Shown: positions 1 through 64,000 of the stretch, one piece after another | Numbering within the stretch: the first letter of the stretch is position 1 | Layout of the letters: every line of letters starts with the position of its first letter | From: Ashinkailepas kermadecensis | Lineage: Eukaryota; Arthropoda; Thecostraca; Neolepadidae | NCBI GenBank assembly: GCA_034440615.1 | Contig: JAOTOM010005124.1 | Location: forward strand, 756,001 to 820,000 | Reading direction: 5' to 3' | DNA length: 64,000 nucleotides | The notes under the pieces: model-generated | What the model was told of the DNA's origin: nothing | What the model saw: only the letters and a program-made list of their open reading frames with translations | The model's database searches: none | Program-made: the position numbers and the translations under genes

Positions 1-65
1 ATCACCACACGCCGGGCGAACGCACCCCGTCTGACATCGGGCACGATTCCGCCCGAAGCCGTGCC

Positions 66-196
66 CGATTGTGGGTTCGAGTCTCACCTGTCGCTACTGT
101 TCGCCCGCGGACAACCAGCGTGAGAGATCGACGACGCTGCACGACTCAACGGTCGACGTGTCGCAAAGCCACCAACCAACCGACCGACCGACACAA
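66..196 (+). mobile_element. tRNA-derived SINE, family A, 5'-truncated copy
   Basis: It contains the B-box-like GGTTCGAGTCTCACC and the body words seen in the other family A copies (CTGTCGCTACT, GCGTGAGAGAT, GGTCGACGTGTCG), ending in CCAACCAACC. It is in plus orientation, within the cadherin intron downstream of exon 25. Confidence 0.75.
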
Positions 197-257
197 ACAC
201 TGCGACGCGCGGTTCGAATCCCACCGCCGGCGCGCTTTTCCGGCCGCCGGCGCTCAC

Positions 258-439
258 CGTCCCGGTTTCCGCCCACGATGCTGAAGCGCACGCGGCCGTT
301 GGGCGTGGCCGGGTCGTCGGCGTCGTCGGCCGTCAGCAGGCCGATGACGTCGCGCGGCCGGTGGAACTCGGTGACGGTGACGCAGCCGGTCGGCAGGCGC
401 AGCACCGGCGCCGCGTCGTTCACGTCGGCGATCTCGATC
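258..439 (-). CDS. Cadherin exon 25: EC10/EC11 linker, last exon in window
   Basis: The acceptor is cggtcgtcag|G and the donor is CGGGACG|gtgagc; phase 2 in, phase 1 out, 60 complete codons. It encodes IEIADVNDAAPVLRLPTG, then VIGLLTADDADDPATPNG and ends FSIVGGNRD. An earlier AG near 474 is in the wrong phase, so the acceptor at 440-441 was chosen. The gene continues beyond the left edge: EC11 onward, and any transmembrane and cytoplasmic parts, are not in this window. Confidence 0.85.
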
Positions 440-525
440 CTGACGACCGAGGCGCGGAAGAGCAGCGTTACCGCTGAGGCGGGCTGCTGGGACTTGACGT
501 GGGTGTTGGGATATATACTATCTGA

Positions 526-748
<223 letters not shown>

Positions 749-751
749 TCA

Positions 752-2335
752 GCCGGCTGTATAACTGCTCTGTCAGCTTTAAGGGAAATTACCTTTGAGT
801 TTTGAGAGGGCCATTGTGGCTAATAGAACGAAATGCTTGCAAACAATGGCTCTCGTCCTACCAACTTCAAATTAGTTGTATTGCCTGCACAGCACTCAGC
901 TACGTGCGCAGATAACACGTGAAATATTCTCTGTAACATTTTTTATATTTGCAAAGTGTTTTCCCACCACTGTAAATAAACTGCATCACAGTAAAGAACC
1001 GTATTGTAAGTGTAACGAAGTTCGCTTTGGACCCCTCTTTCGAATGCTTTGATCAGCCTGATCACGGCTGCCCTCACGTAACCTGGGATCCGGGCTCCGA
1101 GCGGATTCCAGACAAGGACAAAGACGAAGACGTATATTCCGACCATCCACAATGAACTGGTGGCTATTACAGCTTAGTGTTGAGTTTTCAAACAAAGACA
1201 TTTTGAGATATTCGGCCGTGCACTGGCCGGCGCGCTGACGTCGCCCTTTTGACTCGTCGGGCGGCTGACTGTCGCGAGGTTTGTAATGATTAAGTCAGAT
1301 GCGGTGCCGACGTGCCGACGGCCAGCCGGCAGATGCTGTGTCAATGCACCATGACACGGTCGGGTGTCATCATCGTGACACTCGCATCATCACTGTGCCA
1401 TGCCGTACACATGGGGCGTGTCTGGAGTGCGACAGCCGGGCCCCTCCCTGCGCGCTGTGGTACAATAGGTGATGCCGGCCAATGACAGACCAGGGTATTG
1501 ACGCTTCGGGTGCCATGGCGGACTGGTGGCTCTCTGGCGCGCGCGGCTTGCCCCAGACGCGACTGAACACATAACATGGTACATAACATAACATAACACG
1601 GTAACATGCAGCTGAGAGACAGAAGTGGACGAACCGCCGTCATCCTCCGTCATGTTCCTGGTGATTTGGAGGCAAAGACTTTTGTCGTTTTGGAGAAACT
1701 GTTGAAACTGTTACACAAGTTGTCGCCGTATTACTAATCAACCCGGACAATACAAGGGCATTAACGGCTGGTGGATTTGAGACCTTGGTAGGACGAAGTT
1801 GAAATTGAGAACCGGTTGTCGCACATGCGAGGTAGAAACCCCAGAGTATCACTGCCAGACAATGGAACTTGCCTATACATACATACCTCCAATATTTTGC
1901 ATCACTGGCGAAATAGCTATACCTTGCTTTCCGAAATAGTCTTTTCGATTTTAGTAAGTTCCCCTAGCCCACTTTGCTTACATTGCATGTAACAGAATGT
2001 GAATATTACGAGCTTTCTGTTTTACACAAAATGAACATGGATTGCTATTCTTACCCATGCCTGTGGACAACCAAAAACTTGGATAGATTCTACGTTCAAT
2101 TCCAAGAGCGTGGTACAATAATCAGCAAGTGCTCTGGAAACATTGAACTAATCCGCCCTCATCATCACAAATGAGCGCAAATGGTGACACAAACTGAGTC
2201 GACAAATTGCAGCCAGAAGGGTTCCCCTATGGCTTATGGCTTGTCTGGCTACAACGCTCCCCTGAATCACGTGGTCCCGCGAGGGTCCAAAGTGCGGTAC
2301 CGAACCAACCACCCGCCGGACACGAGACCGAGGTG
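752..2335. other. Intron 24 sequence without recognised features
   Basis: I see no exon with flanking splice sites, no RNA gene and no long repeat. There is a short ACATAAC repeat near 1570-1600. The open frames at 1341-1852 are short and carry no familiar motif. Confidence 0.6.
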
Positions 2336-3095
2336 GTGGTCACTACACCACCGATGCACCCCCTACCCACCACACCACCCTACGGCAGTACCCCCTACTC
2401 ACCCACCCCCACCACACCACCCTACGTCATTACCCCCTACCCCCACCACGCCACCCTACGTCATTACTCCTACCCCTCACCACACCACCATACGTCATTA
2501 CTCCCTATCCCCACCAAGCCAACTAGTCACTACCCCTACTCCCACCACACCACTCTACGTCACTGCCCCCTAACCCCACCACACCACCCTATGTCATTAC
2601 CCCCACCCCACCCCCAACACACCACCTTACGTCAGAATCCCCTACCCCACCACACCACCCGACGTCATTACCCCCTACCCCACCACACCACCCTACGCTA
2701 TTACCCATCTACCACCACCACACCACCCTACCCCCACCACACTACACCACCCTACGTCATTACCCCCGCCACCACCACCACACCACCCTATGTCATTACC
2801 CACCCACCCCCTACACCCACACCACCCGACGTCATTACCCCATCACACCACACCGCCCTACGTCATTGCCACCCTACCCCACCACAGCACCCTACGTCAT
2901 TGCCACCCTATCCCACCACACCACCCTACGTCATTACACCCCGCCACCACCAACACCACCACCACCACACCACCCTATGTCATTACCCACCCACCCCCCT
3001 ACACCCACACCACCCGACGTCATTACCCCCATCACACCACACCATCCTACGTCATTACCACCCTACCCCCACCACAGCACCAATCGGCTCCCGCC
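2336..3095. repeat. C-rich minisatellite with TACGTCATTA core
   Basis: About 20 degenerate units of 26-36 bp, with the pattern CACCACACCACCCTACGTCA followed by TTACCCC and CTACCC. The array abuts the donor of exon 24, whose edge on plus reads CTCACGTGATCT, so it may have grown from that junction. The pyrimidine-rich plus strand is long enough for triplex-type structures (inference). The core resembles a CRE/ATF site. Confidence 0.9.
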
Positions 3096-3099
3096 TCAC

Positions 3100-3229
3100 G
3101 TGATCTGCCTGAAGGCGTTGCGGCTCTCGCCGGACGTGAAGCCGAACTGGAAGTTGTCCCACACCTCGACGATGAGCGTGTAGGCCGCCTGCTGCTCGCG
3201 GTCCAGCGCCGCCCACACTGTGATCTCGC
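3100..3229 (-). CDS. Cadherin exon 24: EC10 with LDRE and G-strand
   Basis: The acceptor is gtggttcag|GC and the donor is AGATCAC|gtgagg; phase 1 in, phase 2 out, 42 complete codons. It encodes EITVWAALDREQQAAYTLIV, then EVWDNFQFGFTSGESRNAFR. The phrase FGFTSGESRNAF is a distinctive insert-bearing repeat that I associate with the same arthropod cadherin subfamily (memory). The intron downstream is a C-rich minisatellite whose TACGTCATTA core resembles the donor edge. Confidence 0.87.
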
Positions 3230-3394
3230 CTGAACCACACGCGACCCCCGGGTCAGGCCAGGTCGGGTCGTGTCACCACCGGCGGCACCGAATAATCGGC
3301 CATGCTACACGGGCAACATACATAGGCGTGTGAGTGAGTAATGCGAGCCGGTGTTGTGCCGTTCCATCTTTTGATATTTATTGATACTATAGGT

Positions 3395-3535
3395 ACCGTA
3401 TATTTTACCGTATATTATCCGATATACTATACCGTATGTTATGCCGTATATCATGCCTTGTAGTATGCTGTTTATTATGCCGTATTAATTATATCATATC
3501 CGTATTTATTACGCCGTATTTTTCTGCCTGTTATT
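3395..3535. repeat. Degenerate ACCGTATAT repeat
   Basis: Loose repeats of (T/A)CCGTAT(A/T)(A/T)T. They share vocabulary with the far better preserved GTATACCGG array at 12050-12475. Confidence 0.6.
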
Positions 3536-3637
3536 AGGTTGTCATATGTCTTCTCAAGCATTCTTGCCTTCCCGCGTCAATGACTCCCTCCGTTCCTCAG
3601 ATTTACGACCTTGACCTTTAGTGACTTGGAGACTAAC

Positions 3638-3754
3638 CTGTGTCGGCGTTGACCTGGAATTTTCCGCCGGACGACCGACGGTCGAGTCTGTATGTGAGGC
3701 TGCCGTAGTCGCCGCTGTCGACATCCCGAGCCTCAACCTGCACCACCAGCGAAC
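3638..3754 (-). CDS. Cadherin exon 23: core of EC10
   Basis: The acceptor is accgggcag|GT and the donor is GACACAG|gttagt; phase 1 in and out, 38 complete codons. It encodes SLVVQVEARDVDSGDYGSLT, YRLDRRSSGGKFQVNADT. The acceptor and first 30-odd exonic bases are repeated twice more upstream with a 64-bp period (to 3912). They reappear at 4435-4530. Confidence 0.88.
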
Positions 3755-3912
3755 CTGCCCGGTACCTCAGACCGTTAGCACGCCACATCTCGAGCCTCAA
3801 CCTGCACCACCAGCGAACCGGCACGGCACCACGCACCGTCAGCATGCCACATCTCGAGCCTCAACCTGCACCACCAGCGAACCGGCACAGCACCACGCAC
3901 CGTCAGCATGCC
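3755..3912 (-). repeat. Exon 23 acceptor-edge array
   Basis: Two further copies, 63-64 bp apart, of the exon 23 start with its acceptor region. On plus the shared word is GAGCCTCAACCTGCACCACC followed by AGCGAACC. The array begins inside exon 23 at about 3722. Confidence 0.88.
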
Positions 3913-4434
3913 ACGACAGCATTCAAATATTGGTTTTTCGTTAGATGTGAGATGTCGAATCGAGCGAGTAAAGTAGGATGTCGAAACTTGTCACTGTAGC
4001 ATGTCGTTTAAAATATCGTCAAAGTCCTTGAAGCCGAATTTTGAGCCCATTATGCACTCATACGTGTATGTTTTTTTAAATTGAGAGATACCCATTAAAC
4101 GAATACATATATTAATGATAATGACGGCAAGTACCATACTATCAACAAATCCTATTGTATAACAGACCACGTCATAGGTCTGTTATGTCTGCAGGTGTGT
4201 ATATCAGCTGTGTATTAGCGCCGGGAATTGTGCTACGACATGCTTGTGCATCAAAATCCGCATTTGGGAGCATACGCAAAATACTAATGTACGATGTTTT
4301 TAAAAGCGAGACATAGCGACTTCACAAACACATCAAGAAGCACGATGTCGATACTTCCTGGGGAAGGATGTCTATTAAGTGTTCAGAAAATGGTACATTC
4401 TACCCTACTTCGCTAATAATTTATCACTGCGCCG

Positions 4435-4530
4435 CGACATCCCGAGCCTCAACCTGTGCCATCGGCGAACGTGCACGGCACCTTACACCTGACGGTGCGT
4501 TGACGCCAAGACATCCCGAGCCTCAATCTG
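4435..4530 (-). repeat. Detached echo of exon 23 acceptor edge
   Basis: Two partial copies of the same exon 23 edge (GACATCCCGAGCCTCAACCT at about 4436 and GACATCCCGAGCCTCAATCT at about 4509) lie more than 500 bp from the main array. The remaining sequence in 3913-4850 shows nothing else I recognise. Confidence 0.8.
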
Positions 4531-4850
4531 ACAATAAGTATTCCAACAGGTACATGTATAACACGATGAATGCCAGCTGCTTCGAAGCTATCTGGTATCC
4601 AAAGTGAGGTGATACCACTCCAAATACCACTTGCACCGTAAGTCTGCACTCAATCCAGTTCGTATTTGGTCGGCCTGTCTGACTTTGCTACCAAGTCAAT
4701 TCTAATGGAAGAAATTTGGAAAATTCACGAATATTTTCTTGCTGATTGTAATTGCTATCATTAACATAATTGAATCGGAATTTCCCAAGGTTCCAATTTA
4801 TCAAGACAGGCCGCGACTACCTGGTTACCGGCAAGGTTAGTACTAGTCCC

Positions 4851-5665
4851 ATCACCACCGCAAAAGGTGCCTCCTTCGGTTCCCTCACCCATCAGGGGCG
4901 CACTCAATAGTCATCCCACTCGCCACCAGGGGAACCTCCTCTAGCTATCCGACCTACCGCCAGGGTCACCTCCAGTTCTCCCGCACACCACCAGGATCAC
5001 CTCCTCTAGTTATCCCACCTACCGCCAGGGTCACCTCCAGTTCTCCCGCACACCACCAGGATCACCTCCTCTACTTCTCCCGCCTACCACCAGGGGAACC
5101 TCCTCTAGTTATCCCACCTACCGCCAGGGTCACCTCCAGTTCTCCCGCACACCACCAGGATCACCTCCTCTAGTTATCCCACCTACCGCCAGGGTCACCT
5201 CCAGTTCTCCCGCACACCACCAGGATCCTCCTCTACTTCTCCTGCCTGCCACCAGGGGAACCTCCTCTAGTTATCCCACCTACCGCCAGGGTCACCTCCA
5301 GTTCTCCCGCACACCACCAGGATCACCTCCTCTAGTTATCCCACCTACCGCCAGGGTCACCTCCAGTTCTCCCGCACACCACCAGGATCACCTCCTCTAC
5401 TTCTCCTGCCTGCCACCAGGGGAACCTCCTCTAGCTATCCCACCTACCGCCAGGGTCACCTCCAGTTCTCCCGCACACCACCAGGATCACCTCCTCTAGT
5501 TATCCCACCTACCGCCAGGGTCACCTCCAGTTCTCCCGCACACCACCAGGATCACCTCCTCTACTTCTCCTGCCTACCACCAGGGGCACCTCCTGTAGTT
5601 CTCCTGCCTACCGCCAGGGTCGCGTCCGCTAGTTCTCCCGCCTACCACCAGGGTCGCGTTCTCTA
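4851..5665. repeat. 29-31 bp minisatellite from exon 22 donor edge
   Basis: About 27 alternating units of the type CACCAGGRTCACCTCCTCTA and GTTATCCCACCTACCGCCAG. The units nearest the exon align with the exon 22 donor edge (CTAGTTCCTCCACTCACCGA), suggesting origin from that junction. They form an imperfect 60-bp higher-order pattern. Confidence 0.88.
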
Positions 5666-5679
5666 GTTCCTCCACTCAC

Positions 5680-5758
5680 CGATAGGGGCGTCCTCGCGCA
5701 GAGTCACCACGGACTGGGTGTCCACAAACTGGGGGTTGTTGTCGTTCTCGTCCAGCAC
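5680..5758 (-). CDS. Cadherin exon 22: EC9/EC10 linker
   Basis: A small exon with acceptor gccaccgcag|GTG and donor CCTATCG|gtgagt; phase 0 in, phase 1 out, 26 codons plus one base. It encodes VLDENDNNPQFVDTQSVVTL, REDAPI, with a DENDNNP linker. A 29-31 bp minisatellite that starts from its donor edge fills 4851-5665. The acceptor-side sequence is also duplicated (5768-5960). Confidence 0.87.
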
Positions 5759-5767
5759 CTGCGGTGG

Positions 5768-5960
5768 CGGCGCCGTCAGAGTCACACGGACCCGTCACAC
5801 GTCACACGTCACACGTCACACGTCACGTGTCTATGGATGGCACACGGACCCGTCACAAACACACGAGGAGAGCAGCGATCAGAACCGAGCTCAGCGCCGT
5901 CAGAGTCACGCGGACCCGTCACAAAAAAAAACACGAGGAGAGCAACGATCAGAACCGAGC
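5768..5960. repeat. Exon 22 acceptor-side duplication and ACGTCAC repeats
   Basis: GCGCCGTCAGAGTCAC and CGGACCCGTCACA occur twice (about 5771 and 5897), as does CACGAGGAGAGCA. A pure CGTCACA run sits at 5792-5828. Confidence 0.85.
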
Positions 5961-6029
5961 TCGTACAACTCAACATTTTAGACGAGGGACAGGGAAAACC
6001 TACTTGGATGAGCATCGGAAACAGACAGC

Positions 6030-6235
6030 CACAGCCGCACCCAATTCAGCCACCAAAAACCACAGCCGCATCTATTCAGCAACAGAAAGCCACAGCCGCT
6101 GCCATTCAGCCACCGACAGCGACAGCCGCACGCAAAGCCACAGCCGCACCAATGCAGGGCCACTGAAAACCACAGCCGCACCCAATTCAGCCGCAGAAGG
6201 CCACCGCCGCACCTATTCGTGTCCACCCGAGTTCG
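6030..6235. repeat. CAGCCACAGCCGCA minisatellite
   Basis: Five to six units of about 36-42 bp built on AAACCACAGCCGCACCCAAT and TCAGCCACC. Open in several frames, with no sign of being coding. Confidence 0.85.
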
Positions 6236-6394
6236 GGACAGATTCGAGAGGCGCCCACCGGTCCGATGTCCCACCTGCACGTATGGGCGCTACATGACCA
6301 ATGAAGTCGATGCGCCCTGCAGCCCTACATAAGAATAACTAATAACTGTATAATAACTAATATAGCTAATAACTAACAATATAACGAACAATAT

Positions 6395-6560
6395 AACGTA
6401 CAATATAACTGAAATATTACTAAAATAATATATCTAAAATAATATAACTAAAATAATATAACTAAAATAAAGAACTAAAATAATATATATAAAATAATAC
6501 AACTAAAATAATATAACTAAAATATATATATATATATATATATAATAATATAACTAAAAT
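6395..6560. repeat. AT-rich ATAACTAAA repeat
   Basis: Repeats of ATAATATAACTAAA, with a short pure (AT)n block at 6524-6544. Confidence 0.85.
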
Positions 6561-6670
6561 AATATGACTAAAACGAATAACAAATAACGTAATAACTAAC
6601 TAACTAACCCACCGACTGATATAACTATAAACTAATACCTAATATCGTGATAACTAACTAACCAACCCAC

Positions 6671-6816
6671 CTGCACGTAGACATCGGCGTGAGCAGCACG
6701 CGGCGGTACGCCGCTGTCCGTGGCGCGCACGGTGAAGTTCAGCCAGCCGGTCAGCTCGCGGTCGATCTTGCTGCCCACCACTATCTCACCCGTCTCGGCG
6801 TCCAGGAACACCAGCT
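6671..6816 (-). CDS. Cadherin exon 21: core of EC9
   Basis: The acceptor is tctgtttcag|AG and the donor is GTGCAG|gtgggt; phase 1 in, phase 0 out. The split codon gives Glu, then LVFLDAETGEIVVGSKIDRE, LTGWLNFTVRATDSGVPPRA and HADVYVQ. A 14-base copy of the donor edge (on plus, CCCACCTGCACGTA at 6666) reappears about 400 bp away at 6270. A weaker one lies at about 6613. Confidence 0.88.
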
Positions 6817-6892
6817 CTGAAACAGACGCTGGGCTTTTGTCCAGTCCAATTGATGCAAACTGTGCTCTAACAATTTGTAATTCCGTCCCAAC

Positions 6893-6897
<5 letters not shown>

Positions 6898-6950
<53 letters not shown>
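6898..6950. repeat. (AT)n microsatellite
   Basis: Pure AT dinucleotides in the intron between exons 20 and 21. The stretch 6960-7600 beyond it shows no recognised feature. Confidence 0.97.
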
Positions 6951-7604
6951 TGTATGTACGGATGCATAATTAGAAGTTCACCGTTTGATCATCCAGGGCG
7001 TTTTCCAAACGGCAATTATGTGCTGATAGCGATTGTGACAATATTGTATACTTCACGCTGCAAATATCCCACTGATGCTGAAGCCGATCGTTACATTATC
7101 ATGACTTTATCCAGACTATGCTTGGGATACGCTGACGTTTGTGGGCCGAGGACGCATTATATCACTTGTTAATTAGGATAGGTCAGGTCGTAGGACGCAG
7201 AACAATGATCCCTGCTGGCTTACTGACGATTGCAGAGGGTGATACCATCAGGTACCAGTGGTAAAAGTGTGGTAGCGATAGTGACGCTGGGTAGAGCTAC
7301 ATCACGTCCTTTTTCATGGTGTCTATGGATGGTCAGAACCATCGTGGACTGCCAGAGCATATCACACAGCATATCACACAGCATATCACAGGTCATCGTA
7401 GTATATTATAGGTTGTAGGCTGTCTAGAAACCTTGCTCATCAAAAACGTTTTGTAGGTCCTGGAGAGTTACAACTTTCCAACTACTTTACTGGATATGCC
7501 GTGTATTGGTGAGATGTGGGAGGATATTTGCTGACGCTGATGAACTAATGATCATACGACACTTCTGTGTAACATGCTGAGGGCCTTGCAGGACGTACAC
7601 GATG

Positions 7605-7955
7605 CTCACCTTCGATATGCTAGGATCTGTGCAAGAATGTACTTGCCGCTCAACTATGATACGCTGGGGTTCGTGCAGAATATCATCGACGCTCACCTAT
7701 GATATGCTGTGGCCCATGCAGAATATCATGGACGCTCACCTATGACATGCTGGGGCCCGTACAGAATATCCTCGACGCTCACCAATGATATGCTGTGGCC
7801 CGCACAGAATATCCTCGACACTCACCTATGATATGCTGTGGCCCGTGCAGAACATCCTCGACGTTCACCTATGATATGCTGTGGCCCGTACAGAATATCC
7901 TCGACGCTCACCTATGATATGCTGTGGCCCGTGCAGCGTGTACTCGATGCTTCTA
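7605..7955 (-). repeat. 43-bp array of exon 20 donor edges
   Basis: Eight units at a strict 43-bp spacing (about 7609, 7653, 7696, 7739, 7782, 7825, 7868, 7911). Each holds the minus-strand word CACAGCATATCATAG|gtgagc or a variant, i.e. the last exonic bases plus the donor of exon 20. Confidence 0.93.
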
Positions 7956-8094
7956 TTGACGTCAACGTCCTCTGCCACCACGCTGACGATCGGAGTGCCG
8001 GGCTTGCTGTTCTCCATGACGGAGCGGCGGTAGTACGACTGCCGGAACTGCGGCGAGTGGTCGTTGACGTCCAGCAGCCGGACCGTCAGCGTGG
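7912..8094 (-). CDS. Cadherin exon 20: EC8/EC9 linker
   Basis: The acceptor is ccgtttcag|CC and the donor is ATCATAG|gtgagc; phase 1 in and out, 60 codons. It encodes [20 protein letters not shown], then [20 protein letters not shown], and ends [10 protein letters not shown]. The donor edge is repeated with a 43-bp period about eight times (7605-7955). The unit is not a multiple of three, and reading past the first donor meets TGA in the next unit, so only the first donor is productive. Confidence 0.87.
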
Positions 8095-8257
8095 CTGAAA
8101 CGGGGTCACGCGTGCACTGGCGACATCTATGGAGGGTTGCGTGAGGCTAGGGTCGGTTCGCACCGCCATCGCACCGGAAAAAGGTCCGCTACGTATGTGG
8201 GAGCGTGCACTATTCATGAAGGATCCGTCGGCTTGATCTCGGCAAATATCGGTGATG

Positions 8258-8447
<190 letters not shown>

Positions 8448-8449
<2 letters not shown>

Positions 8450-9258
8450 GTACCAGCGATTGGTTCAACAGTACGAGACGATGGTTGTCGTCATGTGAAG
8501 TTGATTGGGGGGCCAAATGAACTTTTTGATTGCCAAAGCTGCATCGGAAACCATTTGTATCTAGTGTGCGCCAATATGCCCAATGATTAAGCTTCGAATC
8601 GATTGTGGGGCTTAAAGCAATGATGGAATGGGCCAGTAGCTCCCAGTAGCTGATGCAGTGACACACATATATGGGATAAAGCTTCCGTTTTTTCCCTTAT
8701 GTTTTCCGCGATAAAAGCACTGCAAAGCCGGCCAAATGATACAAACTGCATATGAATTTCTCGCTGTGAAGATGATGGCTGCTTTTCCGGTTCCTATCGT
8801 GGAATGATGATTGAAATACCTGATTTTCTTCTTCATGTCTACTGCTCTCTTGTTGACATTGAAGAACTGTTTTTGGGACAATTCTAGCCGACGTTTTTCG
8901 ATTTTGTCTACGAAAAGTAATTGTAGCCTGTTAGTTCAAGTGCCCTGCAGATCAACACATGACATAGGGAAAGTAAACAATTTCCTTCCATAAAATACAT
9001 AAATAGAAAAGTCCTTTGACTAGTACACGGTACACCCATACGCCGGACTGTTGTTAATAATAACTCTTTCTCCTTAAAACAAACAAGAATATCTCAACCC
9101 TTCATGTTTCGCCACCAACGTATTTGATACACCGTGAAAAAAAAACTTTACAGGAAAAAAAACTTTACAGACTACTAGCGAACTGCTAGCGTACGCTGCC
9201 GATTGACTGGATCACCGGTAGCGGTGCAGTAGCTGAACATAACGTTGGACGCACTTAC
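8448..9258. other. Intron without recognised features
   Basis: AT-rich unique sequence between exons 19 and 20. No exon with matching splice phase or RNA gene was seen. Confidence 0.6.
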
Positions 9259-9347
9259 CCGTGGCCGTCTGACGCGAGTTCATTGCTGCCAAATCCTCCA
9301 CCCCGACCACCAGACGAATGGTTTCCACTCTCTCCCTGTCCAGCGGC
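9259..9347 (-). CDS. Cadherin exon 19: EC8 strand with LDRE motif
   Basis: A small exon with acceptor tttcttcag|G and donor GCCACGG|gtaagt; phase 2 in, phase 1 out, 29 complete codons. It encodes RPLDRERVETIRLVVGVEDL, AAMNSRQTAT. It joins exon 18 as GVIRTA-R-PLDRER and exon 20 as QTAT-A-TLTVRL, both normal for cadherins. No junction array is seen. Confidence 0.86.
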
Positions 9348-9877
9348 CTGAAGAAAAAAAACGCATGACGACATCCAACATTTGAAACAGCACCGGCATA
9401 GCAAATATGGTGAGAGTGATGAATATCAACCGACAGATTCGGCCCATAGTCGATGCGCCTTTCCTACCAGTAGCTGAATATCTCCAGCCTCGCACGCAAA
9501 TGGAAATTTAACACTTCCTATAATTTACTGAAACATGAACAGATTCTCACTGCTTGTGCATTGGAGAGAATTGGAATGAATGACGACACATTAGAGTACC
9601 AAAATAACCGTAAGGCGTTTTACAGTATTGCTTTCCAAAACAAGCTCGTGTTTCTAGTTCATTTGTGTCGCTTTTGCAGGAAGCAGGTGCGGAGTCCTAC
9701 GTTACGACGGTAGTTGGCCCATACGCTACGCCGGTAGTTGGCCCCTACGCTAAGCCGATAGCTGTACTCTCACTGTCGCACAAATTTCCCAACACCAGCC
9801 GGAGAAGGGACAGCCTTGGTTTTCTTCTGAGGTGGGACCACACGGCCTTTTCCAACATGTTTGCCGGACGTCCTGAG

Positions 9878-9943
9878 CCGGCGCCATTAGCCGTGAATGT
9901 ACATAAAGTGTGTCGTGAACCACCGAATAAACAATAAACATCC
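9878..9943 (+). mobile_element. SINE family C, 3' fragment
   Basis: Contains GGCGCCATTAGCCGTGA, CATAAAGTG and GTCGTGAACCACC, ending AATAAACAATAAACA, matching the 3' half of the full copies at 22275-22452 and 22599-22780. Confidence 0.75.
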
Positions 9944-9944
9944 T

Positions 9945-11520
9945 GACCCAATCGTGACCGTCCTCCGCCCCCCCCCCGCCCCCTCCTCCCACACCCAGGC
10001 AGTGACCATCCCTCATTGCCTTAGTATTGCCAAGGTGAGGGCAGAGGGCAGGGCTTGTTTGACTAGGACGACAAGGCCACAGTTGCTAAGCACCGCCCCC
10101 TCCCCCCTCCCCCCACACTCACAATCCCTAGTACAGACCCTGGATAAGAGGGACGGGTAAAACGGTACTCCGGAGCGACGACTTGCCCGTGTGGAACCAG
10201 AGTTTTACCGTTTCCAAAACATTCCTCGGTTCTGGGATGCTACGAAAAGAGCAGGCAACCACTCACTGAAAGTTCCGGGGAGAGGGGGAGGGACGATTTG
10301 ACCCCATCCTCTGTTTTCCTTTAGATAGCTCGCAAGCCCCTTTGACATTTGGCATACCTTTAGATACTTGATGACAACACATTGTGCAAAAAATAGAGAT
10401 TGAGCGGACTCCGCAGATGTCTCGGAAGTTGGGTAAGGTCATGACTTCGACCATGTCGACCAACTTCGACCATTCGACCAGGCCATGACTTTCGACCAAC
10501 GCGTATTTCAATGGTACATTGAAGCATGTTTTCACGTATATAGCACACAAGGTGCAAAAAAACATAGAATGCAGATAGGAATTATCCATGAAAAACATAC
10601 GAAGACACAAGCGGTCTCAGTTCAGGTCACAGGATGAAACGATTATTCAGATGACAAGATCAGAAGATGATTCGGGAAAGACTTCTTGTGTGCATAACTT
10701 TGTAACTAATCGATATCTCCAAGCAACCGGAATGTTCGCGAGGGCATATTATGTCCAGAGTGCTTCAGGTTTCAAGTCAGTATTAGGTCAGGTCATCGTA
10801 ATATGACCTGGAACGTCCTGAGAGTATCGGTACGGTAGGCACTCTGAAATCCAAAATGCGAAATATTCCGACTTAAAAATGGCTAATCCAGGGTACGCTT
10901 GACGACGACCTGATTTTTCCCCAAAACGATCATGACCCCAAAATTGAGTTGAAAAGTTGGATTTTTTCTTCGCTGTCTAATTGTTTTCCTTCATGCGCTT
11001 TGTTCTCCAAGCACGCTAACATGGAACATTTTATCATTTAGCTTTGCACTGCTGTCACTCATTGTCATTTCTCCGAGCAAAATTTGTTTCGAACGTCGTC
11101 AGTTTCCACATTCTCCAGGTACTTGACCTTCACCTGATCGGCGACCCTGACCATTGTCGCATGTGCCAGTGCGTTAGTCGAAGACGTCAGTTTGCATAGC
11201 GTCAATACTGAAGCACGAAATCAAATTTGCGTCACGACTGGTGTACGAAGACTACGATGAAGACTTGGTCACTGGCTGTACTCCGATAATGACCCGCTCG
11301 ACCTGACCTGGAAGGCAAGGTCGCTGTAGCTAGGGGATGCATACCTCTCCCCAGCTTTGGACGAAATTAAAATTAACAGCCTTGGACGAGCTTAACATTA
11401 GACCGAATGGCCTATAGGCGTTCCATGGAAAGAATTGACATGAATATTAATCCTGCCATTCCCCCCTCCCCCAATTTGGAACAGCCTTCCACCACTGCTG
11501 AAAGGTCAACCAAAAGGGAT
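9945..11520. other. Intron without recognised features
   Basis: Unique sequence with small C-rich runs near 9970 and 10090. The short open frames here lack splice sites in phase with the cadherin and carry no motif I know. Confidence 0.6.
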
Positions 11521-11527
11521 TGCATGG

Positions 11528-11695
11528 TTACCTGACAGTGTGTATAGTTGTCAGCGTTACCTAGTGATGGGGATAATCGTCATGGTTCCACACGGTTTCG
11601 ATAGTTGCCATAGTTACCTACCGGTGCGGATGGTTGCTATGGTTACCTAGCGGAGCCGGTGGTTGCCATGGTTACCTGGCAGTGCGGATGACGCC
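11528..11695 (-). repeat. Exon 18 donor-edge array
   Basis: Five copies spaced about 29-57 bp, seen on plus as GTTACCT(N)2-3(C/G)GTGCGGATGG. On minus each contains AG|gtaac, the exon 18 donor. Confidence 0.85.
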
Positions 11696-11795
11696 TTCTA
11701 TTGGGTGTATCTGGAAGGCGGCCGTGAAGTTGTAGTCGGACGCGCGCACCAGGGTCCCCTCCTCGTTGCGCGCCTCACCCAGACTGTGGTCAATG
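11676..11795 (-). CDS. Cadherin exon 18: core of EC8
   Basis: The acceptor is ctgccaccag|C and the donor is ACTGCCAG|gtaacc; phase 2 in and out, 39 codons. It encodes IDHSLGEARNEEGTLVRASD, YNFTAAFQIHPIEGVIRTA. Four further AG|gtaac copies of the donor edge follow in the intron (11528-11670). The upstream side has GTCAATTG repeats that echo the exon's first bases. Confidence 0.86.
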
Positions 11796-11814
11796 CTGGT
11801 GGCAGGAAACAAGA

Positions 11815-11885
11815 CCGTCAATTGCAGTGTCAATTGTAGTGTCAAATGTCAATTGTCACCGTCAATTGTCACCGTCAATTGTAGC
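11815..11885. repeat. GTCAATTGT repeats
   Basis: Short repeats of GTCAATTG(T/C) just upstream of exon 18, whose first bases read GTCAATG on plus. Possibly seeded by the acceptor. Confidence 0.7.
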
Positions 11886-12049
11886 TGCCACTCCCCGCTT
11901 TCGTCACTGGACGGTCCCGGTGTCAGCACAGGCCCATTGACGTTATGGTGAGGGAACACGTTGGACAAGGGTACTGCCACCATGATGTACCGGGAAATTA
12001 CGACAATAAAACATTATGAAATACCGGACACTCGGACAGCACTAAGACG

Positions 12050-12475
12050 TTGTAGCATACCGGATACCGTATACCGTATGCCGTACACCGGATATCGTAT
12101 ATCGTATACCATATACCGGATACCGGATACAATATACCGGATGCCATATACCAGATATCGTATACCGGAAACCGTATACAGATACCGGATACCGTATACC
12201 GGATATCGTATATAGTATACCGGATACCGTATACCGGATATCGTATACCGGATATCGTATACCGGATACCGGATATAGTATACCGGATGCCATATACCGC
12301 ATACCATATACCGTATACCGGATACCGTATACAGATACCGTATGCCGGATACCGTATACCGGATACCGAATAACGCAACACCGAAACGCGACGGAGCTCC
12401 AGATACCCGACAGTCGGACAACACTGAGACGTTGTAGCACACCGGATACCGGATACCGGATACCGGATAGCGCGA
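12050..12475. repeat. Palindromic GTATACCGG array with flanking direct repeats
   Basis: About 300 bp of overlapping GTATACC, ATACCGGAT and GGATATCGTAT words, rich in self-complementary steps. It is bracketed by two imperfect 38-bp direct repeats (about 12023-12060 and 12408-12446) sharing GACGTTGTAGCA. It lies in the intron between exons 17 and 18. Confidence 0.9.
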
Positions 12476-12511
12476 CACCAGTTGCCTCCTGTTGCCAGTG
12501 ACGTCACTCAC

Positions 12512-12619
12512 CTGTATCTGAGCAGCGGCACGGCGTCCAGGTCGGTGGCCTCCACGCGGTGCACGAAGGAGCCCACCCGGATGTTCTCGACGATCGTCAC
12601 CAGCCCCGGCTCCAGGAAG
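12512..12619 (-). CDS. Cadherin exon 17: start of EC8
   Basis: The acceptor is gactccgcag|C and the donor is AGATACAG|gtgagt; phase 2 in and out, 35 complete codons. It encodes SFLEPGLVTIVENIRVGSFV, HRVEATDLD, and ends VPLLRY. The intron downstream opens within 40 bp into the GTATACC palindromic array (12050-12475). Confidence 0.87.
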
Positions 12620-12769
12620 CTGCGGAGTCGGCGGAGAACCCTCACGCACGGATGGTTCTCACAGGGGAGAACCCTCACACAAGCAGGGACGCCGTACGGC
12701 GAGCAGACACGCCGTACGGAGAGCAGGCACCGTGGGCACACTCGCGGACGCGACGTTGACACGTCCACC

Positions 12770-13470
12770 GCACGCACGTCCACGTCCGGGAAGGCTAAGG
12801 AGGTCGTCGGGTTGGTGGACGGTGCAGCCTCCTACGCAGACGATCTGGCGCCGCTACTCGGTCAATAGTCGCGGAAAGCGAAAATCTCTGGCAGCTAGCA
12901 GCGTTTGAACTCGAGACCTTCAGGCTACGAAATAAGTTCACGGTACAACAGCCGAATTCGTTTCCTGAAGTGAATGTGGCATAGCTAAGTCATACCGAAT
13001 ATGTAAGTCTCTTCAATTGGGTTGAATTAGACTATGGTGAATATTTTGGAACATATTAACATTGGAACATACCGGTATCGGCGAGATAATGGAGATGTCG
13101 ATTCAGTAAATTACAAGCGATTTTTTTGTAGAACATTCACGATTGAGGGCGTTACAAGGACCTGTTCCGTATGGGCAGTAACCCTACTTCAATACCATCT
13201 AAAAGTAAGTGCAGCACATTTCAGTTCCGGAGGTGAAAGGTAATTGGGGACTTGTCCTCTCCATACTCAGTGGTCACGAGCGACGCTTGCAAACCTAATG
13301 TCCCAATAGCTACATCAAACTACAACAACTACGACAATTTCATAACTTCCAAAAGTCAACTGCTCTATTGGATAACCACATTTATTCATGTCCATCAACA
13401 AATAACCACGAAATGCACTATAATACAATACACTATATTTTACACATAATATACACAATACGCGAAACAG
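12770..13470. other. Intron without recognised features
   Basis: Unique sequence between exons 16 and 17 with no splice-flanked exon or RNA gene seen. Two short CCGTACGG repeats lie at 12690-12720. Confidence 0.55.
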
Positions 13471-13477
13471 GACGAAC

Positions 13478-13629
13478 CTGGGCAGTTTATTGTTGACGTC
13501 CTGTATCGAAATGTTGACGGTGGTGACATCTACCAGCTGGTCGGCGCCGACCCCGCCATCTAGTGCCGCCACGGTAAGCTTGTAGTTGGCAGCACGCGGC
13601 CGGCTCAGGTCCGGGTCAAGGTTGGCGCC
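13478..13629 (-). CDS. Cadherin exon 16: end of EC7
   Basis: The acceptor is ttggctcag|GGC and the donor is CTGCCCAG|gttcgt; phase 0 in, phase 2 out. It encodes GANLDPDLSRPRAANYKLTV, ALDGGVGADQL, and ends VNISIQDVNNKLP, where DVNNKLP replaces DVNDNAP. The upstream intron begins with the 15-bp array at 13705-14050. Confidence 0.87.
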
Positions 13630-13704
13630 CTGAGCCAAAAGAAGACTGCATCAGCGGAATGATGGGCGATTTAATGAAGATATTAATCTGTTGCTCCTGG
13701 CCGC

Positions 13705-14050
13705 CTTGCCATGTTGGGTGCTGCCATGTTGGGTGCTGCCATATTTTGTGCTGCCATGTTGGGTGCTGCCATATTGGGTGCTGTCATGTTGTGTGCTGTC
13801 ATGTTGTGTGCTGCCATGTTGGGTGCTGCCATATTGGGTGCTGTCATGTTGTGTGCTGTCATGTTGTGTGCTGCCATGTTGGGTGCTGCCATATTGGGTG
13901 CTGTCGTGTTGGGTGCTGCCATATTTGGTGTTGTCATGTTGGGTGCTGCCATATTTGGTGCTGCCATGTTGGGTGCTGCCATGTCGGGTGCTGCCATGTT
14001 GGGTGTAGCCATGGTAGGTGCTGCCATATTGGGTGCTGTCATGTTGGGTG
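13705..14050. repeat. 15-bp minisatellite
   Basis: About 23 units of GCCATGTTGGGTGCT with point variants and an irregular 75-bp higher-order pattern. The period is a multiple of three, so several frames stay open on both strands; none looks coding. Confidence 0.95.
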
Positions 14051-14659
14051 TTTCCTAGTGTCTAAATAAACCTTTGCACAGTTTTTCCTTTCTCTCCTGA
14101 GTACATGACTGACTCTTCGCAAGAGAGACTTTGTCATAAACTGAATCAATTCAAAGGTTTTCCCCGCTCCACTAGCTCCGCCACGGACAATCCTGGGTGC
14201 GCTTCCGACTGTCTTCTGCAGTGGATGAGAGGGATTCACACTTACCACTGGACACACACGTGAGAGACAGACAGCTTCTGCTAAATGCTGCTTACTCGAA
14301 TGAGACACACACGCTTGCAAAAGCCGTAGCTGCTAAGATGTTTTTCCTCCCTTGAAAAACAACACCAATACAACAGCATGCACAGCACAACACAGGTGTG
14401 TGGAGCACATCACAGAGGTTAAACGTTCTAGTGCTCTCAACCTTAAGTAGTTTAAAATTATACCCACGACTCACCGAGTCTGTGTGTACGGCAGCAAATT
14501 TCAGAAACCAACCAGTGCTGTGCCATTCATCGAGCAAATGTAGTACCCAGGAAAATCCAGCGTCTGACGAAAAGTTGCGTTCTGTGCAAGCCTTTGTTTC
14601 CACGGCTGGCTTTCTGCTCGTTCGATGCTGTACGCTGGAGCGAGCGCCGCTGTTGCCGC

Positions 14660-14746
14660 TGGACGTGCGCCACCGTCACCAGCACCGTGGTGGAGTTGAT
14701 GATGAACTTGTCCCGGGGCGGGTGTGACGGTTGTCACTGGACTCAC
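14660..14746 (-). pseudogene. Partial tandem copy of exon 15
   Basis: Copy of the last 55 bases of exon 15 (DKFIINSTTVLVTVAH) about 86 bp downstream, with part of the intron. Its donor is degraded from CAG|gtgagt to CAC|gtccag, and it has no acceptor of its own in phase. Confidence 0.85.
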
Positions 14747-14866
14747 CTGAGCCACCGTCACCAGCCCCGTGGTGGAGTTGATGATGAACTTGTCCTGCGC
14801 GCCGTGCTGAATCCGGTACACGATTCGACTGAACTGGTAGGAGCCGTCGCCATCGCGGGCCGACAC
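14747..14866 (-). CDS. Cadherin exon 15: core of EC7
   Basis: The acceptor is ctggccag|GTGTCG and the donor is GCTCAG|gtgagt; phase 0 at both ends, 40 codons. It encodes VSARDGDGSYQFSRIVYRIQ, then DKFIINSTTGLVTVAQ. The 3' half of the exon is duplicated just downstream (14660-14717) with its donor changed to CAC|gtccag, so that copy is probably silent. The upstream intron is about 4 kb and contains the tRNA-Ala gene. Confidence 0.88.
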
Positions 14867-14869
14867 CTG

Positions 14870-15065
14870 GCCAGGTCACGGTCATAGGTCACCGTCAGAG
14901 GTCACACATCATAGGTTATATGCCACATGCGCAGGCCGTAGGTAATAGTTTGTAGGTCAAAGGCAACAGATCATAAATCACAACTAATAGGTCACATTCA
15001 CGGGTCATCGCATATGTGCTACAGGTAACACAAAACAGGTAATCACAGGTCACCCGTCAAATGTC
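14870..15065. repeat. Degenerate AGGTCA-rich repeats
   Basis: Loose repeats of ATAGGTCAC and CAGGTAA next to the exon 15 acceptor. AGGTCA is also the nuclear-receptor half-site, but here it more likely reflects decayed tandem copies of splice-site-like sequence. Confidence 0.6.
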
Positions 15066-15069
15066 ACTC

Positions 15070-16320
15070 GCTACACAGTCACAGATCGTATGTGGCATGT
15101 CAGCATCATCGGCGTGGGCAGACCCAAGCGGTTGGCATGGCAACAGGAACACACAATCACCGATAAGTAACAAGCTAAATGACTGAGAATCAATCATTCG
15201 GTGCATACTTACGATTCTCCATAATTTTCGTTTCATAAGATAGTTATCATACCGGCCGTGGACTCTTGAAAACACCACGAAGATATTGAAGCTAATTGCC
15301 AGACGGAAAAAAGTAAAAGCAATGAACAACTCAAAATTGGGAAAAGCAGAACTGAAGCGTGAATATCTCAGACAATACATAGCTAGTGATTACTGCCCAC
15401 TGCCATTCAAGTGTCTAATTAGTCTTCTTTTCAAGCGTGATGTGCATTTCTTGATGTGCATCGCATTGTACATCACAAATGATGTTGACTGGTGCTGATC
15501 CTGGGTAGCCTGACCACCAGTGTGGTGATTCGACTCCTTCGTGGGATTGTGATGCTGAAATAGTTTAGTTCTGATTGGAAGTTCTTCCCATGATGGAGCG
15601 GAAGGTTGTACATACTTTTTAATCGATAGTTTCATGCATATATATACTTATATATATATACATTAAATCTGAATCACTCATCTAGATTGTTTCCTTATTT
15701 TCACAAACCGGTACCGCCTCTGGAAATACAAAGAATTTCCCCAGGCCTCTACGATCCCGGGAACCCTCATCCGACGCTAGAAGTTTATGGAACTGCGGCT
15801 TCTCTCCGTGGGGTTTTTGTTTGTTTGTGGCTTGCTTGTTCAGGTTTGCGGTGTTAGTTGTTGATATTACAGCTGTAGGTAGTAATTGGTGGTTAATTGT
15901 ATAAATGTTCAGGAGTACTTTCTATTGATTATTGATATTCTATTGATTATTGATAAACTGGCCCTGGATACTTATTTTCCCATAGGGTTCTATGCTAAGC
16001 TGCAGGGGTGTTGGGTAGGTTTCAAGGGCGTATAAGCATCCATAAAAGAAGATAATTATCCACCCATGGGCACAGTTGACATGTTGATGATGGCACGATG
16101 TCGTCCGCCCGAAGCATATCACCGGAGCAGCGTCAGAATTCGAGTGAAGGAATGTCTCAAGGAATTGAGGGGGTAGGTCCGGGGTAGGTGATACCGCGAA
16201 TTCCCTAAAGGGCGTTGAACAATGGAGTTTGTGAAGAAGAAAAATGAGCAAAAACTCCCGGCAAATCACGCCATGAGAAGCAATAAACACGCCGCGCAAA
16301 GGAAACGAAAACGCGGAAGA
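15070..16320. other. Intron without recognised features
   Basis: Unique sequence between exons 14 and 15, upstream side of the tRNA. Nothing recognised except a short ATATAT block near 15640. Confidence 0.55.
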
Positions 16321-16324
16321 TCGA

Positions 16325-16329
16325 AAAAG
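16325..16329 (-). terminator. Pol III terminator of tRNA-Ala
   Basis: Five consecutive T on the minus strand a few bases after the tRNA 3' end. Confidence 0.8.
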
Positions 16330-16331
16330 TT

Positions 16332-16404
16332 TGGAGCTGCGGGGTATCGATCCCCGTACCTCTCACATGCTAAGCGAGCGCTCTACCACTTGAGCTACAG
16401 CCCC
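16332..16404 (-). tRNA. tRNA-Ala(AGC)
   Basis: A complete 73-nt cloverleaf on the minus strand. The acceptor stem starts GGGGCTG and ends CAGCTCC with discriminator A, and it contains the G3:U70 pair that identifies alanine tRNA. Anticodon loop TTAGCAT gives AGC. The T-loop region is ATCGATAC with a matching stem. No intron. A run of T follows on the minus strand (16325-16329), the usual RNA polymerase III stop. It is nested in a cadherin intron in the same orientation as the gene. Confidence 0.96.
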
Positions 16405-16989
16405 ACTCCTGCATTCGGGGTTCAATACATTGGTAGGTTTAGGAAAGGTGAGTGCAGTGTGAGTTGTAAAATATGTTTTGGCGACTGTTGAGATGACATC
16501 CGGGGAGGAGGTGCCGGTTTCCGAAAGTTTCATGTGAGACCATGAAAAGGTAGCCTACTGAAACTATGGTAGCCCACCATAGTTTCACGTATCTGAAGTC
16601 TTGTCCAGAGGTAACCAGGGCCCAGAGGAGCCCATGATCTTATGGGAGGTGGTGGGCAGCCGGGCTGCAAAGTATGGCAAACGGCTCAACGATGTGCACC
16701 ATCCGAGGAAAAAATCCGCACCGAAACGCACCTGGAGGGAAAAAATCGGGTAAATTTGTGCTTGAAGGTGTTTAATGAATTCTTGGAATTTATAATTTCC
16801 ATGCAATGTTTATGAATTTGTGACTAAGATGATGGGACGGTCCCATCATGAATGGTTGGTCCCATTGGGACCAACCATTTTCTGTGCAAATTGTTTACTT
16901 TTCAGGTGAGTAAAATAACACCGAAAAGGGGCTTTGAGTTAGGTAACATGGCATAAAAAGAAACGTTTGAAAAATGAAATAAAAATGCA

Positions 16990-17016
16990 ACATAACCTAA
17001 CCTAACCTAATCTAAC
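16990..17016. repeat. Short CCTAA (TTAGG-type) run
   Basis: Three perfect CCTAA units at 16996-17010 in an ACCTAACC-rich neighbourhood (16990-17240). This is the arthropod telomere unit, but three copies may be chance in such sequence. Confidence 0.7.
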
Positions 17017-17241
17017 CACCTTTTGGAAAAACCAAACCCAAAAATTAAATTGGAAAACGTTTAAGCAATTTGTGGTCTTAAACATTTTGAAATTAATAAC
17101 AACATAGCCCAACCTAATGTAACCTAATATCAGCTGCTTTTTAAGAAACAAATAATTTCCCTGATTTTTTTATTGTTTTATTTGGAAACTTTTCCCAAAA
17201 AAACTAACCTGACGCAGCTTAACCAAACCTAACCGATTTGT

Positions 17242-18440
17242 TTGCTTTATGGAGGCAAATGTGTACAAAAACTTGTCTTGTTACCACCTTAAAGCACAAT
17301 ATCACCAAAAATCTCCACCAGGGAGATCAAATACACATACCAAATACAAAACAAAAACAGGAGGAAGGAAAATCAAGATGCTTAAAGCAAGCACCTTTTC
17401 TACGTAAACACATCTTTCGCATCAAATCAATACAAAAATGCACATAAGAATGATTAAAGCACATAAAACCTCCCACATTTCCCAACCCACTATTTTGAAC
17501 CCCATGGTTAACTGAACTGAATTTGACAGCAGGGATTTTGTTATGCGATAAACAAAGTTGGCAGCTATCAACTGAAACACAAGTGGCACACTATCCTAAT
17601 TTTTGCTATTTCTCAAATTGTTGTAATTTTATTTGTGTGCTTTTCGAAGTCATATGTGAATTGTCAATGGATTATTGACCACAGGCACCAGGTACCTGTA
17701 TCATATCGTCAAAAGTATCACACTTTGCAGTCTGGGTGGTCAGTGGCGTATCCAGAAGGCTCGTTTTCGACCTTTTTGGGGGAGGGGGATTCAATTTTCT
17801 CAATGTTGTTAGATTTCGGGAAAATGTTGTTTTAGTGGAACAGTTCGAGAAAAAAATAATCAATTTTTTTCTCTAATTTTCTCAAAATTTTTTTTTACAA
17901 AATATTACCTGCGTGGTCCGCTAGATCCGCCGGGTGAGGGACGACCCGCAAACATAGTACGAGTAGGAGACCGCTTGCGACGCGCTCGGGGCGCCGAAAA
18001 GTTCTGGATTGACATGGCCCAAATTCTACATGTCTTGTTCCATGTGTAATTTTATGTTTCCACAACGGAAAGGGGGCCCCGGGCCGGGGCTGAACAATAG
18101 ACTATTTCTCAATGTTTGGCATCCAGAACATTATCCTGGCCGGAAAATTTTCATCTAATTTTTCGCATTTGAATCAGCATCACAAATAATGCTGTTTTAG
18201 AATGAACTGCTCTGTAATGAGGCGCTCGAGATGCACTGGAAAGTGCAACGTGAGATTTTCACGTCACATGTTTGAATAAAATATCATTTCCGTATTAGAT
18301 TACCTCATAATTTTCATCTTCACGTCCAAGGTCACAAGGTTCAAAGCCAACTCTTGACGTCACAGACAGGCCGGTCGGTCTCGTCCATTATTCCCCAGCC
18401 GAAGCGCGGGGAATGCTGTCCGGCTCGGCCGACGGAACGG
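17242..18440. other. Intron without recognised features
   Basis: AT-rich unique sequence between exons 14 and 15. No exon or RNA gene seen. Confidence 0.55.
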
Positions 18441-18447
18441 TAAGTTT

Positions 18448-18515
18448 GTCTGAAGTACACTGCAGTATACTGCAGTGCACTTCACTGAAGTATACTGCAG
18501 TACACTGCAGCGTAC
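18448..18515. repeat. CTGCAG-containing inverted repeats
   Basis: Alternating AGTACACTGCAGTATACTGC and AGTATACTGCAGTACACTGC units, nearly self-complementary over about 28 bp. Weak relatives occur at 19230-19285. Confidence 0.8.
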
Positions 18516-18824
18516 ACGCCGGTGGCGGTGAGAACCGACCACCAGACGGCGAGGGGTCGTCCGATAGTTCTGAAGTCGACACCGGCTCCTGCTGAGCCGC
18601 AGAGACGCGGTGTGTGGCTGGCAGTGGAGCGATGCCACCACAATACAAGTCGCTTAGGTTAGGTTCTGATTTCCCATAGAGCAATATACCCCTAGAATTG
18701 GCTAGGGGAGAAGGCAGGGCAAATATTTGCCCTCACGTTTCTTCAGGATAACTCACGAACTGTTGAGGGGATCGCACGCAAGGGGGAGTGGAAACTTCCC
18801 CGCGGTTGTCGGCTACTTCCCTGT

Positions 18825-18825
<1 letters not shown>

Positions 18826-18853
<28 letters not shown>
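18826..18853. repeat. (AT)n microsatellite
   Basis: Pure AT dinucleotides 44 bp downstream of the exon 14 donor. Confidence 0.95.
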
Positions 18854-18855
<2 letters not shown>

Positions 18856-18896
18856 TCTTGATTTACCCACGCCCACCTGAATGACAACACACTGAC

Positions 18897-19033
18897 CTGT
18901 ATAATCCTGGTACCTGCCGGCGCGTCTTCAGATACAGATTTGGAGTACAGGGTGCGGTCGAAGCGTGGAGCCATATCGTTCACGTCCTCCACCATGACCT
19001 GAACCAGACAGCTGGACGACATCGGCGGATCGC
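18897..19033 (-). CDS. Cadherin exon 14: EC6/EC7 linker
   Basis: The acceptor is gacttgcag|GC and the donor is ATACAG|gtcagt; it expects phase 1 and leaves in phase 0. It encodes DPPMSSSCLVQVMVEDVND, MAPRFDRTLYSKSV, and ends EDAPAGTRIIQ. Four tandem copies of the acceptor plus the exon start extend upstream to 19222. Another AG|GTCATG acceptor lies inside the exon in phase 0 and could rescue a phase-0 exon 13 at the cost of about 17 residues. Confidence 0.87.
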
Positions 19034-19222
19034 CTGCAAGTCAGGCCAAGGTCAGGTCGGGTCAGACAGCTGAATGGCGTCGGCGGAACGCGCGCAGGTC
19101 AGGCCAAGGTCGGGTCAGTCAGTCAGCTGGACGACATTGACAGATCTCCTGCATGTCAGGCCGAGGTCAGACAGCTGGGTGACAGCTGTGGTTCCCCTGC
19201 AGGTAAGGTCGGGTGAGGTCAG
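19034..19222 (-). repeat. Exon 14 acceptor-edge array
   Basis: Four units counting the exon itself, starting at about 19006, 19063, 19120 and 19168 on plus with CAG(A/T)CAGCTG. Three keep a minus-strand TGCAG| acceptor followed by exon-like bases. Confidence 0.88.
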
Positions 19223-19354
19223 GTTCGGGTTGCTGCAGACACTACTGCAGTGTCCTGCAGCACTGTCTGCAGCGCACTGCAAAATACCTTGGTCAGATCA
19301 CGTTCTGTTGGGTCCCCAGAGGTGCAGGCGACTATAGCAGAGGACAAACGTACC

Positions 19355-19600
19355 GCGGTCGGTCACCATGACGGTGAGGTTCAGCACGTGGGACAAACGT
19401 ACCATGGTCGGTCACCATGACGGTGAGGTTGAGTACGTGGGACAAACGTACCATGGTCGGTCACCATGACGGTGAGGTTGAGTACGTGGGACAAACGTAC
19501 CATGGTCGGTCACCATGACGGTGAGGTTAGCACATGGGACAAACCATGGTCGGTCACCATGACGATGAGGTTGAGCACATGAAAAAAAAATACAAAGTTG
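19355..19600 (-). repeat. 49-bp array of exon 13 donor edges
   Basis: Copies of the exon 13 end (minus AACCTCACCGTCATGGTGAC) and donor at 19357, 19406, 19455, 19504 and 19549, plus the one in the exon at 19643. Most carry GACCATG|gtacgt; the most distant carries the expected GACCGCG|gtacgt. Confidence 0.9.
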
Positions 19601-19640
19601 GCTCCCAATAAAAGAGGGGTTTAAAAAAAACAAAAAAAAA
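19575..19640 (-). mobile_element. A/T-run-bordered insertion at exon 13 donor
   Basis: About 65 bp that interrupt the 49-bp array. On plus: nine A, TACAAAGTTGGCTCCCAATA, AAAGAGGGG, then two further A runs. The AATAAA and poly(A) tracts suggest a tiny retroposed fragment, but no clear target duplication is seen. Confidence 0.55.
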
Positions 19641-19807
19641 ATGGTCGGTCACCATGACGGTGAGGTTGAGCACGCGCACGTCGCCGGCGCCGTACATGGC
19701 CTCGAAGTCGAGAGGGCGCTGCAGTCGCAGCTCGCCCGTGCTGTCACCTATGCTGAAGTTTCGCAGCGGATCGCCGGCGGCGATGCGGAACGAGATCTCG
19801 GCGTTGT
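19641..19807 (-). CDS. Cadherin exon 13: core of EC6, donor disrupted
   Basis: The acceptor is aggcacag|AC, phase 1. It encodes DNAEISFRIAAGDP, STGELRLQRPLDFEAM and VLNLTVMVTD, a normal repeat core. The expected end is GACCGCG|gtacgt, and exactly this survives only in the most distant copy of the exon edge, at 19354. At the exon itself the reading runs from GTGACCGAC into CA followed by ten T. If read through, it meets a stop about 25 codons later. Five edge copies with donors lie downstream (19355-19600). This may be an allele with a damaged splice site, an assembly problem, or a non-obvious splice. The true 3' end is uncertain. Confidence 0.75.
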
Positions 19808-19869
19808 CTGTGCCTGGGGCAGGTCAGAGGTCATGCGGTCAGACGTCTCCGCGTGGCTCTGGGTCGCGT

Positions 19870-20380
19870 GAACGAATCACAAGGGGAACACTAAAGTGGA
19901 GCGTGAGGTTTCCATCATACCCCACAGTTAGTTTGTAATTTATCCTTTCGGTAGATCAGTGGCGGATCCATGGATGAGGAGGAGGAACATGTCCGATGAA
20001 AGGTGGCCTCATTCTTTTAAAAAGGTGCATTCACGATTTGCGGGAAAACTAGACATATTTTATCTGGAAAACATAGTTCGAAGCTCAAGCTGAAGTCCTA
20101 AGCTATCCATATTCGATCCAGTTTTGAAGAAAAGTTAGCGGTCATTTTTATATTGTAATTCTGGAAAATGTATGTCTGCACAACTGCGCTTGAGTGTAAC
20201 GTTTGTCTTGTACCGCCTTGAGTGTAGCCATGAACAGGTCAACGGGTCCACATCTCGCTCAACGGGAAGACGCCATAGTCTTAGCTCGGGGAACCAGCTT
20301 AGACGCGGTGCTGAATGCGGAATATTCAAATCGATATGTCAGTGGCTCTAAGTCACATATATTCACGGTATCCGGCTTCG
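19870..20380. other. Intron without recognised features
   Basis: Unique sequence between exons 12 and 13. Nothing recognised. Confidence 0.5.
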
Positions 20381-20384
20381 GGTG

Positions 20385-20573
20385 CACCTGATTGGTCGAC
20401 GGCGCCGACCGAGCACACCTGATTGGTCAGCGGTAGCGACTGAACGCAACCGATTGGCCGACGACGCCGAGTGCCCCCACCTGATTGGTCGACGGCGCCG
20501 ACCGAGCACACCTGATTGGCCAGCGGTAGCGACTGCACGCAACCGATTGGCCGACCACGCCGAGTGCCCCCAC
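20385..20573 (-). repeat. 93-bp array at exon 12 donor
   Basis: CACCTGATTGG, the plus image of the exon 12 donor edge, recurs at 385, 478 and 571 (+20000), with half-unit copies in between. Minus-strand CAATCAG|gtg donors are thus present at least five times. Confidence 0.9.
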
Positions 20574-20722
20574 CTGATTGGTCGGCGTCGGTGGCTTGCA
20601 GCAGACCGCCAGACTGCAGCCGGGGGGCGTTCTCGGCGACGGTGACGTGGTAGAGGGGGCGGAGGCAGCGCGGCGCGTTGTCGTTCACGTCCGTCACTAT
20701 CAACTCGAGAGGCACCCGACTC
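20574..20722 (-). CDS. Cadherin exon 12: EC5/EC6 linker
   Basis: The acceptor is cctcaccag|G and the donor is CAATCAG|gtgggg; phase 2 in, phase 1 out, 49 codons. It encodes SRVPLELIVTDVNDNAPRC, YHVTVAENAP, and ends LLQATDADQS. Both flanks carry arrays that include its edges: a 39-bp unit on the acceptor side (20725-20900) and a 93-bp unit on the donor side (20385-20580). Confidence 0.88.
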
Positions 20723-20724
20723 CT

Positions 20725-20900
20725 GGTGAGGCACATCCGCCAGTGAAAACGTGTGTGAGAGCCAGTGAGGCACATCCGCCAGTGAAAACGTGTGTGAGAG
20801 CCAGTGAGGCACATCCGCCAGTGAAAACGTGTGTGAGAGCCAGTGAGGCACATCCGCCAGTGAAAACGTGTGTGAGAGCCAGTGAGGCACATCCGCCAGT
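20725..20900 (-). repeat. 39-bp array at exon 12 acceptor
   Basis: Four and a half units of GTGAGGCACATCCGCCAGTG plus AAAACGTGTGTGAGAGCCA. The copy touching the exon supplies its CACCAG acceptor. Confidence 0.93.
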
Positions 20901-21122
20901 GTGACGGGGCGGGATGCCGACCGCATGTGCCTTTAACGTTTGAACTACATTATGCTTTTCCAAGTCTGCCGCACTTAATCGACACCAATCAAGTGCATTG
21001 ATTTAGGCATATAAATAAATATATATAAGTGAATATGAGAAATGAAGAAAAAGCTATGCGATCAATCGAAAATCTAGACCGAAAGCTTGCGAAAGCTAAA
21101 TACGTTTTTCCTTTAACGTTGA

Positions 21123-21275
<153 letters not shown>

Positions 21276-21663
21276 AATGACGTGACAGTCGTTAATTTTG
21301 CATTTGTCCAGAGTTGTGTACTCTGTACCTGTCCATAGTGGTGTATTCTGCAGATGTGAGGAAGATGAAATTATTCCGAGTAGCTCTGAAAGTTCAAGGA
21401 TGAAGCTACATTGTCATTATGTCCTTTACGGCGTCTTTCCATCCCATTCAGATCCTCCGCAGAACAAAATTATATAGTTTGGAATCAGATTGACCGATCG
21501 CCTCCCCCTCCCCCCTCCCCTCACGGCACTGCGAAAGATAGGGGATTCGTCAGCACTGCGAGCGTTAAATCAGATATAAATGCTGGTGGCGGCCAACTTC
21601 CGTAGAGAAACGATTTTAAAAAGGGAGTTTCCCACGTAATTTCCCTTTATAGGCCCGCCTCAC

Positions 21664-21813
21664 CTGAGACCTCGGCCGTCGTTGTCCCGAGCCTCCACCG
21701 TCAGCTGGTGCCGCGCAGCTGACTCGCGGTCCAACCCGTGGTCGTCGGTTGCCATGGTGATCTTGCCCGTGACAGAATCCAGTCGGAGGCTGACGGAGGA
21801 CGAGAACGGGCTG
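21664..21813 (-). CDS. Cadherin exon 11: core of EC5
   Basis: The acceptor is aaccacag|C and the donor is CTCAG|gtgagg; phase 2 in and out, 49 complete codons. It encodes SPFSSSVSLRLDSVTGKITM, HGLDRES, and ends HQLTVEARDNDGRGL. A second acceptor AG lies three bases further in and would remove one codon. No junction array is seen at this exon. Confidence 0.87.
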
Positions 21814-22016
21814 CTGTGGTTCAAGTCCAGAGGCGCAAAACTCCAGATATTCGGAGATCCATGGATCAAATGATTCACAGATCCAGGGATCCAGTTACCC
21901 ATGATTCAGAGATTCGGAGACATATCCTACACGTTGTGAAGGTGAAGAGAATTCCTTTCGAGACACATCTCAATGAAATGTTTTTTAGAGGCCGGGCAAT
22001 GCGTGTGCTTGACAAA

Positions 22017-22108
22017 AAAAAAGCATTGAGCCTGCATAGATTCGAACCAGCAGCCTGGACGTCGCATCCACGCGACGGCGGGTCATGTCATTGTATCACT
22101 CGGTCATG
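22017..22108 (-). pseudogene. tRNA-like sequence, probably SINE-derived
   Basis: The minus strand shows an A-box-like GACCGAGTGATACAATGA and a B-box GGTTCGAATC, followed by a run of T. It does not fold into a clean tRNA by eye. Confidence 0.4.
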
Positions 22109-22274
22109 GAAGGCTGTTGTAGCCTTTTCTACATAGTGAACGCATGATGTACCCGCAACAACTTTATGTCTAACATTGAACTCTGGCTTATAATTTTGTG
22201 TCAGACGACAAAGTTCAAAGCAAAGACCATGGCAGTTAAAAAAAACCTAGGAGGTCTCGATTGAAGAAACCTTG

Positions 22275-22452
22275 GGGCGGGGGTGGCCGAGTGGTTAAGG
22301 TGTTCGGCTCTGGCTACCAAGGTCCCGAGTTCAACACTCGCACCACTCAAGACATTTCCCTATCCCGCGAACCACCGGCGAAACAGTGTGGGCGGCGCCA
22401 TTAGCCGTGATCGTGCATAAAGTGCGTCGTAAAACATCCAATAAACAAACGC
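22275..22452 (+). mobile_element. SINE family C, full-length copy
   Basis: Head with GTGGCCGAGTGGTTAAGG (tRNA-Ser/Leu-type A box) and a GAGTTCAACACTCG B-box region. The body has GGCGGCGCCATTAGCCGTGA; the end is CCAATAAACAAAC. Perfect 14-bp target duplication TTGAAGAAACCTTG at 22261-22274 and 22453-22466. Confidence 0.9.
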
Positions 22453-22598
22453 TTGAAGAAACCTTGATGCTCGTGCAGCACATACGCCGCGTCCCACTTC
22501 TAAAAAAGTCATGAAAATAGTGCTTCTAATCATAGCTGATATGACGGCAAAACACAATATCGGAGCCAGTTAGATAAATATCAAGTCGTTAGGCCGCG

Positions 22599-22780
22599 TT
22601 ATTGTTTGTCTATTGGGTAGTTCACGACGCACATTATGCACGATCACGGCTAATGGCGCCGCCCACACTGTTTCGTCGGCGGGCCGCGGGATTAGGAAAT
22701 CTCTCGAATGGTGCGAGTGTTGAACCCGGGACCTTGGTATCCGGAGCTCAAAACCTTAACCAATCGGCCATCCCCGCCCC
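22599..22780 (-). mobile_element. SINE family C, full-length copy
   Basis: Minus-oriented copy of the element 150 bp away. Target duplication TTAGGCCGCG at 22589-22598 and 22781-22790. Confidence 0.9.
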
Positions 22781-22790
22781 TTAGGCCGCG

Positions 22791-23160
22791 CTTGACGTAA
22801 CGCACTCAGGCACTTACAAAATTTCTTGGAATATTTCGTTTTCTAATTACATAGCCTTTATGTATGGATCCCATAGCTTCGTACCTAATGCTATCGGCAA
22901 CAGTTGATCTCTGGACCGTTAGTTTTTGACATGCGTATGCCTTGATCTGTCCATCTCGAGACCTCTGAAGCTATGCACAACTGGATCCCTGGATATGTGA
23001 ATCATTTGATCCATGGATCCATGAATATCTAAATATATGGATAACTGGATACTGGAGGACGCTGAACGCAACGCTTATTGCACGACCGTACATCGACACA
23101 CACACGTCCTGAGCTCCGCGTACCCATGTCAGAGAGTGTACTATAGCACCCGACGTCACT
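22791..23160. other. Intron without recognised features
   Basis: Unique sequence. TGGATCCATGGATC-type short repeats near 22985-23050 echo similar words at 21850-21900. Confidence 0.5.
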
Positions 23161-23163
23161 CAC

Positions 23164-23291
23164 ACTTGCGCCAAGTCGCCGGTGATGTCGGTGAAGCGCA
23201 CGCCGTCGGTGCCGAAGACGCCGGAGTCGGGATCCAGGGCCTGGACCGACGTCACTAGTGCGCCGCGGCGTACGTTCTCCGGCACGGATAC
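23164..23291 (-). CDS. Cadherin exon 10: start of EC5
   Basis: The acceptor is tgcgccag|GTATCC and the donor is GCGCAAGT|gtgagt; phase 0 in, phase 2 out. It encodes VSVPENVRRGALVTSVQALD, the DPDSGVFG calcium motif, and ends TDITGDLAQ. A partial copy of the acceptor and the first 60-odd bases lies immediately upstream (23310-23400). It runs into a stop after ALDSD, so it cannot be a working exon. Confidence 0.86.
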
Positions 23292-23309
23292 CTGGCGCAG
23301 AGCGTGCGG

Positions 23310-23400
23310 TCAGTCAGTCGGAATCCAGCGCCTGGACCGACGTCACCAGTGCGCCGCGGCGTACGTTCTCCGGCACGGATACCTGGCGCAGCGCGTGCGG
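23310..23400 (-). pseudogene. Partial tandem copy of exon 10
   Basis: Second copy of the exon 10 acceptor and first 60-odd bases (VSVPENVRRGALVTSVQALD), about 88 bp upstream. It meets TGA directly after SD. Confidence 0.87.
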
Positions 23401-23675
23401 CGGTCAGTCAGGCTGTCGTCGCAGCGAGAGATCACGCGTGACGTAGTAAGTCGCACCACGTGACGTAGACGTGACTACCGGATCAAGTTGTACCTGTCAT
23501 CGGGCTGACGCTGAAAAGCGACGGCTCTTCACGAACGTCTTCATTCAGCTGTGTCCATATAGCCTGATGTGGTTTTGCTTGTATGTTACAAGAGTGTTGT
23601 GGTCATTGAGGAACGTGGAAGGTCGCGAATTAGTGTTCAACGCAGCTTGGTCAACTTGTATATATGATAAGCTAT

Positions 23676-23678
<3 letters not shown>

Positions 23679-23751
<73 letters not shown>
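23679..23751. repeat. (AT)n microsatellite
   Basis: Pure AT dinucleotides in the intron between exons 9 and 10. Confidence 0.97.
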
Positions 23752-23755
<4 letters not shown>

Positions 23756-24017
23756 GGGATCTTTTGTTCCTGATAACAACTCCAACACACTTAACATTAG
23801 CATGTCATCGCAATGGTGTTGCAACATGTTAACCGAATCAAAACCAGGCCGGTCCCCATTTTTACTCCAAGTCCGACTTGGACTGAGCCACATGGAGTTG
23901 GCTGCAGCTTCCCTATTCTTGCTGACTTTACTTTACTCTACTTACTTTACTTTACTACTGCCCTACTTTTACTAAACAAGTATTTGTGGAGTCATCACAG
24001 GCCTGCCATCACAGGCG

Positions 24018-24070
24018 TGCTTAGAGATGGACACAGGTGGACACAGGTGGACACAGGTGGACACAGGTGT
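24018..24070. repeat. 10-bp TGGACACAGG repeat
   Basis: Four to five perfect units. Confidence 0.9.
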
Positions 24071-24349
24071 GGAGAAGAGACGGAAGGCAGGAAAAACAAG
24101 CAGGAACAGACAGTACAAGGAACAGAGACAGACGGGACACAGGGCCAGATGCATACGGAATAGAGGCACAGCGGCGTGGAGATACACGGTGAAAAATAGG
24201 AGAGAAACATATAAAAATGGCCGGAAAGTAGAGAAAGAGAAGGAGAGCAATGGAGGTCGAAATTAATGTAAATAGAGACAGACGGATGCAGGTCAGCGAA
24301 AGGAAAAGAGGCGGGTTAGCCTGAGGTAGACGTCTAGAGATGAAAACAG

Positions 24350-25085
24350 ATGTAGGTGACTAAAAAGCCAGGGTAGTCAGAGGTAGACATCTGGACATGG
24401 ACACAGATGGAGGCGTCTAAGGAGACTGGGTAGTCAGAGGTGGACATCTAGACATGGACACAGGTGGAGGCACCTGATAAACGGGCAGTCGGAGGTAGAC
24501 ATCTGGACATGGACATAGATGGAGGTGGCTAAGGAGGCTGGGTAGTCAGAGGTGGACATCTAGACATGGACACAGGTGGAGGCACCTGATAGACGGGCAG
24601 TCGGAGGTAGACATCTGGACATGGACATAGATGGAGGTGGCTAAGGAGGCTGGGTAGTCAGAGGTGGACATCTAGACATGGACACAGGTGGAGGCACCTG
24701 ATAGACGGGCAGTCGGAGGTAGACATCTGGACATGGACATAGATGGAGGTGGCTAAGGAGGCTGGGTAGTCAGAGGTGGACATCTAGACATGGACACAGA
24801 TGGAGGCACCTGATAGACGGGCAGTCGGAGGTAGACATCTGGACATGGACATAGATGGAGGTGGCTAAGGAGGCTGGGTAGTCAGAGGTGGACATCTAGA
24901 CATGGACACAGGTGGAGGCACCTGATAGACGGGCAGTCGGAGGTAGACATCTGGACATGGACATAGATGGAGGTGGCTAAGGAGACTGGGTAGTCAGAGG
25001 TGGACATCTAGACATGGACACAGATGAAGGCGGCTAAAGAGACGGCGTAGTCAAAGGTAGACATCTAGAGATAAACACAGATGGA
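24350..25085. repeat. 112-bp minisatellite
   Basis: Six units of two related halves: GGTAGTCAGAGGTGGACATC with TAGACATGGACACAGGTGG, and GCAGTCGGAGGTAGACATCT with GGACATGGACATAGATGG. The last units are degenerate. Confidence 0.93.
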
Positions 25086-25154
25086 GGGGGCTAAAGAGAC
25101 CAGGTAGTCAGCGGTAGACATATAGACCCGAACACATAGAGGTTGCTAAAGAGT

Positions 25155-25213
25155 TAGTTAGATATTTGGGCTTTAGGGTGCATCGACCACGTTGATCATA
25201 TAGCGCCCATAAG
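25155..25213 (-). mobile_element. SINE 3'-tail fragment
   Basis: TTAGATATTTGGGCTTTAGG through GATCATATAGCGCCCATA, the shared tail. Likely target duplication AGGTTGCTAAAGAG / AGGTGGCTACAGAG (12 of 14 bases). Confidence 0.75.
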
Positions 25214-25239
25214 GTGGCTACAGAGACGCATCACCGTAC

Positions 25240-25367
25240 CACATATCTGGACTCGGCGAACTGGGGGACGTTGTCGTTGGCGTCGCGAACGTAGAGCACG
25301 ACCTGAGCGCGGGACGACTTGGCGCCGGCCGAGGTCGTCTCCTCCGCCACCAGGCTGAAGTTGACCT
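25240..25367 (-). CDS. Cadherin exon 9: EC4/EC5 linker
   Basis: The acceptor is cctcgacag|AG and the donor is TATGTG|gtacgg; phase 1 in, phase 0 out. The split codon gives Glu, so exon 8 to 9 reads KVK-E-VNFSLVAEET. It continues AQVVLYVRDANDNVPQF, a DANDNVP linker, and stops at ESRYV. An 11-bp array (25546-25690) lies on the acceptor side and a 112-bp array (24350-25085) on the donor side. Neither is obviously copied from the junction. Confidence 0.86.
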
Positions 25368-25545
25368 CTGTCGAGGTCACAGAGCGCGGTCAACACACCT
25401 CGCGGCATGGCAGTGCCGTGAAACAGCGTGGGAAGGCTGCAACTGAACATAGAGACGGATGCTTTCTTGCGCTCGGCCGAATGTTTTTTTGCAAATGTTA
25501 TGCGGAGGGGCGCACGGTAAACGCATGCGGATGGGCTAGCATCTG

Positions 25546-25690
25546 GACACAGGCATCTGGACAGCATCTGGACAGCATCTGGACAGCATCTGGACAGCAT
25601 CTGGACAGCATCTGGACAGCATCTGGACAGCATCTGGACAGCATCTGGACAGCATCTGGACAGCATCTGGACAGCATCTGGACACAATGT
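25546..25690. repeat. 11-bp CAGCATCTGGA array
   Basis: About 12 perfect tandem units on the acceptor side of exon 9. Confidence 0.97.
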
Positions 25691-25924
25691 TCAGATGTGT
25701 CCGTGTCTACCCAAAGGATTTTCGGCCGAAGGCGTCCCTCCACACTATCGCAGTGGCGCGCCTCCTGGAAAGTGCCCCCCCCCCCCCCCATCCACATGCT
25801 AATTCCTGGATCAGCCACAGCGCCCACCTGTGACCCCTCCCCATGACAATTCCTGGTTCCGTCCCTGCGCCGCCTCCAAAAGCAAATCCCTGGATCCGCC
25901 CCTGCGCCGTCTGCGCCGCCTCAC

Positions 25925-26063
25925 CTTTGACCTTCTCGAAGTCGAGCAGGCTGGGGTCGCGCACCCGGATCAGAAAGGTCGCCTCGTTCACGCCCTCCGG
26001 CGGCGTGACTTCAAACAGGCCGCCGTCACCCTCCAAGTACATTCGGAACGTGCCGTTTGTGCC
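25925..26063 (-). CDS. Cadherin exon 8: core of EC4
   Basis: The acceptor is tcgcttcag|GGC and the donor is GTCAAAG|gtgagg; phase 0 in, phase 1 out, 46 codons plus one base. It encodes GTNGTFRMYLEGDGGLFEV, then NEATFLIRVRDP and LLDFEKVK. In this atypical repeat LDFEKV replaces LDRE. The same wording occurs at the equivalent position in the arthropod proteins I remember, which supports the family guess. Confidence 0.88.
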
Positions 26064-26109
26064 CTGAAGCGATACGCGACCGGGTCTGATATCGCGAGGA
26101 ACATCTGCG

Positions 26110-26930
26110 AGACACGAGGGCGTTACTCATGTTCATAATAAAGATTTAGTGTGGCATCAGCCTACAGCTAGCGCCTCAAGTCGGTCACCACGTTGTGTGT
26201 CCTTTTTTATTCTCACCTGTGCCAAGGTTGACTCGGCGTTGAGGGAGTTTTACCTCTCGCCACCGGCTGTTTTTTGCTCAGCTAAATCGATCACTATGCG
26301 ATGCAGCGCACGCAGGTCTTCAGTACCACTCCGGGTATCAATTATACATCTTGGCCCAAGCTTTTCCGAGAGTTCTCCTCGGGGCACTAGTTATGACGTC
26401 ATCAAGGTCATGTCTTCCATTTCGACACTCTTAAACTATATGTTTCTGCTCCGCGTGGATGAACTGAAGCAACAGCATGCTTCTGTGTCCACGTGTGTGC
26501 CAGAATGACACTTGAGGGTCTTGTGGATTCACATGGAATCAATGCTGGCCAGCCTTGACCTCACGCGAGGTATCATACGTTTCCGGATTTCACCAGTGGA
26601 GCCAATTGGTGGGGACACGTAGTGAATCCAACTGCGTGGTATCTGGCCGATCCTACCAGCGTATGTAGGGTACCAGCGTTCATCTTGCATTCCCTGCCAG
26701 CGTGTGTATGGTACGAATGTTTATCTGGTCGGCCATATGCCAGCGTATGAAAGGCACGAACGTTCATACGACCGGCCATACCAGGTTTCACGCTAAGTCT
26801 CTCAAATTGACGAGGTGGTCATTAATCTCATCAGCAATGCAGTTCGATGAATGTACCGTATCCGAAATTACGTCATCTCTCCACTGAACACAAACGCATT
26901 GACCTCTAGCCTATTGTCTCCCATCGCGCA
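26110..26930. other. Intron without recognised features
   Basis: Unique sequence between exons 7 and 8. CCAGCGTATG words recur four times at 26655-26780. Confidence 0.55.
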
Positions 26931-27054
26931 CACGATTCCACCCCCTGACCGCCCCCCCCTCGCACACGATCCCCCAGCCCGCCCTTTGCCCTGCGTGGAC
27001 ATCGACCCACACTATCCCGAACCCCCACCGTGCGACCTGCGCCGCCTCGCGCAC

Positions 27055-27243
27055 CTGGTCGTAGTCGTACACCTGCGGCCGGGCGGAGCCTAGCAGGGTC
27101 ACCGGCAGATGTCTCTGCGCCGCCTCGCTGATCTCGGCCGTGTAGAGGGCGCTGCGGAACGTCGGCGTCTCGTCGTTGACGTCCGTCAGGATGACGGTGG
27201 CCTGCGTGGTGACGTGGGCCGCCTCGGTGCCCGCCTCGCGCGC
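27055..27243 (-). CDS. Cadherin exon 7: EC3/EC4 linker
   Basis: The acceptor is cgctgcag|GCG and the donor is GACCAG|gtgcgc; phase 0 at both ends, 63 codons. It encodes AREAGTEAAHVTTQATVIL, then TDVNDETPTFRSALYTAEIS and PVTLLG, ending VYDYDQ. An alternative donor six codons earlier (CCGCAG|gtgtac) exists, but the chosen one joins naturally to exon 8 as YDYDQ|GTNGTF. Confidence 0.87.
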
Positions 27244-27373
27244 CTGCAGCGACGTCAGGGTCGGGTGACGTCAGACTGACGTCAGCCGGTCGGGGTGTGA
27301 CGTCACCCCAGAACGGGACCGCTTTTGGTGTTGCTACACTGCGATGGGCAGGTGCTGATGATCGAAGCCCGGT

Positions 27374-27432
27374 TGGTTGGTTGGTTATTTGGGCTTAGGA
27401 GCGCTTCGACTGCGTTGGTCATGCAGCGCCCA
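27374..27432 (-). mobile_element. SINE 3'-tail fragment with perfect TSD
   Basis: 59 bp of the tail (GGTTATTTGGGCTTAGGAGC to GTTGGTCATGCAGCGCCCA), flanked by 13-bp duplications ATCGAAGCCCGGT at 27361-27373 and 27433-27445. An opposite-strand tail-like CCCAAATAACAACAAC follows at about 27462, then AAC-type simple repeats to 27540. Confidence 0.9.
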
Positions 27433-28082
27433 ATCGAAGCCCGGTCGAACCTTCCTCGAGCCCAAATAACAACAACAACAACGATAACGACAACAACAAC
27501 GACAAAAACAACGACAACAGCAACAGCAACAGCAGCACTCTGATGAGATGGGGTGAAGTAGCGAACAGTTTCGTTGCCAAAGCTGTATACCCAATGCGCT
27601 TGTCCTCCGTGATAATCACCCTATCCGGAGAGTGGCCAGGTATTTTTGCGCTGTGAGGACGAGTCTACGTGTAGACACGCTCGCCATGCTCAGATGATGA
27701 GATTGGGGCGGATGCGGACGAGTTCCACAGTGACGATTATACCAATTTCCCATCATGTACATCCTGCTCTATACGCTATTTTCCCCTATCGGCAGCAAAC
27801 CCAGGTCATAGAGCCACTGACCTAGTCGAAGAAACGCTACTGAGCACCGAAACTTGCAACCATAGCATTTAAATAACGACAGCAAATTGGCAGCAACCAA
27901 TTACGGCATCCATATTTTTGCCATACATATCGTATTTATCAGTTACCCCATCGAACTGCGAATGATTGTGATTGACTGACGGACAGATTCGGTAACTTCA
28001 GCTATATTATAAGTCACGCAATCCACTGCTCACATGCATCGGTGCAATCTTGTAGCGAATGACTGATCTTCCCCGAATGCTC

Positions 28083-28136
28083 TAGATTGACCGATTGACT
28101 GATTGACTGATTGACCGATTGACAGATTGACTGACT
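28083..28136. repeat. 8-bp GATTGACT repeat
   Basis: Six to seven units of GATTGAC(T/C). The sequence 27550-28080 beyond it shows nothing recognised. Confidence 0.9.
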
Positions 28137-28157
28137 GTGCTGCGTCCTCAGACTCAC

Positions 28158-28327
28158 GCCGACGGTCAGGATGTAGGCGCCGTTCGTCTCGATGCGCCGC
28201 TCCCGGTCCAGCTCGCCCGCCACGTAGATGACGCCACTGGTGGCGTTCATGTTGAAGATGGCGCCACCATCCATCAGCCGGTATTCTATTGGTGCGTTTA
28301 CCCCCCTGTCGCCGTCGACGGCTAGAA
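28158..28327 (-). CDS. Cadherin exon 6: core of EC3
   Basis: The acceptor is accgtgcag|TT and the donor is GTCGGC|gtgagt; phase 1 in, phase 0 out, two bases plus 56 codons. It encodes VLAVDGDRGVNAPIEYRL, the DxDxGxN calcium motif, then GAIFNMNATSGVIYV and GELDRE, and ends TNGAYILTVG. This is a canonical cadherin repeat core. A short 8-bp GATTGACT array lies in the intron just downstream (28083-28136). Confidence 0.89.
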
Positions 28328-28334
28328 CTGCACG

Positions 28335-28800
28335 GTGCGGGGGGGGGGGGGGGGGGGGAGTGATTGCGACGGCGACATCTATGACCAGAGCATTAGTGGC
28401 AGCTTGGCCTGTCCATTTAGAGTCTGGCCAGTATGGGCAAACACTTTACAAACATGGCATCGACAGACAAAAGCACACTTCCTGTGATATCCAAAGCTCG
28501 CCGTCCTCACCCATGACGTCAATACACTTCAGGACCTGAGCCGACTTGAATGACCTGGCCAGGCTGGCCTTGTATAATCTGACTGACCTGACAAAAGCAC
28601 AAATGACCTGACATTGATAGAATGACCTACCATGACCTGACAGGTCAAAGCTAGCCTGACATAATCTGACTGACGTAACATGACTTGACTGACCTGGCGT
28701 CGTCTGATCGAGCTTAGAAGGTCGATTTGATCTTAAATGACGTTCGACGTGACCTCATATCGCTCAATTGGCCACACAAGGGCTGACTGAACTTGGGTTT
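28335..28800. other. Intron with TGACCTGAC-type degenerate repeats
   Basis: A run of about 22 G at 28336-28360, then loosely repeated AATGACCTGAC words at 28540-28720. No exon seen. Confidence 0.6.
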
Positions 28801-28810
28801 ACTCACTGAC

Positions 28811-28930
28811 CTTGCATGACCTGAGAGCCCACGGGCAAGTCCTCCGGAATTCGAGTCACCGGCGGAACTACGAGGAACTCGGCGGGCGTGTCTGGTACGT
28901 CCTCCACACGCACCACCACCGCCGCCGTCG
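28811..28930 (-). CDS. Cadherin exon 5: EC2/EC3 linker
   Basis: The acceptor is gatccacag|CG and the donor is ATGCAAG|gtcagt; phase 1 in and out, 39 complete codons. It encodes TAAVVVRVEDVPDTPAEF, in which the usual DVNDNAP is DVPDTPA, followed by the EC3 start VTRIPEDLPVGSQVMQ. The intron between this exon and exon 4 is about 4.5 kb and contains the LINE insertion at 29040-32262. Confidence 0.87.
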
Positions 28931-29761
28931 CTGTGGATCAAGGTCATAAAGACATAAAGAGACATAAAAGATCGGTGCAACTATGAGCCACAAGGGCCCT
29001 TCTTGGTTGCACTTTGGACACTGAACCAGTTGCCCACCAAATATGTCAATCAACCCTCCCTGGAATACAGAAAAACAAGCCCCCTATTCTTATAATGATT
29101 GTCTATGCCGTTTTTAAAGATGTTCAGTGTGTTGCTACTGACAATGGTTCCTGGCAGCTGGTTCCAGTGTTCTACTACCCTGTTGGTGAGGAAAGACTGT
29201 CTTGACCTTGTCCTGCTGTGATTAACTTTAATTTTAAATTGATGACCTCTAATTGTATCATTTCTGTTAAATGCAAACATTTCCCTCATATATCCCTGTT
29301 CCTGACCATGAACAAATTTAAAAACCTCCATGAGATCTCCTCTCAGCCTTCTATATCTAAGTGAAAACATTAAATTTCTTCAATCTTTCCTCATATGCCA
29401 GGTTGCCTATACCATTAACCATTTGTGTTGCCCTCTTTTGTACTCTCTCTAAAAGCCAACAATCTTTCTCATAACTAGGGGACCAAGCTTGGACACAGTA
29501 TTCCAAATGTGGCCTGACATATGCACAGTAAAGCTTCCTGATGACCCCCTCACTTTTGTATGACACATTCCTCTGTATTGCCCCAAGCATTCTTAGTGCC
29601 TTCTTCCTGGCTTCTTTGGTCTGTTCTGATGCCCCAATCTTGTGTTCAAAATAACACCTGAGTCCTTCTCCTGCTGAGTCACAGATAGTACTTGGCCACC
29701 TATCAAGTATGGAGCCTTCATATGCTGCCTACCTACATGCATGACTTTGCACTTATCAAAA

Positions 29762-30259
29762 TTAAACTTCATTTGCCATTTTTTCGTACCACTTCACAAG
29801 CTCGTCTAAGTCTTTCTGCAGCAAAACCTGCTCATTGTGCCCTGTTATTGCCCTAAAGATCTTCAAACGATCCGCAAATTTCAAAACCTTACTGCTTAGG
29901 CCACATTCAATGCTATTCACATATATAATGAACAATAGTGGCCTCAGTACCGACCCCTGGGCGACTCCACTAAGAACATTTTCCCATGATGACTTTGTAC
30001 CATTTAGCATCACTCTCTGCTGTCTATCTGAAAGCCACAACTCTATCCATTTTAGGATGCTACCTGCAATACCGTGGACCTGAAGCTGCATCATTAACCC
30101 TTTATGGGGTACCTTGTCAAAGGCCTTACTAAAGTCCAGAAATACTACATCAACCTGATTTCCCTCATCAAATTGTTCTGTAACAAAATTCAAAAAGTCC
30201 AAGAGATTTGTGAGACACGATCGCCCTTTTCTAAACCCATGTTGAGCATCTTGAATCAA
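29762..30259 (-). pseudogene. Reverse transcriptase palm fragment of the LINE
   Basis: The longest intact stretch of the element's RT domain (about 165 residues). It shows FLDFSKAFDKVPH, the first catalytic Asp motif, and SGVAQGSVL. The second motif is KFADRLKIF, where the family normally has FADD, so one metal-binding Asp is lost. In life the protein would copy the element's RNA into the genome. Confidence 0.9.
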
Positions 30260-31190
30260 TCTGTTTCCTTCCAGAAAACTAACTATTCATCCTTGATAAT
30301 TGATTCGAGTACCTTGCAGACTAGGTATGTGAGGTTTACTGGCCTATAGTTTTCAACTTTCCCTCATTCTCCTTTCTTGAAAATAGGAACTACATTTGCC
30401 CTTTTCCAATCTGTTGAAATTTGATTTTGTGAAACTGATCTACAAAATATTATACTAAGTATAATTGCCAGTTCATTTTCAGCTTCCCGCAATACCATAG
30501 CATAAATTCCATCAGGTCCTGCTGCCTTGTTTGGCTTTATTTTTATGATATAATTGAAAACAACATCACTATCAATGAAATCAACATCGTGTATCTGATC
30601 ACCTGTCACTGAACTGTGGTTCACGGTTGGCAGATTAGTCACATCCTCCACTGTAAACACTGATTTAAACTGCTTGCTCAGCTCCTCAACCATCTCACCA
30701 TCCTCACTCAATATAGTCCCATTTACTTCCAGTGGACCAATTGTGCTTGAGACTTTACTTAGCTTGTAGAAACTAAAGAACTTTTTACTGTCCACATTAC
30801 AGTTCCTAGCCAAATCCAATTATTTTGCTCGCTTTGCTGCTCTTGTTTTCTGCTTCACAGCATCTCTAGCTTTTTTATACGACTTTAGATTTACGATATT
30901 TGAAGCTTCCTTAAATACTCTAAATGCATCTTTCTTTGCCTTAATTGCTTTCATCAAATCTGGTGTAAGCCATGCTGGCTTTCCTACCCTTCTTTTGCGC
31001 CTTTGCTTTTGGGGGACATGTCTAATCTGAATTTCCCTCAAGTAAGATTTGAACTTTTCCCACATTTCACAGGCATTTAAATCAAAGAATTCTTCTTCCC
31101 ATTTGATGGCACTTAAAGCCTCTCTCATGCAGTCAAAGTCTGCCCTGTTATAATTTGGAATCTTTGCCAAATTATCCTTGATTGTCCTTG

Positions 31191-32093
31191 CTACTTTGCC
31201 TTGAATCTCACTATGTTTTGGTCACTTCTTCCCAGAGTTTCTCCTACAGTCAAGTCTTGAACTAAATCACTTAAATCTGAGAAGACAAGGTCCAAGAATG
31301 AGCCCTGCCTGGTTGGTTCCGTTACAAACTGGTGTAAGAACAAGTCCTCTTCAAGGCATTTCCTAAACAGTTTACATGATGGGGAGCCAACACCAACATT
31401 TTCATATCCTTTTAGATTAGAGTCACCAAGAATAAGGCATTTCCTCTGAAAGTTTCTACTGATTTCCTCACAAATCACTTTATCGAGCTCCAGTTGCTGA
31501 GAATGTGGCAAGGTTCCTGATCGATACAAAGCTCCTATCCTCAGTTTATTGCTGTTGCCTTTTCCACAGCAACATCAAGCCAAATGGACTCCACAGACAC
31601 ATTTTTTACCCCATCTGCTACTTTTTGAGAACTGTATAAGCTATTCACATAGAGCATTACACCACCCCCTTTCACTTCTGGACCCCTATCGCATGAAAAC
31701 ATATTGTATCCCTGGATCTCATATTCCTGCAAGTTATCCCCAAAATATCCCTCACTGACCCATGTTGTTGTTATTGGGGTTTAGGGGCGCATCATCACTG
31801 ACCCATGCCTCAGTAATGCAAACAAAATCTGGTTTCTCCTCAGCAACATAACACTTGAACTCATCAAATTTGGATCGAATGCTCTGGGCATTAAGCATCA
31901 TACACTTAACAAAAGTTCCATAACACTCTTTGGCTTTTTCATGTTGAGTAGCTCTATCATCTCTGGATGAGCTACCACTCTGCCCCCTTGATCTACTGCT
32001 ATCCCCATTTGCTGACTGTGAGGTTCTATTGCCTATGCTGTCACTATCGGCATATCCCTGAGATGGCAATGCCACTCCTTCCCCTCGCCCCAA
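31191..32093 (-). pseudogene. AP-endonuclease domain of the LINE, broken
   Basis: Three frame pieces of an APE-like endonuclease, which nicks target DNA for insertion. The first piece begins with a Ser/Arg-rich leader and LNAQSIRSKF. The middle has GGGVMLYV. The last has LILGDSN and SDQNIVRF in place of the usual SDH. A SINE tail is inserted in it at 31765-31794. Confidence 0.85.
31765..31794 (-). mobile_element. 30-bp SINE tail nested in the LINE
   Basis: Only 30 bp (TTGTTGTTATTGGGGTTTAG then GGGCGCATCA), flanked by perfect 13-bp duplications TCACTGACCCATG at 31752-31764 and 31795-31807. An extremely 5'-truncated insertion. Confidence 0.9.
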
Positions 32094-32264
32094 CCCATTA
32101 TCTAGTTTCCCGGAAGGACATGTTCATATACTTTGCTTAACACTTGCACCCCCTTCTCGGAGAAGTGCAGGCCATCCCTCTGATAGAGGTCCCATGGCCA
32201 TAATACCTGCACCACTTGTCAACAAAGGTCAAACCTAACTCATTGCAGAGCGTACCTACCCTAC

Positions 32265-33290
32265 CTACCCAGGTCAAATCACACGGGTCAAGGTCAGGTG
32301 AATCAAGAATGGAATCGTGATCGCATCATAATTGTATGGTAATTGTACAAGAATTGTATCGCGATGTAGAATTGTATTGTAATTGTGGATAGACACAATT
32401 GACGATGTTCATTATTGGCAAATCCACAGGAAGTATTTCAAGTGGTGATATTTCAATATTACGTGAATGCTTACGGACGTGTCGCTAGGCACCACTAGGA
32501 ACAATAATACACACCTGCCTATCTATCACATGGCCAGAAGCACAATGTTAGAATACAATGTTAGAATGTTCGAAAATAACATCGAATCACGCCACATTTG
32601 CTTGACCTCCGACTCTTGACCGCCTCTGCCACATTTCACAAATATAAAAGCATGTTGGAGGTTCAATATGTGTCCCAGAGATACGACGTGTGAGCTATAT
32701 GAAGAGGCTGATTCAGCTCCCGTCCTCGATTAAATGATTACATATCCTAGATAGATAGATAGCCTAGATAGATGGGTAGATAGCCTAGATCCCGGAAATG
32801 TGGCAGCTGGTGCATAGTATTATTCCTACTGGAAAAGCATCAGCTGAAAAGCGCCATCGTTGCCGCGACACCACTTGGAAGTACCACAAAGCCCAGCTGT
32901 TCTATGTGCTGACCTGTCAGATGAGTTAAAAGATGCAGTATATATATACTACATAATATCATAATAAATAAATAATAGTGTACAGAGGTGATGTGTTGGC
33001 TTGGCTAGCACCTCAATGTTGCCCCCCCCCCCCCCCACCCCCACCCAATAATGTCAACTTGCAACATAGGAGCCTGTGGAGTGTGCCCCCAATTCATTTT
33101 GGTCTGCCCATTGCCTTTATGGACCCCTCCCTCCCCAACCTCCCACCGAATAATGTTCAAAAATCCACACCCTTGATAGTGTATATACTACATAACAGAT
33201 GATGCAAAAATCATCATAGCACCAAGTCAACAGCCATATTAACGTCACCTATCGCACTAAACACCTCACGACAAACAATGTTAGACCAGC
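32265..33290. other. Intron without recognised features
   Basis: Unique AT-rich sequence between exons 4 and 5, with a GATAGATA patch near 32750 and a C run near 33025. Confidence 0.55.
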
Positions 33291-33297
33291 GCCATCT

Positions 33298-33403
33298 ATG
33301 CCGATGTGCAGCAGCGCCACCTACGACTGACCCGCAGCAGCGCCACCTGCGACTGTACAGCAGCGCCACCTACGACTGTACAGCAGCGCCACCTACGACT
33401 GAC
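33298..33403 (-). repeat. Exon 4 donor-side array
   Basis: Four units of about 27 bp, on plus CAGCAGCGCCACCTACGACT. Two units include GACCCG, the image of the CGG|gtcagt donor. Confidence 0.85.
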
Positions 33404-33575
33404 CCGTGTTGGCGCCGCCGGCGGCCCGGTCGACGGCCAGCACGAGCAGCTGGTAGAACGGCTGCCGCTCGTAGTCCAGCTGACCCTCGAGTCTGAGCAC
33501 GGCGCGTCCGTCGCGGGTCGACACCGAGAACAGGTCGCGCTCCGTCTGCGACTCGGCGTGCAGCCGATACACAAC
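33404..33575 (-). CDS. Cadherin exon 4: core of EC2
   Basis: The acceptor is ctcgtcag|GTTGTG and the donor is ACACGG|gtcagt; it enters in phase 0 and leaves in phase 1, with 57 codons plus one base. It encodes VVYRLHAESQTERDLFSVS, then QLDYERQPFYQLLVLAVDR, the LDYE variant of the LDRE motif. It joins exon 3 as FGQ|VVYRL. The 3' flank repeats the donor-side sequence about four times (33298-33403). Confidence 0.88.
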
Positions 33576-33746
33576 CTGACGAGACCACCGGTAGATGTCA
33601 CTGGGGTAGCACGTCGAGTGAAGCAGGTTTTACGAATGGTGTAAGAATGTTATCAACATGCACAAAACATGCGTGTAACATGCATGCGACATGTACAAAG
33701 CATGCATGTAACATTAAAGCGACATGTATATGACATGTACATATGA

Positions 33747-33755
<9 letters not shown>

Positions 33756-33815
<60 letters not shown>
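33756..33815. repeat. (AT)n microsatellite
   Basis: Pure AT dinucleotides, next to ACATGCATGT-type repeats at 33655-33735. Confidence 0.97.
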
Positions 33816-33817
<2 letters not shown>

Positions 33818-34163
33818 TGTATATTATTAGAGGATAGGTACACATTCTTCCGACTTTGTGCTTGATAACTGATAGCTTTCGAGAACCGCACGGCTACCTT
33901 AGTCGGCCTAGGTGTAATCGGATCGATTGACGCAGTTCAAAGACAAACTAACAAATCTGAAGTTGAAGGGAATTTATCTTAGCTGCATCTGGTATGTCGT
34001 AGATCTCTAGAATGTACCGTCGACACCTGTCAATGAAACATGGCAATGACATAAATTAGTCGGCAAGCGACACCTTTCCGAACTTAGGTGATGTTTGCCA
34101 ACCAAAAAAAGTTCCATATTTGCACCCACGGAATGCAATGGAAAAAAAGTTCCATTGCATTGC

Positions 34164-35138
34164 GCCTCGGCCGAACGGGCCCTCGTCGCTGTCGCCACTG
34201 ACCTGGCCGAACGGGCCCTCGTCGCTGCCGCCACTGACCTGGCCGAACGGGCCCTCGTCGCTGTCGCCACTGACCTGGCCGAACGGGCCCCCGTCGCTGC
34301 CGCCACTGACCTGGCCGAACGGGCCCTCGTCGCTGCCGCCACTGACCTGGCCGAACGGGCCCTCGTCGCTGTCGCCACTGACCTGGCCGAACGGGCCCTC
34401 GTCGCTGCCGCCACTGACCTGGCCGAACGGGCCCTCGTCGCTGCCGCCACTGACCTGGCCGAACGGGCCCTCGTCGCTGCCGCCACTGACCTGGCCGAAC
34501 GGGCCCTCGTCGCTGCCGCCACTGACCTGGCCGAACGGGCCCTCGTCGCTGTCGCCACTGACCTGGCCGAACGGGCCCTCGTCGCTGTCGCCACTGACCT
34601 GGCCGAACGGGCCCTCGTCGCTGCCGCCACTGACCTGGCCGAACGGGCCCTCGTCGCTGTCGCCACTGACCTGGCCGAACGGGCCCTCGTCGCTGTCGCC
34701 ACTGACCTGGCCGAACGGGCCCTCGTCGCTGCCGCCACTGACCTGGCCGAACGGGCCCTCGTCGCTGCCGCCACTGACCTGGCCGAACGGGCCCTCGTCG
34801 CTGTCGCCACTGACCTGGCCGAACGGGCCCTCGTCGCTGCCGCCACTGACCTGGCCGAACGGGCCCTCGTCGCTGCCGCCACTGACCTGGCCGAACGGGC
34901 CCTCGTCGCTGCCGCCACTGACCTGGCCGAACGGGCCCTCGTCGCTGCCGCCACTGACCTGGCCGAACGGGCCCTCGTCGCTGTCGCCACTGACCTGGCC
35001 GAACGGGCCCTCGTCGCTGCCGCCACTGACCTGGCCGAACGGGCCCTCGTCGCTGCCGCCACTGACCTGGCCGAACGGGCCCTCGTCGCTGCCGCCACTG
35101 ACCTGGCCGAACGGGCCCTCGTCGCTGACGCCACTGAC
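34164..35138 (-). repeat. 36-bp array of exon 3 donor edges, about 27 units
   Basis: Nearly perfect 36-bp units. On minus each reads GACGAGGGCCCGTTCGGCCA then G|gtcagtggcggcagc, i.e. the last 21 exonic bases of exon 3 plus its donor and 15 intronic bases. Counting inward from the exon, 27 donors are intact and a 28th unit is truncated. Thirty-six is a multiple of three and no unit has a stop, so every donor is in frame. Open frames on both strands across the array are a by-product. Confidence 0.97.
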
Positions 35139-35354
35139 CTGGCCGAACGGGCCCTCGTCCCTGTCGGTGGCGCGCAGCACGGCCAGCACGCGCGGCGCCG
35201 AGTCCTCGGCCGCCGACACGGTGCTCTCGTACGGCGCGAACAGGGGCGCGTTGTCGTTGACGTCCTCCACCAGCAGCAGCAGCGACTGCGTCACGAACGC
35301 CTCGCCCAGCCGGCCGTCGGTGAGCGTCAGCACCAGGTTGTACTCGTCCTCCAG
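35139..35354 (-). CDS. Cadherin exon 3: end of EC1, start of EC2
   Basis: The acceptor is cttcgcag|CTGGAG and the first donor is GGCCAG|gtcagt; the exon is phase 0 at both ends, 72 codons. It encodes LEDEYNLVLTLTDGRLGEAF, then the linker VEDVNDNAPLF and EC2 start up to ATDRDEGPFGQ. Both junctions have expanded into 36-bp tandem arrays, acceptors on the 5' side (35355-35830) and donors on the 3' side (34164-35138). The minimal exon is given here. Using any later donor would add multiples of 12 in-frame codons, so the real 3' end could be longer. Confidence 0.87.
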
Positions 35355-35830
35355 CTGCGAAGATTACATCAAGTTATACTCGCCTTCCAAATGCGAATGT
35401 GATAACAGGTGATATTCGTCCTCTATCTGTGAAGATTATGTGAAGTTATTCAGCTGAGAATATGACAACAAGCTATTCTCGTCCTACAGCTGTGAAGATT
35501 ACAGCAGACTATGGTAGTCTTCCAGCTGTGAAGATGGTGACAGTTCATAATCGTCCTCCAGCAGTGAAGATGGCGACATGTTGTACTCGTCCTCCAGCTT
35601 GGAAGATTAGAACGGGTCATGGTCATCCTCCAGCCGTGAAGATTACATCAAGTTATACTCGCCTTCCAAATGTGAATGTGACAACAAGCGACATTCGTCC
35701 TCTAACTGTGAAGATGACATCAGGCGATTATCTAACTGTGAAGACGATATGAAGTTATACGCGTCCGCCAGTTGTGCAGATGAGAACAAGCCGTGTCCTT
35801 CCTCCATCTGTGAATATGACACCGCCAGGC
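35355..35830 (-). repeat. 36-bp array of exon 3 acceptor edges, about 13 units
   Basis: Degenerate 36-bp units (at about 35387, 35423, 35486, 35521, 35557, 35593, 35629, 35665, 35701 and so on) holding the plus word GTCCTCCAGCTGTGAAGAT. That is the minus-strand acceptor CTTCACAG|CTGGAGGAC of exon 3. Several units keep a good AG acceptor. Confidence 0.9.
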
Positions 35831-36065
35831 AGTGACAGTGAATGACAGTGAATATACTCGGGTGAATACTACGTTGACCTCCAGATCCACCACCAGATCC
35901 ACCAGATCCATTCCCAAGGTGTGAATCGGAATCACATCGTCAGGACTAGTATTCGATCAGGTTCAGCTTGTCAGATTCACGCTCAGGATAGCGATTCAGA
36001 TGCAGACAGATTACTCCGCCGCCAAGGTCCCGGCGATCAATGTCGGACTGTGTTGTCTGTTAGTG

Positions 36066-36520
36066 TCAACACCGGACCATGGTCCGTCAACACCGGACCA
36101 TGGTCCGTCAACACCGGACCATGGTCTGTGGACATCGGACAATGGCCGTGGACACCGGACCATGGTCCATGGATACCGGGCCATGGTCGGTGGCCACGGA
36201 CCATGGTCTGTCAACACGGGACCATGGTCCGTGGACATCGGACAATGGTCCGTGGATACCGGACCATGGTCCATGGATACCGGACCATAGTCGGTGGACA
36301 CGGACCATGGTCTGTCAACACGGGACCATGGTCCGTGGACATCGGACCATGGTCCGTGGGCATCCGACCATGGTCCGTCAACACCAGATCATGGTCCATG
36401 GCCACCGGGCCATGGTCCGTAGACACCGGGTCATGGTCCGTGGACACCGGACCATGGTCCGTGAATACCGGACCATGGTCCATGAATATCGGACCATGGT
36501 CCGTGTACACCGGACCTATG
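36066..36520. repeat. 21-bp array with GGACCATGGTCC palindrome
   Basis: About 21 units of ACCGGACCATGGTCCGTGGA and variants. Each contains the perfect 12-bp palindrome GGACCATGGTCC or a near form. Confidence 0.95.
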
Positions 36521-36548
36521 AGGTGGTCACGTGTATGCTGATGCATAC

Positions 36549-36578
36549 ACTTGTTGTTGTTCTTCGGGTTTAGGGGCG
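36549..36578 (-). mobile_element. SINE 3'-tail fragment
   Basis: TTGTTGTTGTTCTTCGGGTT then TAGGGGCGCATCA. Flanks TGATGCATACAC and TGGTGCATACGC look like a slightly diverged target duplication. Confidence 0.75.
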
Positions 36579-36589
36579 CATCAACTGGT

Positions 36590-36900
36590 GCATACGCTTA
36601 GTATGCATACACTTAGTATGCATACTTAGAGGCAGTGCTTATAGTTGTTGAAGCGACTGATTTCACCGGAAGGCGGCAGGCCGCCTACCAGTGCACACAG
36701 AGTCCGTGGCAAGGCAGCAGTAGGCTGATTCTAGGACTTAACAAATAGGCTAGATCTTTGTAATTAAAATTGAGCTCAAACTACTCAGCATACACCTTTA
36801 CTTTACTATTATACATACTAATATACTATTACACTATTATACTATAACTACCAAACTACACTTTTACTTTTACTTTACTATTACATATGCAATCACTTGG
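36590..36900. other. Intron without recognised features
   Basis: TTAGTATGCATAC repeats near 36595-36625, then AT-rich unique sequence. Confidence 0.5.
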
Positions 36901-36978
36901 CCCGCCTTTCAGTTCCCCTCCAGAGTCGCATGGCCCTCTCCACGGTCCCAGTTCGCCATCCAGTCACGCGTGACCCAC

Positions 36979-37130
36979 CTCTCGGTCCAGTTCTCTCCTG
37001 AGGACGATGTCGGCCTCCGTGTCGCCCGCGGGCCTGATTTCCAGCAGACGCCACCCGACCTGACCCAGGATGGCGAACTGCAGCCGGTCGCCGTCCGGGT
37101 CGTAGCCCCGCAGGCGGTATATGACGCTGC
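36979..37130 (-). CDS. Cadherin exon 2: core of EC1
   Basis: The acceptor is ccggcag|gc and the donor is GAG|gtgggt. It enters in phase 1, completing a Gly codon with exon 1, and leaves in phase 0. It encodes GSVIYRLRGYDPDGDRLQF and ends RRELDRE, the calcium-binding DPD and LDRE motifs of a cadherin repeat. The length is 152 bp, exactly two bases plus 50 codons. The intron upstream contains the 12-bp array at 37262-37600. Confidence 0.88.
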
Positions 37131-37261
37131 CTGCCGGGTCAATGCCGGGTCAATGTCCGCATCAGGTCAATGTCAGGTCAATGTCCGCATCGTTGGCGTC
37201 AACAGACAAGGCGCAGGAGCGCGTGCGATTTTCGAACGCACGAACGGCGTGGTGCGCAACA

Positions 37262-37600
37262 GCTTTGCAGGGTTGTTTGCAGGGTTGTTTACAGGGTTGT
37301 TTGCAGGGTTGTTTACAGGGTTGTTTGCAGGGTTGTTTGCAGGGTTGTTTACAGGGTTGTTTACAGGGTTGTTTGCAGGGTTGTTTGCAGGGTTGTTTAC
37401 AGGGTTGTTTGTAGGGTTGTTTACAGGGTTGTGTACAGGGTTGTTTGCAGTGTTGTTTTCAGTGTTGTTTGCAGGGTTGTTTACAGGGTTGTTTACAGGG
37501 TTGTTTGCAGGGTTGTTTGCAGGGTTGCTTGCAGGGTTGTTTGTAGGGTTGCTTTCGGGGATATTGCAGGGTTGTTTTCAGGGTTGTTTGCTAATTGTTT
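37262..37600. repeat. 12-bp GCAGGGTTGTTT array
   Basis: About 27 units with A/G variation in the second base. The period is a multiple of three, so frames stay open; not coding. Confidence 0.97.
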
Positions 37601-38007
37601 CATATGGTCGTGGAAACGTCAAAGCATATTGGCCATGACTCACGAGTGAACGCACGGCATATGTAAGGTGCCGGAAAATATCCGAAGAGGTGAAAAGACG
37701 CGAAACTTGCGGGAAAATCTACTGATGCGCTGTAAGTCGTCCCCGCTAAGGGAGATCTGAGAACAGGATTTACTTAAAACAAAGTGGGAAGAGAATAACA
37801 GAACACGTACAAAGCGTGGTGGACAAAACACAGGGTGGGTGAGGTGACAGAGTTGGCCTTGCATAGACCTGTTTCTTGGAATGCAGAGAGCAGAAAAGTG
37901 GTGGAGTGGATCATATTTTGGCGTCCTCGTATGAAGTTGGGGAACTTCAATTAACACCTATCATCATCCCCAATTCCCAATTAACACCTAAGCATTGTCA
38001 GGCCTGG

Positions 38008-38164
38008 TTGGTTATTGGTTTTTACGACACGTCGACTGTTGTCATATAGCGTCGCCAATCTCTCACGCCGATTGGTCGCGGGCGAAGAGTAGCGACAGGT
38101 GAGACTCGAACCCACAATCTTTCGATTGTGAGACGAGCATCTTACCCCTAGACCACTCGTCCCC
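38008..38164 (-). mobile_element. SINE family A, full-length copy
   Basis: Read on minus: tRNA-like head GACGAGTGGTCTAGGGGTAA with B box GGGTTCGAGTCTC, body CACCTGTCGCTACTCTTCGC, tail CAATAACCAACC. Perfect 15-bp target duplication CATTGTCAGGCCTGG at 37993-38007 and 38165-38179. Confidence 0.93.
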
Positions 38165-38179
38165 CATTGTCAGGCCTGG

Positions 38180-38640
38180 AACTTTCGCGACGTTACTATC
38201 TTTGCTATTCGTCTCGGAGAGTCATATGACAATATCTGTGCTAATATTTGGTGGCGAGGTCTGCCCAATAAAGGAGGAGTGGCAGTAGTACAATTTAGCT
38301 GGGCATCCTCTGCCTTCACTTGCTCACCACTAGAAGCTTCACATGGCCATTAGCTAAGACAAATGAGTGAGCAATGACACTCCTGTCCAACTATTAATGG
38401 ACAAAGGACTAAGGAAGTGTTACTACGACTGTGAATAACTATTACTTAGACTACCTATGAAGACCGTCTTATCCACTAACAATTGAGGCGAAGACAGTCA
38501 GCGCCCTCCTGCAATGTGCTGGTAAAGAGATGAGTAAACATCAAGTTCAAAATGTTTTACTGTTCTTGGTTCAAAATTGAGTGGTGTATCTTCTGATTAT
38601 TTACCGTCTTTATTTTATTTATTTATTAGATGAGTTGTCC
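38180..38640. other. Intron 1 without recognised features
   Basis: Unique sequence between exons 1 and 2. Nothing recognised. The same holds for 37605-37990. Confidence 0.55.
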
Positions 38641-38667
38641 GTCAACAAAACTTCGAGAACTCCTGGA

Positions 38668-39104
38668 GCTCGAACTCCCCCACTGATGCGTATACTCCCA
38701 CGCAGACGCTTCGAGATCCCCTGGAGAATGCCCGGAGAACCTCTGGAGAACACCTGTCAACTCTGGAGAACACCTGGAGAACACCTATCCCTGGATAAAC
38801 TTAGAGAGTTCGAGAATCCCTGGCACTCGGGTTCACTCACTGATGCATGCACTCCCTCCCGCGGACGCTTCGAAAACTCCTAGAGAACTCCTGGAGGACC
38901 CTGGAGAAGCCATGGAAAACTCATGGAGAACCCCTGGAGAACCCCTGGGGAACTCCAGAAAATCTGGGGTTTGAACGCACCCACTTTTGCGTGTGCTCCC
39001 TCCCGCAGACGCTTTGGGAACACCCGGAGAACTCTCGGAAAACCCGTGGGGAACTCCCGGAGAACCCCTGGAGAATCCACGGGGAATCCGAGTAATCTTA
39101 GGAC
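38668..39104 (-). repeat. Exon 1 donor-edge copies with CTGGAGAAC filler
   Basis: Three diverged copies of the exon 1 3' edge, spaced 140-160 bp (about 38668, 38828, 38969), recognised on plus by GCGTGTGCTCCCTCCCGCAG followed by ACGC. Between them runs a 9-bp CTGGAGAAC repeat. Confidence 0.85.
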
Positions 39105-39114
39105 TCGAACTCAC

Positions 39115-39787
39115 CAACTGGCGTGTGCTCTCCTTCCCGCAGACGCAGCACGATCTCACTCTGCCCGTTCAGCACGAAGCGAGGCGGCACGTTACTCGCC
39201 ACCGGCGCCACCAGCGCCGCAAACACTAGCGCAAATGTCCGCCACAGATGGCAGCACCGGCGCGACCGTGACGCCGGCTCCTGCCGCGAGCACCCGGCAG
39301 AAGCGCGCCGCGGGGCAATCGCACTGGTCGAGCACCGCCCGCAATCCGGCTCCGTGCGCAGTTCCCCGCCACCGGCCGCGCTAGGTCGCGACTTGACCTC
39401 TCGCGCCGCCACCGCCGCCACTGTTGATGACGTCACTGTCGACGACGTCACTGCCACGTCGTTGCGGTTCGTGCCGGCGCGGGTGACGTTCGCGCGAGAA
39501 GGCGACACGGACGCGGCGCGCACCGCCGCCGCCGCCGCCGCCGTCGCCGCCGCCGTCGCCAACTGTTCCCGCGACGAGGACGGCACCCCTGCCGAGGTGT
39601 CTGCGAGAGACGACGACACAGTCAGACGCGCGCGGCTCGCCGCGCACAACGCCGGCGCCGTCGACCGCTTATCCCGACGCTGAGGTTTCTGCTGGCGGCG
39701 CCGTTCCCCCGCGCGGCGTTGTTTCTCCGGCTGCTCGGGCCGCGACACCGTCCTCTCGGGCCGCGCGACACCGTCACGAGCCGACAT
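39115..39787 (-). CDS. Cadherin gene, exon 1: signal sequence and start of EC1
   Basis: First recognised exon of a large cadherin, a calcium-dependent adhesion receptor of the cell surface. The first in-frame ATG is at 39787. About 180 Arg/Ala/Ser-rich residues precede a hydrophobic stretch (TFALVFAALVAPVAS, about residues 184-198) that looks like a signal sequence. The mature start follows at NVPPRFVLNGQSEIV and EGEHTPVG, the first strands of EC1. The exon ends GTTG|gtgagt, phase 1. The long pre-signal segment is odd: the true start may lie in an unseen upstream exon, or the 5' part may be UTR. No ATG lies close to the signal core. Sequence wording recalls arthropod cadherin-23/cadherin-86C-like proteins (memory, unchecked). 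Three degenerate copies of its 3' edge and donor lie downstream (38670-39095). Confidence 0.75.
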
Positions 39788-39913
39788 GGCCTCGTCACGC
39801 GTCACGTGGTGACGTCGTCACGAGTCGCGAGTCGGGCGTGACGGTCGCACATGGGCGTGTCCGCCGAGGTGGCTCACAGCCGGGCCACGGCGGATGGCGG
39901 CGCCGGTGGTCCA

Positions 39914-40190
39914 AACTCCGGGCACGGTGTTGACGAATGCCGCGCGTCACGCTGGACTCCGGGCACGGTGTTGACGAATGCCGCGCGTGACGCTGGACTC
40001 CGGGCACGGTGTTGACGAATGCCGCGCGTCACGCTGGACTCCGGGCACGGTGTTGACGAATGCCGCGCGTGACGCTGGACTCCGGGCACGGTGTTGACGA
40101 ATGCCGCGCGTCACGCTGTTGGACTCCAGGCACGATGTTGACGAATACCGCGCCAGACGCTGAACTCCGGGCACGATGTTGGCGATATGA
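39914..40190. repeat. 41-bp CpG-rich array upstream of the start codon
   Basis: Six to seven units of CTCCGGGCACGGTGTTGACG, AATGCCGCGCGTSACGCTGGA. It lies 130 bp upstream of the exon 1 ATG in a CpG-rich stretch (about 39130-40250) that could contain the promoter (inference; no core element identified). Confidence 0.92.
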
Positions 40191-40194
40191 CGTT

Positions 40195-40755
40195 GGCGGA
40201 CTCGGGGCGCGATGTAAGGCCAGCCACCACAGGAGACCCAAGCACTAGACCAGATCGGTTGTGGCTGAGCAGTGCTCTGGGTGCGTTCCGGCTGTGGTGC
40301 GCTTCGATTTCAGTTTTGACAGGCGGTTCGCTGTCTGAAATGCACGAACGCCGGTTAGAAACAATGCCAATGGAGCATATTGAGAGCGCATGAGTGAGGT
40401 GTTAAGGTGCGCTTAATGATCACAAAGATTGCTCTCGTCAAGCCGGTTTCTGTCGTGACAAAAAGAGCACTGTCTGCGAAGCACCGCGACAGAAAAACAC
40501 AACCTGAACGTTTTTAAACCGGTACTATTGTGGAGAGAAAAGTGAGGAAGACAACGATCAAATGAAATAACGAGGAAGAGGATACCAGAGGAAGGAAGAA
40601 GGTGAAGATGTGAAGAAGACGAAAGGAAGGAAGGAGCAGGGTAGGGAAGTATTCAAGGAGAATGAAGAGGACAATTAAAGCAGAAAGGGAAAAGAGAAAA
40701 GCACAGAATACAACAAAGAGAAGATAAAGCGAAGAAAAGGAAGAAGAAAAACTGA
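40195..40755. other. No recognised features
   Basis: Upstream of the cadherin. Purine-rich from about 40530. No gene seen. Confidence 0.55.
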
Positions 40756-40759
40756 GCGA

Positions 40760-41015
40760 GAGAGAAGGAGATAGAGATATAGATAGAGATAGAGATAGAG
40801 ATAGAGATAGAGATAGAGATAGAGAAAGAGAAAGATAAAGATAAAGATAAAGACAAAGACAAAGACAAAGACAAAGACAAAGACAAAGACACAGACAAAG
40901 ACAAAGACACAGACACAGACACAGACACAGACACAGACACAGACACAGACACAGACACAGATACAGATACAGATACAGATACAGATACAGATACAGATAC
41001 AGATGCAGATACAGA
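40760..41015. repeat. Hexanucleotide repeats AGAGAT, AAGACA, ACAGAC, ACAGAT
   Basis: Successive blocks of related hexamers, purine-rich on plus. Confidence 0.97.
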
Positions 41016-41229
41016 TAAAGATAACGGGTAGGGTTTGAGAAGAGTTGAAATTGAAAACCCGTTATCGTACGAGTGAGGAAAATCCCAGACTATCACTGTC
41101 AGGCAAACAGAAATTGTCTACACTTCCAGCTATCTGTTTTGAGGCGCTTACACCGCAACTTCGCAGTGACAGCGGTCATAAACAGCGGTGATGCACAGCG
41201 CTGTGCTGTGAATGGGCGGAATATCAGGG

Positions 41230-41455
41230 GAGGGTGCTGTTTTCTCCCGCTGCACCACTGCTGGGCTAAACGCTTCTCCTGCTACATCAATGCTGTGTTA
41301 AACACTTCTCCCGCTAAGTCACTGCTGGGTTTCACACTCATCCTGCTACATCACTGCTGAGTTACACACTTATCTCGCTACATCACTACTGGGTTTCATA
41401 CTTCTCCCGCTGGATGACAGCTGACAGCTATATGCTTCTCCCGCTACACCACTAT
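41230..41455. repeat. About 35-bp CTGCTGGGTTACACACTTCT repeat
   Basis: Six diverged units containing CTCCCGCTACATCACTGCTG. Confidence 0.85.
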
Positions 41456-41459
41456 CTGC

Positions 41460-43000
41460 TCTTTCCCCTTGTAATACAATGTCAAACGTTTTGGATTTCT
41501 CGACGACGCTCAGTGCTGTAAGATGAAGCTGGGATAAATGAACATATCCGGACAAATATGATGTTAATTTTTGTACTGGGAGCACGTGTCAATGCGATGA
41601 AAAGCATTGAAGAGCAATGATCCCGATAATGTACATCCTTCTAGTAGGCTTTATGCCGATTGACTTTAGACCTTTTGACCGACGGTGTAAATGAAGCGGT
41701 ACCCTACAAGACGACCGGTAATACACTTAACATTCATGCGTTTTAGCTAACAGTCTTGATCCTAGTTGGATACATTTAGTAGAATCGACCAACTAATAAA
41801 ACAATATCTCGCAGTCGGTGGTGAATCCTGGCCAGATAACATTTCAGAAGCACTCAAATTAGTCACACTGTAAGCACGGCTGGAGACGCTTCACTACATC
41901 TCTACAACAAAAAGACAACAACAACAACATCACCAACAACAACAAGGCGCTTCACAACATCTCATCAACAACAAGACCACAAGAACAACAACATCAACAA
42001 CAAGACACTTCAGTACTTCTCGTCAGTAGCAAGGCAACAGCAACATCAACAACAAGGCGCTTCACTTAATCTCGTCGTGTTAAATGGACTGCGCTTCTCA
42101 TCATAATCCTTCTAAATCTTTGGCTCTTCTGAAGCAATCTGACCGGCAAATCATACCTCGTGACGGTGCAGTTCTACTCAAATATTAAGAGTGGCGATAA
42201 GTGGGCGAGCGCTGATGATCCTCTCAACCTGATCTATCTGTTTACACACTTATAAGCACAACCTCCGTACCATTTCGCACTGGCAGACGGTGAGACCTCC
42301 GCACCATTTCACGGTGAGACTCTGCATCGTCTAAGTATGTGCGAGCTGATCAGCATGATGTAGCAGGAGTTTGGAGCTCTCGTAAGGATACCGACATTCA
42401 TTTTTTCTAGATTGCGTATCATTCTGCAAGAACCCCGCGCATTCTCACTACTGGACCATGAGGACAGTAAGTGCACCTTGGCAAAAGTACTTGCTGGCTC
42501 TGAGACAGATAAAAAAAGTCGGTTTAGTGAGTGTGACAAAGCAGCCAAAGCTGGCGGGATAGCAGGAAGAAGTTCCTGGTCCTGTTGTTCAGCGTTGCCA
42601 GCATGTTCGCGCGATCTGCCTCGTGTCAGCTTATTTTCCAGCGGAGCCCAACCAATAAATCGATGGGTGGGAGCCCAGTTTGAAGGTACAACACGGGAGC
42701 GTTCGTGAGCCGCCGGTCGCATCTGCCGACCAGAAGCCGTCTCGCCGCCCAAAAGTTTGGCGGCGCGAGCTGCATTGATCTGGCAAACACAGCCGGACCT
42801 GGCGTCGTTCAGGAGCATTGCGATGAACGTGATCCTGCCCGTGCCATCGCTGCAAAAGCGGCGTGAATGTAATGGAGATGAAAGATCATCATGCTGAGGT
42901 AATACGAAGCCATTTATTCAAATTAGTTGCACCGTAAGTTCAAGCATTGGATTTATATTTAACTTCGAAAATAGTAAGGCGTTCGTATTCCGAAGTTTTC
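41460..43000. other. No gene supported; AAC-rich patch
   Basis: Contains an ACAACAACAAGGCGCTTCAC repeat at 41890-42065. On minus, 42790-42850 has a splice-like AG|CGATGGC start and a short open frame (GRITFIAMLLNDA). I do not recognise it and cannot call it an exon. Confidence 0.4.
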
Positions 43001-43018
43001 AAAGTTATGTTGCATTCC

Positions 43019-43197
43019 GAAGTTTATTCGGTGGCTCACGATGCACTTTATGCCTACTCACGGCTAATGGCGCCGCCCACACTGCTCCGCCGGTGGGCCG
43101 CGGAATTGGGAAATGTCCCGAGCTGTGTGCCAATGTTGAACCCGGGACCTTTGGGACCCGGAGCTCAACACCTAACGACTCGGCCATCCCCGCCCCA
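43019..43197 (-). mobile_element. SINE family C, full-length copy
   Basis: Same layout as the copies near 22.5 kb. Target duplication TTGCATTCC at 43010-43018 and 43198-43206. Confidence 0.88.
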
Positions 43198-43429
43198 TTG
43201 CATTCCTTGATGTGCATGGCAAAACCACAGCGCACGCACAGGGCGAGAGTATGACACTTGCTTCCCTCCACTTTCACGAACATATTAATGAAAACGAAAA
43301 TGAAAATAAAAAGGAATGAAATATAATAATGAAAACGAAATGAAAATAAAAAGTCGCATTGGAATGCCGTTGGAATCGCACAAGCAGTGGCGAAGACGAC
43401 CGCCGCATCACCTCGGCGAAGTACCCCCG

Positions 43430-43625
43430 GCCAGTCTACACGACTGTCTACACGACTGTCTACACGACTATACGCGGCCAGTCTACACGACTGTCTACGC
43501 GGCCAGTCTACACGACTGTCTACACGACTGTCTACGCGGCCAGTCTACACGACTGTCTACACGACTGTCTACACGACTGTCTACACTAGACTGTCTACGC
43601 GGCCAGTCTACACGACTGTCAGCGA
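43430..43625. repeat. 12-13 bp GTCTACACGACT array
   Basis: About 14 units, with a CGCGGCCA variant inserted every two or three units. The sequence 43640-44060 shows nothing recognised. Confidence 0.93.
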
Positions 43626-44066
43626 ACGTCGTGCACTTCGCTATCCAGCTGACTTCCCGTGGAACGGACGGTTCGTCGAAGACCTTCGTCGGAAACAGCA
43701 AACTGCATGGGCTCAATCGGCAACATGCATAGCCCGAGTATCGTCAGTCTGTCCGGGCAAAGGCCACGACACACATTTGAGAACCCCTGCGTTTGGTCCC
43801 GCGGGAACTGATCGCCAGACAAAGCTAAGGCGAAGCGTCTTGTTATTGTCTTATATAAAAATACCAATACATAAATAGCACACATTTATATCTTACCTTA
43901 TTATCCCTCCACTTCCAGACGTAGCCTGCTCCTAGGAGCACTCACCAATTCAAGGACGAAGGATTTTCCATTGGGGGTCTGCTCAGTACAGGGGGCCTTC
44001 TCAACCTCGGGAATCTCACTGCAGGTTTTGGTCTCTAGGAGCTCTTCATGGTCTTATGTATATATA

Positions 44067-44075
44067 TACACATAT

Positions 44076-44159
<84 letters not shown>

Positions 44160-44185
44160 TTATATATATATATATATTTACGCCT
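44067..44185. repeat. (AT)n microsatellite
   Basis: AT dinucleotides with flanking ACATAC interruptions. Confidence 0.97.
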
Positions 44186-44549
44186 TCATAGTTCACCAGC
44201 TGATGGTTGGCTAGTTAGCCAAATACACGCCGAACAAACACATAGCTTAACACCAAACAACTTGATCTGGCTGTAGGTACCGACAGTGAGCAGACTCACA
44301 GTATATCAGCTACGTGTGCGTTGTATCACAGCAAAGCCCACGACCACGGTGTGAAATCGCCGAGTTACTTCGCGTGTGGTCCACGCCAGGCGAAATGAGC
44401 ATTAACCGCCGGCGCACGTCGTGCTCGCCGCCGTCCACTCCCAATGCCACTCTGACCCGTATTGACACGGCGCTCTAATGGCCGAATGGCGTGCTCCACG
44501 CTGTCGCTAATGTCGGCGTGGACGGGACGGTGCGGCACGTGGCTCCTTG

Positions 44550-44960
44550 TGGTGGTGGTGGTGGTGGTGGTGGTGGTGGCGTGTGGGTGTGAGAGTGAGT
44601 GTGAGTGTGAGTGTGAATGTGAGTGTGGGTGTGAGTGTGAGTGTAAGTGCGAGGGAAAGCGAGTGCGAGTGTGGGTGTGGGTGTGAGTGCGAGGGCAAGC
44701 GAGTGCGAGTGCGAATGCGAGTGTGAGTGTGAGTGTGAGTGAGTGTGAGTGTGAGTGTGAGTGTGAGTGTGAGTGTGGGTGTGGGTGTGGGTGTGGGTGT
44801 GAATGTGAGTATCAGTGCCAGTGTCAGTGCAAGTGTGAGTGTGAGTGTGAGTGTGAGTGTGAGTGTGGGTGTGGGTGTGGGTGTGGGTGTGAATGCGAGT
44901 ATCAATGCCAGTGTCAGTGCAAGTGTGAGTATGAGTGTGAGTGTGAGTGTGGGCATGCTG
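44550..44960. repeat. (GGT)n and (GTGTGA)n repeats
   Basis: A GGT block (44550-44580), then about 380 bp of GAGTGT-type hexamers with a 100-bp higher-order duplication. Confidence 0.97.
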
Positions 44961-44964
44961 CAGC

Positions 44965-46050
44965 ACGCGCAGGCGCGTGGGTGTGCATGTGTGTGAGCAT
45001 GTGACCCAATTCTCATATGACCTGCCTTAGGGTGACACGGATGTCACTGCACGAGTGCGGCTCATAAACCTCCGAAAACACCTGAGCACCTCAGCGTGCG
45101 GCAACACCCATCCTGCAGTTACACATCTCCATGGTCAGCAATACCACGGCACTCGAAAATCAATCACCGATTTCTGCCGCGCACAAAATTTCCTTTTCCT
45201 TTCTGCTCTTTAATAATACTCTGTTTTTCTTTCATTGAACGAAATGGCCCGAGGAGGCCGAAGTGCCTTTTCCAATAACGGCCAAAGGCCAAAACACCTT
45301 GTTAGGCGTCAGACGCAATGTTACTGCGGACATCGAGGGGATCTCCAGTAAAGAAAGAAAACAGGTGCCGTTCAAGAACTCTGAAACATGCGCCCCGACA
45401 AGCGGTCCCGGATGTTCACTAGTGTGTGCGCTAAGAATATAGTTACAATTTATGAGACTCTGTCTCCATAAAATATGACGCGAAGTACATTTATGAAAGT
45501 TAGCTTGCCTTCAGACGTCAATTGTATTGCCACTTGCAGTGATCTATTGCGCATATTGTTACTTTCCGTATGTCCTTTTTGAACTATTTTCCACCACAGA
45601 CGGCCGGCCGCCGGCCGCCTCCGGCCCGTCACCAACCGCTCGCCATTCATAGCATGGCGGGGCGCGGGATTCCTATTCCCTGAATGTTAATGGGCCCCAA
45701 CGCCATAGTTACAGGCAGATTTTCATCTTTAAAACGATAGACGATGTGCCTGGCATGAGTTCTGCCACCATTAGAGTTGAGGCCGACAGATTTTGGCGAA
45801 ATTGCTTAAGAACATTACGCTTCTGGGCGTTGAAGGGAAAGAATGCATCTTCAACCATGATTTTCTCCTACACCATTTTGGCGTGGCAGAGCCGATGTTG
45901 CTTAGTATTGTTGAAGGGTGGAACTTTACTTTCTATCGTGGCACCGCTCGGCGGCCCTACGGATCCTTTAGGCAGCAACCGTCGACGCTTGACATGCATC
46001 GAGCCATGCCAGAACGTCAATAATGTCGCAAAGCTTCATGTCAAAAGGTA
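44965..46050. other. No recognised features
   Basis: Unique sequence. An open frame on plus at 45793-46023 (FNHDFLLHHFGVAEP) has no motif I know and no start or splice context that convinces me. Confidence 0.45.
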
Positions 46051-46055
46051 AAAAG

Positions 46056-46790
46056 TGACAGGGTTAGACATCTATAAAAGTAGTCGAGTATGGCACCAGA
46101 AGGCAGCTGATTTTATGTCGGTTTATTTGAGACCATTGGAAATTAATTCGCTAATGTAGAACATCTGATATAAAATTAAAAGTAGTACAATGTGACAATT
46201 TGAGACACAAATCCTGGAATTGAGTGCAAAAAATACGGGGTTAGATATCCATAAAAGTAGTCGAGTATGGTATCAGAAGGCAGCGGATTTTATGCCGGTT
46301 TATTTAAGACCATTGGAAATTAATTCGGTAATGTAGATCATCTGATATACAATTTAAAGGAATATAATGCGATAATTCGAGATGAAAATCTTGGAATTGA
46401 GTGCAAAAATGACAGGGTTAGAAAACTATCAAAGTAGTAGTGTATGGCATCATAAGGCAGCGGATTTTTATGAGTGTTTATTTAAGACCATTGGAAATTA
46501 ATTCGGTAATGTAGAACATCTGATATACAATATAAAGTGATGCAATGTGATAATTTTGGACACGAATTCTGGAATTGAGTGCAAAAGTGACAGGGTTAAA
46601 CCTTCATGGAAGTTATTCAAGATGATATAAAAATGTAGCACGCTTGATTTTCGCTTAGTTAAGAACATTGGAAATTGTCAGGACGTCACACAAAAGATGT
46701 ATGACACGTGTTCATCACAAGATGTTGAGTGGCCAATTGCTCCCATTTCACTTTAAGGGCAAAGTGACAGGGTGAAATGATTTGATAATA
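46056..46790. repeat. 177-bp satellite-like tandem repeat
   Basis: Four diverged units starting at about 46057, 46234, 46411 and 46588, with a fifth begun at 46765. Each opens with GTGACAGGGTTAGA and holds GACCATTGGAAATTAATTCG. AT-rich. Confidence 0.92.
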
Positions 46791-46799
46791 AAACGAACT

Positions 46800-47810
46800 A
46801 CGCATCACAAGAGAGCTTGTTTCAATGTTGTTCAAATTGGACCATTGGAAATTACTTGCATCTCGTCTAGAAACCAGAATGTAGCATTAATAAAAGCAAG
46901 CCCACTCTGGTGGTGTTCCTTCACAAACCCACCACCAGAGCGGCGCCACCGGTATTATGTCCGCTTATGACGCCTAACGTAGCAGTTTGTTCCATAGGAG
47001 TTTGCGTCTCCACAGAAAAATCGCACCCACCCATGCTGTCCCGTCCCACAACCAGCCCAGTCATCTGTCTCCTGCACTGCGTTCTCCATCTCCTTCATCC
47101 CATTGCTTGTCCTGAAATGGTCCGAACTGATCAAAGTAAACAAAGTAACCGGCAACCAAAGTGGCCAAACAATTCAAGCACAGCCCCCGTCGGGTAGCAG
47201 TACGCGCTTGTTCCTCACGCTTGTCATGCCATTTCCGACATTTGCGGGGGGGGGTCCGACATTTGCTTGGCGAATCGTTCTGTGAATGAACCACGCGTAG
47301 GTGGTGGATTCCTAGCTGCTGGCTGGAAATCCACCACCTGCTTGGCGCAGCATTCTGTGAATGAACCACGCGAATGTGGTGGATTGCCAGCTATGGGCCG
47401 ACGGCATTCCACTACAGCCAATGTGCGTTATTCGTAGCCTGCATTGGTGCTGTATTGCGTTCTTAAACGCAGCTAATTAATATCGCTCTCAGAAAGTCAG
47501 AGCTACCAGAGCTACCAGTCAGAGCTGCGGTATGCTCTGGACAGCTTGTGAGCTCGAGACGTTGGCTTGGTGAAATTTACAAGCACTTGACCTTGTCTCT
47601 GTACATGTGTAAGCTCGTGACCTTGGCTCTGTGCAGCTTGCAAGCTCGTGGCCTTCGGACATTTCGGCTTTGACCGGCAGCGGCGTGGGTCCACAAGCGC
47701 GCACCCTGAGCCGAGCATGTCCGGTTCTCACGTCGGTAGGCTGTGTTTTGAAATTGTGTGCGAGCACGATATTGCCTGTGTCGTGTAAAACTCGGCCCCA
47801 TTTTGTTTTC
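46800..47810. other. No gene supported; small duplications
   Basis: AATGAACCACGCG and GTGGTGGATT occur twice at 47285-47390, partly as an inverted repeat with AATCCACCACC. Otherwise unique. Confidence 0.5.
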
Positions 47811-47814
47811 AATC

Positions 47815-48160
47815 GCATGGCGTCCAGGACATCGAGCCCTGCCAGACCTTGGACAGTTGCTTCGCATGCCACTTTTGTTTTCAACCGCATGGCCTCCAGG
47901 ACATCGAACCCTGCCAGACCCTGGACAGTTGCTTCGCGTGCCACTTTTGTTTTCAACCGCATGGCCTCCAGGACATCGAACCCTGCCAGACCCTGGACAG
48001 TTGCTTCGCGTGCCACTTTTGTTTTCAACCGCATGGCCTCCAGGACATCGAGCCCTGCCAGACCCTGGACAGTTGCTTCGCATGCCACTTTTGTTTTCAA
48101 CCGCATGGCCTCCAGGACATCGAACCCTGCAAGACCCTGGACAGTTGCTTCGCCACGCGT
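47815..48160. repeat. 72-bp tandem repeat, five units
   Basis: Highly similar units beginning TTTTGTTTTCAACCGCATGG. The period is 24 codons and both strands stay open (plus: HGLQDIEPCQTLDSCFAC; minus: MRLKTKVAREATVQGLAGF). No start, splice context or family match supports coding. Confidence 0.93.
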
Positions 48161-48492
48161 TGTAGGTCTTGGCAGGTGATGACACTTCTGGAGCGGTTTT
48201 TAGCGCGATGAGTTTTCACAGTCAGGGGTACAGTCCTTTATGCGCTTTTCCCATCGATGGTGTACGCAAACGTAAAGACCGTGGCTTTAAATGTCCTCCT
48301 ACGTTCCTCCGGATCTGAAAACTCCACCTTGATGCCACCGTCACTATTATCGGTCGCACCGTACCATCGTACCAAAGCGCTCGGCGGCCTCACACCGTTG
48401 GAAATGACCGAGATCGGACAGTCTGATTTCGAAACTCGATAAGATCAGGACATTTGGGTCGACAAACTCGGGCTCTACTTCGGTGTCACGTT

Positions 48493-48618
48493 GGTTGGTT
48501 ATTGGTTTTACGACACGTCGACCGTTGAGGCATGTAGCGTCGCCAATCTCTCACGCCGATTGGTCGCGGGCGAAGAGTAGCGACAGGTGAGACTCGAACC
48601 CACAACCTTTCGATTGTG
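48493..48618 (-). mobile_element. SINE family A, 5'-truncated copy
   Basis: Tail and body only, ending inside the tRNA-like head. Perfect 13-bp target duplication TCGGTGTCACGTT at 48480-48492 and 48619-48631. Confidence 0.92.
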
Positions 48619-48634
48619 TCGGTGTCACGTTCGG

Positions 48635-49090
48635 GTAAGGTAAATCGTCAGGTCGTGTCGCCCCGACATGACGAGGACTAGCAGAAGGACTAGTCTCTAA
48701 CGGAAGGACTAGCCGCGACAGCGTCTAAATCGGGCCTCACAGATAAGGTGTGGGACTGGGAGAGGGAAGATGGGAACTAGAAATCGTCCCATTCACGGCA
48801 AGGCTGCGGGTAGATTTGTGTGCTCGGAGAATCCATGGAAATGTTTCGCTTCGGCCCTGTGCGACATTTCACCGCAAGTTGGAACTTCACTCGCGAGTTT
48901 CAGTACGGAGAGAAGGGGAAATCCAGCTTGAAGCACCGTAACGAAACAAATCGACAGTTTGGTGATGGGGCTGGATGGCTGCCCATTGCCATCTGCCTCT
49001 CGTGATCACGGGCAGGTGGAGGAATTCTTCCAACTACGATATTCGAAAATGTGAAGTCCGTACGTCGTCTTGTGAGCTTCGTTGTTCTTT
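48635..49090. other. No recognised features
   Basis: Unique sequence with no supported gene. Confidence 0.5.
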
Positions 49091-49094
49091 GTTA

Positions 49095-49290
49095 ATCAGC
49101 ACTTCATTTGTGTCCCATTTTTGTGTCTCATTTTGTCTCTGTACCTTCATGAGAGAAGTCGCGTCTCATGTTGCTTCTCTTTACTTTCATCAGGGGTGTC
49201 ATGTCTCATTTTGTGTCTTCCTACCTTCATCAGAGGAATCGGGTCTTATTTTGTTTCTCTTTACCATCCTCAGAGAAGTCACGTCTGGAG
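49095..49290. repeat. About 45-bp CTTCATCAGAGGAGTCGTGT repeat
   Basis: Four to five diverged units with TCTCATTTTGTTTCTCTTTA. Confidence 0.85.
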
Positions 49291-49294
49291 GAGG

Positions 49295-51785
49295 CGAGGA
49301 GTCGTTTTCCTCGCATGCTCGTGGCCAGGTGGCGGAACGTCTCCCGCTCCGATTCCGAGAACAATACCCACGCGTCTCGTCAGGCTACTTCAACGGAAGA
49401 GTTTCTTCCTGCCGCGTGCGCGCGCGTGGGAAGCGAAGGAGCTGGCCGACCTCTGCGGACGAACCTCGCTCACGAGCGCCGGGAGGGCCGCGCGGCCGCC
49501 GTCGCGCGTCACTGAGGAGGCTAAACGGATGGAGTCCGATGCTGGCGTGATACCGCGGGAGGGAGGGAGCCGCGGAGCGTGACTGCCATCCGTGGTGCCC
49601 GCTCGGGCGACAAACAGACCGGCAAGCCGGTGACAAACCGGTGGCAAACCGCCGCAGGCCCGGCCCGGACACAGATAACATTGCTCGTCAAACCGGACTG
49701 GGGGTGTGGGGACGCGTGCCCGAAAAGCGAACACTTGCGCACGTTATTTCGCATTGCATGAAATGAGACGAGCTAAGCATGCTTCCATCCACAACAACTT
49801 CATTCAGTAGAATTACAAAAACCAAATACCAAAGACCAAATCAAAGTATTAGGACGATCCACGATGTGGTCATGGCTATTACAGCCTATCTTCATTACAA
49901 ACAAAATACAGTACCAAAGAAAAGGAGTCGTGCGTGCAAGGTTGACATTTGCGCACATCTAAGCACAAGGGCAGCGACTATCGCCGCGGGAGTGTGCCAG
50001 GGATTGAGGTCGGCGCCGACGCTGGGCGACAGGTGTCCGGCGGCGGGGAGGAGCTTGCGGACCTTCGGCGGCGCCGCCCTGTCTTGTGATTGGCGTAATT
50101 GCAGAGCCAGCCGCCGAGCCGGAGGTCGGGCCCACGACAGGAGCCAGTTCAACGGTCTGGAAATGCGAAGTCCACGCCGCACGTGAACGCGATAACGGTA
50201 CGCATTGTCAAACAAGGAAGGAGGCACGTGCACGGACAATGCCGACACCTCCGCAAGTCATTCACGCGATTCACTGGCCGGCCGGCGGCGACGGGGAGGG
50301 CCAACGGTTCAGAGGCACGGTTCCGGTCGGAGGTGGAGCTGCGGCACGGTTTGGTTCTGTTGTCTCACAGATCCCGCATACCAGGTCACGAAAAGTGCTG
50401 TGTACCACATCCGTTGAATCTACGATAGATCGGTGTCCTATCGTGCCCTTGGGTTCGGCGATTCACACCTGAGGCTCCGGAAAGAGACTTTATTAGGCCC
50501 CTGCATGCAAGTCACTATATATTCCGTTTGAACTGAGATACAGACGGTGAGACCGACAACTTGCAGAAGCCTACTTGCCAGTTATCTTCTCCGCTATTGT
50601 CCACTACCGGTTATCGGCTTATTGTTATTGTGCGAGCGAAAGCAAAGTTCGGACAGGTCAGCTGCTGCGTTCACGATAACTAAGTGAGCAATACAAAAGA
50701 AAGGAAAACCCTGACAACATGATCGGTTACGGTCGCCGCAATGCTGGTACACTTATAACTTGGCAATAACGTATGGGCTATGCAACCGCATGATCATCAC
50801 GTACATGTGACGTCATTCTCTAAGTGGACATAATTATCACGTCACGTCACGTTCTCTGTGACGTCATTCGCTGTATGTTTTGAAGCGCAGTGCCCCGGTC
50901 TATCTACTGTTTCCCCTACGTCACCGCGCACGCGTTCATGCTTTCGAGCAATGACTCTGCTATCGAGTGACATTTTGCAATCACGTAGTGTCTGCCGCGA
51001 GGCACGCGAGCCTCGCCCGCGCCCGCATCCACTGCAATGCATCTCGGACAGGACGTGATGTGATAAGACAAGACGTATTTCTTAGTTCGTCGCGTTCACA
51101 TTGGCGTGGCGAGTGATGATCACTCGGCTGAAATCAAACGAAACAAAAAAAAGTAAAATAACTAAAAACTCACAACTCAAATATAACCGAACGTTTTACG
51201 GTCGAAGTATAAATTAAAACATGCCAGACTCGGACGACCATCGCTTTAGCATTGCTGACCTACCTAACAGACAGTCCGGTTGAAGCTCCGGCCGGAATGA
51301 GGTGTACAATATATTTATTTTTACAAAAACACGCAAAAGGTTGCTACGAAAAAGGACAACGGTCATGCAAGTTTATTGTCATGAATAAGACAGCAAAAAT
51401 TCGCACGACATCGAAACTCCTCCGTCCGTCATGAGTGTGGAAGACAGGAAGCCGTACTTCATACTTATCAAAGTGCCGATTAACAACGAAGCGCACATGA
51501 AAACGCGCGGACTTTACATTTTCGAATATCGCAGTTTGAAAAATTATTCCACCTGCTCGTGAGCACGAGGGGCAGATGGCAATGGGCAGCCAACCAGCTC
51601 CATCACCAAACTGTCGATATGTTTCGTTACTGCGCTCCAGGCTGAATTTCTCTTTCTCTCTGTACTGGGACTCGCAAGTGACGCGGTGTATGCCATCTAT
51701 TGATTGATCAAAGCCAGCTTGATAATGTGCAAGCTAACCTGGTCTACTCGTCACGCCAGATTGCAGCTGACATCGGTTCCCTCGC
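49295..51785. other. No gene supported
   Basis: GC-rich, CpG-rich stretches at 49300-49750 and 49960-50350 could be regulatory. Open frames there overlap on both strands and show no motif. Confidence 0.45.
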
Positions 51786-51789
51786 GCAG

Positions 51790-52125
51790 TGAGTGCCGTA
51801 CGTGGAGACCCCATCATGTGTCGGGACACTGTGCCTCACGTGTATACCCCATCATGTCTCGGTACCCTGTACCGCACGTGGATACCCCATCATGTGTCTC
51901 GGTACCCTGTGCCGCACGTGGATACCCCATCATGTCTCGGGACACTGTGCCTCACGTGGATACCCCATCTTGTGTCGGGACACTGTTCCTCACGTGGAGA
52001 CCCCGTCATGTGTCTCGGTACCCTGTGCCGCACGTGGAGACCATAACATGTGTCGGGACACTGTGCCACACGTGGAGACCCATTCATGTGTATCGGATCG
52101 TTGTGCCGCACGTGGAGATCACATC
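51790..52125. repeat. About 40-bp CACGTGGATACCCCATCATG array
   Basis: Eight diverged units. Each contains the E-box-like CACGTG and GT(G)TCGG(G/T)AC. Confidence 0.92.
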
Positions 52126-52489
52126 ATGTGCCTGTCAGCTGCCGTTGCTGCATATTTTCGCCAGCTAGTAATTCAAGCTTTACCCTGCTCGCCCAGCCTT
52201 CCAGCATCGGTCGCCTCATGATGCCATTATGTCAGCCACATCACACAATTGCATGGTTATTGTGGTGCCTGATCTCAAATGGCGTCATTCAGCAGTGAAT
52301 GACGCGTGGCTTCAAATGACCGGCATGAAAACGAAGAACACGGGTGCATGATGATGTGCTGGAAAATACGCACCGTGATGAATTCGTATTGGCGTGGATG
52401 GGTCATCTGGATAGTGGCTGTGCGTTTTAGGGCACATCAACTGGTACGTACCATTATACGGGCCATGAAAACACAAATTTCACGAGCGG

Positions 52490-52925
52490 ATGTTACACTT
52501 TCACTCAATGTGGGATGCTAACCTCGAGGTAACATTAATGTACGGCTAGACAGTGTTACACTTCCACTCAGTGTGGGATGCTAACCTCGAGGTAACATTA
52601 ATGTACGGCTAGACGAGTGTTACACTTCCACTCAGTGTGGGATGCTAACCTCGAGGTAACATTAATGTACGGCTAGACGAGTGTTACACTTCCACTCAGT
52701 GTGGGATGCTAACCTCGAGGTAACATTAATGTACGGCTAGACGAGTGTTACACTTCCACTCAGTTTGGGATGCTAACCTCGAGGTAACATTAATGGACGG
52801 CTAGACGAGTGTTACACTTCTACTCAGTGTGGGATGCTAACCTCGAGGTAACATTAATGTACGCCAGGACGAGTGTTACACTTCCACTCAGTATGGCACG
52901 CTGACCTCGAGGTAACATCGATGGA
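52490..52925. repeat. 64-bp tandem repeat, about 6.5 units
   Basis: Units begin GAGTGTTACACTTCCACTCA. Each contains the 10-bp palindrome ACCTCGAGGT. Highly similar, so recently amplified or homogenised. Confidence 0.95.
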
Positions 52926-52929
52926 CGCT

Positions 52930-53415
52930 GCGTCGTTCAGTGCTCCAGTTGGACGTAAAGCCACTCGGACGCCTGTGAAAGCAGCCTGGGTAGTATAACC
53001 GACAGCAGAAAAGTATCAGACCTAATGCCTGAAGCGAACAGGCCGACTGAAAGGTCCAGGATGTAGCAAGCCTGGTTCATTTGCGATTGGCAGGTGTTCG
53101 GCCCTGTGATTGGCGGATATCTGGAGCACTAGCCTATCACGTGCTCGCACCGAAGCACCCTAACGATGAACGCAAAACGGTGATAAGTCAACATCGCTCC
53201 GGCGTTGGCTGTACACGGCTAAGTTCGCCGTACGTAAATCGTGAATGCTCGAATGAAGGTAAACGTGAATGAATGATCGAATGCACGTGAACCGTGAATC
53301 ATCGCGGATGAGCATGCTGTTTTGCGTAGGTACCCTCTGTGGCATCACCGGATAATGAAGCTGAAGGGCATCGCTCAGAGCGCACGCTACCGTGCGGCAT
53401 TGAGCGCCCGGCGTA
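52930..53415. other. No recognised features
   Basis: Unique sequence with no supported gene. Confidence 0.5.
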
Positions 53416-53417
53416 GT

Positions 53418-53525
53418 CACATGTCACATGTCACATGTCACATGTGACCGACATATCGCATGTGACCGACATGTTACCGACATGTCACATGTGACCGACA
53501 TGTCACATGTGACATGTCGGTCGGT
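53418..53525. repeat. CACATGTGACCGACATGT inverted/tandem repeat
   Basis: Overlapping CACATGT and GACCGACATGT words. Includes a perfect 30-bp palindrome at 53493-53522 (arms GACCGACATGTCACA and its complement). Confidence 0.95.
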
Positions 53526-53681
53526 CGGACATGGCGTTGTCACATGTCGGTGGCAAACATGCACCGCCACCTGGTTGCACATGCACCGACAATGCGGCAC
53601 TGTCAAATCCCTCCCCTGCCCCGACCTGGGTCAGCGGGTGTTCATCAGTGAGTGGTTACATATCCAACCGGCCATGTCGGG

Positions 53682-53837
53682 TGGGCGTCGGTGGCTCAGT
53701 GCTTAAGCTGAGCGTCTGGCGTGCCATGGGACCGCGGTTCGATTCCCCGCGATGGCCGCCCTTTCTGCCGGGGTGAGAGGCAGGCGACGTCGTACCGCCT
53801 CCACTGCTGAGTGCGTCGTGAAGCCGCAATCGACCAG
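53682..53837 (+). mobile_element. tRNA-derived SINE, family D
   Basis: Head GTCGGTGGCTCAGTGCTTAA with B box GCGGTTCGATTCCCCGC, then a body ending CGTCGTGAAGCCGCAATCGA. Flanks CCGGCCATGTCGG and CCGGCCACATCGG look like a diverged target duplication. A genuine tRNA is less likely because the acceptor arms pair poorly. Confidence 0.75.
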
Positions 53838-54065
53838 CCGGCCACATCGGACTACTTCGGTGTACGCTGTGCCACTGATAACGCCTCTGCCCGATTATCG
53901 CGTCACCAATGGATCATCGTTTATCCGGCTCGGCTAGCGACCTGTTGCCGTTTGCCATTGGGGTAATCATATCCTCGGAACCGATCACTATTGGATGTCT
54001 CTTGCATCAACGTCCACAAACTGACGGGAGAAAACCAGGTCGAATGCAATGAGCCAGGAAAATCA

Positions 54066-54124
54066 GTTAGTTATTTGGGTTTACAGGGCGCATCGACTGC
54101 TATGGTCATATAGCGCCCATAAGA
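54066..54124 (-). mobile_element. SINE 3'-tail fragment
   Basis: GTTAGTTATTTGGGTTTACA through GGTCATATAGCGCCCATA. AGGAAAATCA lies on both sides (about 54056 and 54127). Confidence 0.8.
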
Positions 54125-54171
54125 AGAGGAAAATCACAGTACACCGTATGAATGACGGAACTGATTGCAAA

Positions 54172-54352
54172 GATTGTCAAGACTGTCCAAAGATTGTCAA
54201 TATTATCCAAAGATTGTCAAGACTGTCCAAAGATTGTCAAGATTGTCCAAAGATTATCAAGATTGTCCAAATATTGTCAAGATTGTCGAAAGATTGTCAA
54301 GATTGTCCAAAGATTGTCAAGATTGTCCAAAGATTGTCCAAAGATTGTCCCG
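54172..54352. repeat. AAGATTGTCAAGATTGTCC repeat
   Basis: About seven units of 26-27 bp built from GATTGTCAA and GATTGTCCAAA. Confidence 0.95.
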
Positions 54353-54689
54353 GAAGCTGCGCAATGAACCACATCTTTGACCACGGTACAGTTGGTCTCT
54401 ATAATCCGTAGCATCTAGGATTGCTTCAAGGAGTGCTTGATTTTCTGCCCTGTAGTGCCTGGAGCACCCATTCTGATTTGTCCTGTTCAGCCGCCCACGT
54501 ATGGGCAGTGTATCTTTCGTAACAAACACGCCATGCGTTTTTTTCATCCACACTTCTCAAAACTGCACTGCTAGGTCGCTGACTATCCAAAGTTATTAAT
54601 TAATAACTAGCACCATCAATGACTTTCACTCTGTTGTCCAAAGTAAACCGCCTGATGAAGTCAGCATGTATAGCGGCCATATCCAGCAC

Positions 54690-55105
54690 AGATGCCACAG
54701 ATGTCGTCACAGATTTCACAGATGCCACAGATATCATAGATGTCACATATGTCACGGATGTTACGGATGTCACATATGTCACAGATATCACAGAAGTCGC
54801 AGGTGTAACAGATGTTCAGATGTCACAGATGTTCAGATGTCACAGATGTTCAGATGTCACAGATGTTCAGATGTTACAGATGTTCAGATGTCACAGATGT
54901 TCAGATGTCACAGATGTTCAGATGTCACAGATGTTCAGATGTCACAAATGTTCAGATGTCACAGATGTTCAAATGTCACAGATGTTCAGATGCCACAGAT
55001 GTTCAGATGTCACAGATGTTCAGTTGTTCAGATGTCACAGATGTCACAGATGTCACAGATGTCACAGATGTCGCAGATGTCACAGATATCACAGATGGTA
55101 CAGTC
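54690..55105. repeat. (GATGTCACA)n and GATGTCACAGATGTTCA repeats
   Basis: About 400 bp of 9-bp and 17-18-bp units. Confidence 0.97.
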
Positions 55106-55454
55106 ACCTGTGCCTCACAGAAGTAGTTTCTGATCTTTTGGGGTCAAAGAGGGAACTCTAGCCTCCCTAATATTCTCTCAAGATCAAGCCGCTAGAAAAA
55201 TAATATATTTTAGCGTGGAACCATACAGAATGAGCTTTTCAATGCATTTTCAATTCACCAGATAGCTTTTCCACACAATAGTTTTTTTGTCAAGCCTCCA
55301 GCTCCACTATATCCATGTAGTCTTCAGACGAATACTTTTGTGCCACTTGTACACGAAAATTGTCAAATGCACATATAACCTAACCCGTATTCGTCTCCTC
55401 TGATAATTTCCCTCCGGACCGTCAACGAACCTCACACAGAAGAGGCCAGGGACA

Positions 55455-55457
<3 letters not shown>

Positions 55458-55531
<74 letters not shown>
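55458..55531. repeat. (AT)n microsatellite
   Basis: Pure AT dinucleotides. The flanks 55110-55455 and 55535-55910 show nothing recognised. Confidence 0.97.
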
Positions 55532-55532
<1 letters not shown>

Positions 55533-55914
55533 AGCAGAAGCAATGTATATCCAACCCACATTTCTCCTGGCACGACAGCTACCTTCAACAACCGGGTATT
55601 TTACGAGATGTCGCTACGATATTCACAATAGGCCAAGGGGAGGACCAAAGGAAGATAAAGCACACGCAAGAAAGTTGGACTCACGACCTTCTATCACGCG
55701 CCGTGCAGCGTTTTCTAGTCGGAGGTAAAAGCCTCGTCTGTGGCGGGAAAGTGAAAGGGCGCGGGGAGTACGCGTGCCTCAGATACTTGGAGGTGATTTT
55801 CCATTTAATCAGATTGATTAAGAGCTGATTGAATCAATCATATGGGGAGCAGGTCGCCAGCCGCCATTGCCACCACAGACGCCGTATGCGGATCGCAGAA
55901 GTAAAGGTGGGCTC

Positions 55915-56145
55915 GCGATGATCGGCATCGCTATCGGTATCGGTCTTCTATCGGTATCAGCATCGGTATCGGTATCGCTGCCGGTATCACTATCGGTATC
56001 GGTATCAATATATCTATCGGTATTGGTATCGGTATCGCTATGACAATCGGTGTCACTATCGGTATCGGTACCGTTATCACCATCATGATCGGTATCGCTA
56101 TCGGTATCACTATCGATATCAGTATCGGTGTCGCTACCGGTATCG
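55915..56145. repeat. (ATCGGT)n-type hexamer repeat
   Basis: Degenerate ATCGGT/ATCGCT hexamers, followed by two copies of GGGCTCGCACACTATGAGGG at 56159-56220. Confidence 0.95.
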
Positions 56146-56553
56146 CAGAAGCTATGGCGGGCTCGCACACTATGAGGGGTCAGCGCGGACTGGTGGGCTC
56201 GCACACTATGAGGGGTCAGCGCGGACTGCCACAAAGGAAGCCGGTGTCAGCGCGTGCCCGACGCCACAAATTCGCAAAGCAAAAACGGAGCTGCGAGTAA
56301 ATGATTGCAGGGTCTGAACAATGCTGCAGCCGATGAATGTCGGGCTGCAGCCGATGGGTGTCGGGCGTGTTGGCGGCGTGTGCCGCCAGACTCCCGCGCA
56401 ACACATGATTACCGGCGAGGCTTGGCCGAAGACCGGCGGGTTTCGAGTCTCTGTGAGGAGATAGGAAACGTCATCTACGACCCAGGGACGCTTCTCCAGG
56501 GCTGGAATTTCTGCTTCTGTCAATTTTCTTGCGCATTACCACCTCAGAAACAC

Positions 56554-56557
<4 letters not shown>

Positions 56558-56611
<54 letters not shown>

Positions 56612-56627
56612 GTATGTATGTATGCAA

Positions 56628-56680
<53 letters not shown>
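56558..56680. repeat. (AT)n microsatellite, interrupted
   Basis: Two AT blocks split by GTATGTATGTATGC. The 56685-57735 stretch beyond shows no supported gene. Confidence 0.97.
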
Positions 56681-56683
<3 letters not shown>

Positions 56684-57741
56684 GCAATATATGTGTGTGT
56701 GCTCACGCAAGCACAAAACTCAATACATGCATGCATCCAAATACTTTTTTTTCTGAATGAAAGGCATATGGGATGGGGAGGAGCAGCTATCTCCGCCTCT
56801 GCCCAGGCTCCGGGCCGCTTGCCGTGCTTGTTGTGCCCTTCACGGCTTGCGATTTGTGATTGATAGCAGCTAGCGCTCCACTTCAATTGCTGGTCGAGAC
56901 GAGTCATGCATCGAACCGTTGCATACTCAACAATGTATGCATAGCATTGCATGCATAACACAATTACGACTTAAAACATGGAGGTGACATTTTCTTTCCA
57001 TTTCGCCGACTTTCTTCCAATAGCGGTTTTCACGTGCCAGTGTCGCTTGTCTCGTTCCCTTCTGCTGCTCAGCTCGCGTTCCCACGGTGGCACCGGCTTG
57101 ATATTCCTGCGCTCCCACTGTCACTCCCCCATCCCTCCCCCACCCCCACCCCTCCCCACCCCCACTCCATCCCTCCTCCACCTTCACACAGATCGGCGTG
57201 CCGATGACAAAAACCCTGTGTGCGGCACAGTCCAGTGGCCAAACGTCGGCTCTGCGACCAATTACACCCGCCACTGCGCCGAATGTGGCGCACCGATCCG
57301 GCTGCGAGGGGGGGGCGACGACCGCCGCCCCACCCGGCTCGTGTGCAGTTTCACACTCCGCGGGCAGGGTTCCACTCCACTTGGGCCGAGCTCCACTCTG
57401 GACGGTCGGAGCCGCACTTCACGCCGGCGCAGCTCCACTCTGTACTGCATACACCTGTGTGTGTGTGAACGGACTGGTAGAGATTACGGAGATTCATTGG
57501 AAGTGTTTTGTTTGCTTTGTTTCTAGTTCGGCTATGTATTGCGGGTAGATTTAACGGAGCAAGGCCTATTCTGAGCAGACTTACCGCAGCAAGTCCTCTT
57601 CCGAACAAACTTGCTCCCATACTGTTCAACGTCATCACCGAATGCGTGGGTCACCGAACAATAAATGCTCTTAAAGCAATTGCATTCGTGCTACCTCAGC
57701 ACAACTGGGGGACTGCACCACACCACGTGACATCACGCATC

Positions 57742-58140
57742 ATTGTATGACGTCACACTAAGCTCCATGGCCGGCGGGCAGCGTGCAGCAGTGGATGGCC
57801 ACGACGCAGAGACAGCCAGCCAGTTGTGCCTGATCCCCGGCCGGTGTATGACGTCACACACAGCTCCACGGCCGGCGGGCAGCGTGCAGCAGTGGATGGC
57901 CACGACGCAGAGACAGCCAGCCAGTTGTGCCTGATCCCCGGCCGGTGTATGACGTCACACACAGCTCCACGGTCTGCGATCATTGTGCAGCAGCCGCCAG
58001 CCAGTTGTGCCTGATCCCAGGCCGGTGGATGAGCCACGACGGTAGTGCAGAGACAGCCAGCCAGTTGTGCCTGATCCCCGGACGTTGTATGACGTCACAC
58101 ACAGCTCCACGGCCGGCGATCAGTGTGCAGCATTCGCCAG
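57742..58140. repeat. 101-bp tandem repeat with TGACGTCA
   Basis: Four units, two of them complete at 101 bp (57745, 57846), others with deletions. Each begins TATGACGTCACACACAGCTC; the first reads TGACGTCACACTAAG. TGACGTCA is a perfect CRE palindrome. Shared end: CAGTTGTGCCTGATCCCCGG. Confidence 0.93.
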
Positions 58141-58387
58141 TCGAAATCCGGACGATGATTGGGGCTAACGATGGGCCGGGTCGTGCGGTGTAATTGCCAT
58201 GGAAACGGATCGGGTCGTGCGGTGTGGTTGCCATGGAAACGGATCGCGTCCCCGGCGCCTATGCCGTCACGCGTACTGGCGCAGTCGAATTGTGCGAAGC
58301 GGGCACATTCGACACGTTCGCACTGTGTCGGAGACATTCTACAATCCACCGACGGCGGGGAATTCCTTTGCATACTACTGGTGAAGG

Positions 58388-58565
58388 TGTGCCCGCCAGC
58401 CCCGTAAATGTGCCCACCAGCCCCGTATATGTGTCCACCAGCCCAGTATATGTGCCCACCAGCCCCGCATATGCGCCCACCAGCCCCATATATGTGCCCA
58501 CCAGCCCAGTATATGTGCCCGCCAGCCCCGTATAAGTGCCCACCAGCCCCGTATATGTGCCCATC
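58388..58565. repeat. 21-bp CCACCAGCCCCGTATATGTG array
   Basis: About eight units. The period is seven codons, so frames stay open; not coding. Confidence 0.95.
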
Positions 58566-58569
58566 AGTC

Positions 58570-59650
58570 GAAGGCCGCTTTTGGTCATGTGCAGCAACAA
58601 CCATTCATTTTCCTATAAGAAAATTGAAGGGAAACGTATTTCAGCAACCAGGAATTTTAACACCATTGAAAAATACAGGTGCAGGTCAGGTTTATTTTGC
58701 TACACGTGGAAAAGTAGGGTATTTACTTTAAATATTCATGTATTTGGTACTTGCGCGTTTTTCAAGTGCCATTTCATTTAAGTAGGAGTATCACTATGCC
58801 CGCTTGTGATAAATAATCTATAAATGTCCTGACCGATGGGCTAGTTGGTGAAAGTGACACAACGTACTTGGCGCGGTGTCACACTGTGTAACCAAAACTA
58901 GTATTATCTGTGTATCTTGTATATGACGTTAACTATGAAGTACTTATTTCATGGATGCTGACAAACTTCGGTAGCGACCGATATCCTGAACCAATGGATG
59001 AAACGGCCATTTGAAATAGCGCTTCTGTTTTTGTTTTTGTATACTATAGCAGCTACAGCCATGAATGGAACTATAAACAAAGTTAAAAGCATTCCCGATG
59101 CGCAAGCATACCGCGGCATGTTGATTTTTCTCCTCACAGCGCATTTGAACACCATCACCTCATCAACTGAATGGTTCGCAAATTACCGCTACAGCGATGC
59201 CAAAATGAAAGCTGAGGCACCCAAAGGGCGCACACACCCAGCCAGGAAGTGGCGCCGCCGACTGCGCGATATTACGACACGACAATTTTCCGCACGCCAA
59301 TTATCCGCACGGCAGAACATGCCCGCCGACTCGTCGGTGCTGATCGGTCGCTCCAGCGCCTGCGCAGCTCTCTCGCCGGCGACCGCCGCGGCGCCGACTC
59401 GCCACAGTCCAGCGCCACAATGACGTCACGATGACGTCACGATGACGTATTTGTGCAGTCAATTGTGCCGTCATTGAGCAGCCGAACGCCTGTGGGGAGC
59501 AGTGACCCCCCCCCCACAGGCGTCTGTGAGGAGCCGAACGCCTGGGGGGCGTGGCGCCGTCTGTCGTGTCCGCCTGCGGCGACCGGCACGCACGCCGTCA
59601 TCGCGAGACGGAACTCCGGAGTGGAGGAGTGGAGGAGTGGAGGGTGGCGC
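58570..59650. other. No gene supported
   Basis: AT-rich unique sequence to 59200, then a CpG-rich stretch (59220-59650). Open frames there conflict on both strands and I recognise none. Confidence 0.45.
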
Positions 59651-59654
59651 TTGG

Positions 59655-61245
59655 CTCCCGGGCTGCCGGGTGTCGGGTGACTGTCGCCATGCGACACACG
59701 CTTGGCTCTCGGGTGTCGGGGGGTGACTGTCGCCGTGCGACACACGCTTGGGTCTCGGGTGTCGGGGGTGACTGTCGCCATGCGACACACGCTTGGCTCT
59801 CGGGTGTCGGATGACTGTCGGCGTGCGACACACGCTTGGCTCTCGGGTGTCGGGGGTGAATGTCGCCATGCGACACACGCTTGGCTCTCGGGTGTCGGGG
59901 GATGACTGTCGCCATGCGACACACGCTTGGCTCTCGGGTGTCGGGTGACTGTCGCCATGCGACACACGCTTGGTTCTCGGGTGTCGGGGGTGACTGTCAC
60001 CGTGCGACACACGCTTGGCTCTCGGGTGTCGGGGTGATCCATGCGGGTGTCGGGGGTGACTGTCGCCATGCGACACACGCTTGGCTCTCGGGTGTCGGAT
60101 GACTTCGCGTGCACCTTGTCGGGGGTGACTGTCGCCATGCGACACACGCTTGGCTCTCGGGTGTCGGGTGACTGTCGCCGTGCGACACACGCTTGGCTCT
60201 CGGGTGTCGGGGTGACTGTCGCCATCGCTGTCGCCATGCGACACACGCTTGGCCTCGGGTGTCGGGGTGACTGTCGCCATGCGACACACGCTTGGCTCTC
60301 GGGTGTCGGGGGTGACTGTCGCCGTGCGACACACGCTTGGCTCTCGGGTGTCGGGGGTGACTGTCGCCATGCGACACACGCTTGGCTCTCGGGTGTCGGG
60401 GGTGACTGTCGCCATGCGACACACGCTTGGCTCTCGGGTGTCGGGGTGACTGTCGCCATGCGACACACGCTTGGCTCTCGGGTGTCGGGGGTGACTGTCG
60501 CCATGCGACACACGCTTGGCTCTCGGGTGTCGGGGGTGACTGTCGCCGTGCGACACACGCTTGGCTCGTGTCGGGTGTCGGGGGTGACTGTCGCCATGCG
60601 GCAAACGCTTGGCTCTCGGGTGTCGGGGGTGACTGTCGCCATGCGACACACGCTTGGCTCTCGGGTGTCGGGGGGTGACTGTCGCCGTGCGACACACGCT
60701 TGGCTCTCGGGTGTCGGGGGTGACTGTCGCCATGCGACACACGCTTGGCTCTCGGGTGTCGGGGGTGACTGTCGCCGTGCGACACACGCTTGGCTCTCGG
60801 GTGTCGGGGGGTGACTGTCGCCATGCGACACACGCTTGGCTCTCGGGTGTCGGGGGTGACTGTCGCCATGCGACACACGCTTGGCTCTCGGGTGTCGGGG
60901 TGACTGTCGCCATGCGACACACGCTTGGCTCTCGGGTGTCGGGGGGTGACTGTCGCCATGCGACACACGCTTGGCTCTCGGGTGTCGGGGGTGACTGTCG
61001 CCGTGCGACACACGCTTGGCTCTCGGGTGTCGGGGGTGACTGTCGCCGTGCGACACACGCTTGGCTCTCGGGTGTCGGGGTGACTGTCGCCACGCGACAC
61101 ACGCTTGGCTCTTGGGTGTCGGGGGTGACTGTCGCCATGCGACACACGCTTGGCTCTCGCGTGTCGGGGGGTGACTGTCGCCATGCGACACACGCTTGGC
61201 TCTCGGGTGTCGGGGGGTGACTGTCGCAATGCGACACACGCTTGG
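59655..61245. repeat. 45-bp hairpin-containing satellite, about 35 units
   Basis: Units of 43-46 bp: TGACTGTCGCCATGCGACAC, ACGCTTGGCTCTCGGGTGTC, then three to six G. Each contains TGTCGC-CAT-GCGACA, an inverted repeat with a 6-bp stem. Length differs mainly in the G run. A 647-residue open frame on minus is an artefact of the repeat. Confidence 0.97.
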
Positions 61246-61249
61246 CTCA

Positions 61250-62465
61250 TAGATTGTGGACAAATGTCCGGCAATGGAAGGAGGTAAAAACATAGAACCC
61301 GGAGCGGTGGAAATACTACTGAAAGGGCCAATACATGTTGGTTCATTACGTGGCGTATTGTCACAACTAATACAAAGCACAAATTAGCACGCGGTGTGTG
61401 TTGAATTGCTTCTGTCAACAAATTGGCACGCATTGGCGCCCTGCACCTGCAGGGAGCCACCCAGGAGGGTTGGGGTGAGGTGGGGGTGCAGGTGGCAAGC
61501 CAGCCTCTCGCCCCTGCCGTGGAACAGGAGGACAGCATCTGCCCCACTGACATTCATAGAGGCCCCGAGAGGCCCTGTGCATAAACTGGGGCCGCCCTGT
61601 TTCCCCAGGTGCCCAGCATTCGCAGCATGCTGAATTGATGTTCTTGGGCGTGTCGATAACCAGTTCAGTTTGTACTCCGGTATTTTTTTAACTGAGGCCT
61701 CTCTAAAGACACCTAGAGACAAAAACCCCCTCGAGACCCCTAGCAACAAAAAAAAAATGAAGGTAGGTCCGTGCTTCACAAGGCCTCATGGAGAACCGCT
61801 GACCTCACCCCACCCCCTCCCCCCTAGAATACATCAGTGACGCCTCCCCGCGACCTATTGCTTACGGCTTCGGACTTACAAGGCGCATCTTTGTGCCCAG
61901 ATCAGACCCAGATCAGCTCATGATTAAATCCTGATCGAGTCCAGACAGGATACAGTGAAAATTCAGCTCGGATCCAGATCAAATCCAGACCAGCTACAGA
62001 TCACGCACCTGTCATGGCTATCACACAAAACTAGACTAGTAATTGGAGTTCGGGCAAGTCCTAAGACGCACTTTCGGTTTCGCCTCGCTCCCCAGTTCCT
62101 CTCGCGCGGATTCAGTGCATGCCTGAATCCCGTGCACGCTCGTATTCAGTGCAAGTTTAAGCGATTATGGGCAGTCGAGTAAATAATTTAAGGGCTCGGA
62201 AACAGCTAATGGTCAGAAACGGATAACGGCTGAGTGAGGCTGTTGTCTGTGTTGTCTCCGAGACAAGACAGACAGATATGTCGTCTTCGACATTGCAACA
62301 TGATCTGCAACATGATCTGCAACATGCAACTCGGCTGACATTTTCTGGGAATCGACGGACTGAAGATCGTTACTGGCAGCTAAACTTGGGCGTACATGTT
62401 TTCAGATCGAGTGCCAATGAATGCCTTCTCCCAGCCACCCTCCCCCTTCTCTTCCCCAGCCGTAC
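61250..62465. other. No gene supported; one open GC-rich segment
   Basis: On minus, 61384-61630 is open and ends in a stop (LLGGSLQVQG; CQFVDRSNSTHTAC). It reads like decayed coding or mobile-element sequence, but I cannot name it. The rest is unique. Confidence 0.4.
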
Positions 62466-62470
62466 ATTCG

Positions 62471-62516
62471 GTTATTTCGGCCTAGGGGGCGCACCGGCTG
62501 CGTTGGTCATAAAGCT
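62471..62516 (-). mobile_element. SINE 3'-tail fragment
   Basis: GGTTATTTCGGCCTAGGGGG through GTTGGTCATAAAGCTT. Flanks AGCCGTACATTC / AGCCGTACCTTC differ at one base. Confidence 0.8.
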
Positions 62517-62519
62517 TAG

Positions 62520-63330
62520 CCGTACCTTCAAATACCAGTCAAATTGAGATGCCGGCGACCCTAGAAGAAACACAGAACCGAATACATCAGCAAAGAACCT
62601 TAGCACACTTCACTGCAGCTCTTTCAAAACTGTGAAATTTCCATCAAAACCGTGCATCCCGAGGAAGGCCCAGAGCCGAAAATGGCGCATCTTTCGCATT
62701 TGTTTTCCACTTTCCTGACTTTGTATGAGGAAAAGGCTATTTGCATCAACATGTATTGCTTTGGGAGAGCAATATCCCTCATGTTCACAAAGAAACCCTG
62801 GAGTTAACACGTAGCAACTTGTGCACGCAAGTCTCTAACGGAGGGAGATAATGATTTTTAGAGGCGTGCCGGACCATGAAGTCATTATTAAAAGGCTAAC
62901 GGACCACAGCGTGTCCTCGTGGTCCTCGTGGTCCAGCGTGGTCCAGCGTGGTCCAGCGTGGTATACAACGAGGGCCTAGTCCATGCCTGTATTAACTGCC
63001 AATGCTCAAAACTCCCACCTACGCGTCACCGCAGCAGGTTAATTATGAGAAAACTCACCCTTTGCTGACGATGTGTGCGGAATATAAAAATACCTAAAAA
63101 TGGAAGCGCGATTCAGTTTAATGGATATTCTGCACGGGATCATCTGGGCGCGAAGTACCGAAGTACTGCATGGCAACGAGTCTGCGTCCCAAGCTGAACA
63201 GCAGCACAAGTACGCATTGGTTCAAATAATCTTTTTATTCTTTTTTAATAAATATATATTGAATCCGAGTTCTTGCTGGGGTGGCTTTATGAACCAGGGT
63301 CCTATTGCTAAGCAGAGCAGACCGAAAGCT
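62520..63330. other. No recognised features
   Basis: Unique sequence with a short GTGGTCCAGC repeat at 62920-62962. Confidence 0.5.
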
Positions 63331-63334
63331 TAAC

Positions 63335-63518
63335 GTGCCGTCAATGCACCGACACGGCCACCCGGTAGCTCGTCCCCGGCCTTATCGGGCCAGCTGCCAA
63401 CTGACCCTCCCAGCCGGGGGCTAAATGCGAGCGCGCGAAGCGACTCGAACCCTGTGCTGCCAGGACAGGGGAGACCAATGCAGGCCAGCGCTCTAGCCAA
63501 CTGAGCTACCGGGGCGGC
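63335..63518 (-). mobile_element. tRNA-derived SINE, family B
   Basis: On minus: head CCCCGGTAGCTCAGTTGGCT with AGAGCGCTGG (tRNA-like A box) and B box GGGTTCGAGTCGC, then a GC-rich body ending TGCATTGACGGCACG. The anticodon arm is too degenerate for a working tRNA. Confidence 0.75.
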
Positions 63519-63611
63519 AATCATACATGTTCACCTGCTCTCTGGCCTGTCAGTCAAATTGCCTGCATAGTGAGTGTACACTGCTGACGGCATGTAAGTG
63601 GTGGATGCCAC

Positions 63612-63766
63612 TTGCTTCACGACACATCGCCCGCCCCGGGTCGCACAGAGTAGTCGCTCTCGCATGCCGACTGGTCGCGCGCGAAGAGTGGCGACAGGTG
63701 GGACTCGAACCCACAGCCTTTCGCTTGGCGAACGGACACCTGACCCCCAAACCACTCGTCACCCGA
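63612..63766 (-). mobile_element. SINE family A, diverged copy
   Basis: On minus: head GACGAGTGGTTTGGGGGTCA, B box GGGTTCGAGTCCCACC, body CTGTCGCCACTCTTCGCGCG, with a shorter tail than the copy at 38008-38164. Confidence 0.8.
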
Positions 63767-63847
63767 CAGCATTCCGGACGGCAGCACGGTGCGCTCGCAC
63801 TGCTCGTGCATTCACGAATTCGTCCATTCTGCTCGTGCATTCACCGG

Positions 63848-64000
63848 GTTGTCGTTGATCGAGAGCTCCAGATTGTGTTCAGAGATGCTCGCAGTCTCGT
63901 CTCCACTGGCTGAGCTGTGGAAGCCCTCGCCAAAGCCGCCCCTCTCGGATCGGTTTGACGCTGCGCTGTCCGCTGTTGGAGTCGGAGGGATCATCGCGTC
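63848..64000 (-). CDS. Possible exon of an unknown gene, edge of window
   Basis: Open on minus from the right edge: DAMIPPTPTADSAASNRSER, GGFGEGFHSSASGDETASIS, then LELSINDNP, with a donor-like CCG|gtgaat at 63848. Polar, Ser/Glu-rich composition fits a cytoplasmic or linker region. No family recognised, and the upstream end is outside the window. Confidence 0.3.

Follow-up and report, generated by a model that had tools for sequence, protein, structure and literature searches.

Mirage-like minisatellites at exon–intron junctions of a barnacle cadherin gene and of PRP8

Several genes of the barnacle Ashinkailepas kermadecensis carry minisatellite-like arrays whose units combine an exon edge, the splice signal and the adjacent intron. 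We consider it likely that these are minisatellites of the type called mirages in amphioxus, whose births are hidden by splicing. In the genes sampled, births across junctions probably exceed the uniform expectation by ca. 3–6-fold, depending on the threshold, an excess resting on two genes, the cadherin gene CDH23 and PRP8.

A cadherin-23 gene and the arrays at its junctions

The window analysed here is a stretch of 64 kb (64,000 nucleotides) of contig JAOTOM010005124.1. The original prediction of a cadherin gene, which lies on the minus strand, and of its exon boundaries, was borne out. Thirty-nine exons, of which 25 lie inside the 64-kb window while the remainder extends to C4627:730512, join into a stop-free frame of 1787 residues (one N at the exon 13 boundary), and the protein shows 57% identity with cadherin-23 of Procambarus over 99% of the query. 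None of the best 120 of 459 matches to CDH23 was a named barnacle protein (six of the 120 had no name). COX1 matches that of the barnacle Leucolepas longa at 98%, and the protein and COX1 searches point to a barnacle host rather than to amphioxus. A second haplotype of exon 4 was sought in the assembly, and a single match only was returned. Scanning the flanking open reading frames for further genes gained nothing.

CDH23 was chosen because of the pattern, and PRP8 independently of it. Junctions were counted in three genes (154 junctions: CDH23, 76; PRP8, 52; CLTC, 26), and array births in four, the fourth being COPA, which is partial (6 introns, one array). Two of the 28 introns of PRP8 (6 and 7) were unresolved and were excluded from the counts. 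SF3B1 and XPO1 were located in the assembly and lie outside the sample. POLR2A, which is one frame across query residues 7–1223, and EFTUD2, which is one frame across nearly all of the searched part, were of little use as control genes, and a polymerase subunit at C3987 was dropped as a control since divergence blurred its exact junctions.

A junction was scored as affected if a 30-mer spanning it had a near copy. In the window part of CDH23, 9 of 48 junctions passed this test, corresponding to 8 exons. A tenth, the exon 13 donor, also has copies; the donor itself is interrupted by T-rich inserted sequence, and GT is intact in four downstream copies. If it is counted, 9 exons are affected, so the earlier estimate of about half of the 25 exons was too high (8–9 of 25). 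Arrays of all the periods that had been given were present (Table 1). The claim that the repeat unit is the junction itself held for those of 36, 43, 93, 29, 58, 64, and 49 bp and failed for the 39-bp array, which is intronic only. Two further arrays span acceptors, that of exon 3 with a period of 72/36 bp and that of exon 10 with one of 91 bp.

At the exon 3 acceptor, AG was kept in four of the five upstream copies; at the exon 3 donor, GT was kept in all 26 further copies, and the array is open in the frame of the exon; in the 64-bp array at the exon 23 acceptor, AG was absent from both copies. The 23-bp array at exon 4 passes the 30-mer test, yet only ca. 3 exonic bases are copied, and it thus adjoins the junction rather than crossing it. 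Because the units differ in length and sequence between arrays, they must have arisen separately, in agreement with the original prediction.

Table 1 Positions of CDH23 and of the arrays at its junctions, numbered within the window.
Feature	Position	Strand	Reference base or basis
CDH23 (cadherin-23/Cad88C ortholog), exons 1–25 of 39	256..39244	(-)	protein matches and exon joining
28-bp duplication, intronic only, ending six bases before exon 2	37137..37191	(-)	first exon base 37130
72/36-bp array over exon 3 acceptor	35344..35722	(-)	first exon base 35354
36-bp array, 27.6 copies, over exon 3 donor	34169..35163	(-)	first intron base 35138
23-bp array from 2 bases inside intron 4	33305..33401	(-)	first intron base 33403
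91-bp duplication over exon 10 acceptor	23225..23409	(-)	first exon base 23291
39-bp array, intronic only, ending three bases before exon 12	20726..20901	(-)	first exon base 20722
93-bp (3 x 31) array over exon 12 donor	20385..20584	(-)	first intron base 20573
T-rich insert of ca. 60 bases at the expected exon 13 donor position	19581..19640	(-)	
49-bp array, copies of exon 13 end	19342..19578	(-)	30-mer search: four copies with GT
58-bp array over exon 14 acceptor	19005..19170	(-)	first exon base 19033
29-bp array over exon 18 donor	11600..11690	(-)	first intron base 11675
43-bp array, 7.8 copies, over exon 20 donor	7600..7936	(-)	first intron base 7911
64-bp array over exon 23 acceptor	3721..3914	(-)	first exon base 3754
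34-bp array, intronic only, from ca. 18 bases inside intron 24	2366..3081	(-)	first intron base 3099

Placement of arrays relative to splice junctions

Over the three genes, 20 of 154 junctions passed the 30-mer test (CDH23, 13/76; PRP8, 6/52; CLTC, 1/26), comprising 10 donors and 10 acceptors. In one first-order random sequence matching the cadherin gene in length and composition, no chance 30-mer match was obtained. TRF found 17 arrays that extend 5 bases or more into both the exon and the intron at a junction. The exonic sequence copied ranged from 3 to 67 bases (median 23). All 83 copies within 1.5 kb of 21 junctions lay on the intron side, a position that fits the earlier proposal that duplications are tolerated where splicing hides them, and AG or GT was kept in 70 of the 83. 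Arrays were mostly at one end of the intron; only three introns (CDH23 13 and 28, PRP8 25) were affected at both ends. Most copies had diverged individually from one another. Their splice dinucleotides were intact in 66 of 79 cases (0.84) compared with 0.84 for their other dinucleotides, and in 40 of 53 (0.75) compared with 0.78 when the 27-copy array was excluded. Splice dinucleotides in the copies thus decay as fast as the remaining ones.

Near copies of 30-mers were rarer in exon interiors than in introns in each gene (CDH23, 4.6% vs 21%; PRP8, 0.7% vs 8.6%; CLTC, 0.1% vs 1.1%). Measured against present-day intron bases, junctions of the three genes showed no excess (20 observed vs 22.1 expected of 154), nor did they at three other thresholds; in the window part of CDH23, 21% of intronic 30-mers passed the test (19.9% without low complexity) compared with 19% of junctions. 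This base-by-base null was set aside because an array of c copies weighs c times in it, and the view that the pattern is chance, which derives from this null, was rejected on the same ground.

Under a birth null, chosen after the data had been seen, in which each array counts as one event, 17 arrays crossed a junction in the four genes against 4.43 expected. For PRP8, CLTC, and COPA together, 6 crossed against 1.48 expected (P 0.0013). In PRP8, 6 of 52 junctions were hit against 1.4 expected (P 0.001–0.002); in CLTC and in COPA there is a single array, which does not cross a junction, and outside CDH23 the signal thus lies only in PRP8. Circular shifting, which keeps the clustering of arrays, gave 4.47 expected crossings, and none of 5000 shifts reached 17; for arrays crossing or lying within 25 bases of a junction, 27 were observed against 10.4 expected. 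When arrays were restricted by identity, the birth null gave 9 against 1.90 expected at ≥90% matches and 5 against 0.91 at ≥95%. Within 25 bases of the junction on the intron side, births reached 2.34 per kb, compared with 0.1–0.66 in all deeper bins (three genes). The predicted non-random placement at splice sites is therefore seen when each array is one event, and it repeats in PRP8.

An array-placement test confined to introns (CDH23, 11 vs 3.1; PRP8, 6 vs 1.2; CLTC, 0 vs 0.1) was replaced by the birth null and circular shift because an edge effect is built into it. The original prediction had also proposed a test for enrichment of array starts within 30 bp of splice sites. Counted over array ends, CDH23 gave 19 of 148 vs 11.0 expected, PRP8 4 of 30 vs 4.0, and CLTC 1 of 2 vs 0.3. 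This statistic, which overlooks arrays that extend deeper into exonic sequence, shows no clear excess outside CDH23, the gene that prompted the finding.

The sequence AG|GT was present at 16 of the 20 affected junctions and 63 of the 145 others (Fisher P 0.003, post hoc), with P 0.009 for acceptors and P 0.089 for donors when the types were separated, also post hoc. Affected junctions had higher GC (0.621 vs 0.577, P 0.018), and the introns bearing them were longer (median 1594 vs 848, P 0.005). GC and intron length may be the source of part of the junction excess.

Origin of the junction arrays

In the explanation we favor, a short tandem duplication would arise across an exon–intron boundary, its extra copies would land in the intron, and the exon-proximal donor or acceptor would stay in use. 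With that site in use the mRNA would be unchanged, and the array would therefore be free to expand and drift. The protein is continuous from exon to exon across the exon-proximal sites, and splicing would ignore the array copies. The excess would stem from mutation, junctions being prone to tandem duplication, rather than from survival. An exploratory extension is that AG|GT copies may serve as self-cancelling sites, either dual-specific or recursive. The combined proposal, in which boundaries are hot spots of tandem duplication at three to six times the intron rate and the AG|GT copies are self-cancelling dual-specific or recursive splice sites, is put forward tentatively, as somewhat unlikely.

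A real possibility, though short of an even chance, is that births are uniform, exonic arrays are purged, and arrays at junctions and in introns survive with no preference for the junction. Array content is 0.13 at the junction and 0.13–0.20 through the intron, and 60 bases inside the exon it has dropped to 0.02; the count against present-day intron bases, the expected number of PRP8 array ends near junctions, and the neutral decay of the copies all agree with such tolerance. However, the counts with one event per array, under both the birth null and the circular shift, run against it, and they do so for young arrays too. The same young arrays bear on survivorship, according to which junction arrays would be detectable for longer, their exonic copy being held by selection and undeletable. 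This is plausible in principle, and divergence in the exonic part of the unit would be expected to run at roughly half the neutral rate, but the excess was no smaller among arrays with ≥90% or ≥95% matches, and we regard survivorship as unlikely. If the introns themselves had been born when an exon segment containing AGGT was duplicated in tandem, copies of the exon edge would be left at the intron ends as relics. The post hoc enrichment of AG|GT, the gain of an intron in potato by a boundary-crossing tandem duplication, as reported in PMC4974935, and a similar model proposed for amphioxus globins in those of PMC3087553 speak for such relics. The length of the affected introns and the location of most arrays at one end speak against them, making this origin improbable.

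Two explanations concern the arrays themselves. They could be partly coding, the in-frame 36-bp array, for example, adding 12-residue repeats to exon 3; the frame is open through this array and its unit is a multiple of 3. Homologs, however, pass from exon 3 to exon 4 without an insert, and a length divisible by 3 was seen in only 5 of the 17 units that cross a junction, roughly what chance would give, so that a coding role is very doubtful. False tandem copies from long-read errors appear less probable still: the T-rich insert that breaks the exon 13 donor could be such an error, but exon interiors hold few arrays although errors would strike exons too, and most copies have diverged individually.

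If the hot-spot proposal is true, boundary minisatellites would be a general, convergent route to intron growth and new splice sites and no peculiarity of amphioxus. The arrays offer a test bed for why arrays start at junctions, for how the spliceosome chooses among up to 27 near-identical donors, and for whether junction arrays feed intron gain. The decoy junctions that they contain can mislead gene predictors.

Comparison with known systems

The original prediction knew of no described system of this kind. This was mistaken: going by the passages on mirages in PMC3087553 and PMC3902484, amphioxus has the same structure, minisatellite-like duplications of exon–intron boundaries, in Adh3, the globin genes BflGb6 and BflGb9, troponin C, and PGBD5. 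According to these passages, both 5′ and 3′ boundaries are hit, with units of 10–72 bp in Adh3 and ca. 150–160 bp in the globins; AG or GT is kept in many copies, and length instability and undisturbed splicing are reported. The barnacle arrays likewise have units that join the edge of an exon to the splice signal and the intron next to it, occur at donors and acceptors, and place their copies on the intron side, many with AG or GT. They differ in their host, a barnacle (Arthropoda), in being found in three genes, and in having been counted against nulls. The mirage cases described in those passages are all cephalochordate, and we take the host to be the place of discovery rather than a defining trait. 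No case of splice-junction repeats in arthropods was found among the records listed by a literature search, and the matching passages of the barnacle genome literature do not mention junction repeats. The occurrence in an arthropod of a pattern known from amphioxus, in the highly conserved splicing gene PRP8 as well as in a cadherin gene, suggests a repeatable process.

Other systems share part of these features. The repeats of earthworm metallothionein are intronic, as presented in the corresponding passage of PMC12783039. In human UBC and VCX3A, as described in the pertinent part of PMC10809524, dual-specific splice sites with tandemly repeated AGGT occur, and splicing can hide repeat expansion; among the affected barnacle junctions, 16 of 20 have AG|GT (post hoc), a possible parallel. 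The same part of PMC10809524 gives the UBC intron as a multiple of the coding repeat, whereas the barnacle arrays occupy part of the intron, and intron length divided by unit gave a whole number in none of 11 introns divided by hand (e.g. 1563/36, 1095/43, and 760/93). The potato case (PMC4974935) likewise involves a boundary-crossing tandem duplication, from which in potato a new intron resulted. Ordinary intronic minisatellites resemble the barnacle arrays in period and copy number; the barnacle arrays differ from them in that the unit holds the exon edge and the splice site, and in that births at junctions exceed the uniform expectation.

Junction copies in the cadherin gene

The window, C4627:756001–820000, lies in the assembly of Ashinkailepas kermadecensis (908 Mb in 4689 contigs). 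The COX1 of this assembly shares 98% identity with that of the neolepadid barnacle Leucolepas longa and 91% with a cluster that carries the label Balanomorpha. Among the 120 matches listed for the draft protein of the minus-strand cadherin gene in the window (37–54% identity over 88–100% of the query), all named organisms were arthropods. Introns were placed from homology combined with donor and acceptor scores. With 39 exons separated by 38 introns, the full model encodes 1787 residues free of stops once the exons are joined; exon 13, which has a broken donor, lacks one base, represented by an N. This model showed 57% identity over 99% with Procambarus cadherin-23; the gene is a cadherin-23/Cad88C ortholog (CDH23). 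Equal-scoring cadherin hits on two other contigs, C4324 and C1500, and hits paired on opposite strands inside C4324, point to haplotypes that were both retained or to a palindromic assembly.

The original prediction placed tandem arrays seeded on splice junctions at about half of the 25 exons in the window. Such junction-spanning arrays are present, but fewer than stated: the 30-mer test, which looked no more than 1.5 kb away for ungapped copies, 80% or more identical, of the junction-centred 30 bases, detected near copies at 9 of the 48 window junctions (the donors of exons 3, 4, 12, 18, and 20 and the acceptors of exons 3, 10, 14, and 23). Zero such copies were found in one random sequence with the nearest-neighbour composition of the gene. 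A tenth junction would be the donor of exon 13, which has four GT-bearing copies downstream. The frame read through the T-rich insert at exon 13 runs into a stop without having reached another intact donor copy; this insert may be a real insertion, a heterozygous allele, or an assembly error. The exon 4 donor copies include only about 3 exonic bases, and a 39-bp array previously named as a junction array ends three bases short of exon 12. Since the 36-bp array is open in five frames, long spurious genes would be called there by ORF prediction.

Coordinates of features in the window and in other parts of the assembly
Location	Strand	Feature
Window 19581-19640		T-rich insert, about 60 bases, at the expected exon 13 donor position
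Window 29053-32123	minus	Several-frame ORFs inside intron 4, resembling non-LTR retrotransposon reverse transcriptase by eye
Window 34169-35163		36-bp array; >400 codons open in three minus-strand and two plus-strand frames
Window 59667-61248		45-bp unit, 35 copies; longest array in the right part of the window
C4627:820001-830000		Stretch L004, opening with a run of N; 2500 N within the 164-kb join
C4324:275490-277820 and C1500:24581-26911		Equal-scoring cadherin hits at five places
C223:38474-39067		Second COX1-like copy, interrupted, on the same contig as COX1
C1390:57514-57993		COX1-like piece (stretch L013), a nuclear insertion by appearance (by eye)

Junction copies in other genes

The sample was widened by three more genes from this genome, for which length, conservation, and a split structure were the sole criteria: PRP8 (26 of 28 introns resolved), the clathrin heavy chain gene CLTC (13 introns), and COPA (6 introns; gene in part). 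The references for their models were human sequences. With COPA left out, the 30-mer test showed 20 of 154 junctions to be affected (CDH23, 13/76; PRP8, 6/52; CLTC, 1/26). When the exon 13 donor was included (21 junctions), copies lay downstream of donors and upstream of acceptors, and all 83 of the 83 copies within 1.5 kb were on the intron side. PRP8 intron 16 contains five copies without differences across the 30 bases tested, and all five match the true site in donor score. Arrays accounted for 21%, 8.6%, and 1.1% of intronic 30-mers in CDH23, PRP8, and CLTC, and for 4.6%, 0.7%, and 0.1% of those in exon interiors, respectively. We take the scarcity in exon interiors to reflect purging by selection. 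When a duplication crosses a junction, the exon-proximal copy would stay intact and the surplus would go into the intron.

Random placement or junction preference

Two nulls gave opposite answers on whether junctions carry an excess of arrays, and this is the crux of the question. Against present-day intron bases, 20 affected junctions were observed and 22.1 expected, and no excess appeared at three other thresholds either. Array content was 0.13 at the junction; on the intron side it stayed at 0.13–0.20 for 400 bases, and on the exon side it dropped to 0.02 by base 60. The 27-copy array, however, added about 1000 array bases to its own intron, whereas its founding duplication covered 36. Because the founding event alone can hit a junction, each array should be counted once. 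In the birth null, every array was collapsed to one unit, births were uniform across the collapsed introns, and an array was crossing when it extended at least 5 bases to each side of the junction. In the four genes, 17 arrays crossed against 4.43 expected; other unit or smallest-period choices gave 4.3–5.2 expected in three genes. For PRP8 alone, 6 crossed against 1.40 expected (1.64 with the largest period), and for PRP8, CLTC, and COPA together, 6 against 1.48 (P 0.0013). Circular shift, a second placement null that preserves array clustering, gave 4.47 expected for the 17 crossing arrays, and 10.4 for the 27 that cross or lie within 25 bases of a junction. The 25 intron bases next to the junction had 2.34 births per kb, and bins further in had 0.1–0.66 (three genes).

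The statistic originally proposed, the number of array ends no more than 30 bases from a junction, exceeded expectation in CDH23 (19/148; 11.0 expected) and not in PRP8 (4/30; 4.0 expected), with 1/2 against 0.3 in CLTC; it gives no support for junction preference outside CDH23, and is insensitive to arrays that extend deeper into the exon (as far as 67 bases). Since CDH23 was selected because of the pattern, the independent weight lies with one gene, PRP8. Longer detectability of junction arrays does not account for the excess, which persisted among arrays with at least 90% matches (9 crossing against 1.90 expected) and at least 95% (5 against 0.91). GC content is about 0.60 at exon edges and declines to 0.47 by intron base 140. 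Affected junctions are GC-richer than the others (0.621 vs 0.577) and in longer introns (1594 vs 848), so GC or gene region may account for some of the excess; among non-crossing arrays the dependence on GC is weak (mean 0.496 vs 0.483 for introns). The claim that array births prefer junctions is still fragile.

Copied splice sites and amphioxus mirages

The splice dinucleotide was retained in 66 of 79 copies (0.84 vs 0.84 for their other dinucleotides) and, without the 27-copy array, in 40 of 53 (0.75 vs 0.78). As the splice dinucleotides were retained about as often as the others, decoy sites do not seem to have been selected for or against. Among the 17 crossing units, just 5 have a length divisible by 3; thus, as a group they do not appear to be coding. 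In post hoc tests, AG|GT spanned 16 of 20 affected and 63 of 145 other junctions (P 0.003; acceptors, 7/10 vs 19/73, P 0.009; donors, 9/10 vs 44/72, P 0.089). AGGT sites are described as usable as either splice site, and repeat expansion as open to hiding by splicing (PMC10809524). AG|GT copies could therefore cancel themselves, a possible lead on the choice among many identical sites.

Tandem arrays (period at least 10) occupy 22.7% of the window, which is not comparable with published barnacle repeat shares because these vary with method: 3.2% (RepeatMasker) or 18.5% (WindowMasker) in Pollicipes, 3.53% in Capitulum, 33.4% in the genome of PMC11331182, and 58% in Sacculina. No arthropod case of junction-spanning arrays was found among the literature matches listed, in a coverage mostly outside subscription journals. 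The mirages of amphioxus are tandem repeats across exon-intron boundaries; Adh3, globin, and other genes carry them, and they are suggested to be length-variable and harmless to splicing (PMC3087553). PGBD5 and troponin C are further such genes (PMC3902484). Beyond these known mirages, the barnacle would add the still fragile junction preference. The structure of its arrays is the same as that of the amphioxus mirages, which, as far as could be seen, puts this structure in a second phylum.
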